Part shown: positions 1 to 64,000 of the stretch, piece after piece | Numbering within the stretch: the first letter of the stretch is position 1 | Layout: each line of letters begins with the position of its first letter | Assembly: GCF_020520425.1 (NCBI RefSeq) | Contig: NC_079487.1 | Span: 128,920,385 to 128,984,384, forward strand | DNA length: 64,000 nucleotides | Source: Spinacia oleracea | Lineage: Eukaryota; Streptophyta; Magnoliopsida; Caryophyllales; Amaranthaceae | Direction: 5' to 3' | Made by a program: the position numbers and the translations under genes | Notes under the pieces: generated by a model | What the model was told of the DNA's origin: nothing | Databases searched by the model: none | Seen by the model: the letters and a program-made list of their open reading frames with translations, nothing else

Positions 1-2175
1 AAATTTGTAAGAAACATGCGATATCAGAACTGAAATGTGTTCTCCAGATTACGGGTAACAAAATTGAGAATGTACATGTTGCAACAGGTTTCAGTTCTCA
101 ACTATTTAGAACGAGTAACTTGTAAACCGCCATTTCAATATTGAGTACAAAACCAGATAAAACTGGTACATTATCCCAAAAAAAAAAAAAAAAAATTCAA
201 GCTTATTTTTAGAAAATATGAATGTAGAATAACAATTTAAGTCCAAAATACAAAACAAAAGTTGCCCAAATTATATCTTAGATTCTTTACTTAATAAATT
301 TACAACAATTTATTTAAATCTATATAATAACAGGGTACCTGAACCTTTCGGTTCTCATTTTCAGGAACCTGTTGTAATAGATTCTAGTTCGAATTCCCAA
401 TTGCAATAGTTTTCGATTCCTAAAAGTTTGACAAAGTACCATGTTGTGCTCAGTTGCTCACCCCTATTAGCATCTACCCGACCAGGGATCATAAGTCTAT
501 AAGTAGGGGTGATAATTGGGCGACTTGACATCGAGCTTGGGTTGTTCAAGCTTGGCTAGTTACTCTTTCATTCAAAGTCAAGCTAAGTCCCGAACTTTGT
601 AGACCTTAAAATTCAAGTTTAACTTACATAAAACTCAACTTAATTTCGCATAATCATAATTTATTCTTACTCATAGTTACAATTATGTTTGTCTTACTCC
701 GTATTTTATTATTTTAGTTACATTTTTACTACTCCCTCCGTCCCTTAATACTCGTCCCGTTTTGACTTTTTGCACTATTCACATAATTCACTCTGACCTT
801 ATTTTATTTCTAGTGTATGAAAATAAATATTAGTATATAATATATTGTTGGCTTCATCTTAACATATATTTTCAAAATATTAATATTTTTTATAAGTTTT
901 TATAATATGTAGTTAAAGAAATTAGTGGTCAAAGTTGTGCATTGGCAAACATATCTGATCAAAATAGGTCAAGTATTAAGGGACAGAGGGAGTATTACGT
1001 ATTAGTTTTAGTCCGATATTGCAATTTATAGAAGAAAATAATTTTAAAATTTTCGAGCTTGTGCATAAGTTTGACGAGTCGAGTTTTGATACGTTTAGAT
1101 TATGAAACTTTGAGCCGAGGTCGAATGGTTGACGAACTATAGCCAAGAGAAGAGTCAAGTGGTAAGAAAAATATATTTCATGGGAGTTTCATGGCATTTT
1201 TACTTTCCATAGGCAAGGATCCTCTGATCTACTTTAGACTTGAGAGGATAGGTGGGGTAACCGTAACTCCACTTAACTTGGACTTTTGCACAAAAATTGA
1301 CGGTTATTAAATGCACAAGTTTCTTATTGGTCCACTTTGTATTAATTGAAAGAAATAACAGTTAATAAATAAACATTCCTGTATTTGTCAAAGCATGGAG
1401 ATTTGGAGGAGTATATTCATTTCTAGAATACTCGTAATCTCCATGTCAACTCCATTATATGGAATATAAAAACAATACAATGATTGGTTTGTAAGATTAT
1501 GTTTGAAATTCCTTTAAGAAAATATAGATGGTTTTGGATTACAAGTTTATTATAAAATCATGATTTTCCTACTGGTCGAGGCTAACCCTAGCGAAGGGGG
1601 CGCAAACACCTGAAAAATGGAGGATGATCAATCCAACTAAAACTTGAAGAAAATCGAAAGCTTCGCTTAAGCTCAAAAGCTCCATAAGCTTTGGGGAGTC
1701 AACTACCTTTCTATTTATAGAAGTAGGTTTTAGAAAGTCAATTTGGTCTACAAAATCATTCTGAACGAGATTCTTGAAGAATTCGGAGACAGTACCGGAC
1801 CCTCTGTCTTTGGTGGGCAAAAGAGAAGTATGACGTTTTTCAGGACGTAAAGTTGTTCAATTTATAAATTTGAAGTAATCATGAATTGCCTTAAACGAAG
1901 TATAAGTTTGAACTTTGTTCAATTTATAAAACGAAAGTATCAGTAACCATGAGATGCCTTGTATACGTACCATAACAGTATTTTTAGGGATTTTTATTTT
2001 TGAGAGCTAAAATTCCATCAAATAACAAAATATGGCAACATCATATCCCATAAAATCATATCCCATTGATTCAAATATCAAATTCAATGTAGATACATTC
2101 AAGTTATTTTTCGCTACATCATGATGATATACATTAATACACAAAGATTAAATTTCAATCAAGAATCCACACATT
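1..2175. other. Intergenic DNA downstream of psbY
   Basis: No gene is supported here. The stretch holds a poly(A) tract near 178-197 and a complete Stowaway MITE (732-992). Around 510-1150 lies AT-rich DNA with the words aagcttgg and gagtcgag, which recall the hAT-like element at 35.1 kb, but no matching right end was found. Open frames here (for example 1569-1820, minus) have no recognisable domain. Confidence 0.6.
732..992. mobile_element. Stowaway-type MITE, 261 bp
   Basis: The element begins CTCCCTCCGTCCCTTAA and ends with the complementary TTAAGGGACAGAGGGAG, flanked by TA on both sides (730-731 and 993-994). Terminal inverted repeats of this wording with a TA duplication define Stowaway (Tc1/mariner-derived) MITEs. 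It has no coding capacity. A second copy of the same family is the outer element at 50096-50681, and this copy shows what that one looked like before the inner insertion. Confidence 0.9.
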
Positions 2176-2751
2176 TTAATGACTAGCACCCCCCTCTTTC
2201 TCATACTTTGATTGCATAGTACTGAACAACACCACCTGTAAAGCCACACAACCAGCCACAATCAACGGAAGCGGAACACCTCCTGAAGCGGCAACGACCT
2301 CACCTTCAACAACTTCACTTGCAGCTGAAGCAATCGGCGCAAACACAGCACTAGACGCAGCTGCAGTTAACAACCCACCAAGCCCGAGTCCAACGACGGT
2401 CACATTCGTATCGCTCCTCATTTTGTTGATCTGGTTCAATGCAGGACCAAAGATGTTGAAAACCACCCATCCTAATGCAGCTGCAACAGGCACCAGAAGG
2501 AGGAGACCTCGGTTATCTTCCTGTGGTGACTCGGCTATTTGCTTTGCTGCTAAGGCTAATGGGGAAGAGGCTAGGGGTGACAAGATTGTGGTAGCTACAG
2601 CCAAGTTTCTGGCGAAAGACAACGAGTTTTCTGGTTTATTAGAGGGTTTCTGGGAAACAGGTACTGAGGTGGGTTTTGAAGATGATGATCGGATGATGAA
2701 GTGGTATTTGGGGATTTGAATTGCTATGGAGGATGTTGTTGTTGCAGCCAT
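2176..2751 (-). CDS. PSBY: Photosystem II protein PsbY precursor, plastid
   Basis: This is a single-exon, 191-residue nuclear precursor for the small thylakoid protein PsbY, which sits at the edge of photosystem II. Residues 1-45 are rich in Ser, Thr and basic residues, like a chloroplast transit peptide. Residues 50-68 form a hydrophobic thylakoid signal ending in Ala-Leu-Ala. Residues 79-113 are a canonical PsbY unit (DNRG, one membrane helix with GWVVFNI, then PALNQINKMRSD). A second signal-like segment (118-144) and a second helix (158-178) follow. In the Arabidopsis precursor, as I recall it, the second helix is another full PsbY unit. Here the second helix lacks the DNRG and PALNQ landmarks and ends in KYEKEGGASH. 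The start at 2751 is the first ATG and fits the transit peptide. Identification is firm; whether the C-terminal helix becomes a stable product is unknown. Confidence 0.93.
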   Translation of the reverse strand: MAATTTSSIAIQIPKYHFIIRSSSSKPTSVPVSQKPSNKPENSLSFARNLAVATTILSPLASSPLALAAKQIAESPQEDNRGLLLLVPVAAALGWVVFNIFGPALNQINKMRSDTNVTVVGLGLGGLLTAAASSAVFAPIASAASEVVEGEVVAASGGVPLPLIVAGCVALQVVLFSTMQSKYEKEGGASH

Positions 2752-4112
2752 GGCGGACAGTAGATGAAAGAGAAATTCAGGTGATTTTTCGAGTTTTGTG
2801 AGGTAGAAGAGGGAAAGTTATCTTTTAATGTAATGAGCACGAGAATATCCGAAAAGGGTTGTTCACTTATTCTGGATAATTCTTTCCAGTCTCCAGCAAT
2901 TTCTTTTTCATTTGTATGGACACTGATCAATTGTATGCAAAATGAAATCACATCCACAAAATTAAATGTGGAAGTCACTGTCAAAAAAACAAAAAACAAG
3001 TCACTGATAAACAAGTCACTGTCAAACAAAAAACAAATAACTGCTGAATCAGAGGATTAAAAGAAACTCACTCAAACCCTTACCTGGATTTGTGCAAGCA
3101 ATCCAATAGACCAATATCCATAAACATGAATGGTGAAACCGGTAACTCGCTATTCAGAACCACGAACCAAGTTACCGTTCTCTGTACTGTTTGTGTATAC
3201 TGATTTTGTGCAAGCAGACCAATACCGGCATACTGGGTATGGATTTATCACAGCTCCTTGTATATTTTTTTGACAGCAATAGCTATAATTGTATGAATGC
3301 AAATATCACAAAGAGAAGAAATCTCACTTCCAGTTCGGATACTTGAACCGTGACAGTGAGGGAAAATGTTACTGACTCATGTAATGCTCGGTTAATTTTA
3401 TTTTAATCTCTATATACAACGATGGAGTGACCTGGTATTTTACTTCGGTTTCCCTTGTAAAAATACAGGATCAGTTGCAAACAGCAAGACAGAATATAAC
3501 CTTGCTGAAGAGGGACTTCACAGGAAGAAGGCAGGGGAAAAAGCACTAAAACCTCCAATTCATGACTATGTGGAGGCTAGCAAGTATAAACTATCTCTGA
3601 ACAGGATTATCCTTGAGCTGGTGTGACACTACTCCTGTCAGCAAAATCTCAGTTCAAAATAACCCTGAAATCACCAAAATGCAGGTAGAGCCGCAGATCG
3701 AGCACCTTCTCAGGAACATCAAACCTTTTCTGTGAGTTACATCAATGACAATCTCACATCCGAGCTGCACGACACTTGGCCCATAAGATAACCAAATATG
3801 TTACTCCGTCTCACACAGCACAGGTTGTGGGGTGTTCAGCAAGCCGGGCATGATAGTATATACCCTGAAGCTGCAATTTGCAGGATATTACCATTGCTGT
3901 AATCTGCCAATGATAACAGAAGATTATAGCAGATTTTAGGCTACGGCATTGACGAACAGACATCCAACTTTTGGGAAATGTGAAATGGTTACAGATAAAC
4001 CCATCAAACTTTCTCATTGGATCGTGATTTTAACCCGAAATGCCCCAATCATCACCATCTGGATATATATGCATTTCCCACTCCATTATGACAGTCCATG
4101 TCCTCTAACAAA
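2752..4112. other. Spacer: psbY promoter side and TPR-gene 3' flank
   Basis: The first 100-150 bases hold the psbY 5' leader and promoter. No clear TATA box is visible, but GATAA/TTATC words typical of light-regulated promoters occur near 2818-2822 and 2876-2880. The part nearest 4112 is probably the 3' UTR of the TPR gene. No further gene is visible. Confidence 0.5.
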
Positions 4113-4806
4113 TTAATCCCGCAACAAACTTGAAGGGAAACTTTTGCATATCTTGGACAAAGCCAAAGCTTTAACCATGTTAGATTTGGCAGCATCTAAA
4201 AGGGGGTCAGCCTGTAAAGCCTTATCAAAGCAGAACTTTGCTTCTTCGAACAGACCCTGAGCAACAAATACAAGACCTAGATTGTTGTAAGCAGGAGCAT
4301 ATCCAGGCCGAAGCTTAAGTGCTTTTGTGAACATTGCTTTTGCACTGTCATATTTCTTTTCCTGCCTGTAAAAATTCCCTAGGTTCGAAAATATTGCATG
4401 TGCTTGCTGAGAAGTAGCCAAAAGTAAGGCTCGCTTGAAAGCTTCCTCAGCTCGAGATGGTTCTTCTGCTAATTGTAGAGAGATGCCAAGGTTGGACCAG
4501 GCATAGCTGCATTCCCTAAATCGAGATACTGCAACTTTAAGGTACTTCTGTGACAATTTGAATTGTTGGGTGCGAAGACTATGGAGCCCTAACTGGTGCC
4601 AGTGCACGGCGTCATCTGGATCCTCTCCAATTGCCTATGGAACAAGAGAAGGCATTCTTGAGTTTTACATATCAAGCCAGTAAGCCACAATGGTCACTAT
4701 CTAAATTACTCTAGTTATTTGTAGTTTCTTAAAACATTGAGCCCAAAAAGTGTTGCTAGAAAGGGAAAAAACCAGGGTTCTTTGCAGAACTTAATCGGTT
4801 CAATAT

Positions 4807-4837
<31 letters not shown>

Positions 4838-7800
4838 GACGGGAAAGATCGGTACAAAATAGTTTTTTCCTCTAGTTTTGTTCTTTTTCCTTCTTTTACT
4901 GGGGGGAGGAGGCATTCTTTACTTAGCAATTTTCCAATTTATCAGCAGGTCTAGGTGTTTTGTCATGAAAGTATTTATTGTTGCGAGGCAAATGCAGTTG
5001 TAATCGGTGATTGTTTATACCCAATTATCCATCAAACATTACGATTACTGAATAACTAAATGCGGAGCAGTAGTTTATGGGTAACACTGACTAATTACAA
5101 GGTTCAAAGGAATTCAGCTGCAATAGATTTGTTCATCTATTTTAAAGTGGCCTCAAAAGTTCTTAAAAGTTAGAAAGCAAACCAAAATATCAGCCATACA
5201 CACGCAGACCTTATAGGTCGGCCAAAGGAGTGATGTATGGGCTAGATCCCAAGTCGATAACACATTGACTAGTTCATTTCTTTAAAATAAAATTAAAAAA
5301 AAAAAATTTGGAACAACTTGGAAGACTTTTATTTAACTTATAATAATAACCGCAGCATATGAACAGAAAGTCAGGAATAGTTTCACATCAAGCAGCTCTT
5401 ATATCACCAAATTGGTTATGAATTTACCTGCTTCAAGCTGCAAATAGCATGCTCTTCCACCTCCATCAATTCCTTCTGTTCAGTTTCAAATGCTGCTGCA
5501 ATCTCATGCTGAGCTTGGTGAACCATGGCAAGTCCAGCCCACGCAATTGGAGGATCAATCAACATAGGATCTGCTTCTCTAAGTATTGATGCCATCTCAT
5601 TTCCAGCCAAGGATACATGTTCAGTCGGATTTTGTGACCTTTCTGCATCTTTGATACGATGAACAGCAATAGAATATCGAGTAGACATACAGTTGGGCTC
5701 CAGTTTTGCTGCCTACAAATAGAAAGCAACATTAAAATTCACTTGCGAAACACTCAATAGTTTGGCCTGAACACAGATACTACTGAAGCTGAATACTTTC
5801 GGGATATCAACATAGACTTGTTCAAAGTAGACATCTGAGACCCAAAATACACGAACTGATTTTATCAGAAAGGTCAAATTCACCTTTTCCAAGCACTTGC
5901 TTGAGCTTCTATGATCTCCACTAATATCGTATGCATTTGCAAGATTAGCCCATGTATGAGCTGCCTTAGGATCTGCTTTGACAGCAGCTAACAGGCATTC
6001 CTTTGCCACATTGATTGCCGCTGCAGAATCCGACTCTGCACCAGCTTCCCCAGCACTGGCTCCAGCCCCTGACAATTAAAGTTAGATATTTACTATTTTG
6101 GTACCAGGCGACAAGACTACAGTATAACAGCTATATAAAATAGACTGTAGCATAAAAGATTTGCAATTGAACAAAAGCGAGAAGCAACAAAGAAACAGTT
6201 ATTTCAAACCTGCAACAGCTGAGCCATATTTGTACATCAAAATAGTAGCATAGTTGACAAGAGCACTGGGATGGCCTTGGTCTTTTAAAATTAGCTCCTG
6301 GAAACATTTTGAGGCAGCTTCCACATTCCCACTGAAAGTACGAACATGACACAGAAAAAAACCTTAGAACACCCGCATCATAAGATGACATAGTACATAT
6401 AAATAAAAGAATATTAGTTGCTGACAAGAATAGCACCAAGACAGCCAGTCAAGAAGCAAACCGCATGAAAGTATGGATCATCAATAAGACACTGACATTT
6501 AAATATACAATCTGGGTAAAATAATTCAATAATGTCCAACTGTCCATAATGGATGAAGACATCAATCACGTATAAAGTCTAAGTTTCTTTCTTTTTGTTT
6601 TTGTCTGAAACTTATCCATGCATTAAATTCAACATTCTTTACACGGAAATTCTCCACAATCAGTTTCCATAATCTACAAAAACCTTAATTTAACCTCATG
6701 TATACTGGAACACGTCTTGCAAAGAAGAACTGGTAAGCACTAGCACATGAAAGAGACAGTCTATTCCCTTACCTCAGCAAATGAGCAAGACCAAGATTTG
6801 CAAGGCAATCCAAGTTGTAAGGTGCCAAGGCCAAAAGAGAAGACATAACTGAAGTAGCACTCTAAAAGCATGCAAAATATTACACATCAGATCATTTGTA
6901 GAATTATGTTACAATTCCTGAACAGCACACTTTTAAATATAAGAAAATCTACCTCAACACGACCAGTTTTAAGAAGAATAATTCCCAGAGTATTCCATAC
7001 AGGTACTTGTCTAATATCTGACAACACTGATTCCTTCAGCTTCAAAAGAATTGCTTCCAACTCTTCAGTTTCAAGCTCTTTATCTGAAGCATATTCTCCA
7101 AGACTTTCTAGGAGGAGGCACTGAACAACAGGAAATGCAGCGATTTTAGCACAAGTATACATAAGGGATTCGGAGAGAAGGGCAGGGGAGAAATACGAAG
7201 GGACCAACTTCCCCCTCTTTTACAACTTGTTTGGATACATGGATTTAGGGAAGGGTTTATAGAACATTATGGGTGTGAGAGAAATGGAAGAATTTTTTTT
7301 TCCTGTATTCTTAAGAAATCAATCTCTCCAACATGATAAAGATTTGGAAGAAAATGAGAACACAAGATTTAATAACAGGGTAAAGACTAAAGACCATTCT
7401 CTTTCCTTACCAATCCTATGCTCTATTAATCCGATTTTCTCTCGGTCTCTCCTCCCTCGCTCACTTTTTCCTAAGATTGCGAGATGAGAATAAACCCTCT
7501 CCTTTCCTTCCCCTCCCTTATATCTTATGGTAACAAAACAGGAGAAAAAGTTCACTTTCCTTCCCCTACCTTTTCCTTCCTAGAGAGCTGCCAAACAAGC
7601 TGTTAATGAACAGAAACTGAGTTGGAAAGCTTTGGAAAGAGAAACTTTACTTTCTTTCTGCCCTCTCCTCCCCTTCCTCCCTTTCCCTCCCTGAATTCGT
7701 TACCCAAATACACTCTTAATGTAAATTACATTCTTAACTGAAACAGGGTTCAAGAAATTAGAACAAAAACCTGTGCATGATGCATTTGGACCAATGACAA

Positions 7801-10349
7801 CAACTCTGGTCTGTCAATCTCCTCATCAGAACGGAGTAAAATCTCCGCTGCCTTCTCATAGTCAAGCACTGCCTGAAAACCAGCTCTACAAATTAATCGC
7901 AAAAGCAAAATATATTGAGTTCAAACAAAAAAAATTGAGACGTTAAAGTAACCTTTTGAGGCTGACCCAATCGCTGGTACATTAAGCCAAGTAAAAAGTG
8001 AGCATGTGCATTTTTTGGAGCTTTCCTTGCCACATGTATCAAACCCTACAGACGCGAAAAGATTTGTAACGTTATAAACAGAAATAAGCAGGTAACCGAG
8101 GGATCATTATACAATAGCTAAAAATCATTATAGGGTCCATCAGAATTTCTTTCTTGACGGAAGTCTTAATCCATAATATGGGTCTAGAATTCAAGATATA
8201 TTTGGAAAAAAAACCAATACTACATTACTACCTCGATGATATTTCGATCACAACTTCTTTCTTGAAAGGAAGAATCCATATTACGGGTTTAGAATTCACA
8301 ATATGGCACCTACTCTGAAATAACCTTGAACATCTTCCTTGATAGCCAAGTTGCCAAATTTCCAATACTGCCTCGATGAGACTTCCATCATAATTTCTTT
8401 CTTGAACGGAAATATTAATCCATATTATATTATTTGGTCTAGATTTGAAGACATAGTTGTAAATTTCTACACCAAACCCAACAGAGATGATTCCGCAGTG
8501 CTTTCACATGAAGCAATCCAAGGTTTCATCATTACAAGATTTATCATTGATACATCTTTAATTCGGAAATCAACATCTAAGGTATTTTAGCTTCTAGGTA
8601 ATCACTCATCCCCTTTAAAAAAAAGCTTCTAGGTAATCATTTTACCCAAAAGAATTGATACAGGGGTCCTACAAATAAGAAACCTAAACCAAGACAATGT
8701 GTACAACTACTTCACAGTTTTCTTTTCTCTTCATGGCTTAACAATCCACCCACCTGAGCTATAAAACCCTACAAACCTTCAAAAACCTGACACCTACTCT
8801 AAAAGAACCTTGATGTTCCTTAAAAGCCAAGTTGTAATAGCATGTTTCATGAGAAACACCCTCAAAGAAGCAAAAAAAATGAGGAAGATGAAGAAAGCTG
8901 CTAGGAAGGCTCAAGAAACATCAGAGGGATGTCTCCTAGGCTTAGCCTGAAAGAAGCTTGATATTGTTCTTTTACAGCCCTATATACAGTGTCACAATTA
9001 TATACATTTTCAGCCTTTGGCATTTACTGTGATTCCGCCACGAACCCAGCGGCAGCAAAGACAAGAAATCTAACACAAGTATTTGTCTCTCCCTGGAACC
9101 CTTCAACATCATAATCCTTAAAGTGAAGAATGCACTAATAAAGTAATAGAATCGCAAAGAACAAGTAAAAGTAACACTTTCTAATATCTTTCCAACACAA
9201 CTTGCAGCTCAAAAATTGCGTGCTTGAAAACAACAACGACTAACACATTAAGAATCAACTCACAGTTTTAAGGCTGCTGACTTTCTCTTCTCTGGATGAT
9301 GGAGTCCCTTGAGAATGTTGATCACCCTCAGCATCCACCCCACAGTCAAGATGGTCTTCTTTCCCTGATCTTGAACGGCACTTCCCCATTTTGTTTAGCC
9401 TTTTAGCTTCACCTTCTAAAACATCACTGTTTTCTTTGACTAACAAAGGGAACTTTTCCTGACTATTCTCATTGATTATTAACCTGCATGAAATCTAATT
9501 TAACCCTCAAATAAACTGTTCACCAAATTCTACTGCAAATAGCTGAACAAAAACAACTTCGGAAAAAAACAATAACACATCGAATATTCCAGAATAATCC
9601 ATGCCCTTAAAAACCTCTATCTATCAATCACAATAGAACAATACTAGCTGAGTTCTTAAAGTCTCAGGGCAGTCCAGAAGTAAACCATTGTTCTTTGTGG
9701 CTCTCGGTACACCGGGGAAAAAATCAGAACAACAAAGGCACAAAGCCAAAAAGAACCAAGCATAGGGACCTCAATACCTATATTTAGCATGCTTAAGCAT
9801 TATCTGTATCATAACATAACATAGAGACCTCAATACCTATATTTAACATGTTTAAGCATTATCTCTATCATAATTTCATTTTCTTATGCACTCTTTAGCC
9901 AGTCTCTTAATTATTAATACCTATATTTAACATGCTTAAGCATTTTACTCCATCTTGTTCCAAATGGGTATCCAAAATCCCAAACAAACCTGAGTTTCTC
10001 CCCATTTTTTATGCTAAAAATTAGGTTTCAGCAACTGGGTAATAACCCAAATTTCCAATTAATCAATACTATGAAAAATGAAAAGAACCCATTGATAAAT
10101 GGGAAAACTGCCCTAATAGTGGAAAAAAGAGAAAATCCAAAAAAGAATTATTTTTTTTGCAAAATAGATTAATTGAAATTTGTACAAGAAAGAGAAGATA
10201 GAAAAAGACCTAGGAGGAAGAGGAACAGAAGGAATGAAGGGGTTAATGTCTTCTTCTTCAAATTCAGGAGGATCCACATTCAAGTCTGCCAAAACGACGA
10301 GTTTCATAGGATGTGCCCTCTTCTCTGAGCTTTCTCCGGTGGTTGACAT
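4113..10349 (-). CDS. TPR-repeat protein (At5g63200-like), 10 exons
   Basis: Exons, in order of transcription: 10210-10349, 9264-9483, 7953-8045, 7771-7872, 6953-7120, 6773-6861, 6210-6331, 5884-6068, 5428-5712 and 4113-4634. All junctions are GT-AG. The chain sums to 1926 nt, giving a 641-residue protein. The N-terminus (MSTTGESSEKRAHPMKL) is followed by an acidic DPPEFEEEDINPF segment. From about residue 120 there are tetratricopeptide helices. The last exon carries the clearest TPRs, such as AYNNLGLVFVAQGLFEEAKF. TPR solenoids are protein-interaction scaffolds. This family is sometimes labelled SPINDLY-like, but no glycosyltransferase domain is present, so no enzyme activity is claimed. 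The protein matches my memory of Arabidopsis At5g63200 (about 650 residues), whose neighbour At5g63190 is an MRF gene, as here. Introns 1, 2 and 4 contain repeats described separately. Confidence 0.88.
4811..4837. repeat. Poly(T) tract in a TPR-gene intron
   Basis: An uninterrupted run of about 28 T lies in the intron between 4635 and 5427. It is a mononucleotide microsatellite, so its exact length is uncertain in any assembly. Confidence 0.9.
7225..7720. mobile_element. Probable MITE-like insertion in TPR intron 4
   Basis: The left end reads TTGTTTGGATACATGGA followed by AGGGAAGGG. The right end, read on the other strand, gives TGTATTTGGGTAACGAATTC followed by AGGGAGGG. These look like imperfect terminal inverted repeats of a foldback or MITE element. 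The interior is purine- and pyrimidine-skewed (CTTTCC and GGAAAG). No clear target duplication was found. A similar AG-rich segment ending in GATCCAAACAA lies near 17790-18010 in the MRF intron. Confidence 0.4.
8130..8465. repeat. Three diverged direct copies in TPR intron 2
   Basis: A unit of about 110-140 bp containing CCTCGATGA, then TTTCTTTCTTGA, then GGAA..AATCCATA and TCTAGA or TTTAGAATT occurs near 8138, 8232 and 8371. A further partial copy of its tail (CACCTACTCT.AAA.AACCTTGA, then GCCAAGTTG) lies at about 8789-8834. The copies are well diverged, so the duplication is old. No coding function is seen. Confidence 0.7.
9768..9950. repeat. Three direct copies in TPR intron 1
   Basis: The phrase AATACCTATATTTA(G/A)CATG followed by TTAAGCATT occurs near 9774, 9834 and 9920. 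The first two copies share about 50 bp including ATCATAA. This is a local tandem or segmental duplication within the intron between 9484 and 10209. Confidence 0.75.
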
Positions 10350-10970
10350 CTCCGATTTAGCTCGGCTTTCGTTGTTTTCGCCGCCAGCCAAAGCTACTTT
10401 CAGAAGATAGCGAGCGAGAGAAAGAGAGAGAGAGAAATAAGGATAAATTAAAAAGGAGAAAGTGCGGTTTGTTACAGTGGCAACTCGCAACTACTGAAAC
10501 TGTATCAAGTCAACAGTTGAAGAGATGAATTGCTGTTTTTGAACTTGTGCTCCTAACAAAAGCATTTTTGGATAAGAAAGAAAAAGTTACTGAATTGCCG
10601 AATTACCTTATGTCTTGTGACTTGTTAAGGTCTTGTTCTAGCAAAATTATTCCGCATGACTTTTATAGGTAGTATAAACTACAAAGTGAACTATTGAATA
10701 CTCCGTAGATAATAAATAAACTATGGTAGACATATTCTATACAGTCTGAACCTACCTAATCCGTTAGGCGTTGGCGGCTTTCGTCCCTGCTTTTGCTCTT
10801 GCGGTGGAGATTGAGAAGATTGGGAATTATGCGGCAGGTAGTTAGTGCGAAGATGTGTCTTAGGTTGCTACGACATACAAGTGGTGGAGGACTAGTCAGA
10901 AATTAATTTAAAGGATTTTTATGTGTGTGTAAAGATAGGCAGAAAGTCAAAACGATAAATGGTGTAGACG

Positions 10971-11030
10971 AGATTAGATCTCAGGTCTTGAGTACCACAC
11001 CTCAAACTTTACCAACTAAGCTAGATGGCA
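10971..11030 (-). mobile_element. tRNA-derived SINE fragment (copy 1)
   Basis: Read on the minus strand, this starts with TAGCTTAGTTGGTAAAG, an RNA polymerase III A-box. It continues GAGGTGTGGTACTCAAGACC and then a degenerate B-box region (TGAGATCTAATCTC). The 3' part of the element is not recognisable. A second member of the family lies at 11490-11790 on the plus strand, interrupted by a MITE. Copy 1 is therefore the uninterrupted reference. Confidence 0.65.
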
Positions 11031-11489
11031 TTTACAAAGAAAAGAAAAAAGGTGGCTATGGTTGGTTTTGGGGGCATATTTGATGGTGATGATAGTTACA
11101 TCACTTTAGACTTCACCTTTTATAATCTGCTACTTTATATTTAAATTTTTTATATTATTAACGTAATGAGAATTAGGAGACCAACAAACCTCAATTCCTC
11201 AATTCTCATTCACTGGCTAAATTAATTAGGAAACTTAATCATTTTTTAAAAAAGTAACTAAATCGAAAGAAGCATCTCACGAAAAATCAATTGAAAATAT
11301 GCATAATCATCAATAGGAAACCATGCATGACGGGGAAAAAATTAACATTTTATTTTTGACATAGGCTTAACAAACAAAAACAAAAGGTTTTACACACCTA
11401 CAACCTACATGCTATAATATTATCTAGAACAACATAAGGTCTTTAAAGGCCATTACAATTATTACAATAACACAAACAATAGTGGATGT

Positions 11490-11800
11490 CAACTAGTTTA
11501 GTTAAGCTCAGTTCTGTTCGACTTGTTTTGACTTATTTTAGAAAAAATAAGTTCAAAGAAGTTCAGATAATATAAGTTCAACAAAAATAAGATTTTTCAG
11601 ACATTTTCACGCACAAATAAGTTTTTTCAGACAAAATAAGTTCATATAAGTTTGTTAAGTTCATATAGGTTCATATAATATAAGTTCAGTCAAAATAAGT
11701 CCAATAGAACGGAGCCTTAGTAAAATCTTGAGAGGTGGTACCCAAGACCTGAGTTCGAATCCTTGACAACTCGCTCTTGTTTCAACCCTTGATGACTGAC
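11490..11800 (+). mobile_element. SINE fragment (copy 2), split by a MITE
   Basis: The A-box half lies at 11491-11504 (AACTAGTTTAGTTA). The rest resumes at 11717 with TTAGTAAAATCTTGAGAGG, then TGGTACCCAAGACCTGAG and a good B-box, GTTCGAATCC (11753-11762). Removing the 11505-11716 MITE and one TTA restores a continuous sequence that aligns with the SINE copy at 10971-11030. No poly(A) tail or target duplication was recognised, so the 3' limit is approximate. Confidence 0.65.
11505..11716. mobile_element. Tourist-like MITE, 212 bp, TTA duplication
   Basis: The terminal inverted repeats are AGCTCAGTTCTGTTCGACTT on the left and, read on the other strand, GGCTCCGTTCTATTGGACTT on the right. Both are followed by a TTTTGAC word. 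The flanks are TTA at 11502-11504 and 11717-11719, the three-base duplication of PIF/Harbinger-derived (Tourist) MITEs. The interior is rich in AATAAGTTCA words. It interrupts a SINE A-box. Confidence 0.8.
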
Positions 11801-11977
11801 TATTGAAATTTACTACAATATTAACAAACTATTACGAATGTGAGTTTATGACATATCAAAAGTAAGAAAGGGAGACATTACAAATTACACATAATCATAT
11901 GATCAACACTAACATTTTACTTCTGTAATATAAGTAGAACATCAATAGTAGAAATCAATTAAAATGTATCTCATTAT

Positions 11978-12082
11978 ATTTAATGGGCAATTGGATGTTT
12001 TTTTTTTCTCCTTTTCAACCAAATGCGGGGAGTAGCTGACCTCTAGGAACAAATTTAATGGGCAATTGGATGTTTTTTTTTT
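11978..12082. repeat. Perfect 30-bp direct repeat around a 45-bp spacer
   Basis: The same 30 bases, ATTTAATGGGCAATTGGATG plus ten T, occur at 11978-12007 and 12053-12082. Two readings fit. One is a 5'-truncated poly(A) retroposon on the minus strand with its target duplication. The other is a 75-bp tandem duplication with loss of part of one unit. Confidence 0.85.
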
Positions 12083-12429
12083 GAATAAAATGTAATTGTG
12101 TACAAGGATGAATCTACGTTGAAATCCAAGGGAGACTCGACCCCTTTACAAATCAGAGAGTTTCTATAAAATTTATTACTAGTAAGAGTAGACAATGAAA
12201 ATAAATTATGATTTATTGTAGCTGTTGAAAATATGAGCCTTCTTGCAGAAGGTCAAGGGTTGGAGCCCTAAGTTGATACATTTTGCTTTACTTCTTTCTC
12301 CCCCTTTATAATCTCTTCTTTCTTTCTTTCAAAGATTATATTTTTCCTTTATTTTGGTTTACATCTTTCGTTCCCTTTATTTTTCTTCTCTTGTTTCTTT
12401 CAAATATTATTTTCCCTCGTCATTGTAAC

Positions 12430-12960
12430 CTTTTCTTTAGAGAATCGATCCTCTTATTGTTCTTTCTCGAACCGAGAGATTCATGGATCGTACCATGATA
12501 CTTTCTGTTTTGTCGGCCGGCTAAAGTTAAAGTTCCATTAAAGACCGTTTACACAGGGTGTCTCGATGATACAAAGAAAGAAAATCAACAAAGAGTTCCA
12601 CCTCTCGGGGGTGAATTATTCGCGCGGACCAGCTTTAATCGAACTCATGTTCAGCTAAAGAAGATCCTTCACCGCTTTCTGTTCGTTCAATCGCCTCACT
12701 AACTCCGTGAAGCGCGCCCCCATTTGCAGCCAAGCTGTTTTGGCCTTCTGTTTAAGGCACAATAGAAAGTTGGAAGTAGGCGATAGGCTTAGATCAGAAG
12801 CCGCCCCAGATAAACTACCCACCTCGCAGTGTCCCGCCTTCCCCCGAATGATCGATGTAGGTCGAGTCCGTATTACCGTGGAGCAACAGCCGCGGCATTG
12901 TTGGTTACATCGAAATCTAGTTTTACAAGCTGAGCAAACTGGATGAGGCTATCCTCTGAA
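12430..12960 (-). pseudogene. NUMT: fragment of mitochondrial 26S rRNA, domain V
   Basis: Read on the minus strand, the segment contains GGACACTGCGAGGTGGGTAG followed by TTTATCTGGGGCGGCTTC. This aligns with bacterial 23S rRNA domain V (GGACAGTGTCTGGTGGGTAG, then the P-loop CTGGGGCGGTC). It goes on through a region with AAGCCAGCTTGACTGC-like wording. It diverges from what I recall of plastid 23S and cytosolic 25S at several places, and it is richer in GC than its surroundings. That fits a mitochondrial rrn26 piece moved to the nucleus. It covers only part of the rRNA, so it cannot encode a working molecule. The open frame at 12707-12946 is an artefact of this rRNA. The ends are approximate. 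Confidence 0.85.
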
Positions 12961-13710
12961 TGATGGAGCACACTAGGATTCTCTATCTTAAAATCATTTT
13001 TTATTTTCTTTATTATTTTAATTTACTTCGTTTATTATTTTCGATTTACAGAAAATTAATGAACTAAATTGTTCGGCTCCCGTCAAGACGAATTCTTGGC
13101 TTTATCCCTGATTGTGTATGGTGTTTGGATGCCAACACAAATTTCCAAAGATCTTTTAATAGAGTTATGGAAGTTTGCTGGTGGAATTTAGTCATTTTTA
13201 AGTGACTTGCTAAGTTGCAAAGTCTCGTAAATAGAATTAGGTCTTGATATCGTATTAGCAATTTAGCATAGTTTAGGATTATCATACACTCGTACTACGG
13301 ACTATGTACGAGTTTCGTTGATACTTGTTAGTAATGAAAAGCGACGTAGTAATAATCCATTTGGTTGCTTTCTTTATAATGGTTATATCTGATAACAAAA
13401 TCTCCTTGCCAAAAAAAATCCCTACTTCTCAAATCATATTACCTCAGACCTCAGTATTGAAGAGAATAGACAATATTTTGATTGTTTTTTTTTTTGCCAA
13501 AGTAGGATTAGTGTTAGGGTTAATTTAAGCGTATTAGCAAACTTATTTAACCGAATTACTTGATTGTGGTGTCGAAGGTGCTTAACGGAACAGTGGGCAT
13601 CATTTATTCCATCCATGATCATATAATCATATTACACAAAATGTATTACCAATTGTTGATAAACAAATTCACAGAATACTCGTTGCACAACTAAATTAAG
13701 TTTCACCCAT

Positions 13711-13887
13711 TTTTTTTTAATTTTTTTTACGCATAGCACACCCGGAACTTAGCTCCGACTACATCCGGATCCGACCCGGATCGCACACCTTGCTTATGGT
13801 GGCTGAGTCTCCCAACAAGAATTCCTGCATACGGCGAGGCTCGAACCCGAGACCTGCCTTAAGCAGCTTGAGCCAACTCTATGTTAG
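13711..13887 (-). mobile_element. tRNA-derived SINE with poly(A) and target duplication
   Basis: On the minus strand the element starts near 13887. It has an A-box-like segment (TGGCTCAAGCTGC, 13863-13875), then a perfect B-box GGTTCGAGCC (13838-13847), and ends in an A-rich tail (plus-strand T tracts at 13711-13728). TCACCCAT or TCACCCATTT flanks it at 13703-13710 and 13888-13897, which is the target site duplication. At about 175 bp it has the size and anatomy of a complete plant SINE and no protein-coding capacity. Confidence 0.85.
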
Positions 13888-14491
13888 TCACCCATTTATT
13901 ATTAACTATTACATTATGAAAAAAATGATGGAAAGGGTTAAATGTTAACTTTACACATTATTAGCGAATTTTGAATGAATTTAAATAAAAGTTTGTGATC
14001 AAAAACGTAAATTTATTGTGCAGTTCTTACATTGCAATTTATTTTCTTTCAAATATAACCAAAATCGGGTTATTTTCCGAGACAGAGTGGCACTGCATCG
14101 GTTACCACTTTTAACTCATAGCCAGATTTGCCACAATTCATGATATTGATTTATGCAAGCCTGCAAAAGTGCAAACTCCTAAAATTTACAGCAATATACA
14201 CCCACTGACTTCTACTCAACAATGTCATCATCAAGTATCAACTAACAAAAAAGTCAGTCAACTTACAAAATAACTAGTGCAAAAGTTTTCCCAAGTCTAA
14301 ACCAAGTCAATTTTAATAGAAATGAAGACTTTCTTTATACATCTAACCCTCAAAATAAACTCTATCATATCTCAGATGGTGAAAACCAAGAAATTCAAAG
14401 TAACATAAGGAGCCAACTAACAGCACAGTACTGAAGAGGTAAATGCGCTAACACCAAATAACCATGTTGAGTATTTTACTTTCTTTCTTTC

Positions 14492-17400
14492 TTAAGAAGT
14501 TGCAGCCAACGAGCCATCCTCACCATTTGAATCAAAACCCGGCAGGATCCAGTTTCGTTTCTTAGCAAGCTCCATGTAAGATTCAAATTTAACCTGAGCA
14601 TTTGGAATGTCAAGTGCCAGGTCATCGAGCCCATCCTGGATACGAGCAAACCCTTTAGTCAACTGGTTGATCGTGATAAGCCCCTCACTGAAACACTCCT
14701 GAAGAAGATCAAGCATTCGGTCATTCTTCTTTTCCATAGCCATGATTAATGCTTTCTTCACAACCTCGTGGTTGAAGAAAGGCATCCCAAGATCCCTAAT
14801 GCACTGGCATGCTTCCCCAACAACACCTCCGCTCTCAAACTCTTCTAGAAGTTTCATTATCTTGTCCTTAGCATCTTCCACAGCCCACCCCGAGCCACCT
14901 CCCCAACAACGGAGGATCCTCTCACCCGCGTGCCGTGAGAAGACAAGTGATCTCGCCATATGTACAGTTTCACTTCCGCTACAGTTGGGTGGCAGCTTGC
15001 TTGCAATCTCATCGAGGTTAAGTGGGGCCAGAACATCATCAATCACTGCCCTAGCCAGGAAAAGAGCAAGCTCATTTGACGCATCTAAAATATCAAGTGC
15101 CGTGTCTTCAGCAGATTCTAAGAGCATTACAAAGCCATTCACAATATCCTCTGAGGAGAAAATCTCTATATGTAACCCAGAGAGAAGAACAGATGCCATC
15201 TCTTTCTCCCTGTTTTTCCGGTCCATGGCAAGGGTGATCAGCTTTTTCAGGAAAACTGGGTTCAACTCAGGGGCACCAAGATCTTGAAGACTATGAATGA
15301 GTTCAGGAATATCATCAGATAAAAAGTATTCATGAATAATCGTCACTATCTCCTCCTTGTACCGTTTCAGCTTCTCATCGTTGTGTTTTGGGAAGTCCCC
15401 ATCAGTAGTCAGTTTTGTAAATGAAGCATCAAGCCATCCTTCAGATATTGCCCTAGGAACAAAGGACTGGAACAGTGACCTGGCAGATGGTATGTCCAAA
15501 GAAAGGTCGTCAAGGCTCTCCTCAACCCGATAAAACCCCTTTATCATCTGACTCGTGCTTATAACGCCTTCTTCAGATGCTTCCTTCAACAACTTCATAA
15601 TGAGAGGTTCAGTTGATTTGGTCTCCATGCCAAGAATCAAAGCTTTCTTCACGACCTCGTGGTGGAAAAATGAAACACCCAGCTCTCTGATGCACCTACA
15701 GGCTTCCAATGCATCTCCATTCTCGACATATTCCCTCAACAGCTCAGCAATCTTCTTCTTCACTTCTTCGACAGTAAGGTGAGTACTGCCACCCCATTTT
15801 CGCTCTACGAGTTCCGCGTGGTGTGGAGCAGAGAGATAGCTCTTCTCGGCAATTTGAACAGCCTGAAGCCCCTTGGATGATTCCGGAAGATTTTTCTGAA
15901 CCCTTGTGACAAATGCCGGAGGAAGGATGTCATCAACAACAGCACGGGCAACATATAATGCAAGCACATTAACTGCATCAGGAATATCAACAGAGAGGTC
16001 ATCTGCAGACTCGAGCAGTAGAATGAAACCTTGACTGATCTGGGATGGACTGATGACATCTGCATAAAGATCTGAAAGCAAAACAGAAGCCATCTCTTTC
16101 TCCTTATCATGCCTGTCCATAGCCATTGACACAAGCCTCTTGATGAAATAAGGATGGTATTCACTTGATCCTAGTTCTCGGAGATCAGACGCAGCCACTT
16201 CAACCACACCATTGTTGAAATACTCCTCTATAATTGAAACCACAGCTTTCTTGTAATCATCCAAGGGGTCAGTGACGGTTGCTTCAACAAGCTTGTATGG
16301 CTCCTACAGGATTCAAGAATATTATTTGGTTCATGCAAGGATCAGACATCAAGTTTAAGTGTATAAAAACAAATTGTACTGGTAAATAATTAAACGAGGA
16401 CAGAAAAACCATCTACAAATTTGAATAATGTAATGCATCACAAGATGCTGCCAACTAAACTAAACAATTGACAGGTAGAAGAAATACCTCGCCACTATCA
16501 TAGTTAGGATCATTACGGTCAAGATGCGCTTCACACTCAGTATCAAGTAGCTTTCCCCAGCATCCCTTACCGCCAGCACCCTCTGAAAAAAAGAACAGAA
16601 GCAAAAAAAGCTCAGGGAAACAACATTGAAGGAATATCATCCTATGAAGCATACTATATTTATTACCTTTAAAGAGAAAAATATTAATGATTTCAACTGC
16701 ATGAAAAACAAATAAAGATAGAGGGGGGAAGGAGATATTTGAAGGAGAGGAAAAGCATCAAAAAAGCTAAAGTATAGAAACATATATGGACTAGCTGCTA
16801 TAAAAACAACCATTTTAGCTGATTCAGCTATACTGGAAGTAAAACAAAGAAAGTGCACAAAGTGCATGCTGTTAATTTAATTTTTTTATGCAGCATCAAC
16901 ATAGACAAGTTAGAAATGCACGTTTTTTTAATAGAAAGAACATGCCTAACGACTGTAGACCTATCCACAACTATTATAAACCACCATGCCCACAATGCCT
17001 TTATGACGTCATATCCCAATACGTGAATGAAGTTCTACAAAGAAAATTGCAATTAATCCAACAAAGAACTGAAGATGCCTTAGAAATTTAGAATCTTAAA
17101 CTCATGAAAGGAGCATAATCGTACTTCCTTTGTTCCTTCAATGCAACAATTTCTGTCCTAACACGGTCAGCATGGGAACTCTTGTGCAAAAATTACCACA
17201 TGTTTGAAATATAGTCAAATCATTAGGTCAAACCCTTTATCCTCTCTTGCTTTATACATGTTTTGTGGAAAGGCGACAAGCACTTTCACGATATTGAACT
17301 ATTGATCTTTGATATATTTAATTCCAAGCATATGGCTACAAAAGGAACAATTAGACAAAAAATGGTTCTCTTTCATTCCATGCATTCCAAATTGACTGTC

Positions 17401-19972
17401 CCCCTTCTATCCATTTTTGGATGTTTCACTGCTATCCTACTTCTTCATACACTATCTTGCTATGCATTAAATGCATGATTTAATAATTAAAGGTCCTTTA
17501 TTACATGTAGATAACAATAAAACAATTCATGGGGATATCATCTTGGTTCGTGTAGCCGACCCCAAGATGAGATTAAAGCTCTGATATTGTTATTATTGCT
17601 GTGATGTCAGTATGTCACAATAAGTAACATGCATTATGTTTTCAGATCGAACACTTAAGACAGGGGAAGAATGTTTTCTCTGACACCTATAAGCTTAACA
17701 AACTTGAAAGAGTACAGAGGAAGATTTTTTTCTCTGACACCTATAAGCTTAACAAATTTGAAAGAGTAAACAGTAACTGCATTTACATTAGGTATGTTTT
17801 AAACTTCTGGAGGGGAAAAAAGGGAAAAGAGTCTACTCCCCTCCTGGAATTAATTATTGAAGGATACAAGATACAACACATTAAGGGAAAGAAATATATC
17901 ACTCCTATTCATTTACCTCTCCTTTCCCTGCCTAGCATTTAAAGAACAAAATTTGCTCCATTGGTCTCCTTTACCTCCCTTTTTCTCCAAAACCTTTGAT
18001 CCAAACAATTAGAGGGCCTAAATTCACCCCCTCGCAATTGAAAATATCGAATAACTCTACACTAACAATGTTCAAGACTTCAAGTACATTAGTACTAGTG
18101 CTGAAAAATGCATATTCCAGTCTCCTATCATACATAGTACTCCATAAGCTCCAAAATGAACTCCACACTTAAATTCAAAGTGGGTTCTTGTTAAATTTGT
18201 TTCAATATGTATATGTATGTTTAAAATATTGACTTTCACAACTTGTATTCACACGTGATTAAGAATAAGTGATGGTCAAAGATTGATCTTGAAGACCCGT
18301 GAAATAAAAAGCATGGTTAAGGTTTTAATGTCAGGTCTGGTTGTCAATAACTCCATATATTACCTAACCATGGTTTGTACGTATTTTTCTTAACTAAGAT
18401 TGGTTGAGATTCGGCTTCAACTCAGTCAATAAAGCTTCACATATTAATTTCTTCATTACGAGTTACATTTTCAACATGTCATCTCTACATGGCTTTTTAG
18501 TCACTAGATGAGATAAAGTGGTCAACCACAAGAAAACTCATACCCAGCAAAGTGCTAAAAACCATTGCACCTCAGAAACTAAGTGTGTAAACTTAATAAG
18601 AACTAAAAAACAATACAGCAATTATATGTGTAATAAACAAATCAACGTGAAAGATAGGAGTGGAAAATCTTTTAGAACGTATCATATACTTCACAAAATG
18701 AAATGGCCCCGTATCATATGAGAGAGTCCCCTACCCAAAATTCTGAGCCATGACATATCAACCAGTCAGATACTAATGTACTTGTATTCAGTACTTGTAT
18801 GGGTAGTAGCATAGCACATACTGCATAAGATGCAGTACAAAAGATTAAGACTACAAACACATGGGTGTAAAAAGCATGTTTGATGCATTTAAAGGATCAA
18901 TGGAAACCATAATTCCAAGTAAGTTTAATGTATTACTCCGCAGTTAATCTATGTATTAGCTCAAACTCCAAACAGTTCTCCAAAAATGAATTCCTTCCTC
19001 CCTATTTGAATTCCAGTCCTTGTTCTATTAACAATGCTTCAGACATATAATCCCTTGACATATTACTCATTTCCAAACATGAAAAATACTGTATAAATTA
19101 GTTTAGCAGGTTAAACGGAATAAAAAAAATGCAACTTATCAGCTTAAACAACCCTGATCTTAGTTTAGCAGGTTCAACGCCAGACCAATAAATAGACATG
19201 TCATGACATCACACAATTCCAGAATATTTACAAGTTCTCTATTCCTCTGATAGCCATGAATGGCCAACACTAAGAATAAAAAGGAAAACAGTTCATATTC
19301 ATGCTCCTAGATTACCACAAGGAACATTTGTATTAAGGTTTTAAGATAATGTTAATAGGAGACACATCTCGCTTAAGTCATTAAAGGAACTACATCATTG
19401 CAAGAAAAGGTTAAATAAGAGATACATACTTGCAATCGTTCATTCCCTATTATGATCAAGATTTCTCAGATGCGTTATATTTCCATAATGAACAAAGAAA
19501 GGAGTAAAATAAACATATATAAGACTGATCTCCATCTTCGCTGCTTAAAGAACCAATCTATCTTTACCTCTACGGTTCGGAGTAACTATTAATCAAAATA
19601 CACATACACTAACACGATTGGTAGATTAATCATCATATATATCAAAACTTAAAGAAGGTAATGTACATGAAAATACTAGCACTACACAGTGCGAATGCAA
19701 TTTTACTCACCCTTCTTGACTCTGATATGCTTGCCTGAATGCGACCTACGAACATGTCTCACAGCAGGCGCCTTGCCACCACCTCCTCCTCCACCACCAG
19801 TTTTTCCATGGTGATCGGCAAGGTAGGCAGAAGTCAATTTCGGCGAAGAGGACAAATTCTTAGGTGAAGTTGATAACAACTTTGAAGGAACCGGTACTGA
19901 ATTCTCTACATTCATCGAAGCTATCTTCATCCTCTCCCTCTGCTCTTCTGTCAAGAATCCCTCCGACGCCAT
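14492..19972 (-). CDS. MRF1: MRF-type translation regulator with four MA3 domains
   Basis: Coding exons are 19711-19972, 16488-16582 and 14492-16303. They join in phase to 2169 nt, giving 722 residues. The N-terminus (MASEGFLTEEQRERMKIAS) leads through a Gly run to a basic RHVRRSHSGKHIRVKK patch, a plausible AGC-kinase site. Next comes KGCWGKLLDTE..LDRNDPNYDSGE. Four MA3 domains follow at roughly 134-250, 297-412, 434-550 and 595-710. Each has the paired LESADD/DIPDA..LA or EACRCIRELG/HHEVVKKAL helices of Pdcd4 and eIF4G. MA3 domains bind eIF4A. In Arabidopsis the MRF family associates with ribosomes, and its output is tuned by TOR and energy status. The 14-residue start of the third exon fits the known order EPYKLVEATVTDPLDDY. 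An upstream in-frame ATG exists (20042-20044), but the CAG just before the chosen start suggests a 5' UTR intron there. Family identity is firm; which paralogue is less certain. Confidence 0.93.
17675..17768. repeat. Direct repeat of about 40 bp in the MRF intron
   Basis: TTTCTCTGACACCTATAAGC followed by TTAACAAA(C/T)TTGAAAGAGTA occurs twice, 54 bases apart, with one mismatch. It lies in the 3.1-kb first coding intron (16583-19710). The rest of that intron shows AT-rich DNA and no gene. Confidence 0.85.
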
Positions 19973-20700
19973 TTTCAAGCCCTGAAACCTCACATGATCA
20001 TCACCACCACTACTCATCAAAATCCATGTCAAAATAACATTCATTCAACTTTCTTTGAAACTTCTATAACTCTCAACAACAAAATATTCAAATAAAGAAA
20101 TATTGTCGGAAAATCCTAATAAATGCATAAAAAATAAAATATCTACTTACAACAACTTTATCATTTATCAGCATCAAAGGTTTCAAGTAATTCGCATTTT
20201 TCTGGAATAAATTAACACAAATTCTAACGTTCCAAACACACAACACATGTGGAAATGCAATTATATTACTAAAAGATTAAAGCAAAAACAAAGAAAACAA
20301 GATTGAAACAAACAATTACCTCAAATTGATTACAACAGCATAAAAAGCCTCAAAAACTCCAACAAGAACCGATCGAAATCACGAAGAAACACTAGCCAAA
20401 ATCCAAACTCCAACAATCAAACCGCCGCAAATTTCTCCTTCCCTCCTGTACTTGGCCCGGATCTCGAGCCAAGACAGACGAAAATAAAAAAAAAAGAGAT
20501 ATCACCAAAAAAATCCGCAAGATCTTCGGAATGAAATGGAAGAGAGAGAAAAATGGATGAATCGGAAACCCTAAAAAATTGGGTAAGAAATACAGCAATG
20601 AGGAGAGAGAAAGAGAGGGAGGTGTGGTGGTATGTGTCTGTGTCTGAGTGTCGTTCTAATCGGTTTTTAGGAGAAAACGGATGAGAATGAAAATGGAGAA
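19973..20700 (-). other. 5' UTR region of the MRF gene
   Basis: The leader appears to be spliced. Donor-like sites on the minus strand occur at about 20320 (GAG then GTAATT) and 20152 (GTTGTT then GTAAGT). An acceptor-like TTTCAG stands just upstream of the start codon at about 19980. Long spliced leaders are common in MRF genes. The exact exon set needs transcripts. Confidence 0.45.
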
Positions 20701-20710
20701 ATTTTAGACC

Positions 20711-20720
20711 CTATTTATAG
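20711..20720 (-). promoter_or_regulatory. TATA box of the MRF gene
   Basis: On the minus strand the sequence CCCTATAAATAGGG stands about 740 bp before the start codon, upstream of the spliced leader. It is an excellent plant TATA match and predicts transcription starting around 20680-20690. Confidence 0.7.
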
Positions 20721-23574
20721 GGAGGCTACGATTGATAGTAATGTACACGTCAGCAGGTTATTTTTAGGGGAGATGATTTTCACGATTTTAATTTTATTTT
20801 ATTTATCAAATTTTTTGTTTTTTATGGGCATTTGCCACGTGGCTCTCCCGCTATTGCTACGATTTCTTTCTGTGTGTTGTTGCCTGTGCTTTTGCTACAG
20901 ATGGCTTGCTCTAAGTGGGTTTTAGAGGGTTTGGTGCTGAAGTTACTAAAATGCCCCTGATTTGGAAGATTAATTAGGGGTAAAGGAGGTAATTTGGGTG
21001 GATTAGATTTATTTTATCCAATTAAGAAAAAGAGGTGTGTATTAGTGTGAGGGTTAAGGAATTAATCTTTATTGATTTTTTAGAAATCTCTGAATTTTGA
21101 TGGATAAGCCAAAAGTTGATGAAATATGGGGGGATGCATCCTAAGTTGAAACGAGTAACAAATTTGATAATTTAGGATTTTTTGTTTCACGTTTTAACAA
21201 ATTTGTTACCATAGTAAAAATAAATTCAACAACTTAATGATTTTGGCTATTTGAGGTACCAAACTAGAGTAACAAAGACAAAGACAAAAACTCCTAACTC
21301 TCGTAGTCACGTAAGAGCTTTACCGCACCTGAAGTATTCAAATTTTATATTCTCTTGGAAAGTTTGGATGTTGTCACATCAAATTTGTGTCTCGCATAGT
21401 AATGTCAAGGGAAAAGTGTTATGTACTTCGTATAAAGTAGAGGTGTTAATTAAAATAATATAAATGTCCATTCGTTTATCACATTTACAACATAAGTACA
21501 TTCATGTGGGCATGTTAACTTTTGATATTAAATCAAATTGGATAATTAACCTCACTCATGTGGTCGTATACTTTTAACTTTATGCATTATCGCATGGTTA
21601 AAAATTTGAGGGTAATAGTAAGACTTGTAGCTAAATCATATCTATAACATCTCCTTTGTAACATTCATTGACACACAAGAAGGGAAAAACCTAGTACATG
21701 TCGTCATTACACGTTTTAGATTTATGAAATTAAAGTTTCCGTTTTCAAAATTTTAACATTAACAGGAGTAACGGGAATTGATGAATCTTGCATGCTATGG
21801 AAAGATAAGTTTCTTTATTTCCAAAAAAAAAAAAACCATACACGAAGTATTATATAACAAGCTTTGTCAAAATTTAATTTCATGTATCTCTCTACTTTTT
21901 GTTAAACCTCCCCCGAGTGAATATAATTCCATTTTAGGTACTTATGCATGTGTAGACGTGTATGTCGTAGGCACGTAATTCATTAAATAGACTAAGTTAT
22001 TTTGATTAAAGAATAGAACAACCCTATTTCACTTTTTAAAAAAATCTTACCTAGCTAATTATTTTGGCATGTTCCTTTTTTTTTTGCATGATATTTTTTA
22101 ATCAAGTTGGCATATTTTTTTCAGAATTGCTCGCATATGTTACTTTTGAGACTACGCCACCACAGTGTGCATCAAGCTCTCAGATACAGAGTACGTGATA
22201 AGAATCGTGCGAGAAATCTACTTATCGAAAAGGCTTATTATCAATCATAGATTCTAAATACAGAAAATATTTTCTTTATGTATAAATTAAAATTACAAAA
22301 ATATCCCTAATTAATTAATAAAAAAAATATTAAAAAAAATGAATCCCATATTGTCCATATACTTCAAACCTTTAAACCAGCAAACATATATTGCGCTCCA
22401 TTAGAATGTTCCCAAATCCCCACCCCACCGCTCTGTCAATTCCACAGCCATGAGGCTCGCCGGCAGCCGATCTAACTTCTGTGGTGGCCGGCGAGTGTGA
22501 TTTTTTGCTAGTCTTAGGCAGAAACCTTCATTTCGCGACTAATCGCAAGGGTTTTGTTTCCACCATTAACGATCGATTTGTTGAGAGAGCATAGAACACA
22601 ACATTAGTCAGGGAGGATAAATTAGAGAGCATTTAAAAACTTAATTTTAGAACGGAGATTTTCGTTTGGTTTGTGCAGATTTTGTTTTCTGTTCGAGCTT
22701 AAGAGTGGTGCAAAGTTGCAGACATCGTAAATAGGAGACTAGTAGCAACATTTGATAATTGATGGTTTTCTTTTAATATTTTTTATTATTTAATTAAGGA
22801 TTTTTTGGTAATTTTATTTTCTGCATAAAGAAAACCTTTTCTGCATTAAGTAACACCCAATTACTTTTGCACATAACATATAGGAGTATTGTCTACTCTA
22901 GAAATCAAAAATTTCCACAGATCTTTGCTAACATATTGCTCAAACCGAGTCAAACTTTTATTTTTTTATTTTTTATTTTTTATTTTAAATTTTATATGGC
23001 AATGCTCAACTTCAAATTTTACATTGACGCCTTTAATGAGACAGTGCAACGATAAATGCTCAAAATTTATGTGAAACTAAGAATTTTAAATAAGTATTTC
23101 CAGAGTGCAGAAACTATTAAATTAGGGTTTTAATGAGAAAGTGGTACTGTGAACCTACATACAGAAAAGAAAACTTGATTTACTGATCGGTTTATCGCCA
23201 TGGCCATGACAAGTAAAGTAGTCCATATTTTCAGGCTGAAGACAACAAACCACATGAGAAATGACGTACAAAACATGCTTCGGCTAACAGAATAACACGG
23301 CTGTTCTTCTATAAAATTCTATACATTACAACAGAAAAACATGGAACAATATACATGAACATAGCAGAGAGCCGAGTTGATCTAGACATTGTCCTCAACT
23401 CTGTGCAAATTGTTCGCTATTAGCTCTTAAACCTTTCAAGAACGCAAGTCTGAAAACGCTAACCAGAAACGCAGTTCTGCCCTGAATTTGTAAACAAAGA
23501 GTCAACTAGAAAATACCTTATCCCAAAGGTTATAGCAGAAAAACATAGTTTCCAGTTGACAACAACTTCATTAC
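20721..23574. other. Intergenic DNA between the MRF promoter and the PPR gene
   Basis: This holds the distal MRF promoter and, near 23170-23574, the likely 3' UTR of the PPR gene. Between them there is AT-rich DNA without a supported gene. One GC-rich island at 22440-22500 contains a perfect 9-bp inverted repeat, CTCGCCGGC (22456-22464) and GCCGGCGAG (22487-22495). Confidence 0.5.
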
Positions 23575-26500
23575 CTAAGGGCTAAGGTTAACATGATCAG
23601 GGTTGTTAAATCTCACATTTTTCTTCTTGTTCTTCCAGAATTCATCTTTTTTACCTTTCCTTTTGTCTTTCACCATACCTGTTTTGCTGTTAACTATACC
23701 AAGTATGGCACTTTTATCCTTCTTGTTCTTTATAGCCGCTTTAACATTCAAAATTGCTCTGAGCTTCCGATAAGATTCAGGATCTGGGATTTGTCCATGT
23801 TTCACCATTTGCTTGTGGTAATAGAAAGCCCTTTTGAAATCACGAACACGAACAAAAGCATAAATCATTGTAGCATATGTAACAGAATCAGGTTTCAAAT
23901 CTAAAGCAATCATCTCCTTCAACAACTGTGGTAACTTCAAGTCTTGTCCTCCTCGTGCATACGCATTTATAAGCATATTATATGTTATTACCGTTGGCTG
24001 AAAACCAATCTTCCCAAATTCACAAATAACATCTCTTGCTTCCACATAGTGACCCTGTTTTGCAAATCCATCAAGAAGAATGTTGAAGGTTACTCGAGTC
24101 CCTTCAATTTTCTCCTGAATCATGAATTTCCATATTTCCTTGAGTGTTTGTGCATCCCCAGCTCGCCTAAATGCATCAAGAAGAGCAGTATATGTTTCTA
24201 TGGAGGGTTTAATTCCTTCCCTCTGCATATTCTCAAACGCTTTATAAGCTTTCTCATGCCAACCACTAATTGAATATGCATGAATTAAGGCAGTATATGA
24301 ATGAGAAGTTGGATTAATACCAGCTTTTTTCATTCTCAAGAATGCATCTGCCGCCAAATCACTCATCTTCTTCTGTCTACCATATGCACTTATCAGGTTT
24401 GTGTATGATTTGACATCTGGTTCAAGTCCAGTAGTTTGCATTTCCTGAAGAAGCTTCTCAACTATCTCAGGTTGCATCCTTTTGCTGTAAGCATCCATAA
24501 AAATATTGTATGTAGCAGTGGAAGGTGAAATGCCTTTAGTCTTCATCTCAACAAAGAGAGCTTCCGCTTCTTCGAGTTTGTTGGATCTACAATAAGCGTC
24601 CATAAGAGTATTATATACTATGGTATTAGAGGATATCCCTTTTTTCTCCATTTCTCCTTGAATGATCAGAGCTTGATTCTGCAGTCCTTCGTCACATAGT
24701 GATTTGATCAGAGCTCCTACAACCTCCAAACTCCAGTTAACTCCTTTTCTGTTCATTCTTTCAAAAAAATCCCATGCATCTTTGGCTTTTCTGCCTTCCT
24801 TTCTCATGAGAGTAATCATAGTAGAACCTGTCACACGATCTGGAAGGATATTATTCATCTCCATTTCCTCGTACACTTTCCAAGCGTCTTGATACCTACA
24901 ATGAACATCTATGTATTAGAATCCACGAAATTAATGATATAAAGACCATGTCTCTCAAATCCTATGCAAGAATCGAGAGTTTCAAGTAATAGAGCAAGTC
25001 TTTGTGTGTATCTACATGAAACGGTAAGGATTTCAATCCTAATGCAACAACAACTTCCCATAATCCTAAGATCTAGCTCAATCCACCAGACACTTAATTC
25101 AGGTAACAGGCACATAAGTGCACCCAACAATATTAGATCCATCCTCTTTCCATACCCTCCCTCAAACAGTCAAACCCTAAAAACATTTATCCCAAGATCA
25201 GTCCCACAAGTATGCACTGGGAAGCATACATTAGTATGCGTCCATAATTTTCAGTTAGCTGCATGCGTGCATCTGCAATTCTGCACTATGCTGGACATCC
25301 CATATGTTAGTTAAAGTTACCAGAACCAAACATGAAAAAGTATCCGAGAAATTATGTGACAATTTCTTGTACACATACTTTCCTTCCCACCCCTTAAGAA
25401 AAGGAAGAAGAAGGATGAAGATAACACGGCCACAACTATGAGGCAATATAACAAGATGGATATCACTGCAAAAACAAAAACAAAAAACAAGAAAGAAGAG
25501 AAAGAGCAAAAACTAATATTTACGGAAATTTATTGGAATTTAGGGCGGTTAACTTTGATGTAGTAGTGACATCAGAACTTTCTGACTCACTGTCTTAGAC
25601 GTAATTTCGACTGATTGGCACTGCCCCCGAGATTTGACACAGCGCTCTCTTAAACAGTGCAATCAACTGATAAAGATTTTTATGCCTAAAGTTTGAAGAT
25701 ATATTCGGAGATGCCATGTGACCTTTAACAACCATAATACTATGTCTGTAACTAAAGGAACGCTTAGTGCATCAACTTTGAGAAAATTTGGAACTCACAA
25801 TCGCTCAGAACCAGGGGTAAACACATTGTAGAATAGAACAGGGATTAAGGTTATCGTGGACTAGAGACAAGCATGAGATATCCTCAAATCCAAAAAAAAA
25901 AAAATTTACTTCAATATCCTGATATGCCTTCTCTACTTCCATTCTCAAGAAAACACTCTTTCATTCTCATCCTTGTGCCCTTGTTGTTTGAAGAGCACCC
26001 CCACCCCCACAAAAAAAATCAAGGTATTTCACAGAATCCAACTGGCTCAATAGTTTATACTCAACATACAAATTATTATTCTAACGCTGTGCTTTTACAA
26101 GTACACTAATCTACCACCTACACATGTATAGATTCTGCATGTCATCTGAGCATAAGAAGAACAAAGTAGGATAAATAATATCAAGCTCCTTAATCCTATT
26201 TTGTCTTCTTAGAAAGCATTACAAAAGGAAGCAAATGTGTACCTTCCACTGGTTAGTAGCCCAGACAATGCAGCATTATAAACATGAACATCCCTAAAAT
26301 CCCTGGTATCCGGCAAATTCCTCCACAAAATCATCAGCTTACCACCCATTCTAGCCCTCCCCAATGCCGGAAATAGCACAGAACAAGCTCTAGGAGTAAC
26401 CATAGAGGGTTCCTGCAACCCCATCCACTCATAAAAATACAAGCAACTCATCATCATACTTTCCTGAATCATCAACTCCAACACCTCCACACACTCTGGC

Positions 26501-27060
26501 TCTCCCACTCTCCCTTCATATCCGCTCAACTGCTCACCCAATGTTGAATTTTCTGGTAAACTCCTCGCAATCCCCATGATTTCCCCCACAATACCCTCGA
26601 TCACAGACCTCTGATCATAACCAACTTCACTATTCTCCTCAACCTTTTCCCTTTTGAGTTCAAATTCGAATTCAGGCTCGTTTTCTTCAGTGCCGTCAGC
26701 CAAATGCCAGGCAGTTCGACGGTTTCTCTGGAGGGATAACTTGGACTCCCGAGGTGGGTCTTGAGTTGAATTGCGGGATTTGAAGAATCTGTAAATTGGA
26801 TCATCTGGGTACTTCTCATTTTGCTCCTGTTCTACCTCTTCTTCGGCTTCTTCTTCTTCAAGGTAAGGGAGGAAAATGGGGGGTGTAGAAACAGAGGAAG
26901 AAGATGGGTTATTAGAAGAAGATGGGGATGTTGACGAGAGAGAAAAAAGTTTAAATCTTTGAGTCCCGCCAAAATTAAAGGAAGGGTTTGGAGAGAGAAT
27001 AGAATTATGGTTGAAATTTAGGAATGTGAAAGAAGGAAGATTATGGCTCATTAGAGCCAT
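23575..27060 (-). CDS. EMB1006: Chloroplast PPR protein, EMB1006-like
   Basis: Two exons, 26243-27060 and 23575-24895, join in phase (AG then G) to 2139 nt, giving 712 residues. Residues 1 to about 60 are rich in Ser, Pro, Asn and Phe with few acids, as in a plastid transit peptide. An acidic, low-complexity linker follows. The conserved block LQEPSMVTPRACSVLFPALG comes next, then about ten P-class pentatricopeptide repeats of 35 residues (for example VYNTLMDAYCRSNKLEEAEA and SYTALIHAYSISGWHEKAYK). The C-terminus is basic (KGKKDEFWKNKKKNVR). There are no E or DYW domains, so this is a P-class RNA-binding protein likely acting on organellar transcripts. The wording closely matches my memory of Arabidopsis At5g50280 (EMB1006, embryo-defective). 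The start at 27060 is the first ATG of the frame and has a good context (GAAATGGCT). Confidence 0.9.
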
Positions 27061-27494
27061 TTCTTGTTCACTGGAAATCTCACACCTTTTTTGCACAATC
27101 AATTAAACTTCAGATTTTACGAATCAGTAGTTATTATCATAGTCTGGAGCTGAGTTTCAGTTGGGCATTTTGTCGAACAGTTGGTGTGCAAGCTCAAAAC
27201 ACCTAGAACTTCAATATCAAAGTACACAAAAGCCTACTCAGCTAATAATCCCGTATGCATTGCAATCAATATAACCTCACCTCAATATAACCTCACCTGT
27301 TTCTGATTTCTGAAGCTCCCACGATAACTCTCTCTCTCACTCTCTTTCTCTCACGAGGTATCAGAACGCAGCAGTTTGTATCACCTCTTCAGGGGAAGCT
27401 AAGAAAGGGAATTCCAAACTGTAAGTAACGGTTAATATTTTGACCAAATTTTAGCTGGTTGACGGTTGAATGAGAAAATACAGTTGGACAATTA
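27061..27494 (-). promoter_or_regulatory. PPR gene leader and promoter region
   Basis: A CT/TC microsatellite at about 27328-27355 (GA/CT motif on the minus strand) lies 270-300 bp before the start codon, where plant genes often carry Y-patch or GAGA-type core promoter elements. No TATA box is evident. Confidence 0.4.
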
Positions 27495-27863
27495 CTCCCT
27501 CCGTTCCTTTTTGTTTGTTACGTATGGACTTTTACAAAACGTATAATAAAGATTCTTTTTCTTTTTTATTAAAAAAAATAAACCCATCTAAAACCTCAAT
27601 CCACTTATCATTACAACAACCAATAACATTGTTTTATTTATCAAAATGAACCAATAATGGAAAAACACAAAGATTGCTAAGTTAATATACTTGGAAAATT
27701 ACAAGATATTTAATGAGTTGAGAAAATTGAACCAATTAAAATTAAAAGATGACACAAAAAATGATAGTATAATAAATTTATAAAAGGAAAGATTCTCCCA
27801 CGTAACAAACATTGTGAAACACCCTAAAAGAAATACGTAACAAACAGAAAGAAACGGAGGGAG
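27495..27863. mobile_element. Stowaway-type MITE, 369 bp
   Basis: CTCCCTCCGTTCCTTT at the left and AAACGGAGGGAG at the right are flanked by TA at 27493-27494 and 27864-27865. The subterminal repeats TTTGTTTGTTACGTA and TACGTAACAAACAGAAA extend the inverted repeat. It lies just upstream of the PPR gene's probable promoter, so it could affect regulation. Confidence 0.88.
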
Positions 27864-27865
27864 TA

Positions 27866-28717
27866 GTAGATTGGGTTCGGAAAACTAATTTAAACCAGCG
27901 TAAGGCGTAAATTATTTTATGCACCTAGTTAGATATTATGTTTTTATAGAACATAAATCTTATAAGTAAAAGCCCATACGGGTAGCCGACTAGCCGGGAG
28001 CGGGTGTGGATGGGAGAGAGTAGAAACCATTCAGCCGATTCAGGTAGAGGTGCGGTAAAGAGACTTCTAGTTCGAGTATGGGTAAGGTCAATTTGAGTCT
28101 AGTGAAGGCCAGTTTATTGTGAAAAACGAATACTCGGTAAATTTCAACGATAATTAATTTTAATCGGGCCTGTATGGGTCAAATCAATTTTTGAAGTACT
28201 ATATACTTTGCATATGCTTAAGAAAATGTATTATCATTAAAATGTATTCTCATTAAAAGTGTATACGTACATGATTCAAATTTGGATATGAATAACGTGT
28301 GTGTGTTCGATCAAGTGCCTATTCCCAGGGAAAAAAGGTCCAAGAACCACAAATGTTACAGAAGAAGTATAATATACTTACAAAGAAGAAACTGCAAAGC
28401 ATCTTAAGAAATAATTTAGGACTTAGACAACCATAACGAAGATTCCGAAGTCTCTACAGGAGAGAAGTAAAATCTCCAATGCACTCTAACCTTTGTCACG
28501 GCTTAAACTGACACTGTGTACATAAACTACAAGAAAAGTTAGGGGGTGCAGTATAAAATCAACGTCAAGCTAACCCTCAAAACGTTGCCCACGAATGGGG
28601 GTGCTCTGTAGTGTAAAACGACCAAGAAGGAACGGTAAAACTGGCAATAATGATAATGCCATTCTCTTCATTTCTTCTGGAATCGCGAGCAGGGTAATTT
28701 CACTGCCAGATAGACGG
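27866..28717. other. Spacer with the UFSP2 3' flank
   Basis: No gene is seen. The part from about 28330 to 28717 is likely the 3' UTR of the UFSP2 gene. Before it lies AT-rich DNA with a GC-richer patch at 27975-28075 of unknown origin. Confidence 0.45.
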
Positions 28718-31700
28718 CTACACCATGTTTGGTCTTTGTGGCAACAATAGATTGTAGAACTTATCGGCTAAGAAGAAACTCTTTCCCTTGCTATCAACAG
28801 CCTTTTTCCACCCACACCAACCACCATTTACGATTTTCTTAAGATCTTCACCACCAGTGTAATGAGGATCCAATATTAGGAATGCACAATCACCACTTGC
28901 ATCATTGTAGTCAACTCCTAGAAGTGTATATGCGAGGACACCACCACCTGCATTTGTTCGGCAACTCGGATTAAGAAAGGCATATAGTTCTATTATATGC
29001 ATTAAGTGACAAAAGAGCTTGGCGGTGAAAGCAACACCATCTTGAAAGTTATAAGTATTTCATAAGCCATCAAGACTTCAAGAAAACTTCTTAAAAAATA
29101 CTGACAATTACTATCTTGTGGTTAAACAAAATGACGAAGAAAGAACCTAGGAAATGACTGCAACACATGCTTAGCTTGTAGTGCGGCAGACACTCAAGAA
29201 GGTTGGTGGTTAGATGTTTATGGTGTTTAACAGTAGGCTGCAGTTATGCTTGCATGAAACCAGTAACACGGCCACTAGGAACTATCTTTATCTAAGATAT
29301 TGACATCTTCAAATGATGGCTCAGTACTTTTACAAAGTGGATCATACAAGGGACTCAACGAGACTATCATGTTACGGTGAAAAATCACTGACATTCTATT
29401 CATGATTTTGATAATTGGATACCAGTTTAATACTAATTGCAATTTACTGTTAATTTCCTCAGGGTAACTCCCTAACAAGAGACAAGCAGGTGCAAACCAC
29501 CCTCTCCAATCCCTTATCACATATTCACATGCAATACTAACACAGATGAGAAAACATGTGAAGAGGATGCCAAAAGTTTACCAATCATGATGGGTGTTCC
29601 TTGGTTCTCAAAATGCAAGGCTAACTCTCGACATTTCTCAGGAAGCTCAGCTCCAGATCTTACATTCATGACCTTGCAGGTAACCTGTTAGACAAAAAAA
29701 AAATGTCTTTGGCACTTATTTGATATTCAATCATATAATACAGATTACAGAATACAGATACAATAGCTTTCACTTTTTGGGGAGGATGCATGTGTATACG
29801 TGTCAGCCTGTTTGTGCTGCCGATGTTGCCGGTCGGGGGCGGGGGGAAGGGAGCAACTAAACAAAATGCAATATGAACAGTTAAAAATTTTCGCCTCCAG
29901 GACCAGTCATACATGTGCTTTTCTTTTGAGTTTAGTTGTAGCCATTTCACCAACTCAACCTTGCAACAGAAGATTCATTGGAATAAGTGTAAACCCTCTC
30001 AAGAATTGATGACGAAATCATATCAATCTTGAATGAAGTTTTTAAAACTCATAGGGGTTCAAATTATAGTAGGGATGGCAATGGGCAGGGTCTGGATAGG
30101 GTCTAGTAATACCCGGACCCGGACCCTAACTTTTTGACATATACCCATACCCTACCCTTACCCTATAGGGTCTAAAATTATAAGACCCTTACCCGGACCC
30201 TATGGGTCCGACAGGGTATGGGTAGGGTCTAGGGTCTTATGCGGGTCCGCGTAAAACTATAACTTTTATTTCCTTTTTTGTATGCAATTATATGTAATAT
30301 GCAAAAATAATACAAGAACAACGATTAATAAGGCATTTAAAAACAAATAAATAGCTAGTCTTCAAAAATTATCCTTGTCTTTCCTTAAACACAATACATT
30401 TTAAAGTACGAATCTCATAAATTACAAAATCCCACATTCTTAACTACACAACATTAATGTTAATAAATAGGCATCCATTCAGTACTTTAGTAGTAGTTAT
30501 CGTCAATATCATCATCTACTTCATCATCAAGATCCAACAAAAAAAGTGAAGTACATAAAAATAACAAAATTTAAGCGGGTCTAAATATAGGGTATGGATA
30601 GGGTATGGGTCTTAAGGGTCCGCGGATAGGGTATGGGTAGGGTACGCAAAATGATTTATCCACAACTTATGGGTATGGGTCTTAAGGGTCCGCGGGTAGG
30701 GTATGGGTAGGGTATGGGTATGGATAAGTCATTTTGCGTTCAATAACTTGTCCACAACGCAAAATGATTCACAAGTCATAATTAAAGGGTTGCTATCCAT
30801 CATCTCCAAAAGATGGAATAAGATTATACTTCCTCCGTTCCGCAATAGATGTATCGTTTCTCTTTTGGACACTATTCATTAACTAACTTTGACAATTATT
30901 CTTTCACATTATGTAAAAACAAACATAGTCAAGTGAGATTTTGTTAAATTCGTATCAATGTGAGGATTCCAAATATCAATTTTTTATAATTTTACTTACA
31001 CGCAATAAGAGATATTAAAGTTCAAAGATGCATGTTGGGTACGTGAAAAAAGAAATGATGCATCTATTGCGAAACGGAAGAAGTAAGAGTTTTCTTTACC
31101 AATATTAGACCACAAAGAAAAAGAATCATCAAAATGAAAATAGACATGAGCTCATATGGAACTGAAGCAAATAAGTATGGAAAGTTGACCATCACACTTA
31201 CACCCAAAAGTTTGTCCAGCACATAGCTTAACTCAATGGCACCAATCCACTCACGTGATCCAATGAAAGAAGGATCTTTATCACCAATCTCGACTAGTGC
31301 CTCCTGTATCTCCCTGAGCAATATAACACAGAAATACGCAACCTCCAATAATCAAGATGCTGACATCATACGAGTGATCATGGCCAAGGAAATAAATCTT
31401 GATAACCCCTTTAGCCTTTCTCACCTATGAGTGGGAACATCAATTGAAGTATATTGTTGGAGTCTGAACCAGGAGATTATGGTTTGTAACGAGCGATAAG
31501 CACATCCCCATCCCTAGCACATTATTTCAGAAAATAACTTGTCAACGAGGAAACAAAAATTATGGCAAGAACAGTTGTGTATTTCAGAGCCACCCTCCTA
31601 CATGTTTCCTAAACACTTTCCCCTTTTCCCCGTATATACAAATGAACAACGATAACAGTTTACAAAAAAAAAAGGTAATTAACCAACGGTTCCCGCTCAT

Positions 31701-34700
31701 CTTCCATTTTCCAAATATTCTATGCTATATCTCATTAGAGCATAACAACTTAGATAACTTCAGGCATGGTATAATGTATATTGGCACTTAGGCAGGCATA
31801 AGCGTATGTGCCTGATTAAAAAGTCAGGAATCAAGTTCTATAGGTGCGACATCACAGCCTACCAACACCTGCATGGCTGTATCTAACTTAAAAGTGCACT
31901 TGAAAATGTCCAGAAGCTGAGCAGTTTACTAAAAGGTGGACAACAGGAAAATAAAATGTGAACAAACTTCATTAAATCAAAACTCAAAAATATATTATCC
32001 GTCTACTATAGGTGTATCAAACTTAAGAAAGGTTCTACACATCTCTAATCACAGAAAATCCAAACCTTTTCAATAGCCACCACACTAATACCTCACCAAT
32101 ATTTGGTGAGGTTGTTAGGAACCCCCTCTAATCTCACCTTTACATTTAACACATGTTCATACCGTATTTATTACATGGCCTTGATGTTTACTCCGGGTAT
32201 AATTAATCATTAACACTGCATCATATTCATGATTATATAACTAATAACAGACAAAAGAAATTTCATTACCGAGTCATCGAAACCGTTTTGAAGGTAGTGG
32301 TGATACTCATAAGAGCCTTGAACCAGAGACACGAGGCCCCCAGAAACTGCATATAGAATATTCAAATGTGACACAAGTAATCATGGATAGGTCAGTTTAC
32401 AGTAAACAGTCCTGTAGTAAAAGTAATAATTAAAAGTTACTAACCCCCACTGCTAGGAATGTCAGCATGTACATCCTTCAGCAATAAATAACCTAAAGGC
32501 ACAAACAAGATGCCTCCAAAAAGTTAGTGTGTCCAGAGAGGAAACTACAAGGAACTCTACCAATACTTCTTCCATCAATTGAGGTAATATTTAAAAGTAC
32601 ACAGATGGCAAGACAGATGAGAAGAAGATGAGATAACAGCATAATTTACTTTAAAAGGGGGTAATTAAAATCAACGAAGCAAAAGACGTAGTCAGTTAAC
32701 TCAAAAGTACAATACTTACCCCTCTTGGATGAAATCCCTTCATTGGAAGTGGACTTGGCAACTTTTAGGGCATTGGCAATTCGTAAGAGAGGGCGATCAG
32801 AAGGTAAACCCAGTCGAAGATGAAGAGACCTCCTAGCTTCAACTGTAAAAACAGATTGAATATATATGAGAACACTACAGAAACGAGAAGAATATATCTC
32901 ACATATTTATAATTAAACACAGGCTATTCCCCATATGTTTGGGGTTGAACCTTTGATCAACTGAGTAGGTGGAATTTGGAGCCAGAAGCCCAGCCTTGGC
33001 ACCTCAATAACTCAAAAGTTATAATATCTAATGTTATCAGCAAGCTTGCCTGGGTTTCATATAAATGAGCTAGCTTGGTGTTCCCACTCAAACTTTATAA
33101 CAGATCTTTACATACCTTGCTTCAGTTCTGTCTCACCATAACTCAGTTCATAAGTAGCTGTTATGGGGTGCAAAATACCAGGAGGACAAAAGTGGAATGG
33201 CCGTATCTGCAATTACAAACAACCATGGAAGAAAACGAGTTCAAATAAGAGAAGAGAGGCATGCTTAAAAAAATCACTTCAAAGAAAAAAAAAACAAATA
33301 AGAATCTGTTTATAGTTAGAGCAATGGGTACAAAAGCAATCACTATTACAGCACATATAAGAAAGCAAAGAAATTTTAATGTAAACCTAATTCCGAACAG
33401 AAGAGTTTGTATACAATAAAAAAAATCTAGTTCCATACACATATATGCACACCAAAAAAAACCCAGAAAATGGAGCCGGGCACAACTTTTATTGAAGCAC
33501 AAAGTTCAAGGAAATAAAATATCTAGTTTGATTTCAGTACAATGTTGAGTGTGTCCATTCAGTATTTAGCATAACACAACCAATCAAAGAGAAAGAAACA
33601 AGATCTGCAAGTAGAGAAGAAAAGGAAACAAGGAACTCCATGTCTCAATTGCAGTATACACATATTGACATATGGAAGAAGATTGATAAAAGAACCATAT
33701 TACACATAAGGACATAAATGTCCACAGCAGAAAACAGATCAAAGGCAGCTAATAAATGGAAAAGGAACCCGAAGATAAACACCACACCAATCGCTCGGAA
33801 CAAACTGAAATGAAGTAACTTCAAAGTATAACGGCAAGAGGTAAAAAAAAACAAAAGAAAAAGGCCATGTTATCACAGAAACCATGAGAAAAATATGGAA
33901 CAGGCACTAACTGAAGAGTGACAAATGAAACAGGTATCATAGGAGAGAAGAATATAAATGTTTATATAGTATTGTGAAGATCCCCATTTTTGTACAAGCT
34001 AAAAAACGGTTTAACATCAAAAAATCTATACAAGTAATATCCTACCTGAGGATGTTGAACTAAGAAAGAGGGTGCCACAATGTTTCTCATAGTTGTTAGC
34101 TGGTCAAGTAGTGCAGGAATAATTAGCTTTGAAACTGCATGTGTGAGAGGAAGACTTTTGACAGCATAACAAACAACTTCCAGTTTGTAATCGACAAGCC
34201 TCAGTATCGCTTCCTCTGGAGCTGAAAGCATAAGAAATTATAGTTATAACTTATAAGTTCACAGATCGCAAGCATTTTTGCCGTTGCGGAAACTGATTGC
34301 ATCAACCAGATTAAAATGAAGGGAGAAATGTCAATACCAGGACAATACTCTGCCATTGGCGCAACAGATTGTGGGGACATGATTGACTTATTTGAGAGGG
34401 CAGTCACCTGAATAGTATCTGCACTCTAAGCAAAGAAAGTATAAGGAGAAGAATTACCCTTGCTGATGATCAGCATTGATAGAAGCCAGAAACAGTGCAT
34501 TAATTTAGAACCTGTAATAATTACTCAATGAGCTCACATCCAGAGAAAAGGCATATCAAATTCATTACCTCAGCATCCACAGCCGGTTTACTCTCTAAAC
34601 AGAAGTATGAACAACATAATGACTTTCCATCAGACTTTTCCGCGGTGTCATCCAAAAGCTTACTATTGGAGATGTCTGTTTGGAACTCCAAATCTGAACC

Positions 34701-36744
34701 ACGAACAATAACAGGACGAGGTAGAACACCTGACGACTTGTCCGATGCTTCCAGGATGAATGTGAGTTGAGGATCTCTGAACATGGTGGCTAGTTCTTCA
34801 TTCGCTTGCAGATATCGGTCCACCGCATCTGAAGTACACCAAGGTAGTCCTTGTACTTAGAAAAGTAAAAACTCCAACATAACTGATTTTCAGTAATAGG
34901 TATCAGCCAATTGACTGAACTTATCACTGACTATTAATCTATATGTTAGGGATCCGACAAAATTTTACAGAGATAAAACAAACAAACATGTAATTGTTCT
35001 TAATTTAGGAATGTAAAACAATCTTCTAAACTTTCTCCAAATTTGAGAAATTGTTTTTAATAATAGACGGATGTGGCAGTTAGGGATGTCAATGAGCCGA
35101 TACGCTCGTGAACAGCCCATGAACAAGCTCGGTCAAAGCTCGTTCATTTATAGATAAATGAGCCTGAACAAAAAATTTAAGCTCGTTTAATAAATGATAC
35201 TAGCTCGAACAACCTAGTGTTCGGCTCGTTTAGGCTCGCGAACAACTCGATCATGTTCATTTTCAAGCTCGTTCATGTTCGTTTATAAGCTCGTTTAAAA
35301 GCTTGTTCAAGCTCGTTTACATTAAATTTCCAAAAAAAAATATGACAAATTTTTATTTATAAGTAAATATAAGTTGCAATTAGTTTGTTAGATTTTGATT
35401 TTTAGGAGATTATAATTTAAAAAATGGTACAAAGTATTAGTTAGTATATTGTGCTAGCCTTTTCTTTGGGTATGGTTATGTTTTTATGTTTTATAATTGT
35501 TTAAAATAATATTTCATTTATTAATATGCTCATTTAAATTCGATCTTGCTTGTTTATTAAGGCTCGTTTGTTAAAAGCTCGTTTGTTAATAGTTCGGCTC
35601 GGCTCGAGCTTGAACTTAAACAAGTTACTCGTGAGCTAAGCTCGAACAACGAAAAACTTAAATGAGCTAAGCTCGAACAAGGAAAATGAAAGCTCGGCTC
35701 AAGCTCGAGCTCGGAAATTTCTTATCAAGCCTAGCTCGAACAGCCAAATATTCGGCTCCGCTCAGCTCGTTGACATCCCTGTGCATAAACTTGATGGACA
35801 TGGTCTCATTTGAGTTTGCAGCAAGTCAAGACCCTCTTTACTGAATTCAACAATAAATCCCCAATCGTTACTCAATTAACTCATTTTTCACCTTAATTTC
35901 AGTAATACACCCATCCATAGATATATTTTGACACACATATAACATTATCAACTTAAATATGATTCTTACAGTAATAGCAACACCAAAATCAAATAGGTCT
36001 TGCAGCAATTGAATAGTGCACGCAACATCAATGCAATAGGCATGATTCAAACATCACAGCATTGTCACCAAATTTTCAGAAAATGAAATCAACATTGCAG
36101 CAATAATTTCAAATCAAAATTTCCAAAATCTTAATTTCATGAATTAAAACAAAGTAGCAACAATTTCAGACAAATTTTTTAGTAGAAGTACCTGAATCAT
36201 TATTTGCAGGAACATAAACAGGTAACTTGATAGGAAGTTCACATTTCAGCATACAACCTCTCTCCCAAAGATAATTCCCCGCCTTCTCCTCATACAATAC
36301 ACACTCAACATCCTCCACATTCGTCGAATCCCCCCATTTTGCAGCGAAGAACTTCAATTCACCGCTACTCGAACCCGAAACTCCGCCAATTACATCAAAG
36401 TTCCTCAAATTCTCTCCATTATACAAAATCTCCCTCAATTTACAAGCAGCGTTGATCGCCTGCTTGGCAATTTGTACCAATTCGCCATTTTTCCCGATAA
36501 TCAGAGCTCCGATTACATGAAAACCTTTGATTATGAGTGACCTGAGATCGTCCGCCTCTTTGGAGAAATCAGGAGAGAGGAGATCGGACGGCAAGTAGTG
36601 AAGACATCGGACGGTGGAGACGACGGTGAATTGAGGGAAAAAGGGTGATCCGATCAGCCATTGGAGAGGTGCATCGTAATTGTTGGTGAGGATGAGCTTA
36701 GGGCATAAAACCCTAACACTTTTGCCGTTATCCATCGAGGGCAT
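28718..36744 (-). CDS. UFSP2: Ufm1-specific protease (peptidase C78), 12 exons
   Basis: Exons: 36192-36744, 34569-34828, 34338-34425, 34046-34221, 33116-33206, 32720-32842, 32445-32492, 32270-32346, 31425-31513, 31202-31313, 29582-29684 and 28718-28947. They join in phase to 1950 nt, giving 649 residues, close to the length I recall for the Arabidopsis enzyme. The C-terminal half is the C78 cysteine-protease domain. It has YEYHHYLQ, then [13 protein letters not shown] with the catalytic Cys476. The Asp600-Pro-His602 pair lies in ILDPHYTG, followed by [11 protein letters not shown] and the hallmark C-terminus [11 protein letters not shown]. The enzyme matures the ubiquitin-like modifier UFM1 and removes it from substrates such as ER-bound ribosomes. 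All catalytic residues are present, so it should be active. The start at 36744 gives [13 protein letters not shown]; the Met at 36735 is an alternative. Introns 1 and 10 carry transposons. Confidence 0.94.
30071..30800. mobile_element. GGGTATGGGTA-rich non-autonomous element in UFSP2 intron 10
   Basis: The left end reads AGGGATGGCAATGGGC. The right end, read on the other strand, reads ATGGATAGCAACCC, so both resemble hAT-type ends of plant non-autonomous elements. Inside, near both ends, are arrays of GGGTA, GGGTCT and GGGTATG words (30090-30250 and 30585-30730), with an AT-rich middle. No protein is encoded and no clear 8-bp duplication was found. The intron is 1.5 kb, and this element plus a neighbouring MITE make up most of it. 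Confidence 0.55.
30829..31083. mobile_element. Stowaway-type MITE, 255 bp, in UFSP2 intron 10
   Basis: CTTCCTCCGTTCCGCAATAG on the left pairs with CTATTGCGAAACGGAAGAAG on the right, and TA flanks both sides (30827-30828, 31084-31085). The interior (CATAGTCAAGTGAGAT, then TTGTTAAATTCGTATCAATG) matches the element at 49504-49756, so the two are one family. The right end stops about 120 bp from the next exon. Confidence 0.88.
35081..35781. mobile_element. hAT-like non-autonomous element in UFSP2 intron 1
   Basis: The left end TAGGGATGTCAATGAGCCGA and the right end, read on the other strand (CAGGGATGTCAACGAGCTGA), form terminal inverted repeats with 16-17 of 20 matches. Inside, the word AAGCTCG with GTTCATGTTCGTTT recurs many times at both ends (35100-35330 and 35560-35770) around an AT-rich centre. 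This is typical of plant hAT-derived elements with subterminal repeats. A convincing 8-bp target duplication was not found, so the element is probably old. Confidence 0.7.
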
Positions 36745-39322
36745 TGATTTCAGTAGCTTGTGCAGGTGTGCTCGCTCCGCTGCTCGCGTCGACTGTGTAG
36801 ACTTGAAACTTGAAAGAAAGACGCGCAATTATCATACATTCATACGTGGGATTAAGAGCGAATTAGCGAATTCTTAGAGCAACTCAAATATTGATTAATA
36901 AATGGAGAAAACTATTGTCACCCTGTGGGTCTTTTACTCACCTGATGAGGTAAGAAACGTGGCATGCTGACAAGAAGAATACGAAATAATTGAGCAAACC
37001 ATTAGATTGTCTACCCAGCTGAGGTGGACAACCCACGTGGACATAGAAAGAATAGGTGGACAATCCAATACACTATAGTATGAAAGTATTTATTAAATTT
37101 GTAATCAATACGAACTCAGAAAATGATGTATGCAGTCATACAGAAAAAGAGATTGTCCATATGCTTATACCGATACATAATGTTTGAATAGAGTCTTTGA
37201 ATTAATTACCTAATTTTTACTTTTTACTCAGTAACTTTTTTTTACGTAAAGACTATTGGGATAGGTTAGACAAAACAATCTTCTTCCTCTTTGATAGACC
37301 AAGATCAGCAAAACTCCTTCAATGGCGATGTTCGGTCGACTCGGTTAATCAAATTTGTATCGTAGTCATGAATAAGGTATGTATCAAAACACTATTTTCA
37401 TATATTTTTCTTCAATTTGGCGATTGCATTCAAGTGTAATGATAAGTGATAATGTAAGCACTCCTTTCTTTGAAATTAAAAATCGTAATACGAATGGACC
37501 ATCGTTCTTTTTGCATCTCGTCTCTGGGTTAGCTTAGTCTAGTTCTTCTTATCTTCTTTTCGCTCTTTAGTTTCAATACTCCCACAAATTTCCTTCTTTT
37601 CCCTCTTTAGTTTCGTGCAGGGAGATGGGAAGGCGAAGGACCGTAATGTCTGTCATTCTGTAATCAAATTGATTATTACATTTCTGATCGATGTATGAAA
37701 ATTAAGAAATCCCTATCTTAAAGTACTCCATTGTCTCCCTCTCCACCTTGAATTAGTATGTAGGCAATGTAGCGAGTTTAAGGGCGTTTTTTGTAGTAGT
37801 GTTTGAGGTAGCGGGTAACGTTTTGACCTAGTCAAGGCGCTACTTGTAAAATTTGTAAATGTTTGGCAAGGTATCGGTTAGCGGTAGAGGTAGCGTTTTA
37901 ACTTCTTCACGAGTGTATCGACCTATTCATATCCCTATATGTCATATAATTGCAAATGACTAGCTACGAACTATTATTGGCATGTAAATTTGAAAGGATA
38001 AAATGAGAAATTCCTAATAAATTTGAAAGGATAAAATTAAAAATTCTATATTTTGATAAAAATGTACTTCAAATATAGTAGTAATTGCTTTACAACTAGT
38101 TTGAGTTATATATTGCCATTTGAAATTACTTAACCATGTCTTATGAGTATCCTTTAATTTGTAGGATGTACAGTTAAATACATAACATGATAGCGGAATA
38201 ACCTCAAAGCAAGAATCATGTATAAAGTACAGATTAAGCAATACATACGTTTGTAGCGTGTTTTCCTCTTTGTCAACGAATACGAACAAGAACTTCAATC
38301 GGAGTTCTTCTACTTGGTTCACCGACAGTGCAAGTCTGCCTTGATTGTTGATAGCTTAGATCTCGATCAAGGTTCTTTAGATTTTTGGGAAGAACACACT
38401 TTGGAGGCAAAGTAGAATTAGGGTTTTACTTTTCCTCTAGGGTTGTGTGTATAACCTGAATTGTGTGTCTGAAAAACATGTATTTAGGTTATTAAAATAA
38501 CCTAAACATTAAGCCACCCAACCGACCAAGGCTTAAGGCCATTGGCCGGCCAACAAGCCCATGAAGGGCATATGCGCACACACAGCGAGCTGGGCAGCGG
38601 GCTGCGTGCTTGCTGTGATGTCTTGTGCTTTGGGAATTAATGCCCAAAATTTGAGATGGGTAAACGACCATGTCATCTCTCATGTTTGGGGAATCATGAA
38701 TAATACCCACTTAATTTGTCTTGGAAATCACTTAGTCCATGTCATCTTTTATATTTTGTCAACATGCCACATTTCTTGCCACATCAGGTGGGTAAACGAC
38801 CCACTGAGTCACAATAGTTTTCTGCATCCTTAAACACACAAAACAAACGATTGAACGGAACCTTAAACAAGAATCGGGAATGAAAACTGATGGTAGTATT
38901 GGTTTAAAAGTTTGAAACTAATATGATGTGTTTGGTTTTAATCGTGTAATTTTCACCTTTGTACGGAGTAATTGGTATGTAAAGGTTCAGTAGCCATACA
39001 CACCCACCTGAGCAAGTAAGCATAGTTATCAACTAACTAGCTACATATCTTGTTTCTTCACACTTCGACACTATCGTTTGAATCAAAAGACTAGAGTAGT
39101 TCAAATTAGCTGGTCTCTTGAATGTCATAGCTAAATTTTAGCATCAATGGGAAAATAAAGCTATACATGTACAATACTAACAATAGTACCAACTTGTTTT
39201 CTAATGTCTAAATTTCTCTAATAACCATACTAATCTAATTACTACAACTGTTTCGCGTCTTAGAAAACACGAAAGACTCCATATCCGGAAAGTTAGAAGC
39301 CGTAGATACCTATTTGCAACTC
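36745..39322. other. Intergenic DNA between UFSP2 and STICHEL-like 2
   Basis: This contains the UFSP2 promoter side (36745-37100), AT-rich DNA, a likely LTR remnant (about 38200-38840) and the 3' flank of the STICHEL-like gene (39000-39322). No gene is supported. Confidence 0.5.
38200..38840 (-). mobile_element. Possible solo LTR remnant
   Basis: On the minus strand, the stretch combines a GC-rich part (near 38520-38610, with GGCCGGCCAA), then CCCTAGAGGAAAAG and AACCCTAATTCTACTTTGCC, then a leader-like part with CAAGTAGAAGAACTCCGATT. This is the look of a plant LTR of Ty1/copia type standing alone. The word GGGTAAACGACC occurs twice (about 38657 and 38791). I could not fix the TG..CA ends or the duplication. 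It is a fossil without coding parts. Confidence 0.35.
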
Positions 39323-42300
39323 TTACTTGGCTGTAGTACAAGGAAGAACCCATTCTACAAGATGTGATCTTTGCCGTTGATGCTTCATTTGCCAACCCTG
39401 CAAGATCGAGCAATGTTTCTAACTTAGCATTACATAAGCCTAACATTGTGAATATGTTTCAACAGATTCTGTTTCATCCCTATTTTACTTGAAGTCTTGA
39501 ACAATCTGATTTAACTAATTCTGTCTCCTTGTGCTTACCTTCTTCATTGAAAAAGGCGGTGTTTTCCAGCAATGTGACTTCGAGTCTTCCATTTTTCTGC
39601 AAGAAATATGATGATGTACATGTTATTTATCAGGGACTAGTCAAAAAGTACTGGACTGAAGTTTACTAATTATAGCAGAATACAGCACCAACTCACCCAT
39701 CTTCATGCTGTGAAATGTCACTTTTGTTACTACCATTTCTTAACACGTAAGGATAGTCGGTGCAGATATATGCATCAAATGATGCTTCCCTACTGCTTGC
39801 TTTTGGCTGGACTTTTAAGCACAGTAATTCAGAAGACTCTGACGATGTCATTTTTTTACTGAGTCTCATGTTTTTAGGGAAGCAGTTAGGCTGAACTTCT
39901 TGCTCTTCAACGGTTAAAATCTTGCATACTTTCTCATGCTCACTCGACATGCTATCTTGTGACACTCTGTGAGGTGTCGATGCACCAGACTTTGCAGTAC
40001 TTAGTGCATTTCCATCGCTGTTTCTGATAATAGTAACCATTCTGTGGCTGCATATATGAGATACCTGGGACCCACAGGATGAGCAAGTTTCGACATGCTT
40101 GTTGTCTCCTATCATAGCTTTATCAGAAGTGAAATTGGAGGCATCTGACAATCGATCACTTCCATTTTCAGTAGTATTTGACTTGTGAATTCTGCGAGAA
40201 CAGCTAAACAGACTGAAAGATGGTCTCTTGGATTTGGCATAACTATGAGAGAGATTGATCCTAAGCTCCACGTTGCATTTTAGAACGGATTGAAGAGAGC
40301 TTGCAATAAGTTTCCATGAGTTCTCTGCCTTTGATGCATAGTTTGGATGATCAAATTCTAGTTCAGCCACAGCCAGATCTGTGTATGGTTATAATATCAA
40401 TGACAAGTTAGCAAAATCACATATCCCTTCTTAGTTCAACAACCTTTTTCAAGAAAATACAAGCACAGATTGGTCAAGGATTTAGCATTTCATAAACTGG
40501 TTTTGAGCAGAATACAATTCCCATCCTGATAAATTAATTATTCACTCTGAAAATTGCAACAATAAAACACGAGTCCCCAGATACAGTAAGTGAAAAGAAC
40601 TGCCAGGGATCAAGTGGAGTTAGCCATCAATGGATGTCTGATTAACAAATCTGGAATCCTATTTGAGTTCTACTCCAGATTTTCCTAATTTTCAGAATTT
40701 TCTGCAAACAAAATGCTCAAACTAATTGACAGCTACTTTTCCGACTAAGAATGGTACCAATGAATCACCAGTATTTTGTGCAATGCAAGTCCAGTAATTT
40801 CTCAATGAGCTGATAGTCTCAAGCCTCGACATTAAAATATTATTAGCCCTGTAAAGGCGGATCATTTAGACCAGTCTAACAGAACATGAGCATAACATCT
40901 GCTGGGGCCCAGTCGGACCTGACATTTTCTTACAGCATACACAGTTGGGGTTCGTGCAAAATACTCACCAGAGGCACATAATCATGATTACAAATTCTCA
41001 ATTAATCATGATTACAAATTCTCAATCAACTAAACAGGAATATCACAGACAAAAGTAACAAATTCAAATCATCTCGTTTTTTACTAAACTTCTCAAGAAA
41101 AGACTTCTTATCCTTTCAGAAAGACAGATCTCAGAAGTGTACCAAACTCCAAGTTACGTTAAATGTTTGATCCTCAAATGTTGACTAGCAGAAGAAACAT
41201 AATCACTGGTTCAAATCGGCACAGAGAATGGTGAAGAAAACTAAACAAGCAGGAACCAAATGCGTGTAGCATAACGTGTAGTAAAATACAGTCCTGACGT
41301 GAGCAGAGGTGTAGTGCAGCAGTGCAGCTTTATTGCTCACATGAAGCAGATGGAAATGAAGAACATGTCAAATAGTTGTCGGAAAGTCTGATTATATACT
41401 CCTAGCCACTTTAAGAAATTGTGAGACAATATTAAAGAAGATGGATTTACCTTTCTTGACCCTAACAGAAGAGAGCCTCCCTCGTCTCCGTAGAAAGCTC
41501 CTTAGTGAATGTGAGTGGCATATTTCAGTGGCTCTGATCCATATTGATTCAAGAGCACCTTCACATTCTCCTTGTGCCACCATTTTTCGCAATTCTTCAT
41601 CAGCGCAATCATATGAGACAAGATGCTTTGATCTCTCGCCAAGGGATGCTGTACTGCTACAGTCGCCATCTGCAGCTGAAGAATTTGATACAACATTTTA
41701 CTGATCAGTTAAGTACCATTGAGCTGGATTAAGCATGATCTTGGTTTATAAATAAGGATAGAAGTAAAACCAACCTTCAGAATTTGAAGTTCTTACAGAT
41801 AACCTGGACTCGTTAGGATCTGAGAAAGAGGGATCTGTAGAATTCAATTGCAATAGAGCTACAGTAAGCCATGTAGTTTGATTTTTGGACACCCTCAGCT
41901 GTTTCTCACTTTCTGATAATATCTTCAGTGCGTTACGAATCTTCTGCATATCTGTCTCTGCTGTAAAACAGCATCATTCAACATAAGTCAAACAGAAAAC
42001 TACATTTTGGAAGTCAATTGTCATCAGAGTAGTATCAGTAGAATAATTCTTGCAAAGAATCTTCCATTACTATAACCATTATGGTCACTCATTGATAATA
42101 TAAGATAGTCTAATGATTCTAGATTACTTACAAGCATGTCTTCTCATGAAATTCCTCCGAATTTCAGAGTCTTCATCCTGGAACTTCCCGGCTAGAATAT
42201 CCATTATGATATTGGCTAGTTGGGATATAAGTTGCATCGGGTCAATCCTCGACCTCATCAATTCCCTTGCCCTTTTAACTGTATTTGAAGTGTCCGCGGA

Positions 42301-43971
42301 CAGAGACAGATCAAGTAAGTCAAGCAGCTCGTCATCTGAAACAGTTCCAACCTGCAAAAATGTTGAATTTCAGTCCAAGCACAAAAAAACAAGGCTTCAA
42401 AAGAGTGTCATATAACTCACAAGTTCATAAGCTAATGTCTTAGTAATCTTGCTTCCCAACATACTCAGCTGATCAAGCATCATTTCACCATCTCGCATTG
42501 AACCATTCGATTTGGAGGCAATAAACTCCAAAGCAGCCTGATCAAACTCAATTCCTTCTTCCACACAAATATTTCCTAGCCTAAATGTAACATCAACATC
42601 CTTTAATTTTGGAAAATGGTATCTATGAGACCGTGCAACCACGTTTCTTGGCAGCTTATCCAGGTCTGGGGTGACCATAACAAAGACAGCATGTTGAGAG
42701 AAACTCTCCATGTTGCTCAAAAGAGTTGCCCATGTATCACTTCGAATCAAATGACATTCATCCAAAATAATGACCTTAAATTTCGAGGAGATTGGAGGTA
42801 AACTAGCACTTTTAATGAAAGATCTCATCCTACCAGCTCGGTTTATTCTCACAGGATCAACTTCCTTAACATCCCTACTCCTACCCGCGAAATACAACAT
42901 GCATTCTTGACATGATCTACACGGCCTTTGCTCGTCTAGTGAGAGACAATTTAACGCAGCAGCGAATATCCTTGAAGCAGAAGTCTTTCCAGCACCACGA
43001 GGACCATGAAAAAGATAGAATGTGGTTATCCTACCTTTCAAAATAGCACCCAACAATGACCTTGTTGCCACACCTTGTCCAATTAACTCATCAAACGATT
43101 TTGGTCTGAATTTCTGACTTAAACTCCTAGGACTTTCAGAATATGGAACAACTTCATTGTTAATGTGCTTCCAACTTCTAGTTCCTGACATAATATCAGT
43201 ATCACCTGTTTCCCCTGATATTAGTGGATACTCTTCTCCGTCAGAAGCGAGAGATGGGTCTCTATATCGAGGGGTTTTTGACCAACAACACGTTATCCCA
43301 CATCCACGATATTCCTCGTCTAAAGCATCAATCTCTTCATTTGCAAATAGTGATGCACTACGTGTTGATCCGTCTAGCAACGTGTCACTAGCACAAAGAG
43401 ATGGACTGCCTCCTCGGCTTACAAAATCACCTAATGACCCAATTGACCCCTTACATCCTCCATAAGACTGATTTCGAATTGGAGTAGACCTCGTTGAACC
43501 ATGATTTGAATCAACACCCTTAAATGGATCATTGGAAGGAGAAACACAAGCTAACTCTAATCCATTATCCCTATATTCACTACCATATTTCAGACTAGGT
43601 GATTTGTCATCACCCTCATGTTTGCCTTTTGTTCCTGATTTTCCAACACTCTTGCTTACATTAGACTTAGAAATGGATTTAGGAGTGTACTCCTTCGATT
43701 CGAAATCCATGACATTTTCATCTTCTTCTTCTCCACATGTACCTAAAATTTTACTCAAATCCCAATTATTGCTTAAATTACCCTCTTGACAACCATTCCC
43801 AAACCTCAAAGAAATCCCATTACAAGAATTAGTATCCCAATGTAAACTATCAACTATAGAAGAGAATTTACTCATGGAATGAGTTGATGGATCCCTCAAT
43901 GACCTCACCCTCCTAAGAGCCACCAAGGTTTTTGATATCGGTACATCAACCGAATGCCGCCGCCCCTCCAT
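39323..43971 (-). CDS. STICHEL-like 2, DNA polymerase III gamma/tau-type AAA protein
   Basis: Exons: 42421-43971, 42132-42351, 41775-41960, 41451-41669, 39697-40378, 39539-39596 and 39323-39397. They join to 2991 nt, giving 996 residues. The protein begins with the family signature MEGRRHSVDVPISKTLVALR. It carries a CGITCCWSKTPRYR segment and then the clamp-loader-like ATPase domain. That domain has KFRPKSFDELIGQ, Walker A GPRGAGKTS (323-331), a zinc module with Cys342, Cys351, Cys354 and Cys357, and Walker B IILDEC (401-406). Next come LLDLLDLSLS..NTVKRARELM and the three-helix region LRVSKNQTTWLTVALLQL. The C-terminus, SHLVEWVLPC, is typical of the family. Plant STICHEL proteins act in cell morphogenesis (trichome branching) although the domain comes from bacterial replication factors; the role of this member is not known to me. 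The gene resembles Arabidopsis At4g24790. Exon 4 may use two acceptors six bases apart (CAGCTGCAG). Confidence 0.92.
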
Positions 43972-45140
43972 CCTTCAGAAAACTATTCCGACAATCTACA
44001 CCACAATAATACAATGTACTAAAAACCAGACCTGTGTACAAAATAAGGAAAAAAGAAAAAATCAAAACCCCACCTACTGAATTCGACAAAAACCTAAATA
44101 CAAATAGAAACATGGAAAACAATCAGACATTAGTCACATTAAAATGCAATAACACAAAGACAGTCAAAATGAGGCGGACAACCTGAAACATCATTTCGGA
44201 CGAATATCGTATACCCTGTGATCATATCTAGATGGCATGATTACCAAAAATGGAAGAACAATCAAAATCTAATTATCAACAGACAACAGTAAAAACAACA
44301 ACAGTGCACTGTTTCCTGTACCTTTAGACCAAGTACAACATTCAAAAACCAGCACAATCTCCTTTCTTTTTCACCAGAACATGGAAAATTTCTTCAAAAA
44401 TAAATACCCAGATGAAAAAATGACTGAAATTTCTATTATTTCAACTTACATTCATCAACTAAGGGGAAAACTACAAGCAAGAAGAGGATAAAAATTGGGA
44501 GGAAAAAATGGAAGAGACATGGAATCTAACTAAAACTATACAATATTAATATAATTTTATAGTAAAGAAAAAAATATAGACACATTGCCAAACGACAAAT
44601 AATTATAATAATAAAAGTAAATTGAATGAAAATAGGAACCTGAGCATTGAGATACTGCGTTGCTTGAAGTTCACGAGGGCGAGATTATCGGAGAAAAAAA
44701 GGGAAATTTTAATTATTTTATAAAAAATAATAAACCCCTTACAAAAATGTAGCTTCAAAGTTTGTCCAAATGGTTGAATTTCAACACTATCAAACACAGG
44801 AAATCAGCAAGAAGAACATGAAATATTATGTTATTTCAATAATATTAAAAAGTAAAGTAAAAACCCAGAAAAGAAATAATTATTTGATGATGAATTCATG
44901 AAATGAGAGCTTATTGTTAGTAATTATTACTCCGTAATAATAATAATTTCAAAAGAAGAAAAACCCAGAAATGATTTAAACAAAGTAGAGCAGGAAATGT
45001 TGAGTGGCCAGATAGAGTGTTGCAGGGGAGGAGAGAGAACAGAAAGAGGAAGGGTAATTTGGTAAATGTATAGTGTACTGACAGTTTGAGAGTTAGTTTG
45101 GCTTTTTATGTTTGCTGGCTTGAAAAGTTGAGGGTTCATT
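43972..45140 (-). other. STICHEL-like 2 leader and promoter region
   Basis: A probable 5' UTR exon ends near 44640 (TCAATGCTCAG then GTTCC on the minus strand). Its intron runs to an acceptor-like GTGTAG at about 43997. Upstream DNA to 45140 is AT-rich. No other gene is seen. Confidence 0.4.
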
Positions 45141-45550
45141 ACCTATAAATGGGACCAGCAAAATCCACGCTTTTTTTCTTTTTATTTTTGCGAATTTCTA
45201 AACTTTTCTTCCTACATTCTAGTCTATAATCTACTGGACTCCGTTTCGAAAATAACGGGGTGAGTTTATCTTTTCATGTTTGTCAACGTAAATGTTTAGT
45301 ATCTCTAATTTTGTATTTGTAAATATTATCAAAGTTGAAATTCTAAAAATACATATCAAGACGAGTCAAACTAAACTACACACCCTATATTGTTTTTTAC
45401 CCATAAATCACAAATGAGAGTCAAATTGAGATTTGTAAATAGCATCAAAGGTCAAATTGTCTCTACTATTTCGAAACGAAGGAGTATATATATGCATAGC
45501 GAAAATGATAAAGGTGTATAGACCAAAATAAAAAGTAAGGTGTAATTGTA

Positions 45551-45828
45551 CTCCCTCAGTTCGTGAATACTCATCATAACAGTTTGACTTTTACACTATT
45601 TATACATTAAGTTTTACCAAATTATTTTACTATACGGAGTATGTAAAATTAAATGTTACTGTTGAAGAAGTATATTGTTGAATTAGTCTTAATATATATT
45701 TTTCAAATATCAATCAACTTATTAAGTTTTAATTATATGTACAGCGTAATTACATCTAATTACGGTCAAACTAGTGCATTGTCAAATATGTCAATCAAAC
45801 TATTGCATGTATTAAGGAACAGAGGGAG
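45551..45828. mobile_element. Stowaway-type MITE, 278 bp
   Basis: CTCCCTCAGTTCGTGAATAC on the left and ATTAAGGAACAGAGGGAG on the right are imperfect inverted repeats flanked by TA (45549-45550, 45829-45830). The interior shares TTTGACTTTT.ACACTATT with the 732-992 family but is more diverged. Confidence 0.85.
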
Positions 45829-46895
45829 TAAAACATAAGGTAATTTGATATGAATTTATAGAAGTCCATAATTTTTTTTTTACTGAACTTTGACCATATA
45901 TTTACACAAGATATGTGGAGTAGTGGAGTAGAATGCACTGTGTAGAACATAACTTTAATTTCTTAGGTGTGTTTTCTTTTTTATGAAAATCTCCTAATTT
46001 AATCGAATAAGATTGAAACTTATTCAACTAATTGTAAAAAGTAAACTTCTTAAACTTACTTTGTTATTGAACTTATTAGATTCAGATAAAAAGAATACTA
46101 CTCCGTTTTTCTTAAAGAAAAGAGAAAGCACGACCCTTAAATCACCTAAATATGTAAAAATACTTATAGTGATTTGTAAGAACGTTAAATGCTTCGTAAG
46201 AAATACTTCGTACATATACTACCAAAAAAGAAAACTAAAAATCAAAAGGTTATAAATAAAATTAAGTAATGTACTTCTACGTAATACTCCGTCCGAAGTC
46301 CATGAGAAAGGGGATAGGAAATGAAGCCTATGAAGGTTATGCTCTGTTTGTCTCATTTCAGTTTAGATAAATTCGGTTTATTTACAACTACTTCGGATTT
46401 CTTGTAGTGTCCATTATTCATAAATTTAAATAATTTTATTTCAAAAAGGTATTTCTTAAGTGACAATCAGATGAATAAAACGCACTACAATTTGTGTGGT
46501 TCAACTTGAATTTGACTGAAATCATTTAACTTATCTGAACTCTATATATTCAACTCATCTGCATTCGTTTTTACTGAGAATAATGTACTCCGCATATTCA
46601 ATTGTCTAGAAAACTTAGTCCTCATTTTTCCTTAACTTAGTTGAAATGAATTTATGAAACTTAATACAATAATCACTAAACTATTATCTCATTTGAGTTT
46701 TCACGTCACCGAGACATTGCACGACTTAAAATGTAAATATTTCTAACTCTACAAGCATAATAATTATAAAAGATTGATATTTCAAAAATATATATTTGAA
46801 ACAAATCTAACAAGATCTCACGTGATTATATTATTTCTTATAAGTTACCCCGTAATACGAAATAAGAGTTTATGGTCAAAATTTGTAATGAAATA

Positions 46896-47230
46896 CTCCC
46901 TCCGTCCCTTAATACTCGCACCGGTTTAACCGGTGCGGAGTTTAAGACATTTGAATTGGCTTATTAATTTAATGACGGTTAATTGATAGTGGGATAATTT
47001 TTTAATATAGTTAGTGGAAAATGTGTAAGGGTGGACCGGTGGAGAGTGGTGAGTGAGGAGTGTGAATTTTTAAATGATTTTTTTTGTAAGGAGTAGAGGT
47101 GTAGTTGAGTTAGTAGGCAAGTGTGAGAAATAATATAATATTGATAAAAATTTCCATTTATAAAAGCGGTGCAAGTATTAAGGGACGACCCGATAAGAAA
47201 AGCGGTGCGAGTGTTAAGGGACGGAGGGAG
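46896..47230. mobile_element. Stowaway-type MITE, 335 bp, with doubled right end
   Basis: CTCCCTCCGTCCCTTAATAC and TTAAGGGACGGAGGGAG form the ends, flanked by TA (46894-46895, 47231-47232). The right terminus is present twice: AAGCGGTGCAAGTATTAAGG followed by GACG, then 42 bases later AAGCGGTGCGAGTGTTAAGG followed by GACGGAGGGAG. The left end carries the palindrome ACCGGTTTAACCGGT. Confidence 0.85.
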
Positions 47231-48154
47231 TAATTTTTAGGACGGAGCGGACATGACCAAATAATTGCAACTGTTTTTTGAAAAACATTAATGGAGTAGG
47301 ATAAAAAGTATAAAAAAAAAAGGGGGGGGGGGGAATAAAGGTAATTAACAGTAAACATAAAAAATAATGTGGGTTCTGAAATTCTGACATTACTATTAAG
47401 TTTCATATAATTGAGGCACCCCCTTGTATATAGTCTACATTATTTACCATTGTAGCCTTGTGGGACCACTTTTTACTTAATAAAATCATGATGATGGTTA
47501 CTTATTATTCTAATTCTCTTGTTCAGTGCTTAGGTAACTTTGATTGGTTCCTTGCTTCTTTTTTAATCCTCTTCTTCTTCCTTTTTTTTTTCTTATTTTT
47601 CAAAAAGGCATCAACTTCAACATAATTAACATTCATATTAAGATGTGTTTGCTTTCTTAAAAGGAGTATGTTGTTACTTTTTGTTACAATAAAAGTGAAA
47701 GGGTTAATTAGGTTTAAGCATGAGGATTATGAAAATATTTCCTCAAAAAATTGTTAAGACTTCCTAATTTATTTTGAAAAGTTCAATAATTGCTGTTATA
47801 CTTATACTACCAACAATTGTACGAAGTAGGGTAATTCCAAATTTTCAACACTCCTATGCAAGAACTGTTTGTAGTCAATACTTCTATTGCAGTTATTTTT
47901 ATTTTTTATTATAAATCCAGATTATAATTGATGAATTCCCCACAATAATAATTTTAGTTATTATCCCACCTGTAAACCTGCAACCAAATTGCATGTAATA
48001 ACACTAGTTTTTACCCTCATTATTTGCTAATTGCACGACCTCACAATTAGGGAGCATGATTAATGTCCTTGTGAGAGAGAACATTGTGGTTGTATTTCCT
48101 AAATGTAGATGGATCATGAGACAATGTACGTAAGGATACAAATCAAGTATAGCT

Positions 48155-48215
48155 CGTTCTGGTCTAGTGGTCGAAGTTCCACTTATAAATTTGGAGGTTC
48201 TAAGCAATGACGAAG
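48155..48215 (+). mobile_element. Possible tRNA-derived SINE remnant
   Basis: TCTGGTCTAGTGGTCGAAG (48159-48177) contains a perfect A-box-like TGGTCTAGTGG. A weak B-box-like GGAGGTTCTAAGC follows about 35 bases downstream. No poly(A) tail or duplication was found. Confidence 0.35.
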
Positions 48216-49503
48216 CTAGTGTTCTGAATTACCCCACTTAAATATAGAGTTTTGACATTTTTTACAAAAAAATCAGATAATTTCTACGGAGGAACTTTTT
48301 ATGTATAAGTTTGAGGATCTCCCCCACTAAAATTAAATAAAAATATTTTGCACCACTATTATATTAGTTTGTATCCGCCACTGATTCTAAATTTGATTTA
48401 TTGTCCATATAAATTCAGAAATATCTTCCTGGATATTCGATATAATTTGGAGGTTATGAATTTGATCTACAACTATTATTACTAATATATGTTGTGGTCC
48501 GATAAACCATTCAGTGCCAATATATGGTTAAATCAACATCAAAGTGATGATAATGATGTATTGATTTGTGTCTCCTTTACTTGTTAAACCATTCATTAGT
48601 GTGTATTCTCCTCAAATTTTTTTGATTTTATCCATATAGGTAGTTATATAAGTTCATACAAATTAAAATAAGTCATCACGTACACTCTTGTAAGTTTTGA
48701 AAAAAGAAAGAAAGATAAACTATGATAAGTTTACGAGAAATTCCGCTAAAAAACACATACACCTTTACTACTCCGTATAATTTTTGTTGTCGTGGTGGTG
48801 TCAGACGAAAAGTATTAGAAAATTATGGGGAAAAGATTCACATATTGTTTGTGTTTAGGTTGGAGTTCGAAATATTTGGGATAATCTTTTAGGAACAAAA
48901 TAAGTTATTCGTACTCCATTTCCTCATATCATACATAAAATACTCTATTTTATATTGTAGTGTATATTTTTACATTTTGAGGAAGAAGATAAAAGATACG
49001 GGAAAGAGGAAATGACTTTGGCACACAAACTATGTAGATTTTCCGTGCTCTATTCACAAAAATGCGTCAAAATCACTAGCGTGCCAAAATCAGTTTTCAA
49101 CCTTTCACGACGAAAAGGTTCATATTTTTATGGTTTGACTTTGACTCATAAAGAAGCGAGTCAGCTACTGAGCCGAGAGGTAATGTAGTCCAGTACGAAT
49201 TGTGTTTGTGTCCCACCAACATTTACAGATTTTCTCGCGCCAATATATATAGGCTAGTCTAGCTACACAACCAGCTTTTGTTTTGTCATTATTTTCTCCT
49301 TCAATTTTTCTTTTCCCTCCCTCAAATTAAGTGGACCTATTTCATGCAATATTGTTTAAAAATGTTAATCTTTCAAAATACGGAGTACGCTATTTAACAA
49401 ATACGGGTAATAACTTCTACTCCGTAACTACTAGAGTGACAGAGTCCTATCATATCATCAATTAATATGGAATTATGCACTTGTCTCCGTTCATTCCTAA
49501 ATA

Positions 49504-49756
49504 CTACCTCCGTTCTATAATACATTCATCATTTCTCATTTGCGTATTATTTATTAATTAATTTTGACAACCTTTCTTTCACCATTATATAAGAAAATAC
49601 ATAGTCAAGCGAGATATTGTTAAATTCATATTAATGCGAGGATTTCAAATATCAACTTTTTATCATTTTTACTTATACGCACTCAAGAATATTAATGTTC
49701 AAAGAAACGTGTTGGAATACGTGTAAAAATGATGCATGTATTGTGGTACGGGATAG
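49504..49756. mobile_element. Stowaway-type MITE, 253 bp
   Basis: CTACCTCCGTTCTATAATAC and the right end TTGTGGTACGGGATAG are decayed inverted repeats with TA at 49502-49503 and 49757-49758. The interior (ATACATAGTCAAGCGAGATA, then GCGAGGATTTCAAATATCAA) aligns along its whole length with the element in UFSP2 intron 10. Confidence 0.82.
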
Positions 49757-50095
49757 TAATGATATATTTTCGTTTGGTAAAGAGAGACACAAAGGTAAGG
49801 TGATAAATATTTTAGAAGGAATTCAATCTGGAAATTATAGGTATAAACCCTCAATACTTTAACAACTAATTTAGTTGGCATCCACTCTATTCATTCTACT
49901 CACAATATTTTACTCTCCTTATAAATAACTGTAAGTTGCAACATTTTATATTTTAGCATGATACAACTACTCTGTATTAATATTTCTCACTTTTACTAAC
50001 CAAACTCCATTTTCTTTACGGAGTATTATTTTTCATTTTCATGTTCTACGTATAAACTTCTAAAATTTATGTGCAAACACAATTATTACGAGGTA

Positions 50096-50681
50096 CTCCC
50101 TCTGTCCCTTAATACTCGCACCGTTTTGACTTTTTGCACTATTCACATAATTCACTTTGACCCTATTTTATTTCTAGTATATGAAAACAAATGTTAGTAT
50201 ATAATATATTATTGGCTTCATCTTAATACTCCCTCCGTATTTTTTTAAGAGATACACTTGCCTTTTCCGGCCGTATTTATTTAAGAGATACACTTGCCAT
50301 TTTTAGTAACTTATCAACCCCACCATCTAATTAAATAATACATCTAATATACCCTATCACCCACCATCCTATTAAACAAATATTTTCATAAACCCACCCC
50401 ATCCTCCACCCATCAAAATGACATGGTCCCCACATATTTAATTATTAAAATATCTATCCAACCCCACTTGCTTTATTATTTTATTTCATTTAATTATTCT
50501 TCTTAATATCCATGCCCGACCAAGTGTATCTCTTAAAAAAATACGGAGGGAGTATATATTTTCATAATATTGAAAAAAAATTAAGTTTTTATAATACGTA
50601 GTTGAAAATATTCGTGGTCAAAGATGTGCATTAGCAAGCGTGTCCAGTCAAAACGATACGAATATTAAGGGACGGAGGGAG
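50096..50681. mobile_element. Stowaway-type MITE (outer), split by another MITE
   Basis: The ends CTCCCTCTGTCCCTTAATAC and ATTAAGGGACGGAGGGAG are flanked by TA (50094-50095, 50682-50683). Without the inner element and one TA it is 260 bp and aligns with the 732-992 element throughout (for example TTGGCTTCATCTTAA then TATATTTTCA). Confidence 0.9.
50229..50552. mobile_element. Stowaway-type MITE (inner), 324 bp, nested
   Basis: CTCCCTCCGTATTTTTTTAA and TTAAAAAAATACGGAGGGAG are near-perfect ends, flanked by TA (50227-50228, 50553-50554). It sits inside the outer Stowaway element, so it is younger. Its left subterminal piece CCGTATTT.TTTAAGAGATAC then ACTTGCC occurs twice in tandem (about 50234 and 50271), while the right end has a single copy. 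Confidence 0.9.
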
Positions 50682-51649
50682 TAGTATTCAAGAAAAGGAG
50701 TAACTCTTTCCGATATAAAAAGTTACTCCGTAACGAGTAGTCGAGTACGCTGTACGACCAGTCGAAGACCATAAAAGAGAATTTATGTTGAACATGCAAA
50801 CGGAGCGGGGCAGTGGTGCACATTAATATAAACCCGTGCACAAATAACACACACAAATATTGCCATTTGCCAAGCCAAGTTACCCTTCTTTAGTTGAAAG
50901 AATTAAATGATTTGGATCTCATATTTACGAACAATTCCGTATGATCACAAGAGTTGTGACTATCATGACCGTTTTGCACCTAAAAAAGCTCTTCCAACTT
51001 TCCTCAATAAACCCATCATCGTCTTGTCAATTCCTTTGTCCTCTTATTTTTTTAAAAAAAATTTAACTTAATTGAATTCCTCCTCAAAAAGTGGGTTATG
51101 TTTTTATGGAAATAAAAGTTAAGAATATGGAGAGGAGTGAATTTCCAATTTTGGGTTAACAAGGGGTAATAAAGTAATTTCAATGTATTGTCCCAATATT
51201 TATGATGATGATAGGTGTATTGCTTACTTTCTTGGCTAGTTTCAACTTTCTAGTCTAAATGAGGTTAGCTTTTTAGGCTTTAGGATGTTGTAATTTGGAC
51301 CCTAGTGCTTTGGGAACCATTAAATTAATTTTGTTGCAGTTTTGCCTTTAGCACAACAGTAAATTTGTAGTACTTCTTGCCATGAAAATGGTTCTCATGT
51401 TGTTGACTGTGTTTTTGTGATGGGGGACATCGAGTAATTTGTGTATGGTAGGAGTTTAGCCGCTGAGCAAAGGGAGTTTGTGTAATCCGAATCGGAACTA
51501 GTTGCAACAGTTTTTCACGCCAAACTGTATATTTTTTTAGATCGGAATCAATTTACTTATATGGTGTACAATCATACGGAATATTTCTGTGAATATTATG
51601 ATTAGTGATTAGTGTAGTAAGTGGATCTTTAAAAAATTTGATTTGCCTA

Positions 51650-52445
51650 CAGGCTTGTTTGGCATCATGGGCAGTTTTATTTTTTTTTGAAAGTCATGAT
51701 TTAGATTGAATCTTGAACTCCCTTTTTTTTTTTTGAAATAAAATTAATTCATTCATAAAAAGTCATACGACATCTACAAAAGAAATCTGAATCTGTCAAA
51801 TACATAACAAATTGAATCAAATAAAACTCGTTTTCTGCAAAACTACGATCATCGCGCATCGAACATCTTGTATACCCTCTAACACATCGTTGTTTGATAT
51901 AACCTTCAACGAGGGGGTCTTTTGATCTGTTGTAATTTTGATATTGAATTAAATCAGATTCAATTGATTGTAGATGTAGAACTGACATCTGCTGCGACAC
52001 CGCACAAATCTTCATCGCTGAATCAATTTCTCCTGCAAAATTAAATAATATTCTCCCTCGTACACCAGAAATTTAGGATCCTCTAACCTAAGAAAATTCT
52101 CCCTAAAAGGAGAAGAAAACCCCTATCTTTCGAGGGAGAACAATCCTCGCACAAGGAGGAAGTATTATTAAAACCCTAAAACTCAAACAAAATTAAAAAA
52201 AGAACAACAAAATAAAAAGATTTGGGCTTTCCACCGATAAAATCGATGGAAGCCCCTTCAAAATTCACTAAAGGAGGCTAGGGTTTGAGAGAGGGAGAGG
52301 AGGGAGAGAGAGAACGGCGTTTTGAATCTTGAACTCCCTAAATAGTCATATCTTTCAATAATCATTTTTTATTTTGAACACTGACAATAAAAAATGGAAA
52401 TTTTGGTGTGGGTTACATATTTTGGATTTTAGTTTTATAAAAAAA
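51650..52445. mobile_element. Tourist-related MITE remnant, split by a retroposon
   Basis: After removing the retroposon at 51724-52321, the flanks read GTCATGATTTAGATTGAATC ... AACTCCCTAAATAGTCAT ... AACACTGACAATAAAAAATG. This aligns with the interior of the complete Tourist-like element at 56613-56853 (GTCATATGATTTAGATTGAA ... AATAGTCAT ... AAACTGACAGCAAAAAACTG). The outer ends are not clear; GGCTTGTTTGG at about 51652 may be the left terminus. Confidence 0.5.
51724..52321 (-). mobile_element. Poly(A) retroposon, 0.6 kb, with perfect 18-bp duplication
   Basis: The 18-mer TTGAATCTTGAACTCCCT occurs at 51706-51723 and 52322-52339 and brackets the element exactly. On the minus strand the element starts AACGCCGTTCTCTCTCTCCC, looks like a 5' leader (CTCTCAAACCCTAGCC), contains a short open frame (51749-52015, 88 codons, no domain I recognise) and ends TTTTATTTC plus an A tract. 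This is the anatomy of a transcript copied and inserted by LINE machinery. It could be a non-autonomous retroposon family or a processed copy of a host gene. The perfect duplication suggests it is young. Confidence 0.82.
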
Positions 52446-52674
52446 AATAAAAACAAAAAGGCGAATCTCATATTTTTAAGACAAAATAAACACATGGCCA
52501 AAAAGAAAATGGCCCTAAAAAATACTGTGTTTTGTTAACACACATATGTGATCGGGGATCCTTGTTTTCGATTTTACATGTTTAGGAATTAGGGACCGGT
52601 TTGTTTGACCGTTTTCGGTTCCGATTATAATCTTTAGGAACAGGTGCTTCTTCGGTGACTCCATAGTCTATAAC

Positions 52675-52898
52675 GAGGAAGTATTTTCGCATATTTGATA
52701 TTTGCTTGCAAATGCAAATTCATAGCAAAATACAAAATGGGAAAAAGACAAAAAAGAAAATAAAAGGGTACCTATTTTGTCAGAATGATAATTTTTTTAA
52801 CATGAATGGTACTTTTTTTTCCCTATTTTATCTTTTAACTATTTGTCTTTTACTTGGTATGATTGCCACACATATCAAATATTCGAAAATACTTCCTC
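52675..52898. mobile_element. MITE with 27-bp inverted repeats (Mutator-like?)
   Basis: The left end GAGGAAGTATTTTCGCATAT then TTGATAT matches the right end read on the other strand (GAGGAAGTATTTTCGAATAT then TTGATAT) with one mismatch. The flanks AGTCTATAAC (52665-52674) and AGTCCATACC (52899-52908) match at 8 of 10 positions. This fits the 9-10-bp duplication of Mutator-type elements. Confidence 0.65.
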
Positions 52899-53949
52899 AG
52901 TCCATACCCATCCTTGTGTGATTGCCACTTTGTTTTTAACACAAAGAAAGATATATTACTCCGTATTAATTAGGACTAAAGTCCAGGATCGAGTACGTTA
53001 AAAAATGGGCCAGATACCAAAAGAATCTAGGCCCGTATAACACAAAGTTACAGCAACTACTGAATCATTTAAGCCCATTTCTATCCAAAATATTTTGAGG
53101 TTGAACCAAACATTATCTGTGTATCAGTTTCAGTTGAGGTTGAAGCATTTCTATCATTGTCCTTCGGTCCTTCCTGTATGGCATAACAAGCAAGTTGATG
53201 TGCCACCAGATTACTAGCTCTTAAACAATTGTAAAACTGGTCAATTGAGTTCAGCATGGTGATAAGTGACAAGGCATCAATCTCAAGCTCCAGTTTTTAA
53301 CTTTGTAGTCAACTGCTACATTCAGACTTTCTTTGATTGTGCAATGCTCAGCAGCCAAGGGAGTGAAGGCTGTTCCTTAATCTCTTCTGCAAACTCCTCC
53401 ACCCCCTGCTTCATTTCAATCTGTATTTAGCTGAAGCATCTCATCATTGGATGGAGTTGGTGATCTGGATCAATTTCTCTTTTCCATTGCCTTGTAAAAT
53501 ATGATCTAGATCAATAGCCTATAGGCCACCATGCGCCAATTTGAACACATAAAACCAAGTCAAAGCGAACAAGTTTGCAAACAACTTTTACAAACTAGCA
53601 TTAACAGGGTAAACTCGATGTCTTGAGATATTTCATCTTTAATACCAAGGTGACAGGCATAGATAAGATAACATCAAAAACTTTATCAACTAATTTCACA
53701 TCCAAAACAAGATATCTGAAGCTATTTCAACAATTCAACTCACTAAGTTGCAAATAAATTAAAGCAAGACTTTTATGCATCAGCAACAAAAGAGGTTCAA
53801 CAAACACCCGCTAACATTGTTCTATGCAAAAACCTTTAGCCCTTGTTCAGCACACTCTATTCTATCATTACTTAAAGGGTGCTATCAGATTAAGAAAAAA
53901 AAAGGTTCCAAAACTGCAAAAAATGGAACACGACAATATCAAACGGTTA

Positions 53950-56244
<2,295 letters not shown>

Positions 56245-56346
56245 GTTGGAATTGGAGGAGTGTTGATCTGATGCCTCTGCTTCCGCCGCCTGTGGTACGC
56301 TGCTTTGCTAAGCTACAAGATTTTAAGAGGGATCCAAATGCTGTGC

Positions 56347-56371
56347 AAAACCCTAACCCTCCTATTTATAT
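56347..56371 (-). promoter_or_regulatory. RPS4 core promoter: TATA box and telo-box
   Basis: On the minus strand a TATA box (ATATAAATAGG, 56362-56372) is followed at once by AGGGTTAGGGTTTTGC (56346-56360), a doubled telo-box. Telo-boxes are known cis-elements of plant ribosomal protein genes active in dividing cells. Transcription should start near 56330-56340, giving a leader of about 90 bases. Confidence 0.75.
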
Positions 56372-56612
56372 GTTTTTATTTTTGTTTACAAAGAGTTCTT
56401 ATCAAATGACGATTACAACCTAACCTACATAAGGATTAAGGACCCGCTTAATTTTAACGGATTTTGATTGAAATTAATTTAATTTAACTGCTCTAGAATT
56501 ATTTGGACTTAATTTGTTGAAATTTTTCATTTATAAATTTATTTTGGCTAAAATAAGTTAAAATTAAAAAAACCTAACTACGAAATAAATATACTTAGTA
56601 CATAATTAATTA

Positions 56613-56853
56613 GGGCCCTTGTTCGGTTTCGCTATCAGTTTTCAGTTTTTGATTTTTTGATTTTATAAGTCATATGATTTAGATTGAATTATGAACTAAA
56701 AAAATAGTCATAGCTATTGTAAATTTGTAATCATGTTAATTTTGCAAACTGACAGCAAAAAACTGAAAACTACTTTTTGTGGTTTTCATTTTTTGGTTTT
56801 TAGTTTTGTAAAAAACAGAAAACTGAAAACAAAAAACGATACCGAACAAGCCC
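56613..56853. mobile_element. Tourist-like MITE, 241 bp, TTA duplication
   Basis: The left end GGGCCCTTGTTCGGTTTCG matches the right end read on the other strand (GGGCTTGTTCGGTATCG). TTA flanks it at 56610-56612 and 56854-56856. This is a PIF/Harbinger-type MITE without coding capacity. Internal tracts of AAACTGAAAAC and GTTTTCAGTTTT extend the inverted repeat. Confidence 0.85.
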
Positions 56854-57549
56854 TTAGGTGTTCATGTCGGTTATCAAAAAAAAATGAATATGTCAACTAC
56901 CCGAATTTTTTAAAAAGTGATTACTTGAAGAATATTTTAATATACGATCCAAAATATCCAAATGTACAAAAAAGGTCTGGATATTCGTTTTCTCATATCG
57001 AATTCAGTCGGATCATGGATCGGGTCAACAATTTGGTTTATTTTTCCGCCATTTATACAACTACTCCATTTATTTTAAAATAAAATGTTTTCAATGAGAA
57101 ATGATTTTATCTGGAGTAAAAAAAATCTCAGGGGTTAAAGAAAAAAATTGTTACACTTACTCTCTACAAAATAAAAACATATTCCACATTTTAAAAAATT
57201 GTATTAGACCCTTAATAAGCGCAAACACGAAAAAGTGACAAAAAAATTCTCCTTATTCGTTGTCGTTCCTCTGGTACCAATTTCGTTGTAACACATGTCT
57301 ACGTATGTTTAATAAAGTATGTTGTAGTTTTAAAGTGATAGTCAGGGCCAGGGCGGTCATCAGCTCAATTGAAACCTCTTCTCATGCACGAATTGATTAT
57401 AGAAAAAAAACGGCAAATGTCACATCACAATACTACATATATTTTCAAAAAATAAACAATCTGTAGTAAAAAAAAAAAGGGAAAAAGTGCTCACTTTCTC
57501 ACAAAGACACAAAGTCACAATAACATAGATAACATCCAATATATAATTA

Positions 57550-58886
57550 CTAGTCTTATATGCACGCGATGCGTGCGAGATTATATAAAAAACTAAAAGT
57601 TGTGTTATTACAACTATTCATGCTAAATAATATATATACTTCATATATATTTAAAAGCATCTAATAGTGAAACTATACTCATGCTCTTATATGACAGATA
57701 AATCTAAATCAAAGTACCAAAATAAAGAAATTAAACATATAACGTGTTTCCTTTTTTTTTTCTTTTTTTAATTATTCCTGCATATTAACTTGTCTAACCA
57801 CATTTCTGCCCAATCAATTTGCAACGATTATAAGAATATTTTGGATTAAAATCTTCGATTGTTGATGGAGGTAGCACCCACAAAAACTTTGTTTCCAAAG
57901 GTTGATAATGCATTTTCCATGCCCCGACTACGTCTATTAGACTGCATAAATGTAATTTTTTTAATTTTAAATACAACATGAGCTAATTATTATAACTTTT
58001 TTTTAATACGAACTATATCATTTCACCAAATTACCTATATAAGTATGTATAAACCTAATTTATTTTTTTTAAAAATATGACAATTTATCTATTACATTAT
58101 ACTAAAACAAACATCAGGAATGACACGTGTCACTTTCTGGTGCAAAATTTTCCCGCCAAAAAATGTTTCCTAAAAAATCTCTTCTTTACTTTATTTTGTT
58201 TTTCTATGTTTTTTATTAAAATAATTATATGCCACATAATAATTTGCTAAAAGTAACTTTTGGTAATATTTTAGTCAAACCGTTATACTAATAATCGAAA
58301 ATATATTTACTTAATATTTTGATCAAATATATTAGTATATCGAATATTTTGGTCAAATCGGCTTATCAAACATTTAAAATATGTACTCCGTAATATTTAG
58401 TAGGACGAAAATTGTATTAGATGATTAAATGAAATATTAAAGATTTATTAATGATGCAATATTTTTAGGTAGAAAAATATTTCGGTCAAATAATTTAAGA
58501 ATATCCGTGTATACACGGAACCTAATCTAGTACTCATATTACCCACACCCATTTTCACAATACTGGTTATAATTAGCTCGGTAACTCATCAGGAATTAAT
58601 TCAAAGTACTCCGTATCAAAGACTTAATTGCCCACTAAAAGAAGTTAAAGCCCATTATATAATTGCCTTAATTCTAACTCTTATCAAAACATCATCCACA
58701 CTTTCTCGGATTACATAATGCGTTAATTGCCATAATGCGTTAATTACCATAATTGCCATAATGCGTTACATTTTTAGATTACAATGAATTTTATACATGT
58801 ATGTAAAGGGTAGTTTAGTAATTTAAGGTGGACACCAAAAGCGTGATTACAAAAATAACCCTCCCTCTTAGCTTATATAATAGAGA
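57550..58886 (-). mobile_element. Non-autonomous Helitron (outer), 1.34 kb
   Basis: On the minus strand the element begins TCTCTATTATATAAGC after an A (58887). It ends with the hairpin GCACGCATCGCGTGC, then ATATAAGA and CTAG, followed by T (57549). TC start, 3' hairpin, CTAG end and A/T target are the Helitron hallmarks. It contains no Rep/helicase frame. A short tandem of CCATAATGCGTTAATT units lies at 58716-58770. A second Helitron is nested inside it. Confidence 0.75.
58088..58530 (+). mobile_element. Non-autonomous Helitron (inner), 443 bp, nested
   Basis: It starts TCTATTACATTATACTAAAA after an A (58087) and soon contains GACACGTGTCA. It ends with the hairpin TCCGTGTATACACGGA (58504-58519), then ACCTAAT and CTAG (58527-58530), followed by T. 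These are classical Helitron termini. It lies inside the minus-strand Helitron and in the opposite direction. Confidence 0.82.
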
Positions 58887-59990
58887 TATGTATAGACGTA
58901 AGTTGCTTAATCCATTATGTAGGTTGAAAAACTCTAGTTCGCAACGGTCATGTGGCCCATGTATGGACCAACATAAGTTGGTGGGAAACTCACCTTATGT
59001 TTTGGAGGTCACAGGGTCCCTTCTTCTTACCTATTATAAAAAATAAAAAAAAAATAAAAAAAAATGTGGCCCATGTATTATCATATAGCTAAAAAATCAA
59101 AAAAATCAAAATTTTTATTTGTTAAATGAAGACACGAGTAACAATTTGTTATTTTTTTACTTTTTTTTTTATAGTATATTGATAAAGGCATATTTCCATA
59201 TTCAAAACGCTGTAACTTTGCATATAACTTTCTATCACTTTGCAGTTTATTGAGTTCAAAACATATACAATAAAGGCAATGACCAATTCCCCTCTAAAAA
59301 AAAAAAGACAATGACCAATTAATCAAATCTTTAAATTGCTATCACTTAAGGCTTATTAAGTACGACCGTTACTACGTATTTTGTAGTTATTGGTTTATAT
59401 CTTTAGACGTCATAAATCTAGATTAAACAATGAACATAGTTTTAAATCATTTACCCTAATTAACACTCACATTGATTTTTTTAAAGCCCACAACAACAAA
59501 CAAATAATTACATTGTGATTTCCATATTTTCATTTTTAGTTTTTACAAAACAGAAAATATAAGCAATACACAAATTCTTATTTAAAAGTGACATACAAAA
59601 AGTAATCTATTTTTAGTAATTTTTTTTTCATTTTGTTAATAATATTTATTCAAAATCACTAATAATATAAATTAATCATTCAACCATCAATTTTTGTTTC
59701 CATAAAAATAAAAGTTAATCAAAACACATTAAAAGTTACAACAAACTGGGTAAAAGTTACAACAATTTGATAAAAGTGTTTTTTTTTTTTTACGTGAGTA
59801 AAACTGATATTGGTATACAATAAATTGTGCGTACAAGATCTTTTATAAACAAAATGACAATTTTTTCTGTTCAATGTAAACAAAATGACAATGAACATGT
59901 CTTTTGCGTAGCCGTATTAAGAAATCACTTGGACAAAATGATTTTTTTTTTAAGGGACAAAAAGAATTTAAGTTTTTTTTAATGTGAATG

Positions 59991-62800
59991 AATTTAAGTT
60001 AGGCAAAATTTAAGTTGGAGAAACAAGACTTTCAATTTCCAATTTCCCCAAATTACGTACTACTCTCCATTTGCTCACTCTCTCTTTCTCCCTCAAATCA
60101 AGCAGCCCAGCCCACTAACCCAACGACCTGCCGCAACAAACACTGCCGATACTCTCCACTTCTGATACTTGGCTCGTTCTCTCGCGACTCAAAAGCGACG
60201 GCGGCGCGCGAAGTGGTGATACTCAGACATCGGTGGCCCGCGGCTGCGGTGACACACGCGACGGAGAAAGTGGCGGTACATCATACCACATTTTCTCTCT
60301 TATGCCCTAATTAGTCCTCTCGTTTTCCCAAATTCAAATTCAAGGTAAATAATTCAAATTATACTCTAATTTTCATCTAAACAAGCTGTGAATACCTACT
60401 CGTTTTGTTAATTCTTGCAATGGATGATCGAATTGGACATATTCTTGCGTAATTTAATTTTTTTACGAATTTGTGCTTTAATTGACAATAAATGTAAAAT
60501 ATAACTTGTGATTGTGAAATTTTCCTCCTGTTGACCAATTATGTGAAGAACATAAGTTCATGTAGGCAGAATAAGTGTAAATTTATTGTTTCGCTTGTGA
60601 AATTTGCCTATTTGGCAATACGAGTATAAATAAGTTTTTGTTTGAGTTGTATATGTTCAAATTAGAAATCTTTTATTGCGGTGACGCGGTACATCATGGA
60701 TTCATGGGAAAGAAATGAGAAAAGAGAGGAAGAGACAATGCCAAATGGAGCCTCTTTTTTTTTATAATTATTAATTATCAGTGTCTCTCATGACATTAGA
60801 AATGGTAGAACAATGTCATCTCGATTTCGAGTCTATCATGTATAAGGTAGGCCGACTGATGTGATTGTGAGATAGGTGCCAAAGATTATTTGTACCTTTC
60901 AGTTTTAGAGATGGTTTTAGCGTGGCTCAACTGATGCCATACTAAAACCGGGAAAAAAAATCTGCAGACCATTACTCCGTACTAAGAACACACACAAAAA
61001 AGAGAAAACTACTCTGTAATCGTATGATAAAAAAATGTAAACACGATAGCTTTTCATTAAATGTCCAGTGCCCCAATGTTTAGAGGCTTAATGTGTACTC
61101 CATAATCAAATAGGGTAGGAGTTCGATTCTGTAACTGCCCGTTTTCTCCCTTCCCTTTGGCTTTTACATTTGAAATCCCCAAAATTGAGCACAGAGAACA
61201 GAACAGTAAATCAGAAACACTCGATTACCTCCCATACCAACCGGAAAACCCTAAGCTCTCGGTGACAGCGATACTGTACACTCACCTCTCCTCTCTTCTC
61301 GAATTTTGTTGAAGCCCTTGAACTCTTGAAGGTATACAGTCAATAAACTAAATAACTAATTACTAGTTGTGAATTTATTCAATTGAGTTAATGTTGATTG
61401 AACATTAGGATGTCAGATTTGAGTTTAGAACTTTAGAATTATTATTTGCTTGTTGTTTTAAAATTTAAGGAGGTAGGGTTTGAATATTGGGTGTAGAAAT
61501 ATTGTTAAATTGTAATTTATGATTTTTTATAGGTTGTAGACTGTGTATCAAAGTCAAAAAATATCCGCCTGTTTTCCCCCAACATTCAAGACCGCTTTAA
61601 CCAACTATAAATGAACCTTCAAGACCTCAAAATGAACCTCGTCGAGTTCAATTGTGTTCTTTTTGATGTTATTGTGGTTGAACATGTGCACCCCCAAATT
61701 ATTAATTGTAATTTGATTTTATTACATGTACCTGAAAAATCTAAACCCATAAAGCAAAGAATCTTGGAACCGCCACTGCCAATTCAAGTTTCTTTCTTCA
61801 GAGTCCATCAATGCTCAGTTATGGTAAATGTCAGTCTTCTTGAAATAGTTCATACCTAATCTCTCTATGTGTGTCAAGAAATCAAATAGTTTATAATTAT
61901 GTTCTTACAAAGATATAATGCCTGGGTGTAAACCTGAAAATGCGAGGCTACTAATCAAGGTGTCTCATTAAACCGTGTGCACTTCTTATTTGTCGTGAAG
62001 TAGCAAATGCCATTGTGTCTCATATGAAGGGTTAAGGAACACGGTATATAAGGCTGCATGTTTTGCGCTTCGAACTGCCCTATACTGCCTCGACGGGATC
62101 TTTGCATTATTGTTGACATTGATGCTGTCTAACTGGATCCCGACCTTTTTAGCTGTAGGGATTACTCTGTGATTTACTCTGTTGAAGCTGCGTATAAAAC
62201 CGTTAAACTTTCATAATCTCATTGTGTGCTTTTGATACTTATATAGTAATACTTCCTCAAGTTTTTAATAATTGCACCATCTTGGTTTTGGCACTATTCA
62301 CATATTCTTATACAGTTATTTTTTTGTGATTTATATGTAAGGAAAAATATATTCATGTGGGATCTTGTTAGATTCATCTTGAAATATACTTTCAAACTAT
62401 CAAATTTTTATAATTTTTAAAAATGTATAATGAGAGATATTAGTGGTTAAAATAGTGCATTGGCAAGTGTGAAATCCCAGATGGTGCAATTAAAAAAAAA
62501 TGGAAGTATTAATAACAAATGTACTTGTAAGAAAAGCGAAACGTTCATGATCTCATGAAATCATTGTATGAGAATGTAGTTCTAAGGAACTTTTTGTGCT
62601 CCTTGTTTAAAGTGACTGTGATAGTGAGGTGTGCTGTACGGCCTGTACCCACAGGTGCCGAGACTGTTTCCGTATACTTACAAATCTGATCTAAAATGGT
62701 AGATTGAACCTAGCATTGAGTTGACAATTTTGTCTCATCTTGTGTGCTATTTAGGTGCTCCTTGTGATTTCACTATTTAAGGACTTTTGGCATTGTTTCG
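59991..62800 (+). other. Upstream region and probable leader exons of the ARID gene
   Basis: One leader-like exon ends at 61331 (CTTGAACTCTTGAAG then GTATAC). It is preceded by CGGAAAACCCTAAGCTCTCG and a CT-rich stretch. An acceptor TGTGCTATTTAG at 62754 would join it to the exon with the start codon. A second leader-like exon ends at about 60343 (AATTCAAATTCAAG then GTAAAT) and may be an alternative first exon or a neighbouring transcript. The open frame 60015-60314 has no recognisable domain. Confidence 0.4.
62252..62506. mobile_element. Decayed Stowaway-type MITE in the ARID leader intron
   Basis: The ends CTTCCTCAAGTTTTTAATAA and TTAAAAAAAAATGGAAG are weak inverted repeats flanked by TA (62250-62251, 62507-62508). 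The interior (TTTTGGCACTATTCACATAT, then AGATATTAGTGGTTAAAATA and TGCATTGGCAAG) aligns with the 732-992 family. It is an old member of that family. Confidence 0.7.
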
Positions 62801-63972
62801 ATGACTGAAGCGAAGGAGGTCAAGCCATCTGGTGATGACGTCACTGGGTTGGTGAATAATGATCCTGATGCTATGAAAGTGGAGATGAAACATACAGAGG
62901 ATATGGAAAACGTTGAAGAAAAGGAAGAAGGGGAAGACGCTGAAGACAAGGAAGAAGGGGGAGACGCTGAAGAAAAGGAAGAGGGAGAAGAGGTGGAGGA
63001 AGAGGAGGAGGAGGAGGAGGAGGAAGAGGAAGAGGGAGAGGAAGAGGAAGAGGGGGGAGAGGGAGAGGAAGAGACAGAAGAATCAGATGAAGATACCGAG
63101 GATGAGCAGGATAACAAATTGGAACATGGGCCAGTTGATGTGTCAATTGATGGCGGGGAGGAAGAAGAGGAAACAGAGGATGAACTGGAGAACAAATTGG
63201 AACCTCGTCCAGTTGATGTGTCCATTGATGATGGAAAGGTGTTGCATGTGGAGGTGTCTCTTGAAAAGAACTCTGATAGGATAGTGGATTCTCCAACTCA
63301 GGGGTCTGAAAACAGAAAAATAATGCATGCAGTGAATGTCAAACCCTCTGTGGATGATGATGGTATGTCTGAAGAAGTCCAAGCAAAAGCTTGTAACGGC
63401 TATCTCATAGATCTTAAATGAATTTTGACTAGCTTATTTGCTTTTAGCATTGATATTGTGAGATGTTCTCCTTTGCGTGTATTTCGTTCTTCCTGTTTCT
63501 AATAAAAGTTTTTTTTCCCCTTGAAAAACAATCATGTAGATATTTCTTTATCAGAGGCTTCACTGAAAAGTATCACGGGAGCCATTAGGAAACCTGGTAT
63601 ATCTGATGAAACGGGATCCTTAAGACTCCACAGTGAAGAGGGCCATGATGCAAAATCGGATGCTTATGATTCACTAAAAGATAGAAGGTTCAGTGATGAA
63701 ACTATTTCCAGAAACCGACCTGCTTCATTGAAGGTAGAGCACATGGAAGAGGAAGAACCGAATAATGAGGCAAAGGAAAAAGGAGCTATGGATGTAGATG
63801 ACAGAAATCCTAGTAATGTCAACATATTTGACACAGATACTTCCGGCGGAGGGGAGTCGGGAACGGAAGATGAACAAACAGCTTTTCTGATGGAGCTTGA
63901 TAAGTTTCATAAAGAGAGAAGTCTAGACTTCAAACCACCAAAATTCTATGGAGAACCACTGAATTTACTGAA
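62801..63972 (+). CDS. ARID-domain protein, 5' part (cut by window end)
   Basis: Two coding exons are visible, 62801-63362 and 63540-63972. They join in phase (G then AT) and give the first 331 residues. Residues 40-90 are almost pure Glu/Asp with Gly. A duplicated PVDVSID segment follows (around 113 and 145). After residue 190 the chain is Ser- and acid-rich. At the end begins an ARID/BRIGHT DNA-binding domain (DEQTAFLMELDKFHKERSLD, then FKPPKFYGEPLNLL). The next donor, GTAAGT at 63973, would continue as LKLW, as in plant ARID5/6-type proteins. These are nuclear, chromatin-associated factors; some also have an alpha-crystallin-like C-terminus, which is outside the window. If the first intron is retained, the frame stops at 63421 and gives a 206-residue acidic protein without the ARID. 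Identity is good, the exact subgroup uncertain. Confidence 0.85.
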
Positions 63973-64000
63973 GTAAGTTTCTTGAATCTCTATATGGTGT

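Follow-up and report, generated by a model that had tools for sequence, protein, structure and literature searches.

A gene block kept at one spinach locus very probably accounts for the neighbours of several Arabidopsis MRF genes

The closest described system is fractionation after whole-genome duplication (WGD), known from comparisons of the Arabidopsis alpha and beta blocks with a less duplicated outgroup, in which genes of consistent order are split over several Arabidopsis segments. The spinach (Spinacia oleracea) locus analysed here is alike in this respect, and also in that one anchor gene, MRF, is common to three of the Arabidopsis segments. It does not differ in kind, its particulars being a single spinach locus and the placement of EMB1006 on a fourth copy. 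MRF genes make up the plant PDCD4 family, MAT5-MAT8, and the MRF gene found here likewise carries four MA3 domains; grape is listed with two genes of this four-MA3 kind, and the spinach genome also has two (PMC3850090, in the part of the paper available). The spinach assembly spans ~894.3 Mb, with 98.3% on six chromosomes, and is derived through the gamma triplication; in the accessible text of the same paper, the terms searched for a later duplication gave 0 occurrences (PMC8668906). In what follows, the window is the whole 64-kb stretch of DNA analysed, which lies on C1. It is very probably part of an old gene block, kept in spinach and split over four Arabidopsis segments by WGD and gene loss.

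The initial annotation had described a row of five genes between positions 4113 and 43971, and Pfam domains and motif boxes bear this out: all five were located on the minus strand, arranged as TPR, MRF, EMB1006-type, UFSP2 and STICHEL-like (4.1-44.0 kb; Table 1), and the span corresponds to the distance from the TPR stop to the STICHEL start. In the Pfam search, the last coding exon of the TPR gene gave 15 listed families, with TPR models nearly throughout, and the 5′ exons probably belong to the same gene. The large exon of MRF contains four stretches of PF02847 MA3 (E 2.2e-122), and motif pieces in two upstream exons (16542-16562 and 19730-19762) extend the gene to ~20.0 kb; its closest solved relatives are chains labelled programmed cell death protein 4. 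The sequence search assigns the third gene to the PPR family, and we take it to be EMB1006 (At5g50280); its next-best genome match is 30% identical among the 95 of 869 candidates scored. UFSP2 belongs to Peptidase C78 by its domain together with a Cys box (GWGCAYRS, 31490-31513) and an Asp-His box (LDPHYTG, 28853-28873), the box patterns being those we presume for this family. Further Peptidase_C78 stretches occur at C3:8.09 Mb and C1:65.93 Mb, so that UFSP2 cannot be taken as single-copy. The last gene combines the DnaA_N-like STICHEL domain with a DnaX-type AAA domain (DnaX N-terminal model E 5e-75; Walker A at 42979-43005), which places it in the STICHEL family, and it has three matching places in the genome.

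Table 1. Genes located in the window, with positions numbered from its first nucleotide
Gene	Position	Strand	Evidence and remarks
psbY (photosystem II protein Y)	2176..2757	-	PF06298 PsbY, E 3e-13; just past TPR, outside the five-gene span
TPR protein gene (At5g63200 type)	4113..10349	-	Multi-exon; last exon 4113-4634; likely start 10317-10349
MRF / plant PDCD4-like gene	14492..20044	-	Large exon 14492-16303 (four MA3), small exon ~16.5 kb, N-terminal exon 19.7-20.0 kb
EMB1006-type PPR gene (At5g50280 type)	23575..27102	-	PPR families, E 2.5e-75
UFSP2 (UFM1-specific protease; At3g48380 type)	28718..36744	-	PF07910 Peptidase_C78 exons; 5′ limit putative
STICHEL-like gene (initially annotated as STICHEL-like 2, At4g24790 type)	39693..43971	-	PF23007 DnaA_N-like_STI in two exons, plus DnaX-type AAA
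40S ribosomal protein S4 (RPS4) gene, 3′ exon	53950..54642	-	PF16121, E 5e-26; PF00900, E 8e-21
ARID-type gene start, cut by window end	62768..63976	+	PF01388, weak match (E 0.007, below the curated cut-off) to an incomplete piece; FKPPKFYG at 63929-63952

Since AGI numbers run in chromosome order, adjacency in Arabidopsis was read from the numbering. The gene identities behind the locus numbers given in the initial annotation agree with those in published papers, as far as the available text of these goes, and CP31B is published as At5g50250 and CP31A as At4g24770. The presumed pairings CP31A/CP31B, BT1/BT2 and PLL15/PLL19 follow the names used in papers. A literature search by locus number, limited in its reach, returned no explicit published statement that these Arabidopsis genes are adjacent, nor a paper naming alpha pairs of these loci.

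The block reading was tested in the window's own 894-Mb genome, where the other genes that flank MRF in Arabidopsis should lie near the block, each on a side specified beforehand. All four informative predictions (pectate lyase, TAZ, CP31-type and JmjN) were borne out. That is, a pectate lyase gene (PF00544) lies at C1:129,009,060, 45 kb past STICHEL, and a zf-TAZ gene at C1:129,041,284, 77 kb past STICHEL, both on the predicted side, while a REF6-type JmjN gene, whose top solved relative is Arabidopsis JMJ13, lies at C1:128,899,671, 25 kb past TPR and again on the predicted side. The TAZ and JmjN genes are likely counterparts of BT2 and REF6, judging from their families and positions rather than from paralogue trees. 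The genome-wide top CP31-type match is at C1:129,187,127-129,188,869, 223 kb past STICHEL and on the same side as the pectate lyase (84-88% identity with an approximate query sequence; E 6e-47, as against 4e-20 for the next locus). It is 178 kb from the pectate lyase, whereas the two adjoin in Arabidopsis, so the expected nearness holds loosely; moreover, in-frame stops were counted in two of its three matched stretches, which may reflect exon edges or decay. For GET4 (At5g63220), which should lie towards TPR, neither the genome nor the controls returned a match, so that this prediction carries no weight either way. For ABC1 (which we take to be At4g24810/At5g50330) the nearest stretches are 252 kb off in the direction predicted; with 58 stretches in this large family the result is ambiguous, and no support was counted from it. 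SRP72, presumably At1g67680, was a later guess from the At1g67 segment and not among the predictions set beforehand; it was found not near the window but at C3:0.94 Mb and C2:109.30 Mb. Because the C2 match is ~9 kb from a pectate lyase match, the At1g67 segment more likely corresponds to C2.

That the genes were joined independently in spinach, the Arabidopsis neighbours being coincidental, might be entertained given the strong chromosome rearrangement and repeat expansion reported for this genome (PMC8668906, in the part available). Against this, the four further neighbours predicted from Arabidopsis lie on the predicted sides, with uniform one-sided chances of ~0.00017 to 0.00075 each, uncorrected for gene clumping. 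Furthermore, when 158 unrelated control loci were scored for six families in the surrounding 250 kb, 5 loci had one of them and none (0/158) had more than one. At the MRF locus five of these families fall inside that distance and the remaining one is at 251 kb, a count that includes STICHEL and Peptidase_C78, both already part of the original finding. Coincidence is therefore a practically negligible explanation. Neighbours that are scattered in Arabidopsis are linked in a single segment here, and when AGI numbers are set against C1 positions, all four Arabidopsis segments (one with two genes only) are consistent in order with C1, since BT-PEL-MRF-TPR, BT-UFSP2-MRF-REF6, CP31-PEL-STI-MRF and CP31-EMB1006 are each subsequences of the C1 order.

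The ancestral order was very probably close to CP31 / BT (BTB-TAZ), pectate lyase, STICHEL-like, UFSP2, EMB1006, MRF, TPR and REF6, a block that spinach retains in one place. In the Arabidopsis lineage, two later WGDs (beta and alpha) would have produced up to four copies, from each of which single genes were then presumably lost. At5g63160-63200 would have retained BT1, pectate lyase, MRF and TPR; At3g48360-48430 would have retained BT2, UFSP2, MRF and REF6; At4g24770-24800 would have kept CP31A, pectate lyase, STICHEL-like 2 and MRF; and At5g50250-50280 would have kept CP31B and EMB1006, with MRF gone. Here we infer that the four segments arose as WGD copies, that each flanking gene is an exact counterpart and that genes were lost rather than moved. 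The ancestral-block claim of the initial annotation, including different losses from different Arabidopsis copies, is supported in its main part. Its clause on EMB1006 probably does not hold, although it allowed for this gene, as an exception, having entered or left the block, because At5g50280 is three locus numbers from CP31B, the partner of CP31A, which is itself three numbers from the At4g24800 MRF, and because the top CP31-type match lies near the block here. EMB1006 is best read as a survivor on the fourth Arabidopsis copy, the one without MRF.

One Arabidopsis MRF gene has been dated differently. From distribution and tree, At3g48390 (MAT7) was read as a recent copy, the newest of the family, its subclade being confined to Arabidopsis and Capsella and absent from B. 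rapa and Thellungiella (PMC3850090, in the portion available), so that a dispersed copy which arose after the split of Arabidopsis and Capsella from Brassica would sit beside UFSP2 by chance. The present evidence is instead that of gene neighbours. MRF and UFSP2 are close neighbours in spinach as well, separated there by the PPR gene. The At3g48 segment further carries BT2 and REF6, and their likely counterparts lie on either side of the block in spinach. A random landing of MAT7 in exactly that gap is unlikely, and a loss from Brassica and Thellungiella would be the simpler account. The block thus speaks against MAT7 as a recent copy and for an older, duplication-derived one, and we regard the recent dispersed origin as improbable.

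It may also be asked whether shared function keeps the genes together, as a translation-linked cluster in which MRF, UFSP2 and RPS4 act on ribosomes or initiation. MRF belongs to the PDCD4 family, RPS4 is a 40S protein and UFSP2 acts in UFM1 processing, which is linked to ribosomes. However, the three genes are separate in Arabidopsis, the pectate lyase, TAZ, PsbY, STICHEL-like and REF6-type genes have no known task in common with these three, and the genes lie several kb apart, each with its own start. We therefore consider a functional cluster very improbable.

Some genes lie beyond what the Arabidopsis MRF loci would lead one to expect. PsbY, RPS4 and the ARID gene are in the block here and absent from the Arabidopsis MRF loci, which counts against the block reading; RPS4 sits between STICHEL-like and the predicted neighbours, and the Arabidopsis MRF loci give no explanation for it.

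Searching the spinach genome for four-MA3 MRF genes gave two places, the window and C6:88.02 Mb (53% identity). When 200 kb around the C6 gene was compared with the 64-kb window (frames of at least 35 residues, E up to 1e-4), MRF and a few repeat-like matches were shared, and among the listed places of the six tested families none was within 1 Mb of it. We therefore do not read the C6 locus, which has none of these neighbours, as a duplicate of the block.

Arabidopsis PsbY is At1g67740 (PMC10418774, in the part available). It adjoins another pectate lyase (At1g67750, PLL16), and spinach has a PsbY at the MRF block. In a wider and tentative reading, which we think possible but rather unlikely as a whole, the block predates the gamma triplication and was resolved differently among eudicots, PsbY would have been lost from opposite gamma copies if C2 is without PsbY, and the published date of MAT7 is wrong. 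If such opposite losses of PsbY were true, gene trees of single-copy genes of this kind would compare hidden paralogues.

The process behind the split block, fractionation, is ordinary and well known, and this locus is a clean example of it. One locus of a less duplicated genome accounts at once for the genes that flank three MRF loci of Arabidopsis and for those beside EMB1006, in a compact and testable way. The published date of MAT7, as the newest MRF gene and younger than the Brassica split, becomes directly testable by gene order, and the block helps to pick the true homeologs among the MRF copies for the genetics of TOR-linked translation control.

The gene names and coordinates of the initial annotation agree with the genes located in the window, which spans C1:128,920,385-128,984,384. 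The identities behind its Arabidopsis locus numbers likewise agree with passages of the published papers; At5g50280 is taken to be EMB1006, and At3g48430 is presumably REF6. That is, passages of these papers give the four PDCD4/MRF genes MAT5-8 as At4g24800, At5g63190, At3g48390 and At1g22730 (PMC3850090), UFSP2 as At3g48380 (PMC7515635), the TPR protein as At5g63200 (PMC9102059), STICHEL-like 2 as At4g24790 (PMC9732028), the PPR protein as At5g50280 (PMC2944999), the pectate lyases PLL15, PLL19 and PLL16 as At5g63180, At4g24780 and At1g67750 (PMC12693861), BT1 and BT2 as At5g63160 and At3g48360 (PMC7848006), CP31A and CP31B as At4g24770 and At5g50250 (PMC6419579), GET4 as At5g63220 (PMC8644595), PsbY as At1g67740 (PMC10418774) and JMJ12 as At3g48430 (PMC9029850), a number that also occurs in REF6 papers (PMC6457497, PMC6739875), in agreement with that identity. 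No explicit statement of adjacency for these Arabidopsis genes was found in the paper passages. AGI locus numbers follow chromosome order, and the genes are therefore taken to be neighbours.

Genes of the window (plain positions), neighbours beyond its ends on the same contig (C1), and further matches in the genome
Feature	Position	Strand	Remark
ABC1, nearest stretches	C1:128,668,571-128,672,546		252 kb left (beyond TPR)
JmjN	C1:128,899,671-128,899,772		25 kb left
psbY	2.2-2.8 kb (2176-2757)	-	adjoins TPR gene
TPR gene	4.1-10.3 kb	-	
MRF/PDCD4-like gene	14.5-20.0 kb	-	
EMB1006-type PPR gene	23.6-27.1 kb	-	
UFSP2	28.7-36.7 kb	-	
STICHEL-like gene	39.7-44.0 kb	-	
RPS4	54 kb (from 53950)	-	between STICHEL and pectate lyase
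ARID-type gene	start at right window end	+	between STICHEL and pectate lyase
Pectate lyase	C1:129,009,060-129,009,491		45 kb right (beyond STICHEL)
TAZ	C1:129,041,284-129,041,544		77 kb right
CP31-type	C1:129,187,127-129,188,869		223 kb right
MRF copy	C6:88,021,759-88,023,516		
Peptidase_C78	C3:8.09 Mb		
Peptidase_C78	C1:65,931,787-65,932,026		two stop codons inside
TPR, last exon	C5:929,725-930,026		stop codon inside
SRP72 and pectate lyase	C2:109,304,815-109,314,545		~9 kb apart

When AGI numbers were compared with C1 positions, all four Arabidopsis segments were order-consistent with C1: At5g63160-63180-63190-63200 (BT1, pectate lyase, MRF, TPR), At3g48360-48380-48390-48430 (BT2, UFSP2, MRF, REF6), At4g24770-24780-24790-24800 (CP31A, pectate lyase, STICHEL-like 2, MRF) and At5g50250-50280 (CP31B, EMB1006). 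None of the four segments holds both BT and CP31, so the comparison covers the order of each against the other genes. From the shared BT1/BT2 and CP31A/CP31B pairs we infer that the segments pair as alpha partners. The last segment would then be the expected fourth copy of the block, in which EMB1006 would have been retained and MRF lost. The initial annotation had treated EMB1006 as an exception that may have moved in or out, which is probably wrong, as At5g50280 lies near CP31B (At5g50250) in this presumed fourth copy.

If the block is ancestral and was split among Arabidopsis loci, as the initial annotation proposed, neighbours can be predicted from Arabidopsis. Before searching, we predicted that the right side, beyond STICHEL, would hold a pectate lyase and perhaps a BTB-TAZ gene, and the left side, beyond TPR, either GET4 or a JmjN gene of REF6 type; CP31 close to the pectate lyase (right) and ABC1K (left) were added later, likewise ahead of their searches. 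The genome searched comprised 894,210,420 bases in 242 contigs, six of which (115-189 Mb) sum to 879.2 Mb (98.3%). Pectate lyase (18 matching stretches at 15 loci genome-wide), TAZ (6 stretches) and JmjN (6 stretches) were all found on the predicted sides. HAC proteins also carry TAZ domains; judging from their span, the three TAZ stretches of 258-261 bases, including that of the block, would be of BT type and the other three, of 210-222 bases, of HAC type. The open frame holding the block JmjN has Arabidopsis JMJ13 as its best solved relative (E 3e-45), which places the gene in the JMJ11/12/13 type. The CP31-type match, obtained with an unverified query sequence, consists of three stretches of 84-88% identity, with in-frame stops counted in two of them; it is the genome's best by far and is near the pectate lyase only in a loose sense. 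The four informative predictions thus held, CP31 loosely, whereas ABC1K was ambiguous (the nearest of 58 stretches was not counted as support) and GET4 was uninformative: no match occurred anywhere in the genome and the controls were likewise empty.

Uniform one-sided chances for the four matches were 0.00075, 0.00052, 0.00017 and 0.00025. Because genes are clumped, a control was added with 158 unrelated gene loci taken from matches listed in the PPR, ABC1 and RRM searches, merged within 50 kb and excluding those less than 1 Mb from the window. One of six families lay within 250 kb of five control loci (pectate lyase 2, TAZ 1, JmjN 2) and two or more of none, while the MRF gene had five of the six, with CP31 at 251 kb. 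STICHEL and Peptidase_C78, two of the six families, were themselves part of the finding, and CP31 was entered as a single top match; independent evidence therefore comes from pectate lyase, TAZ and JmjN and, as a weaker control, from CP31.

The four Arabidopsis segments leave unexplained RPS4 and ARID, in the interval between STICHEL and pectate lyase, and PsbY, beside TPR. Arabidopsis RPS4A (At2g17360) and the ARID gene At2g17410 presumably likewise lie near each other. PsbY, next to TPR in the window, adjoins a different pectate lyase (At1g67750) in Arabidopsis, which may be what remains of an older copy of the block, at the gamma level. SRP72, considered afterwards as a further neighbour on the basis of the At1g67 segment and without a prior prediction, failed, not being near the block. 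The SRP72 and pectate lyase matches on C2 are likely the counterpart of that segment.

Two four-MA3 genes were found in the genome, the same number as in grape in the table of PMC3850090. The C6 copy is 53% identical to the window MRF and has an intact open frame in a repeat- and retroelement-rich stretch; within 200 kb around it, matches to the window were limited to MRF itself and repeat-like sequence, and a motif search of 19 kb found no counterpart of the small upstream exons of the window MRF. It may be of MAT8 type. A third, weak MRF match (30% over 153 residues) lies on C2. UFSP2 cannot be called single-copy, because Peptidase_C78 stretches occur at two further places, that on C1 perhaps a decayed UFSP-type fragment. 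A partial second copy of the last TPR exon, perhaps decayed, lies on C5 (78% identity over 74 residues).

Passages of PMC3850090 suggest that MAT7 (At3g48390) arose after Arabidopsis and Capsella split from Brassica, on the basis of subclade members in Arabidopsis and Capsella only. The UFSP2-MRF order, in a segment where BT2 and REF6 are retained as well, fits instead an old copy that arose by duplication and would later have disappeared from Brassica and Thellungiella. Fractionation, that is, gene-by-gene loss after whole-genome duplication, is treated as established, e.g. in passages of PMC4675067. This mechanism is long known; the locus adds a tidy new example and contributes two small points, namely where EMB1006 belongs and an objection to the MAT7 date that can be tested.
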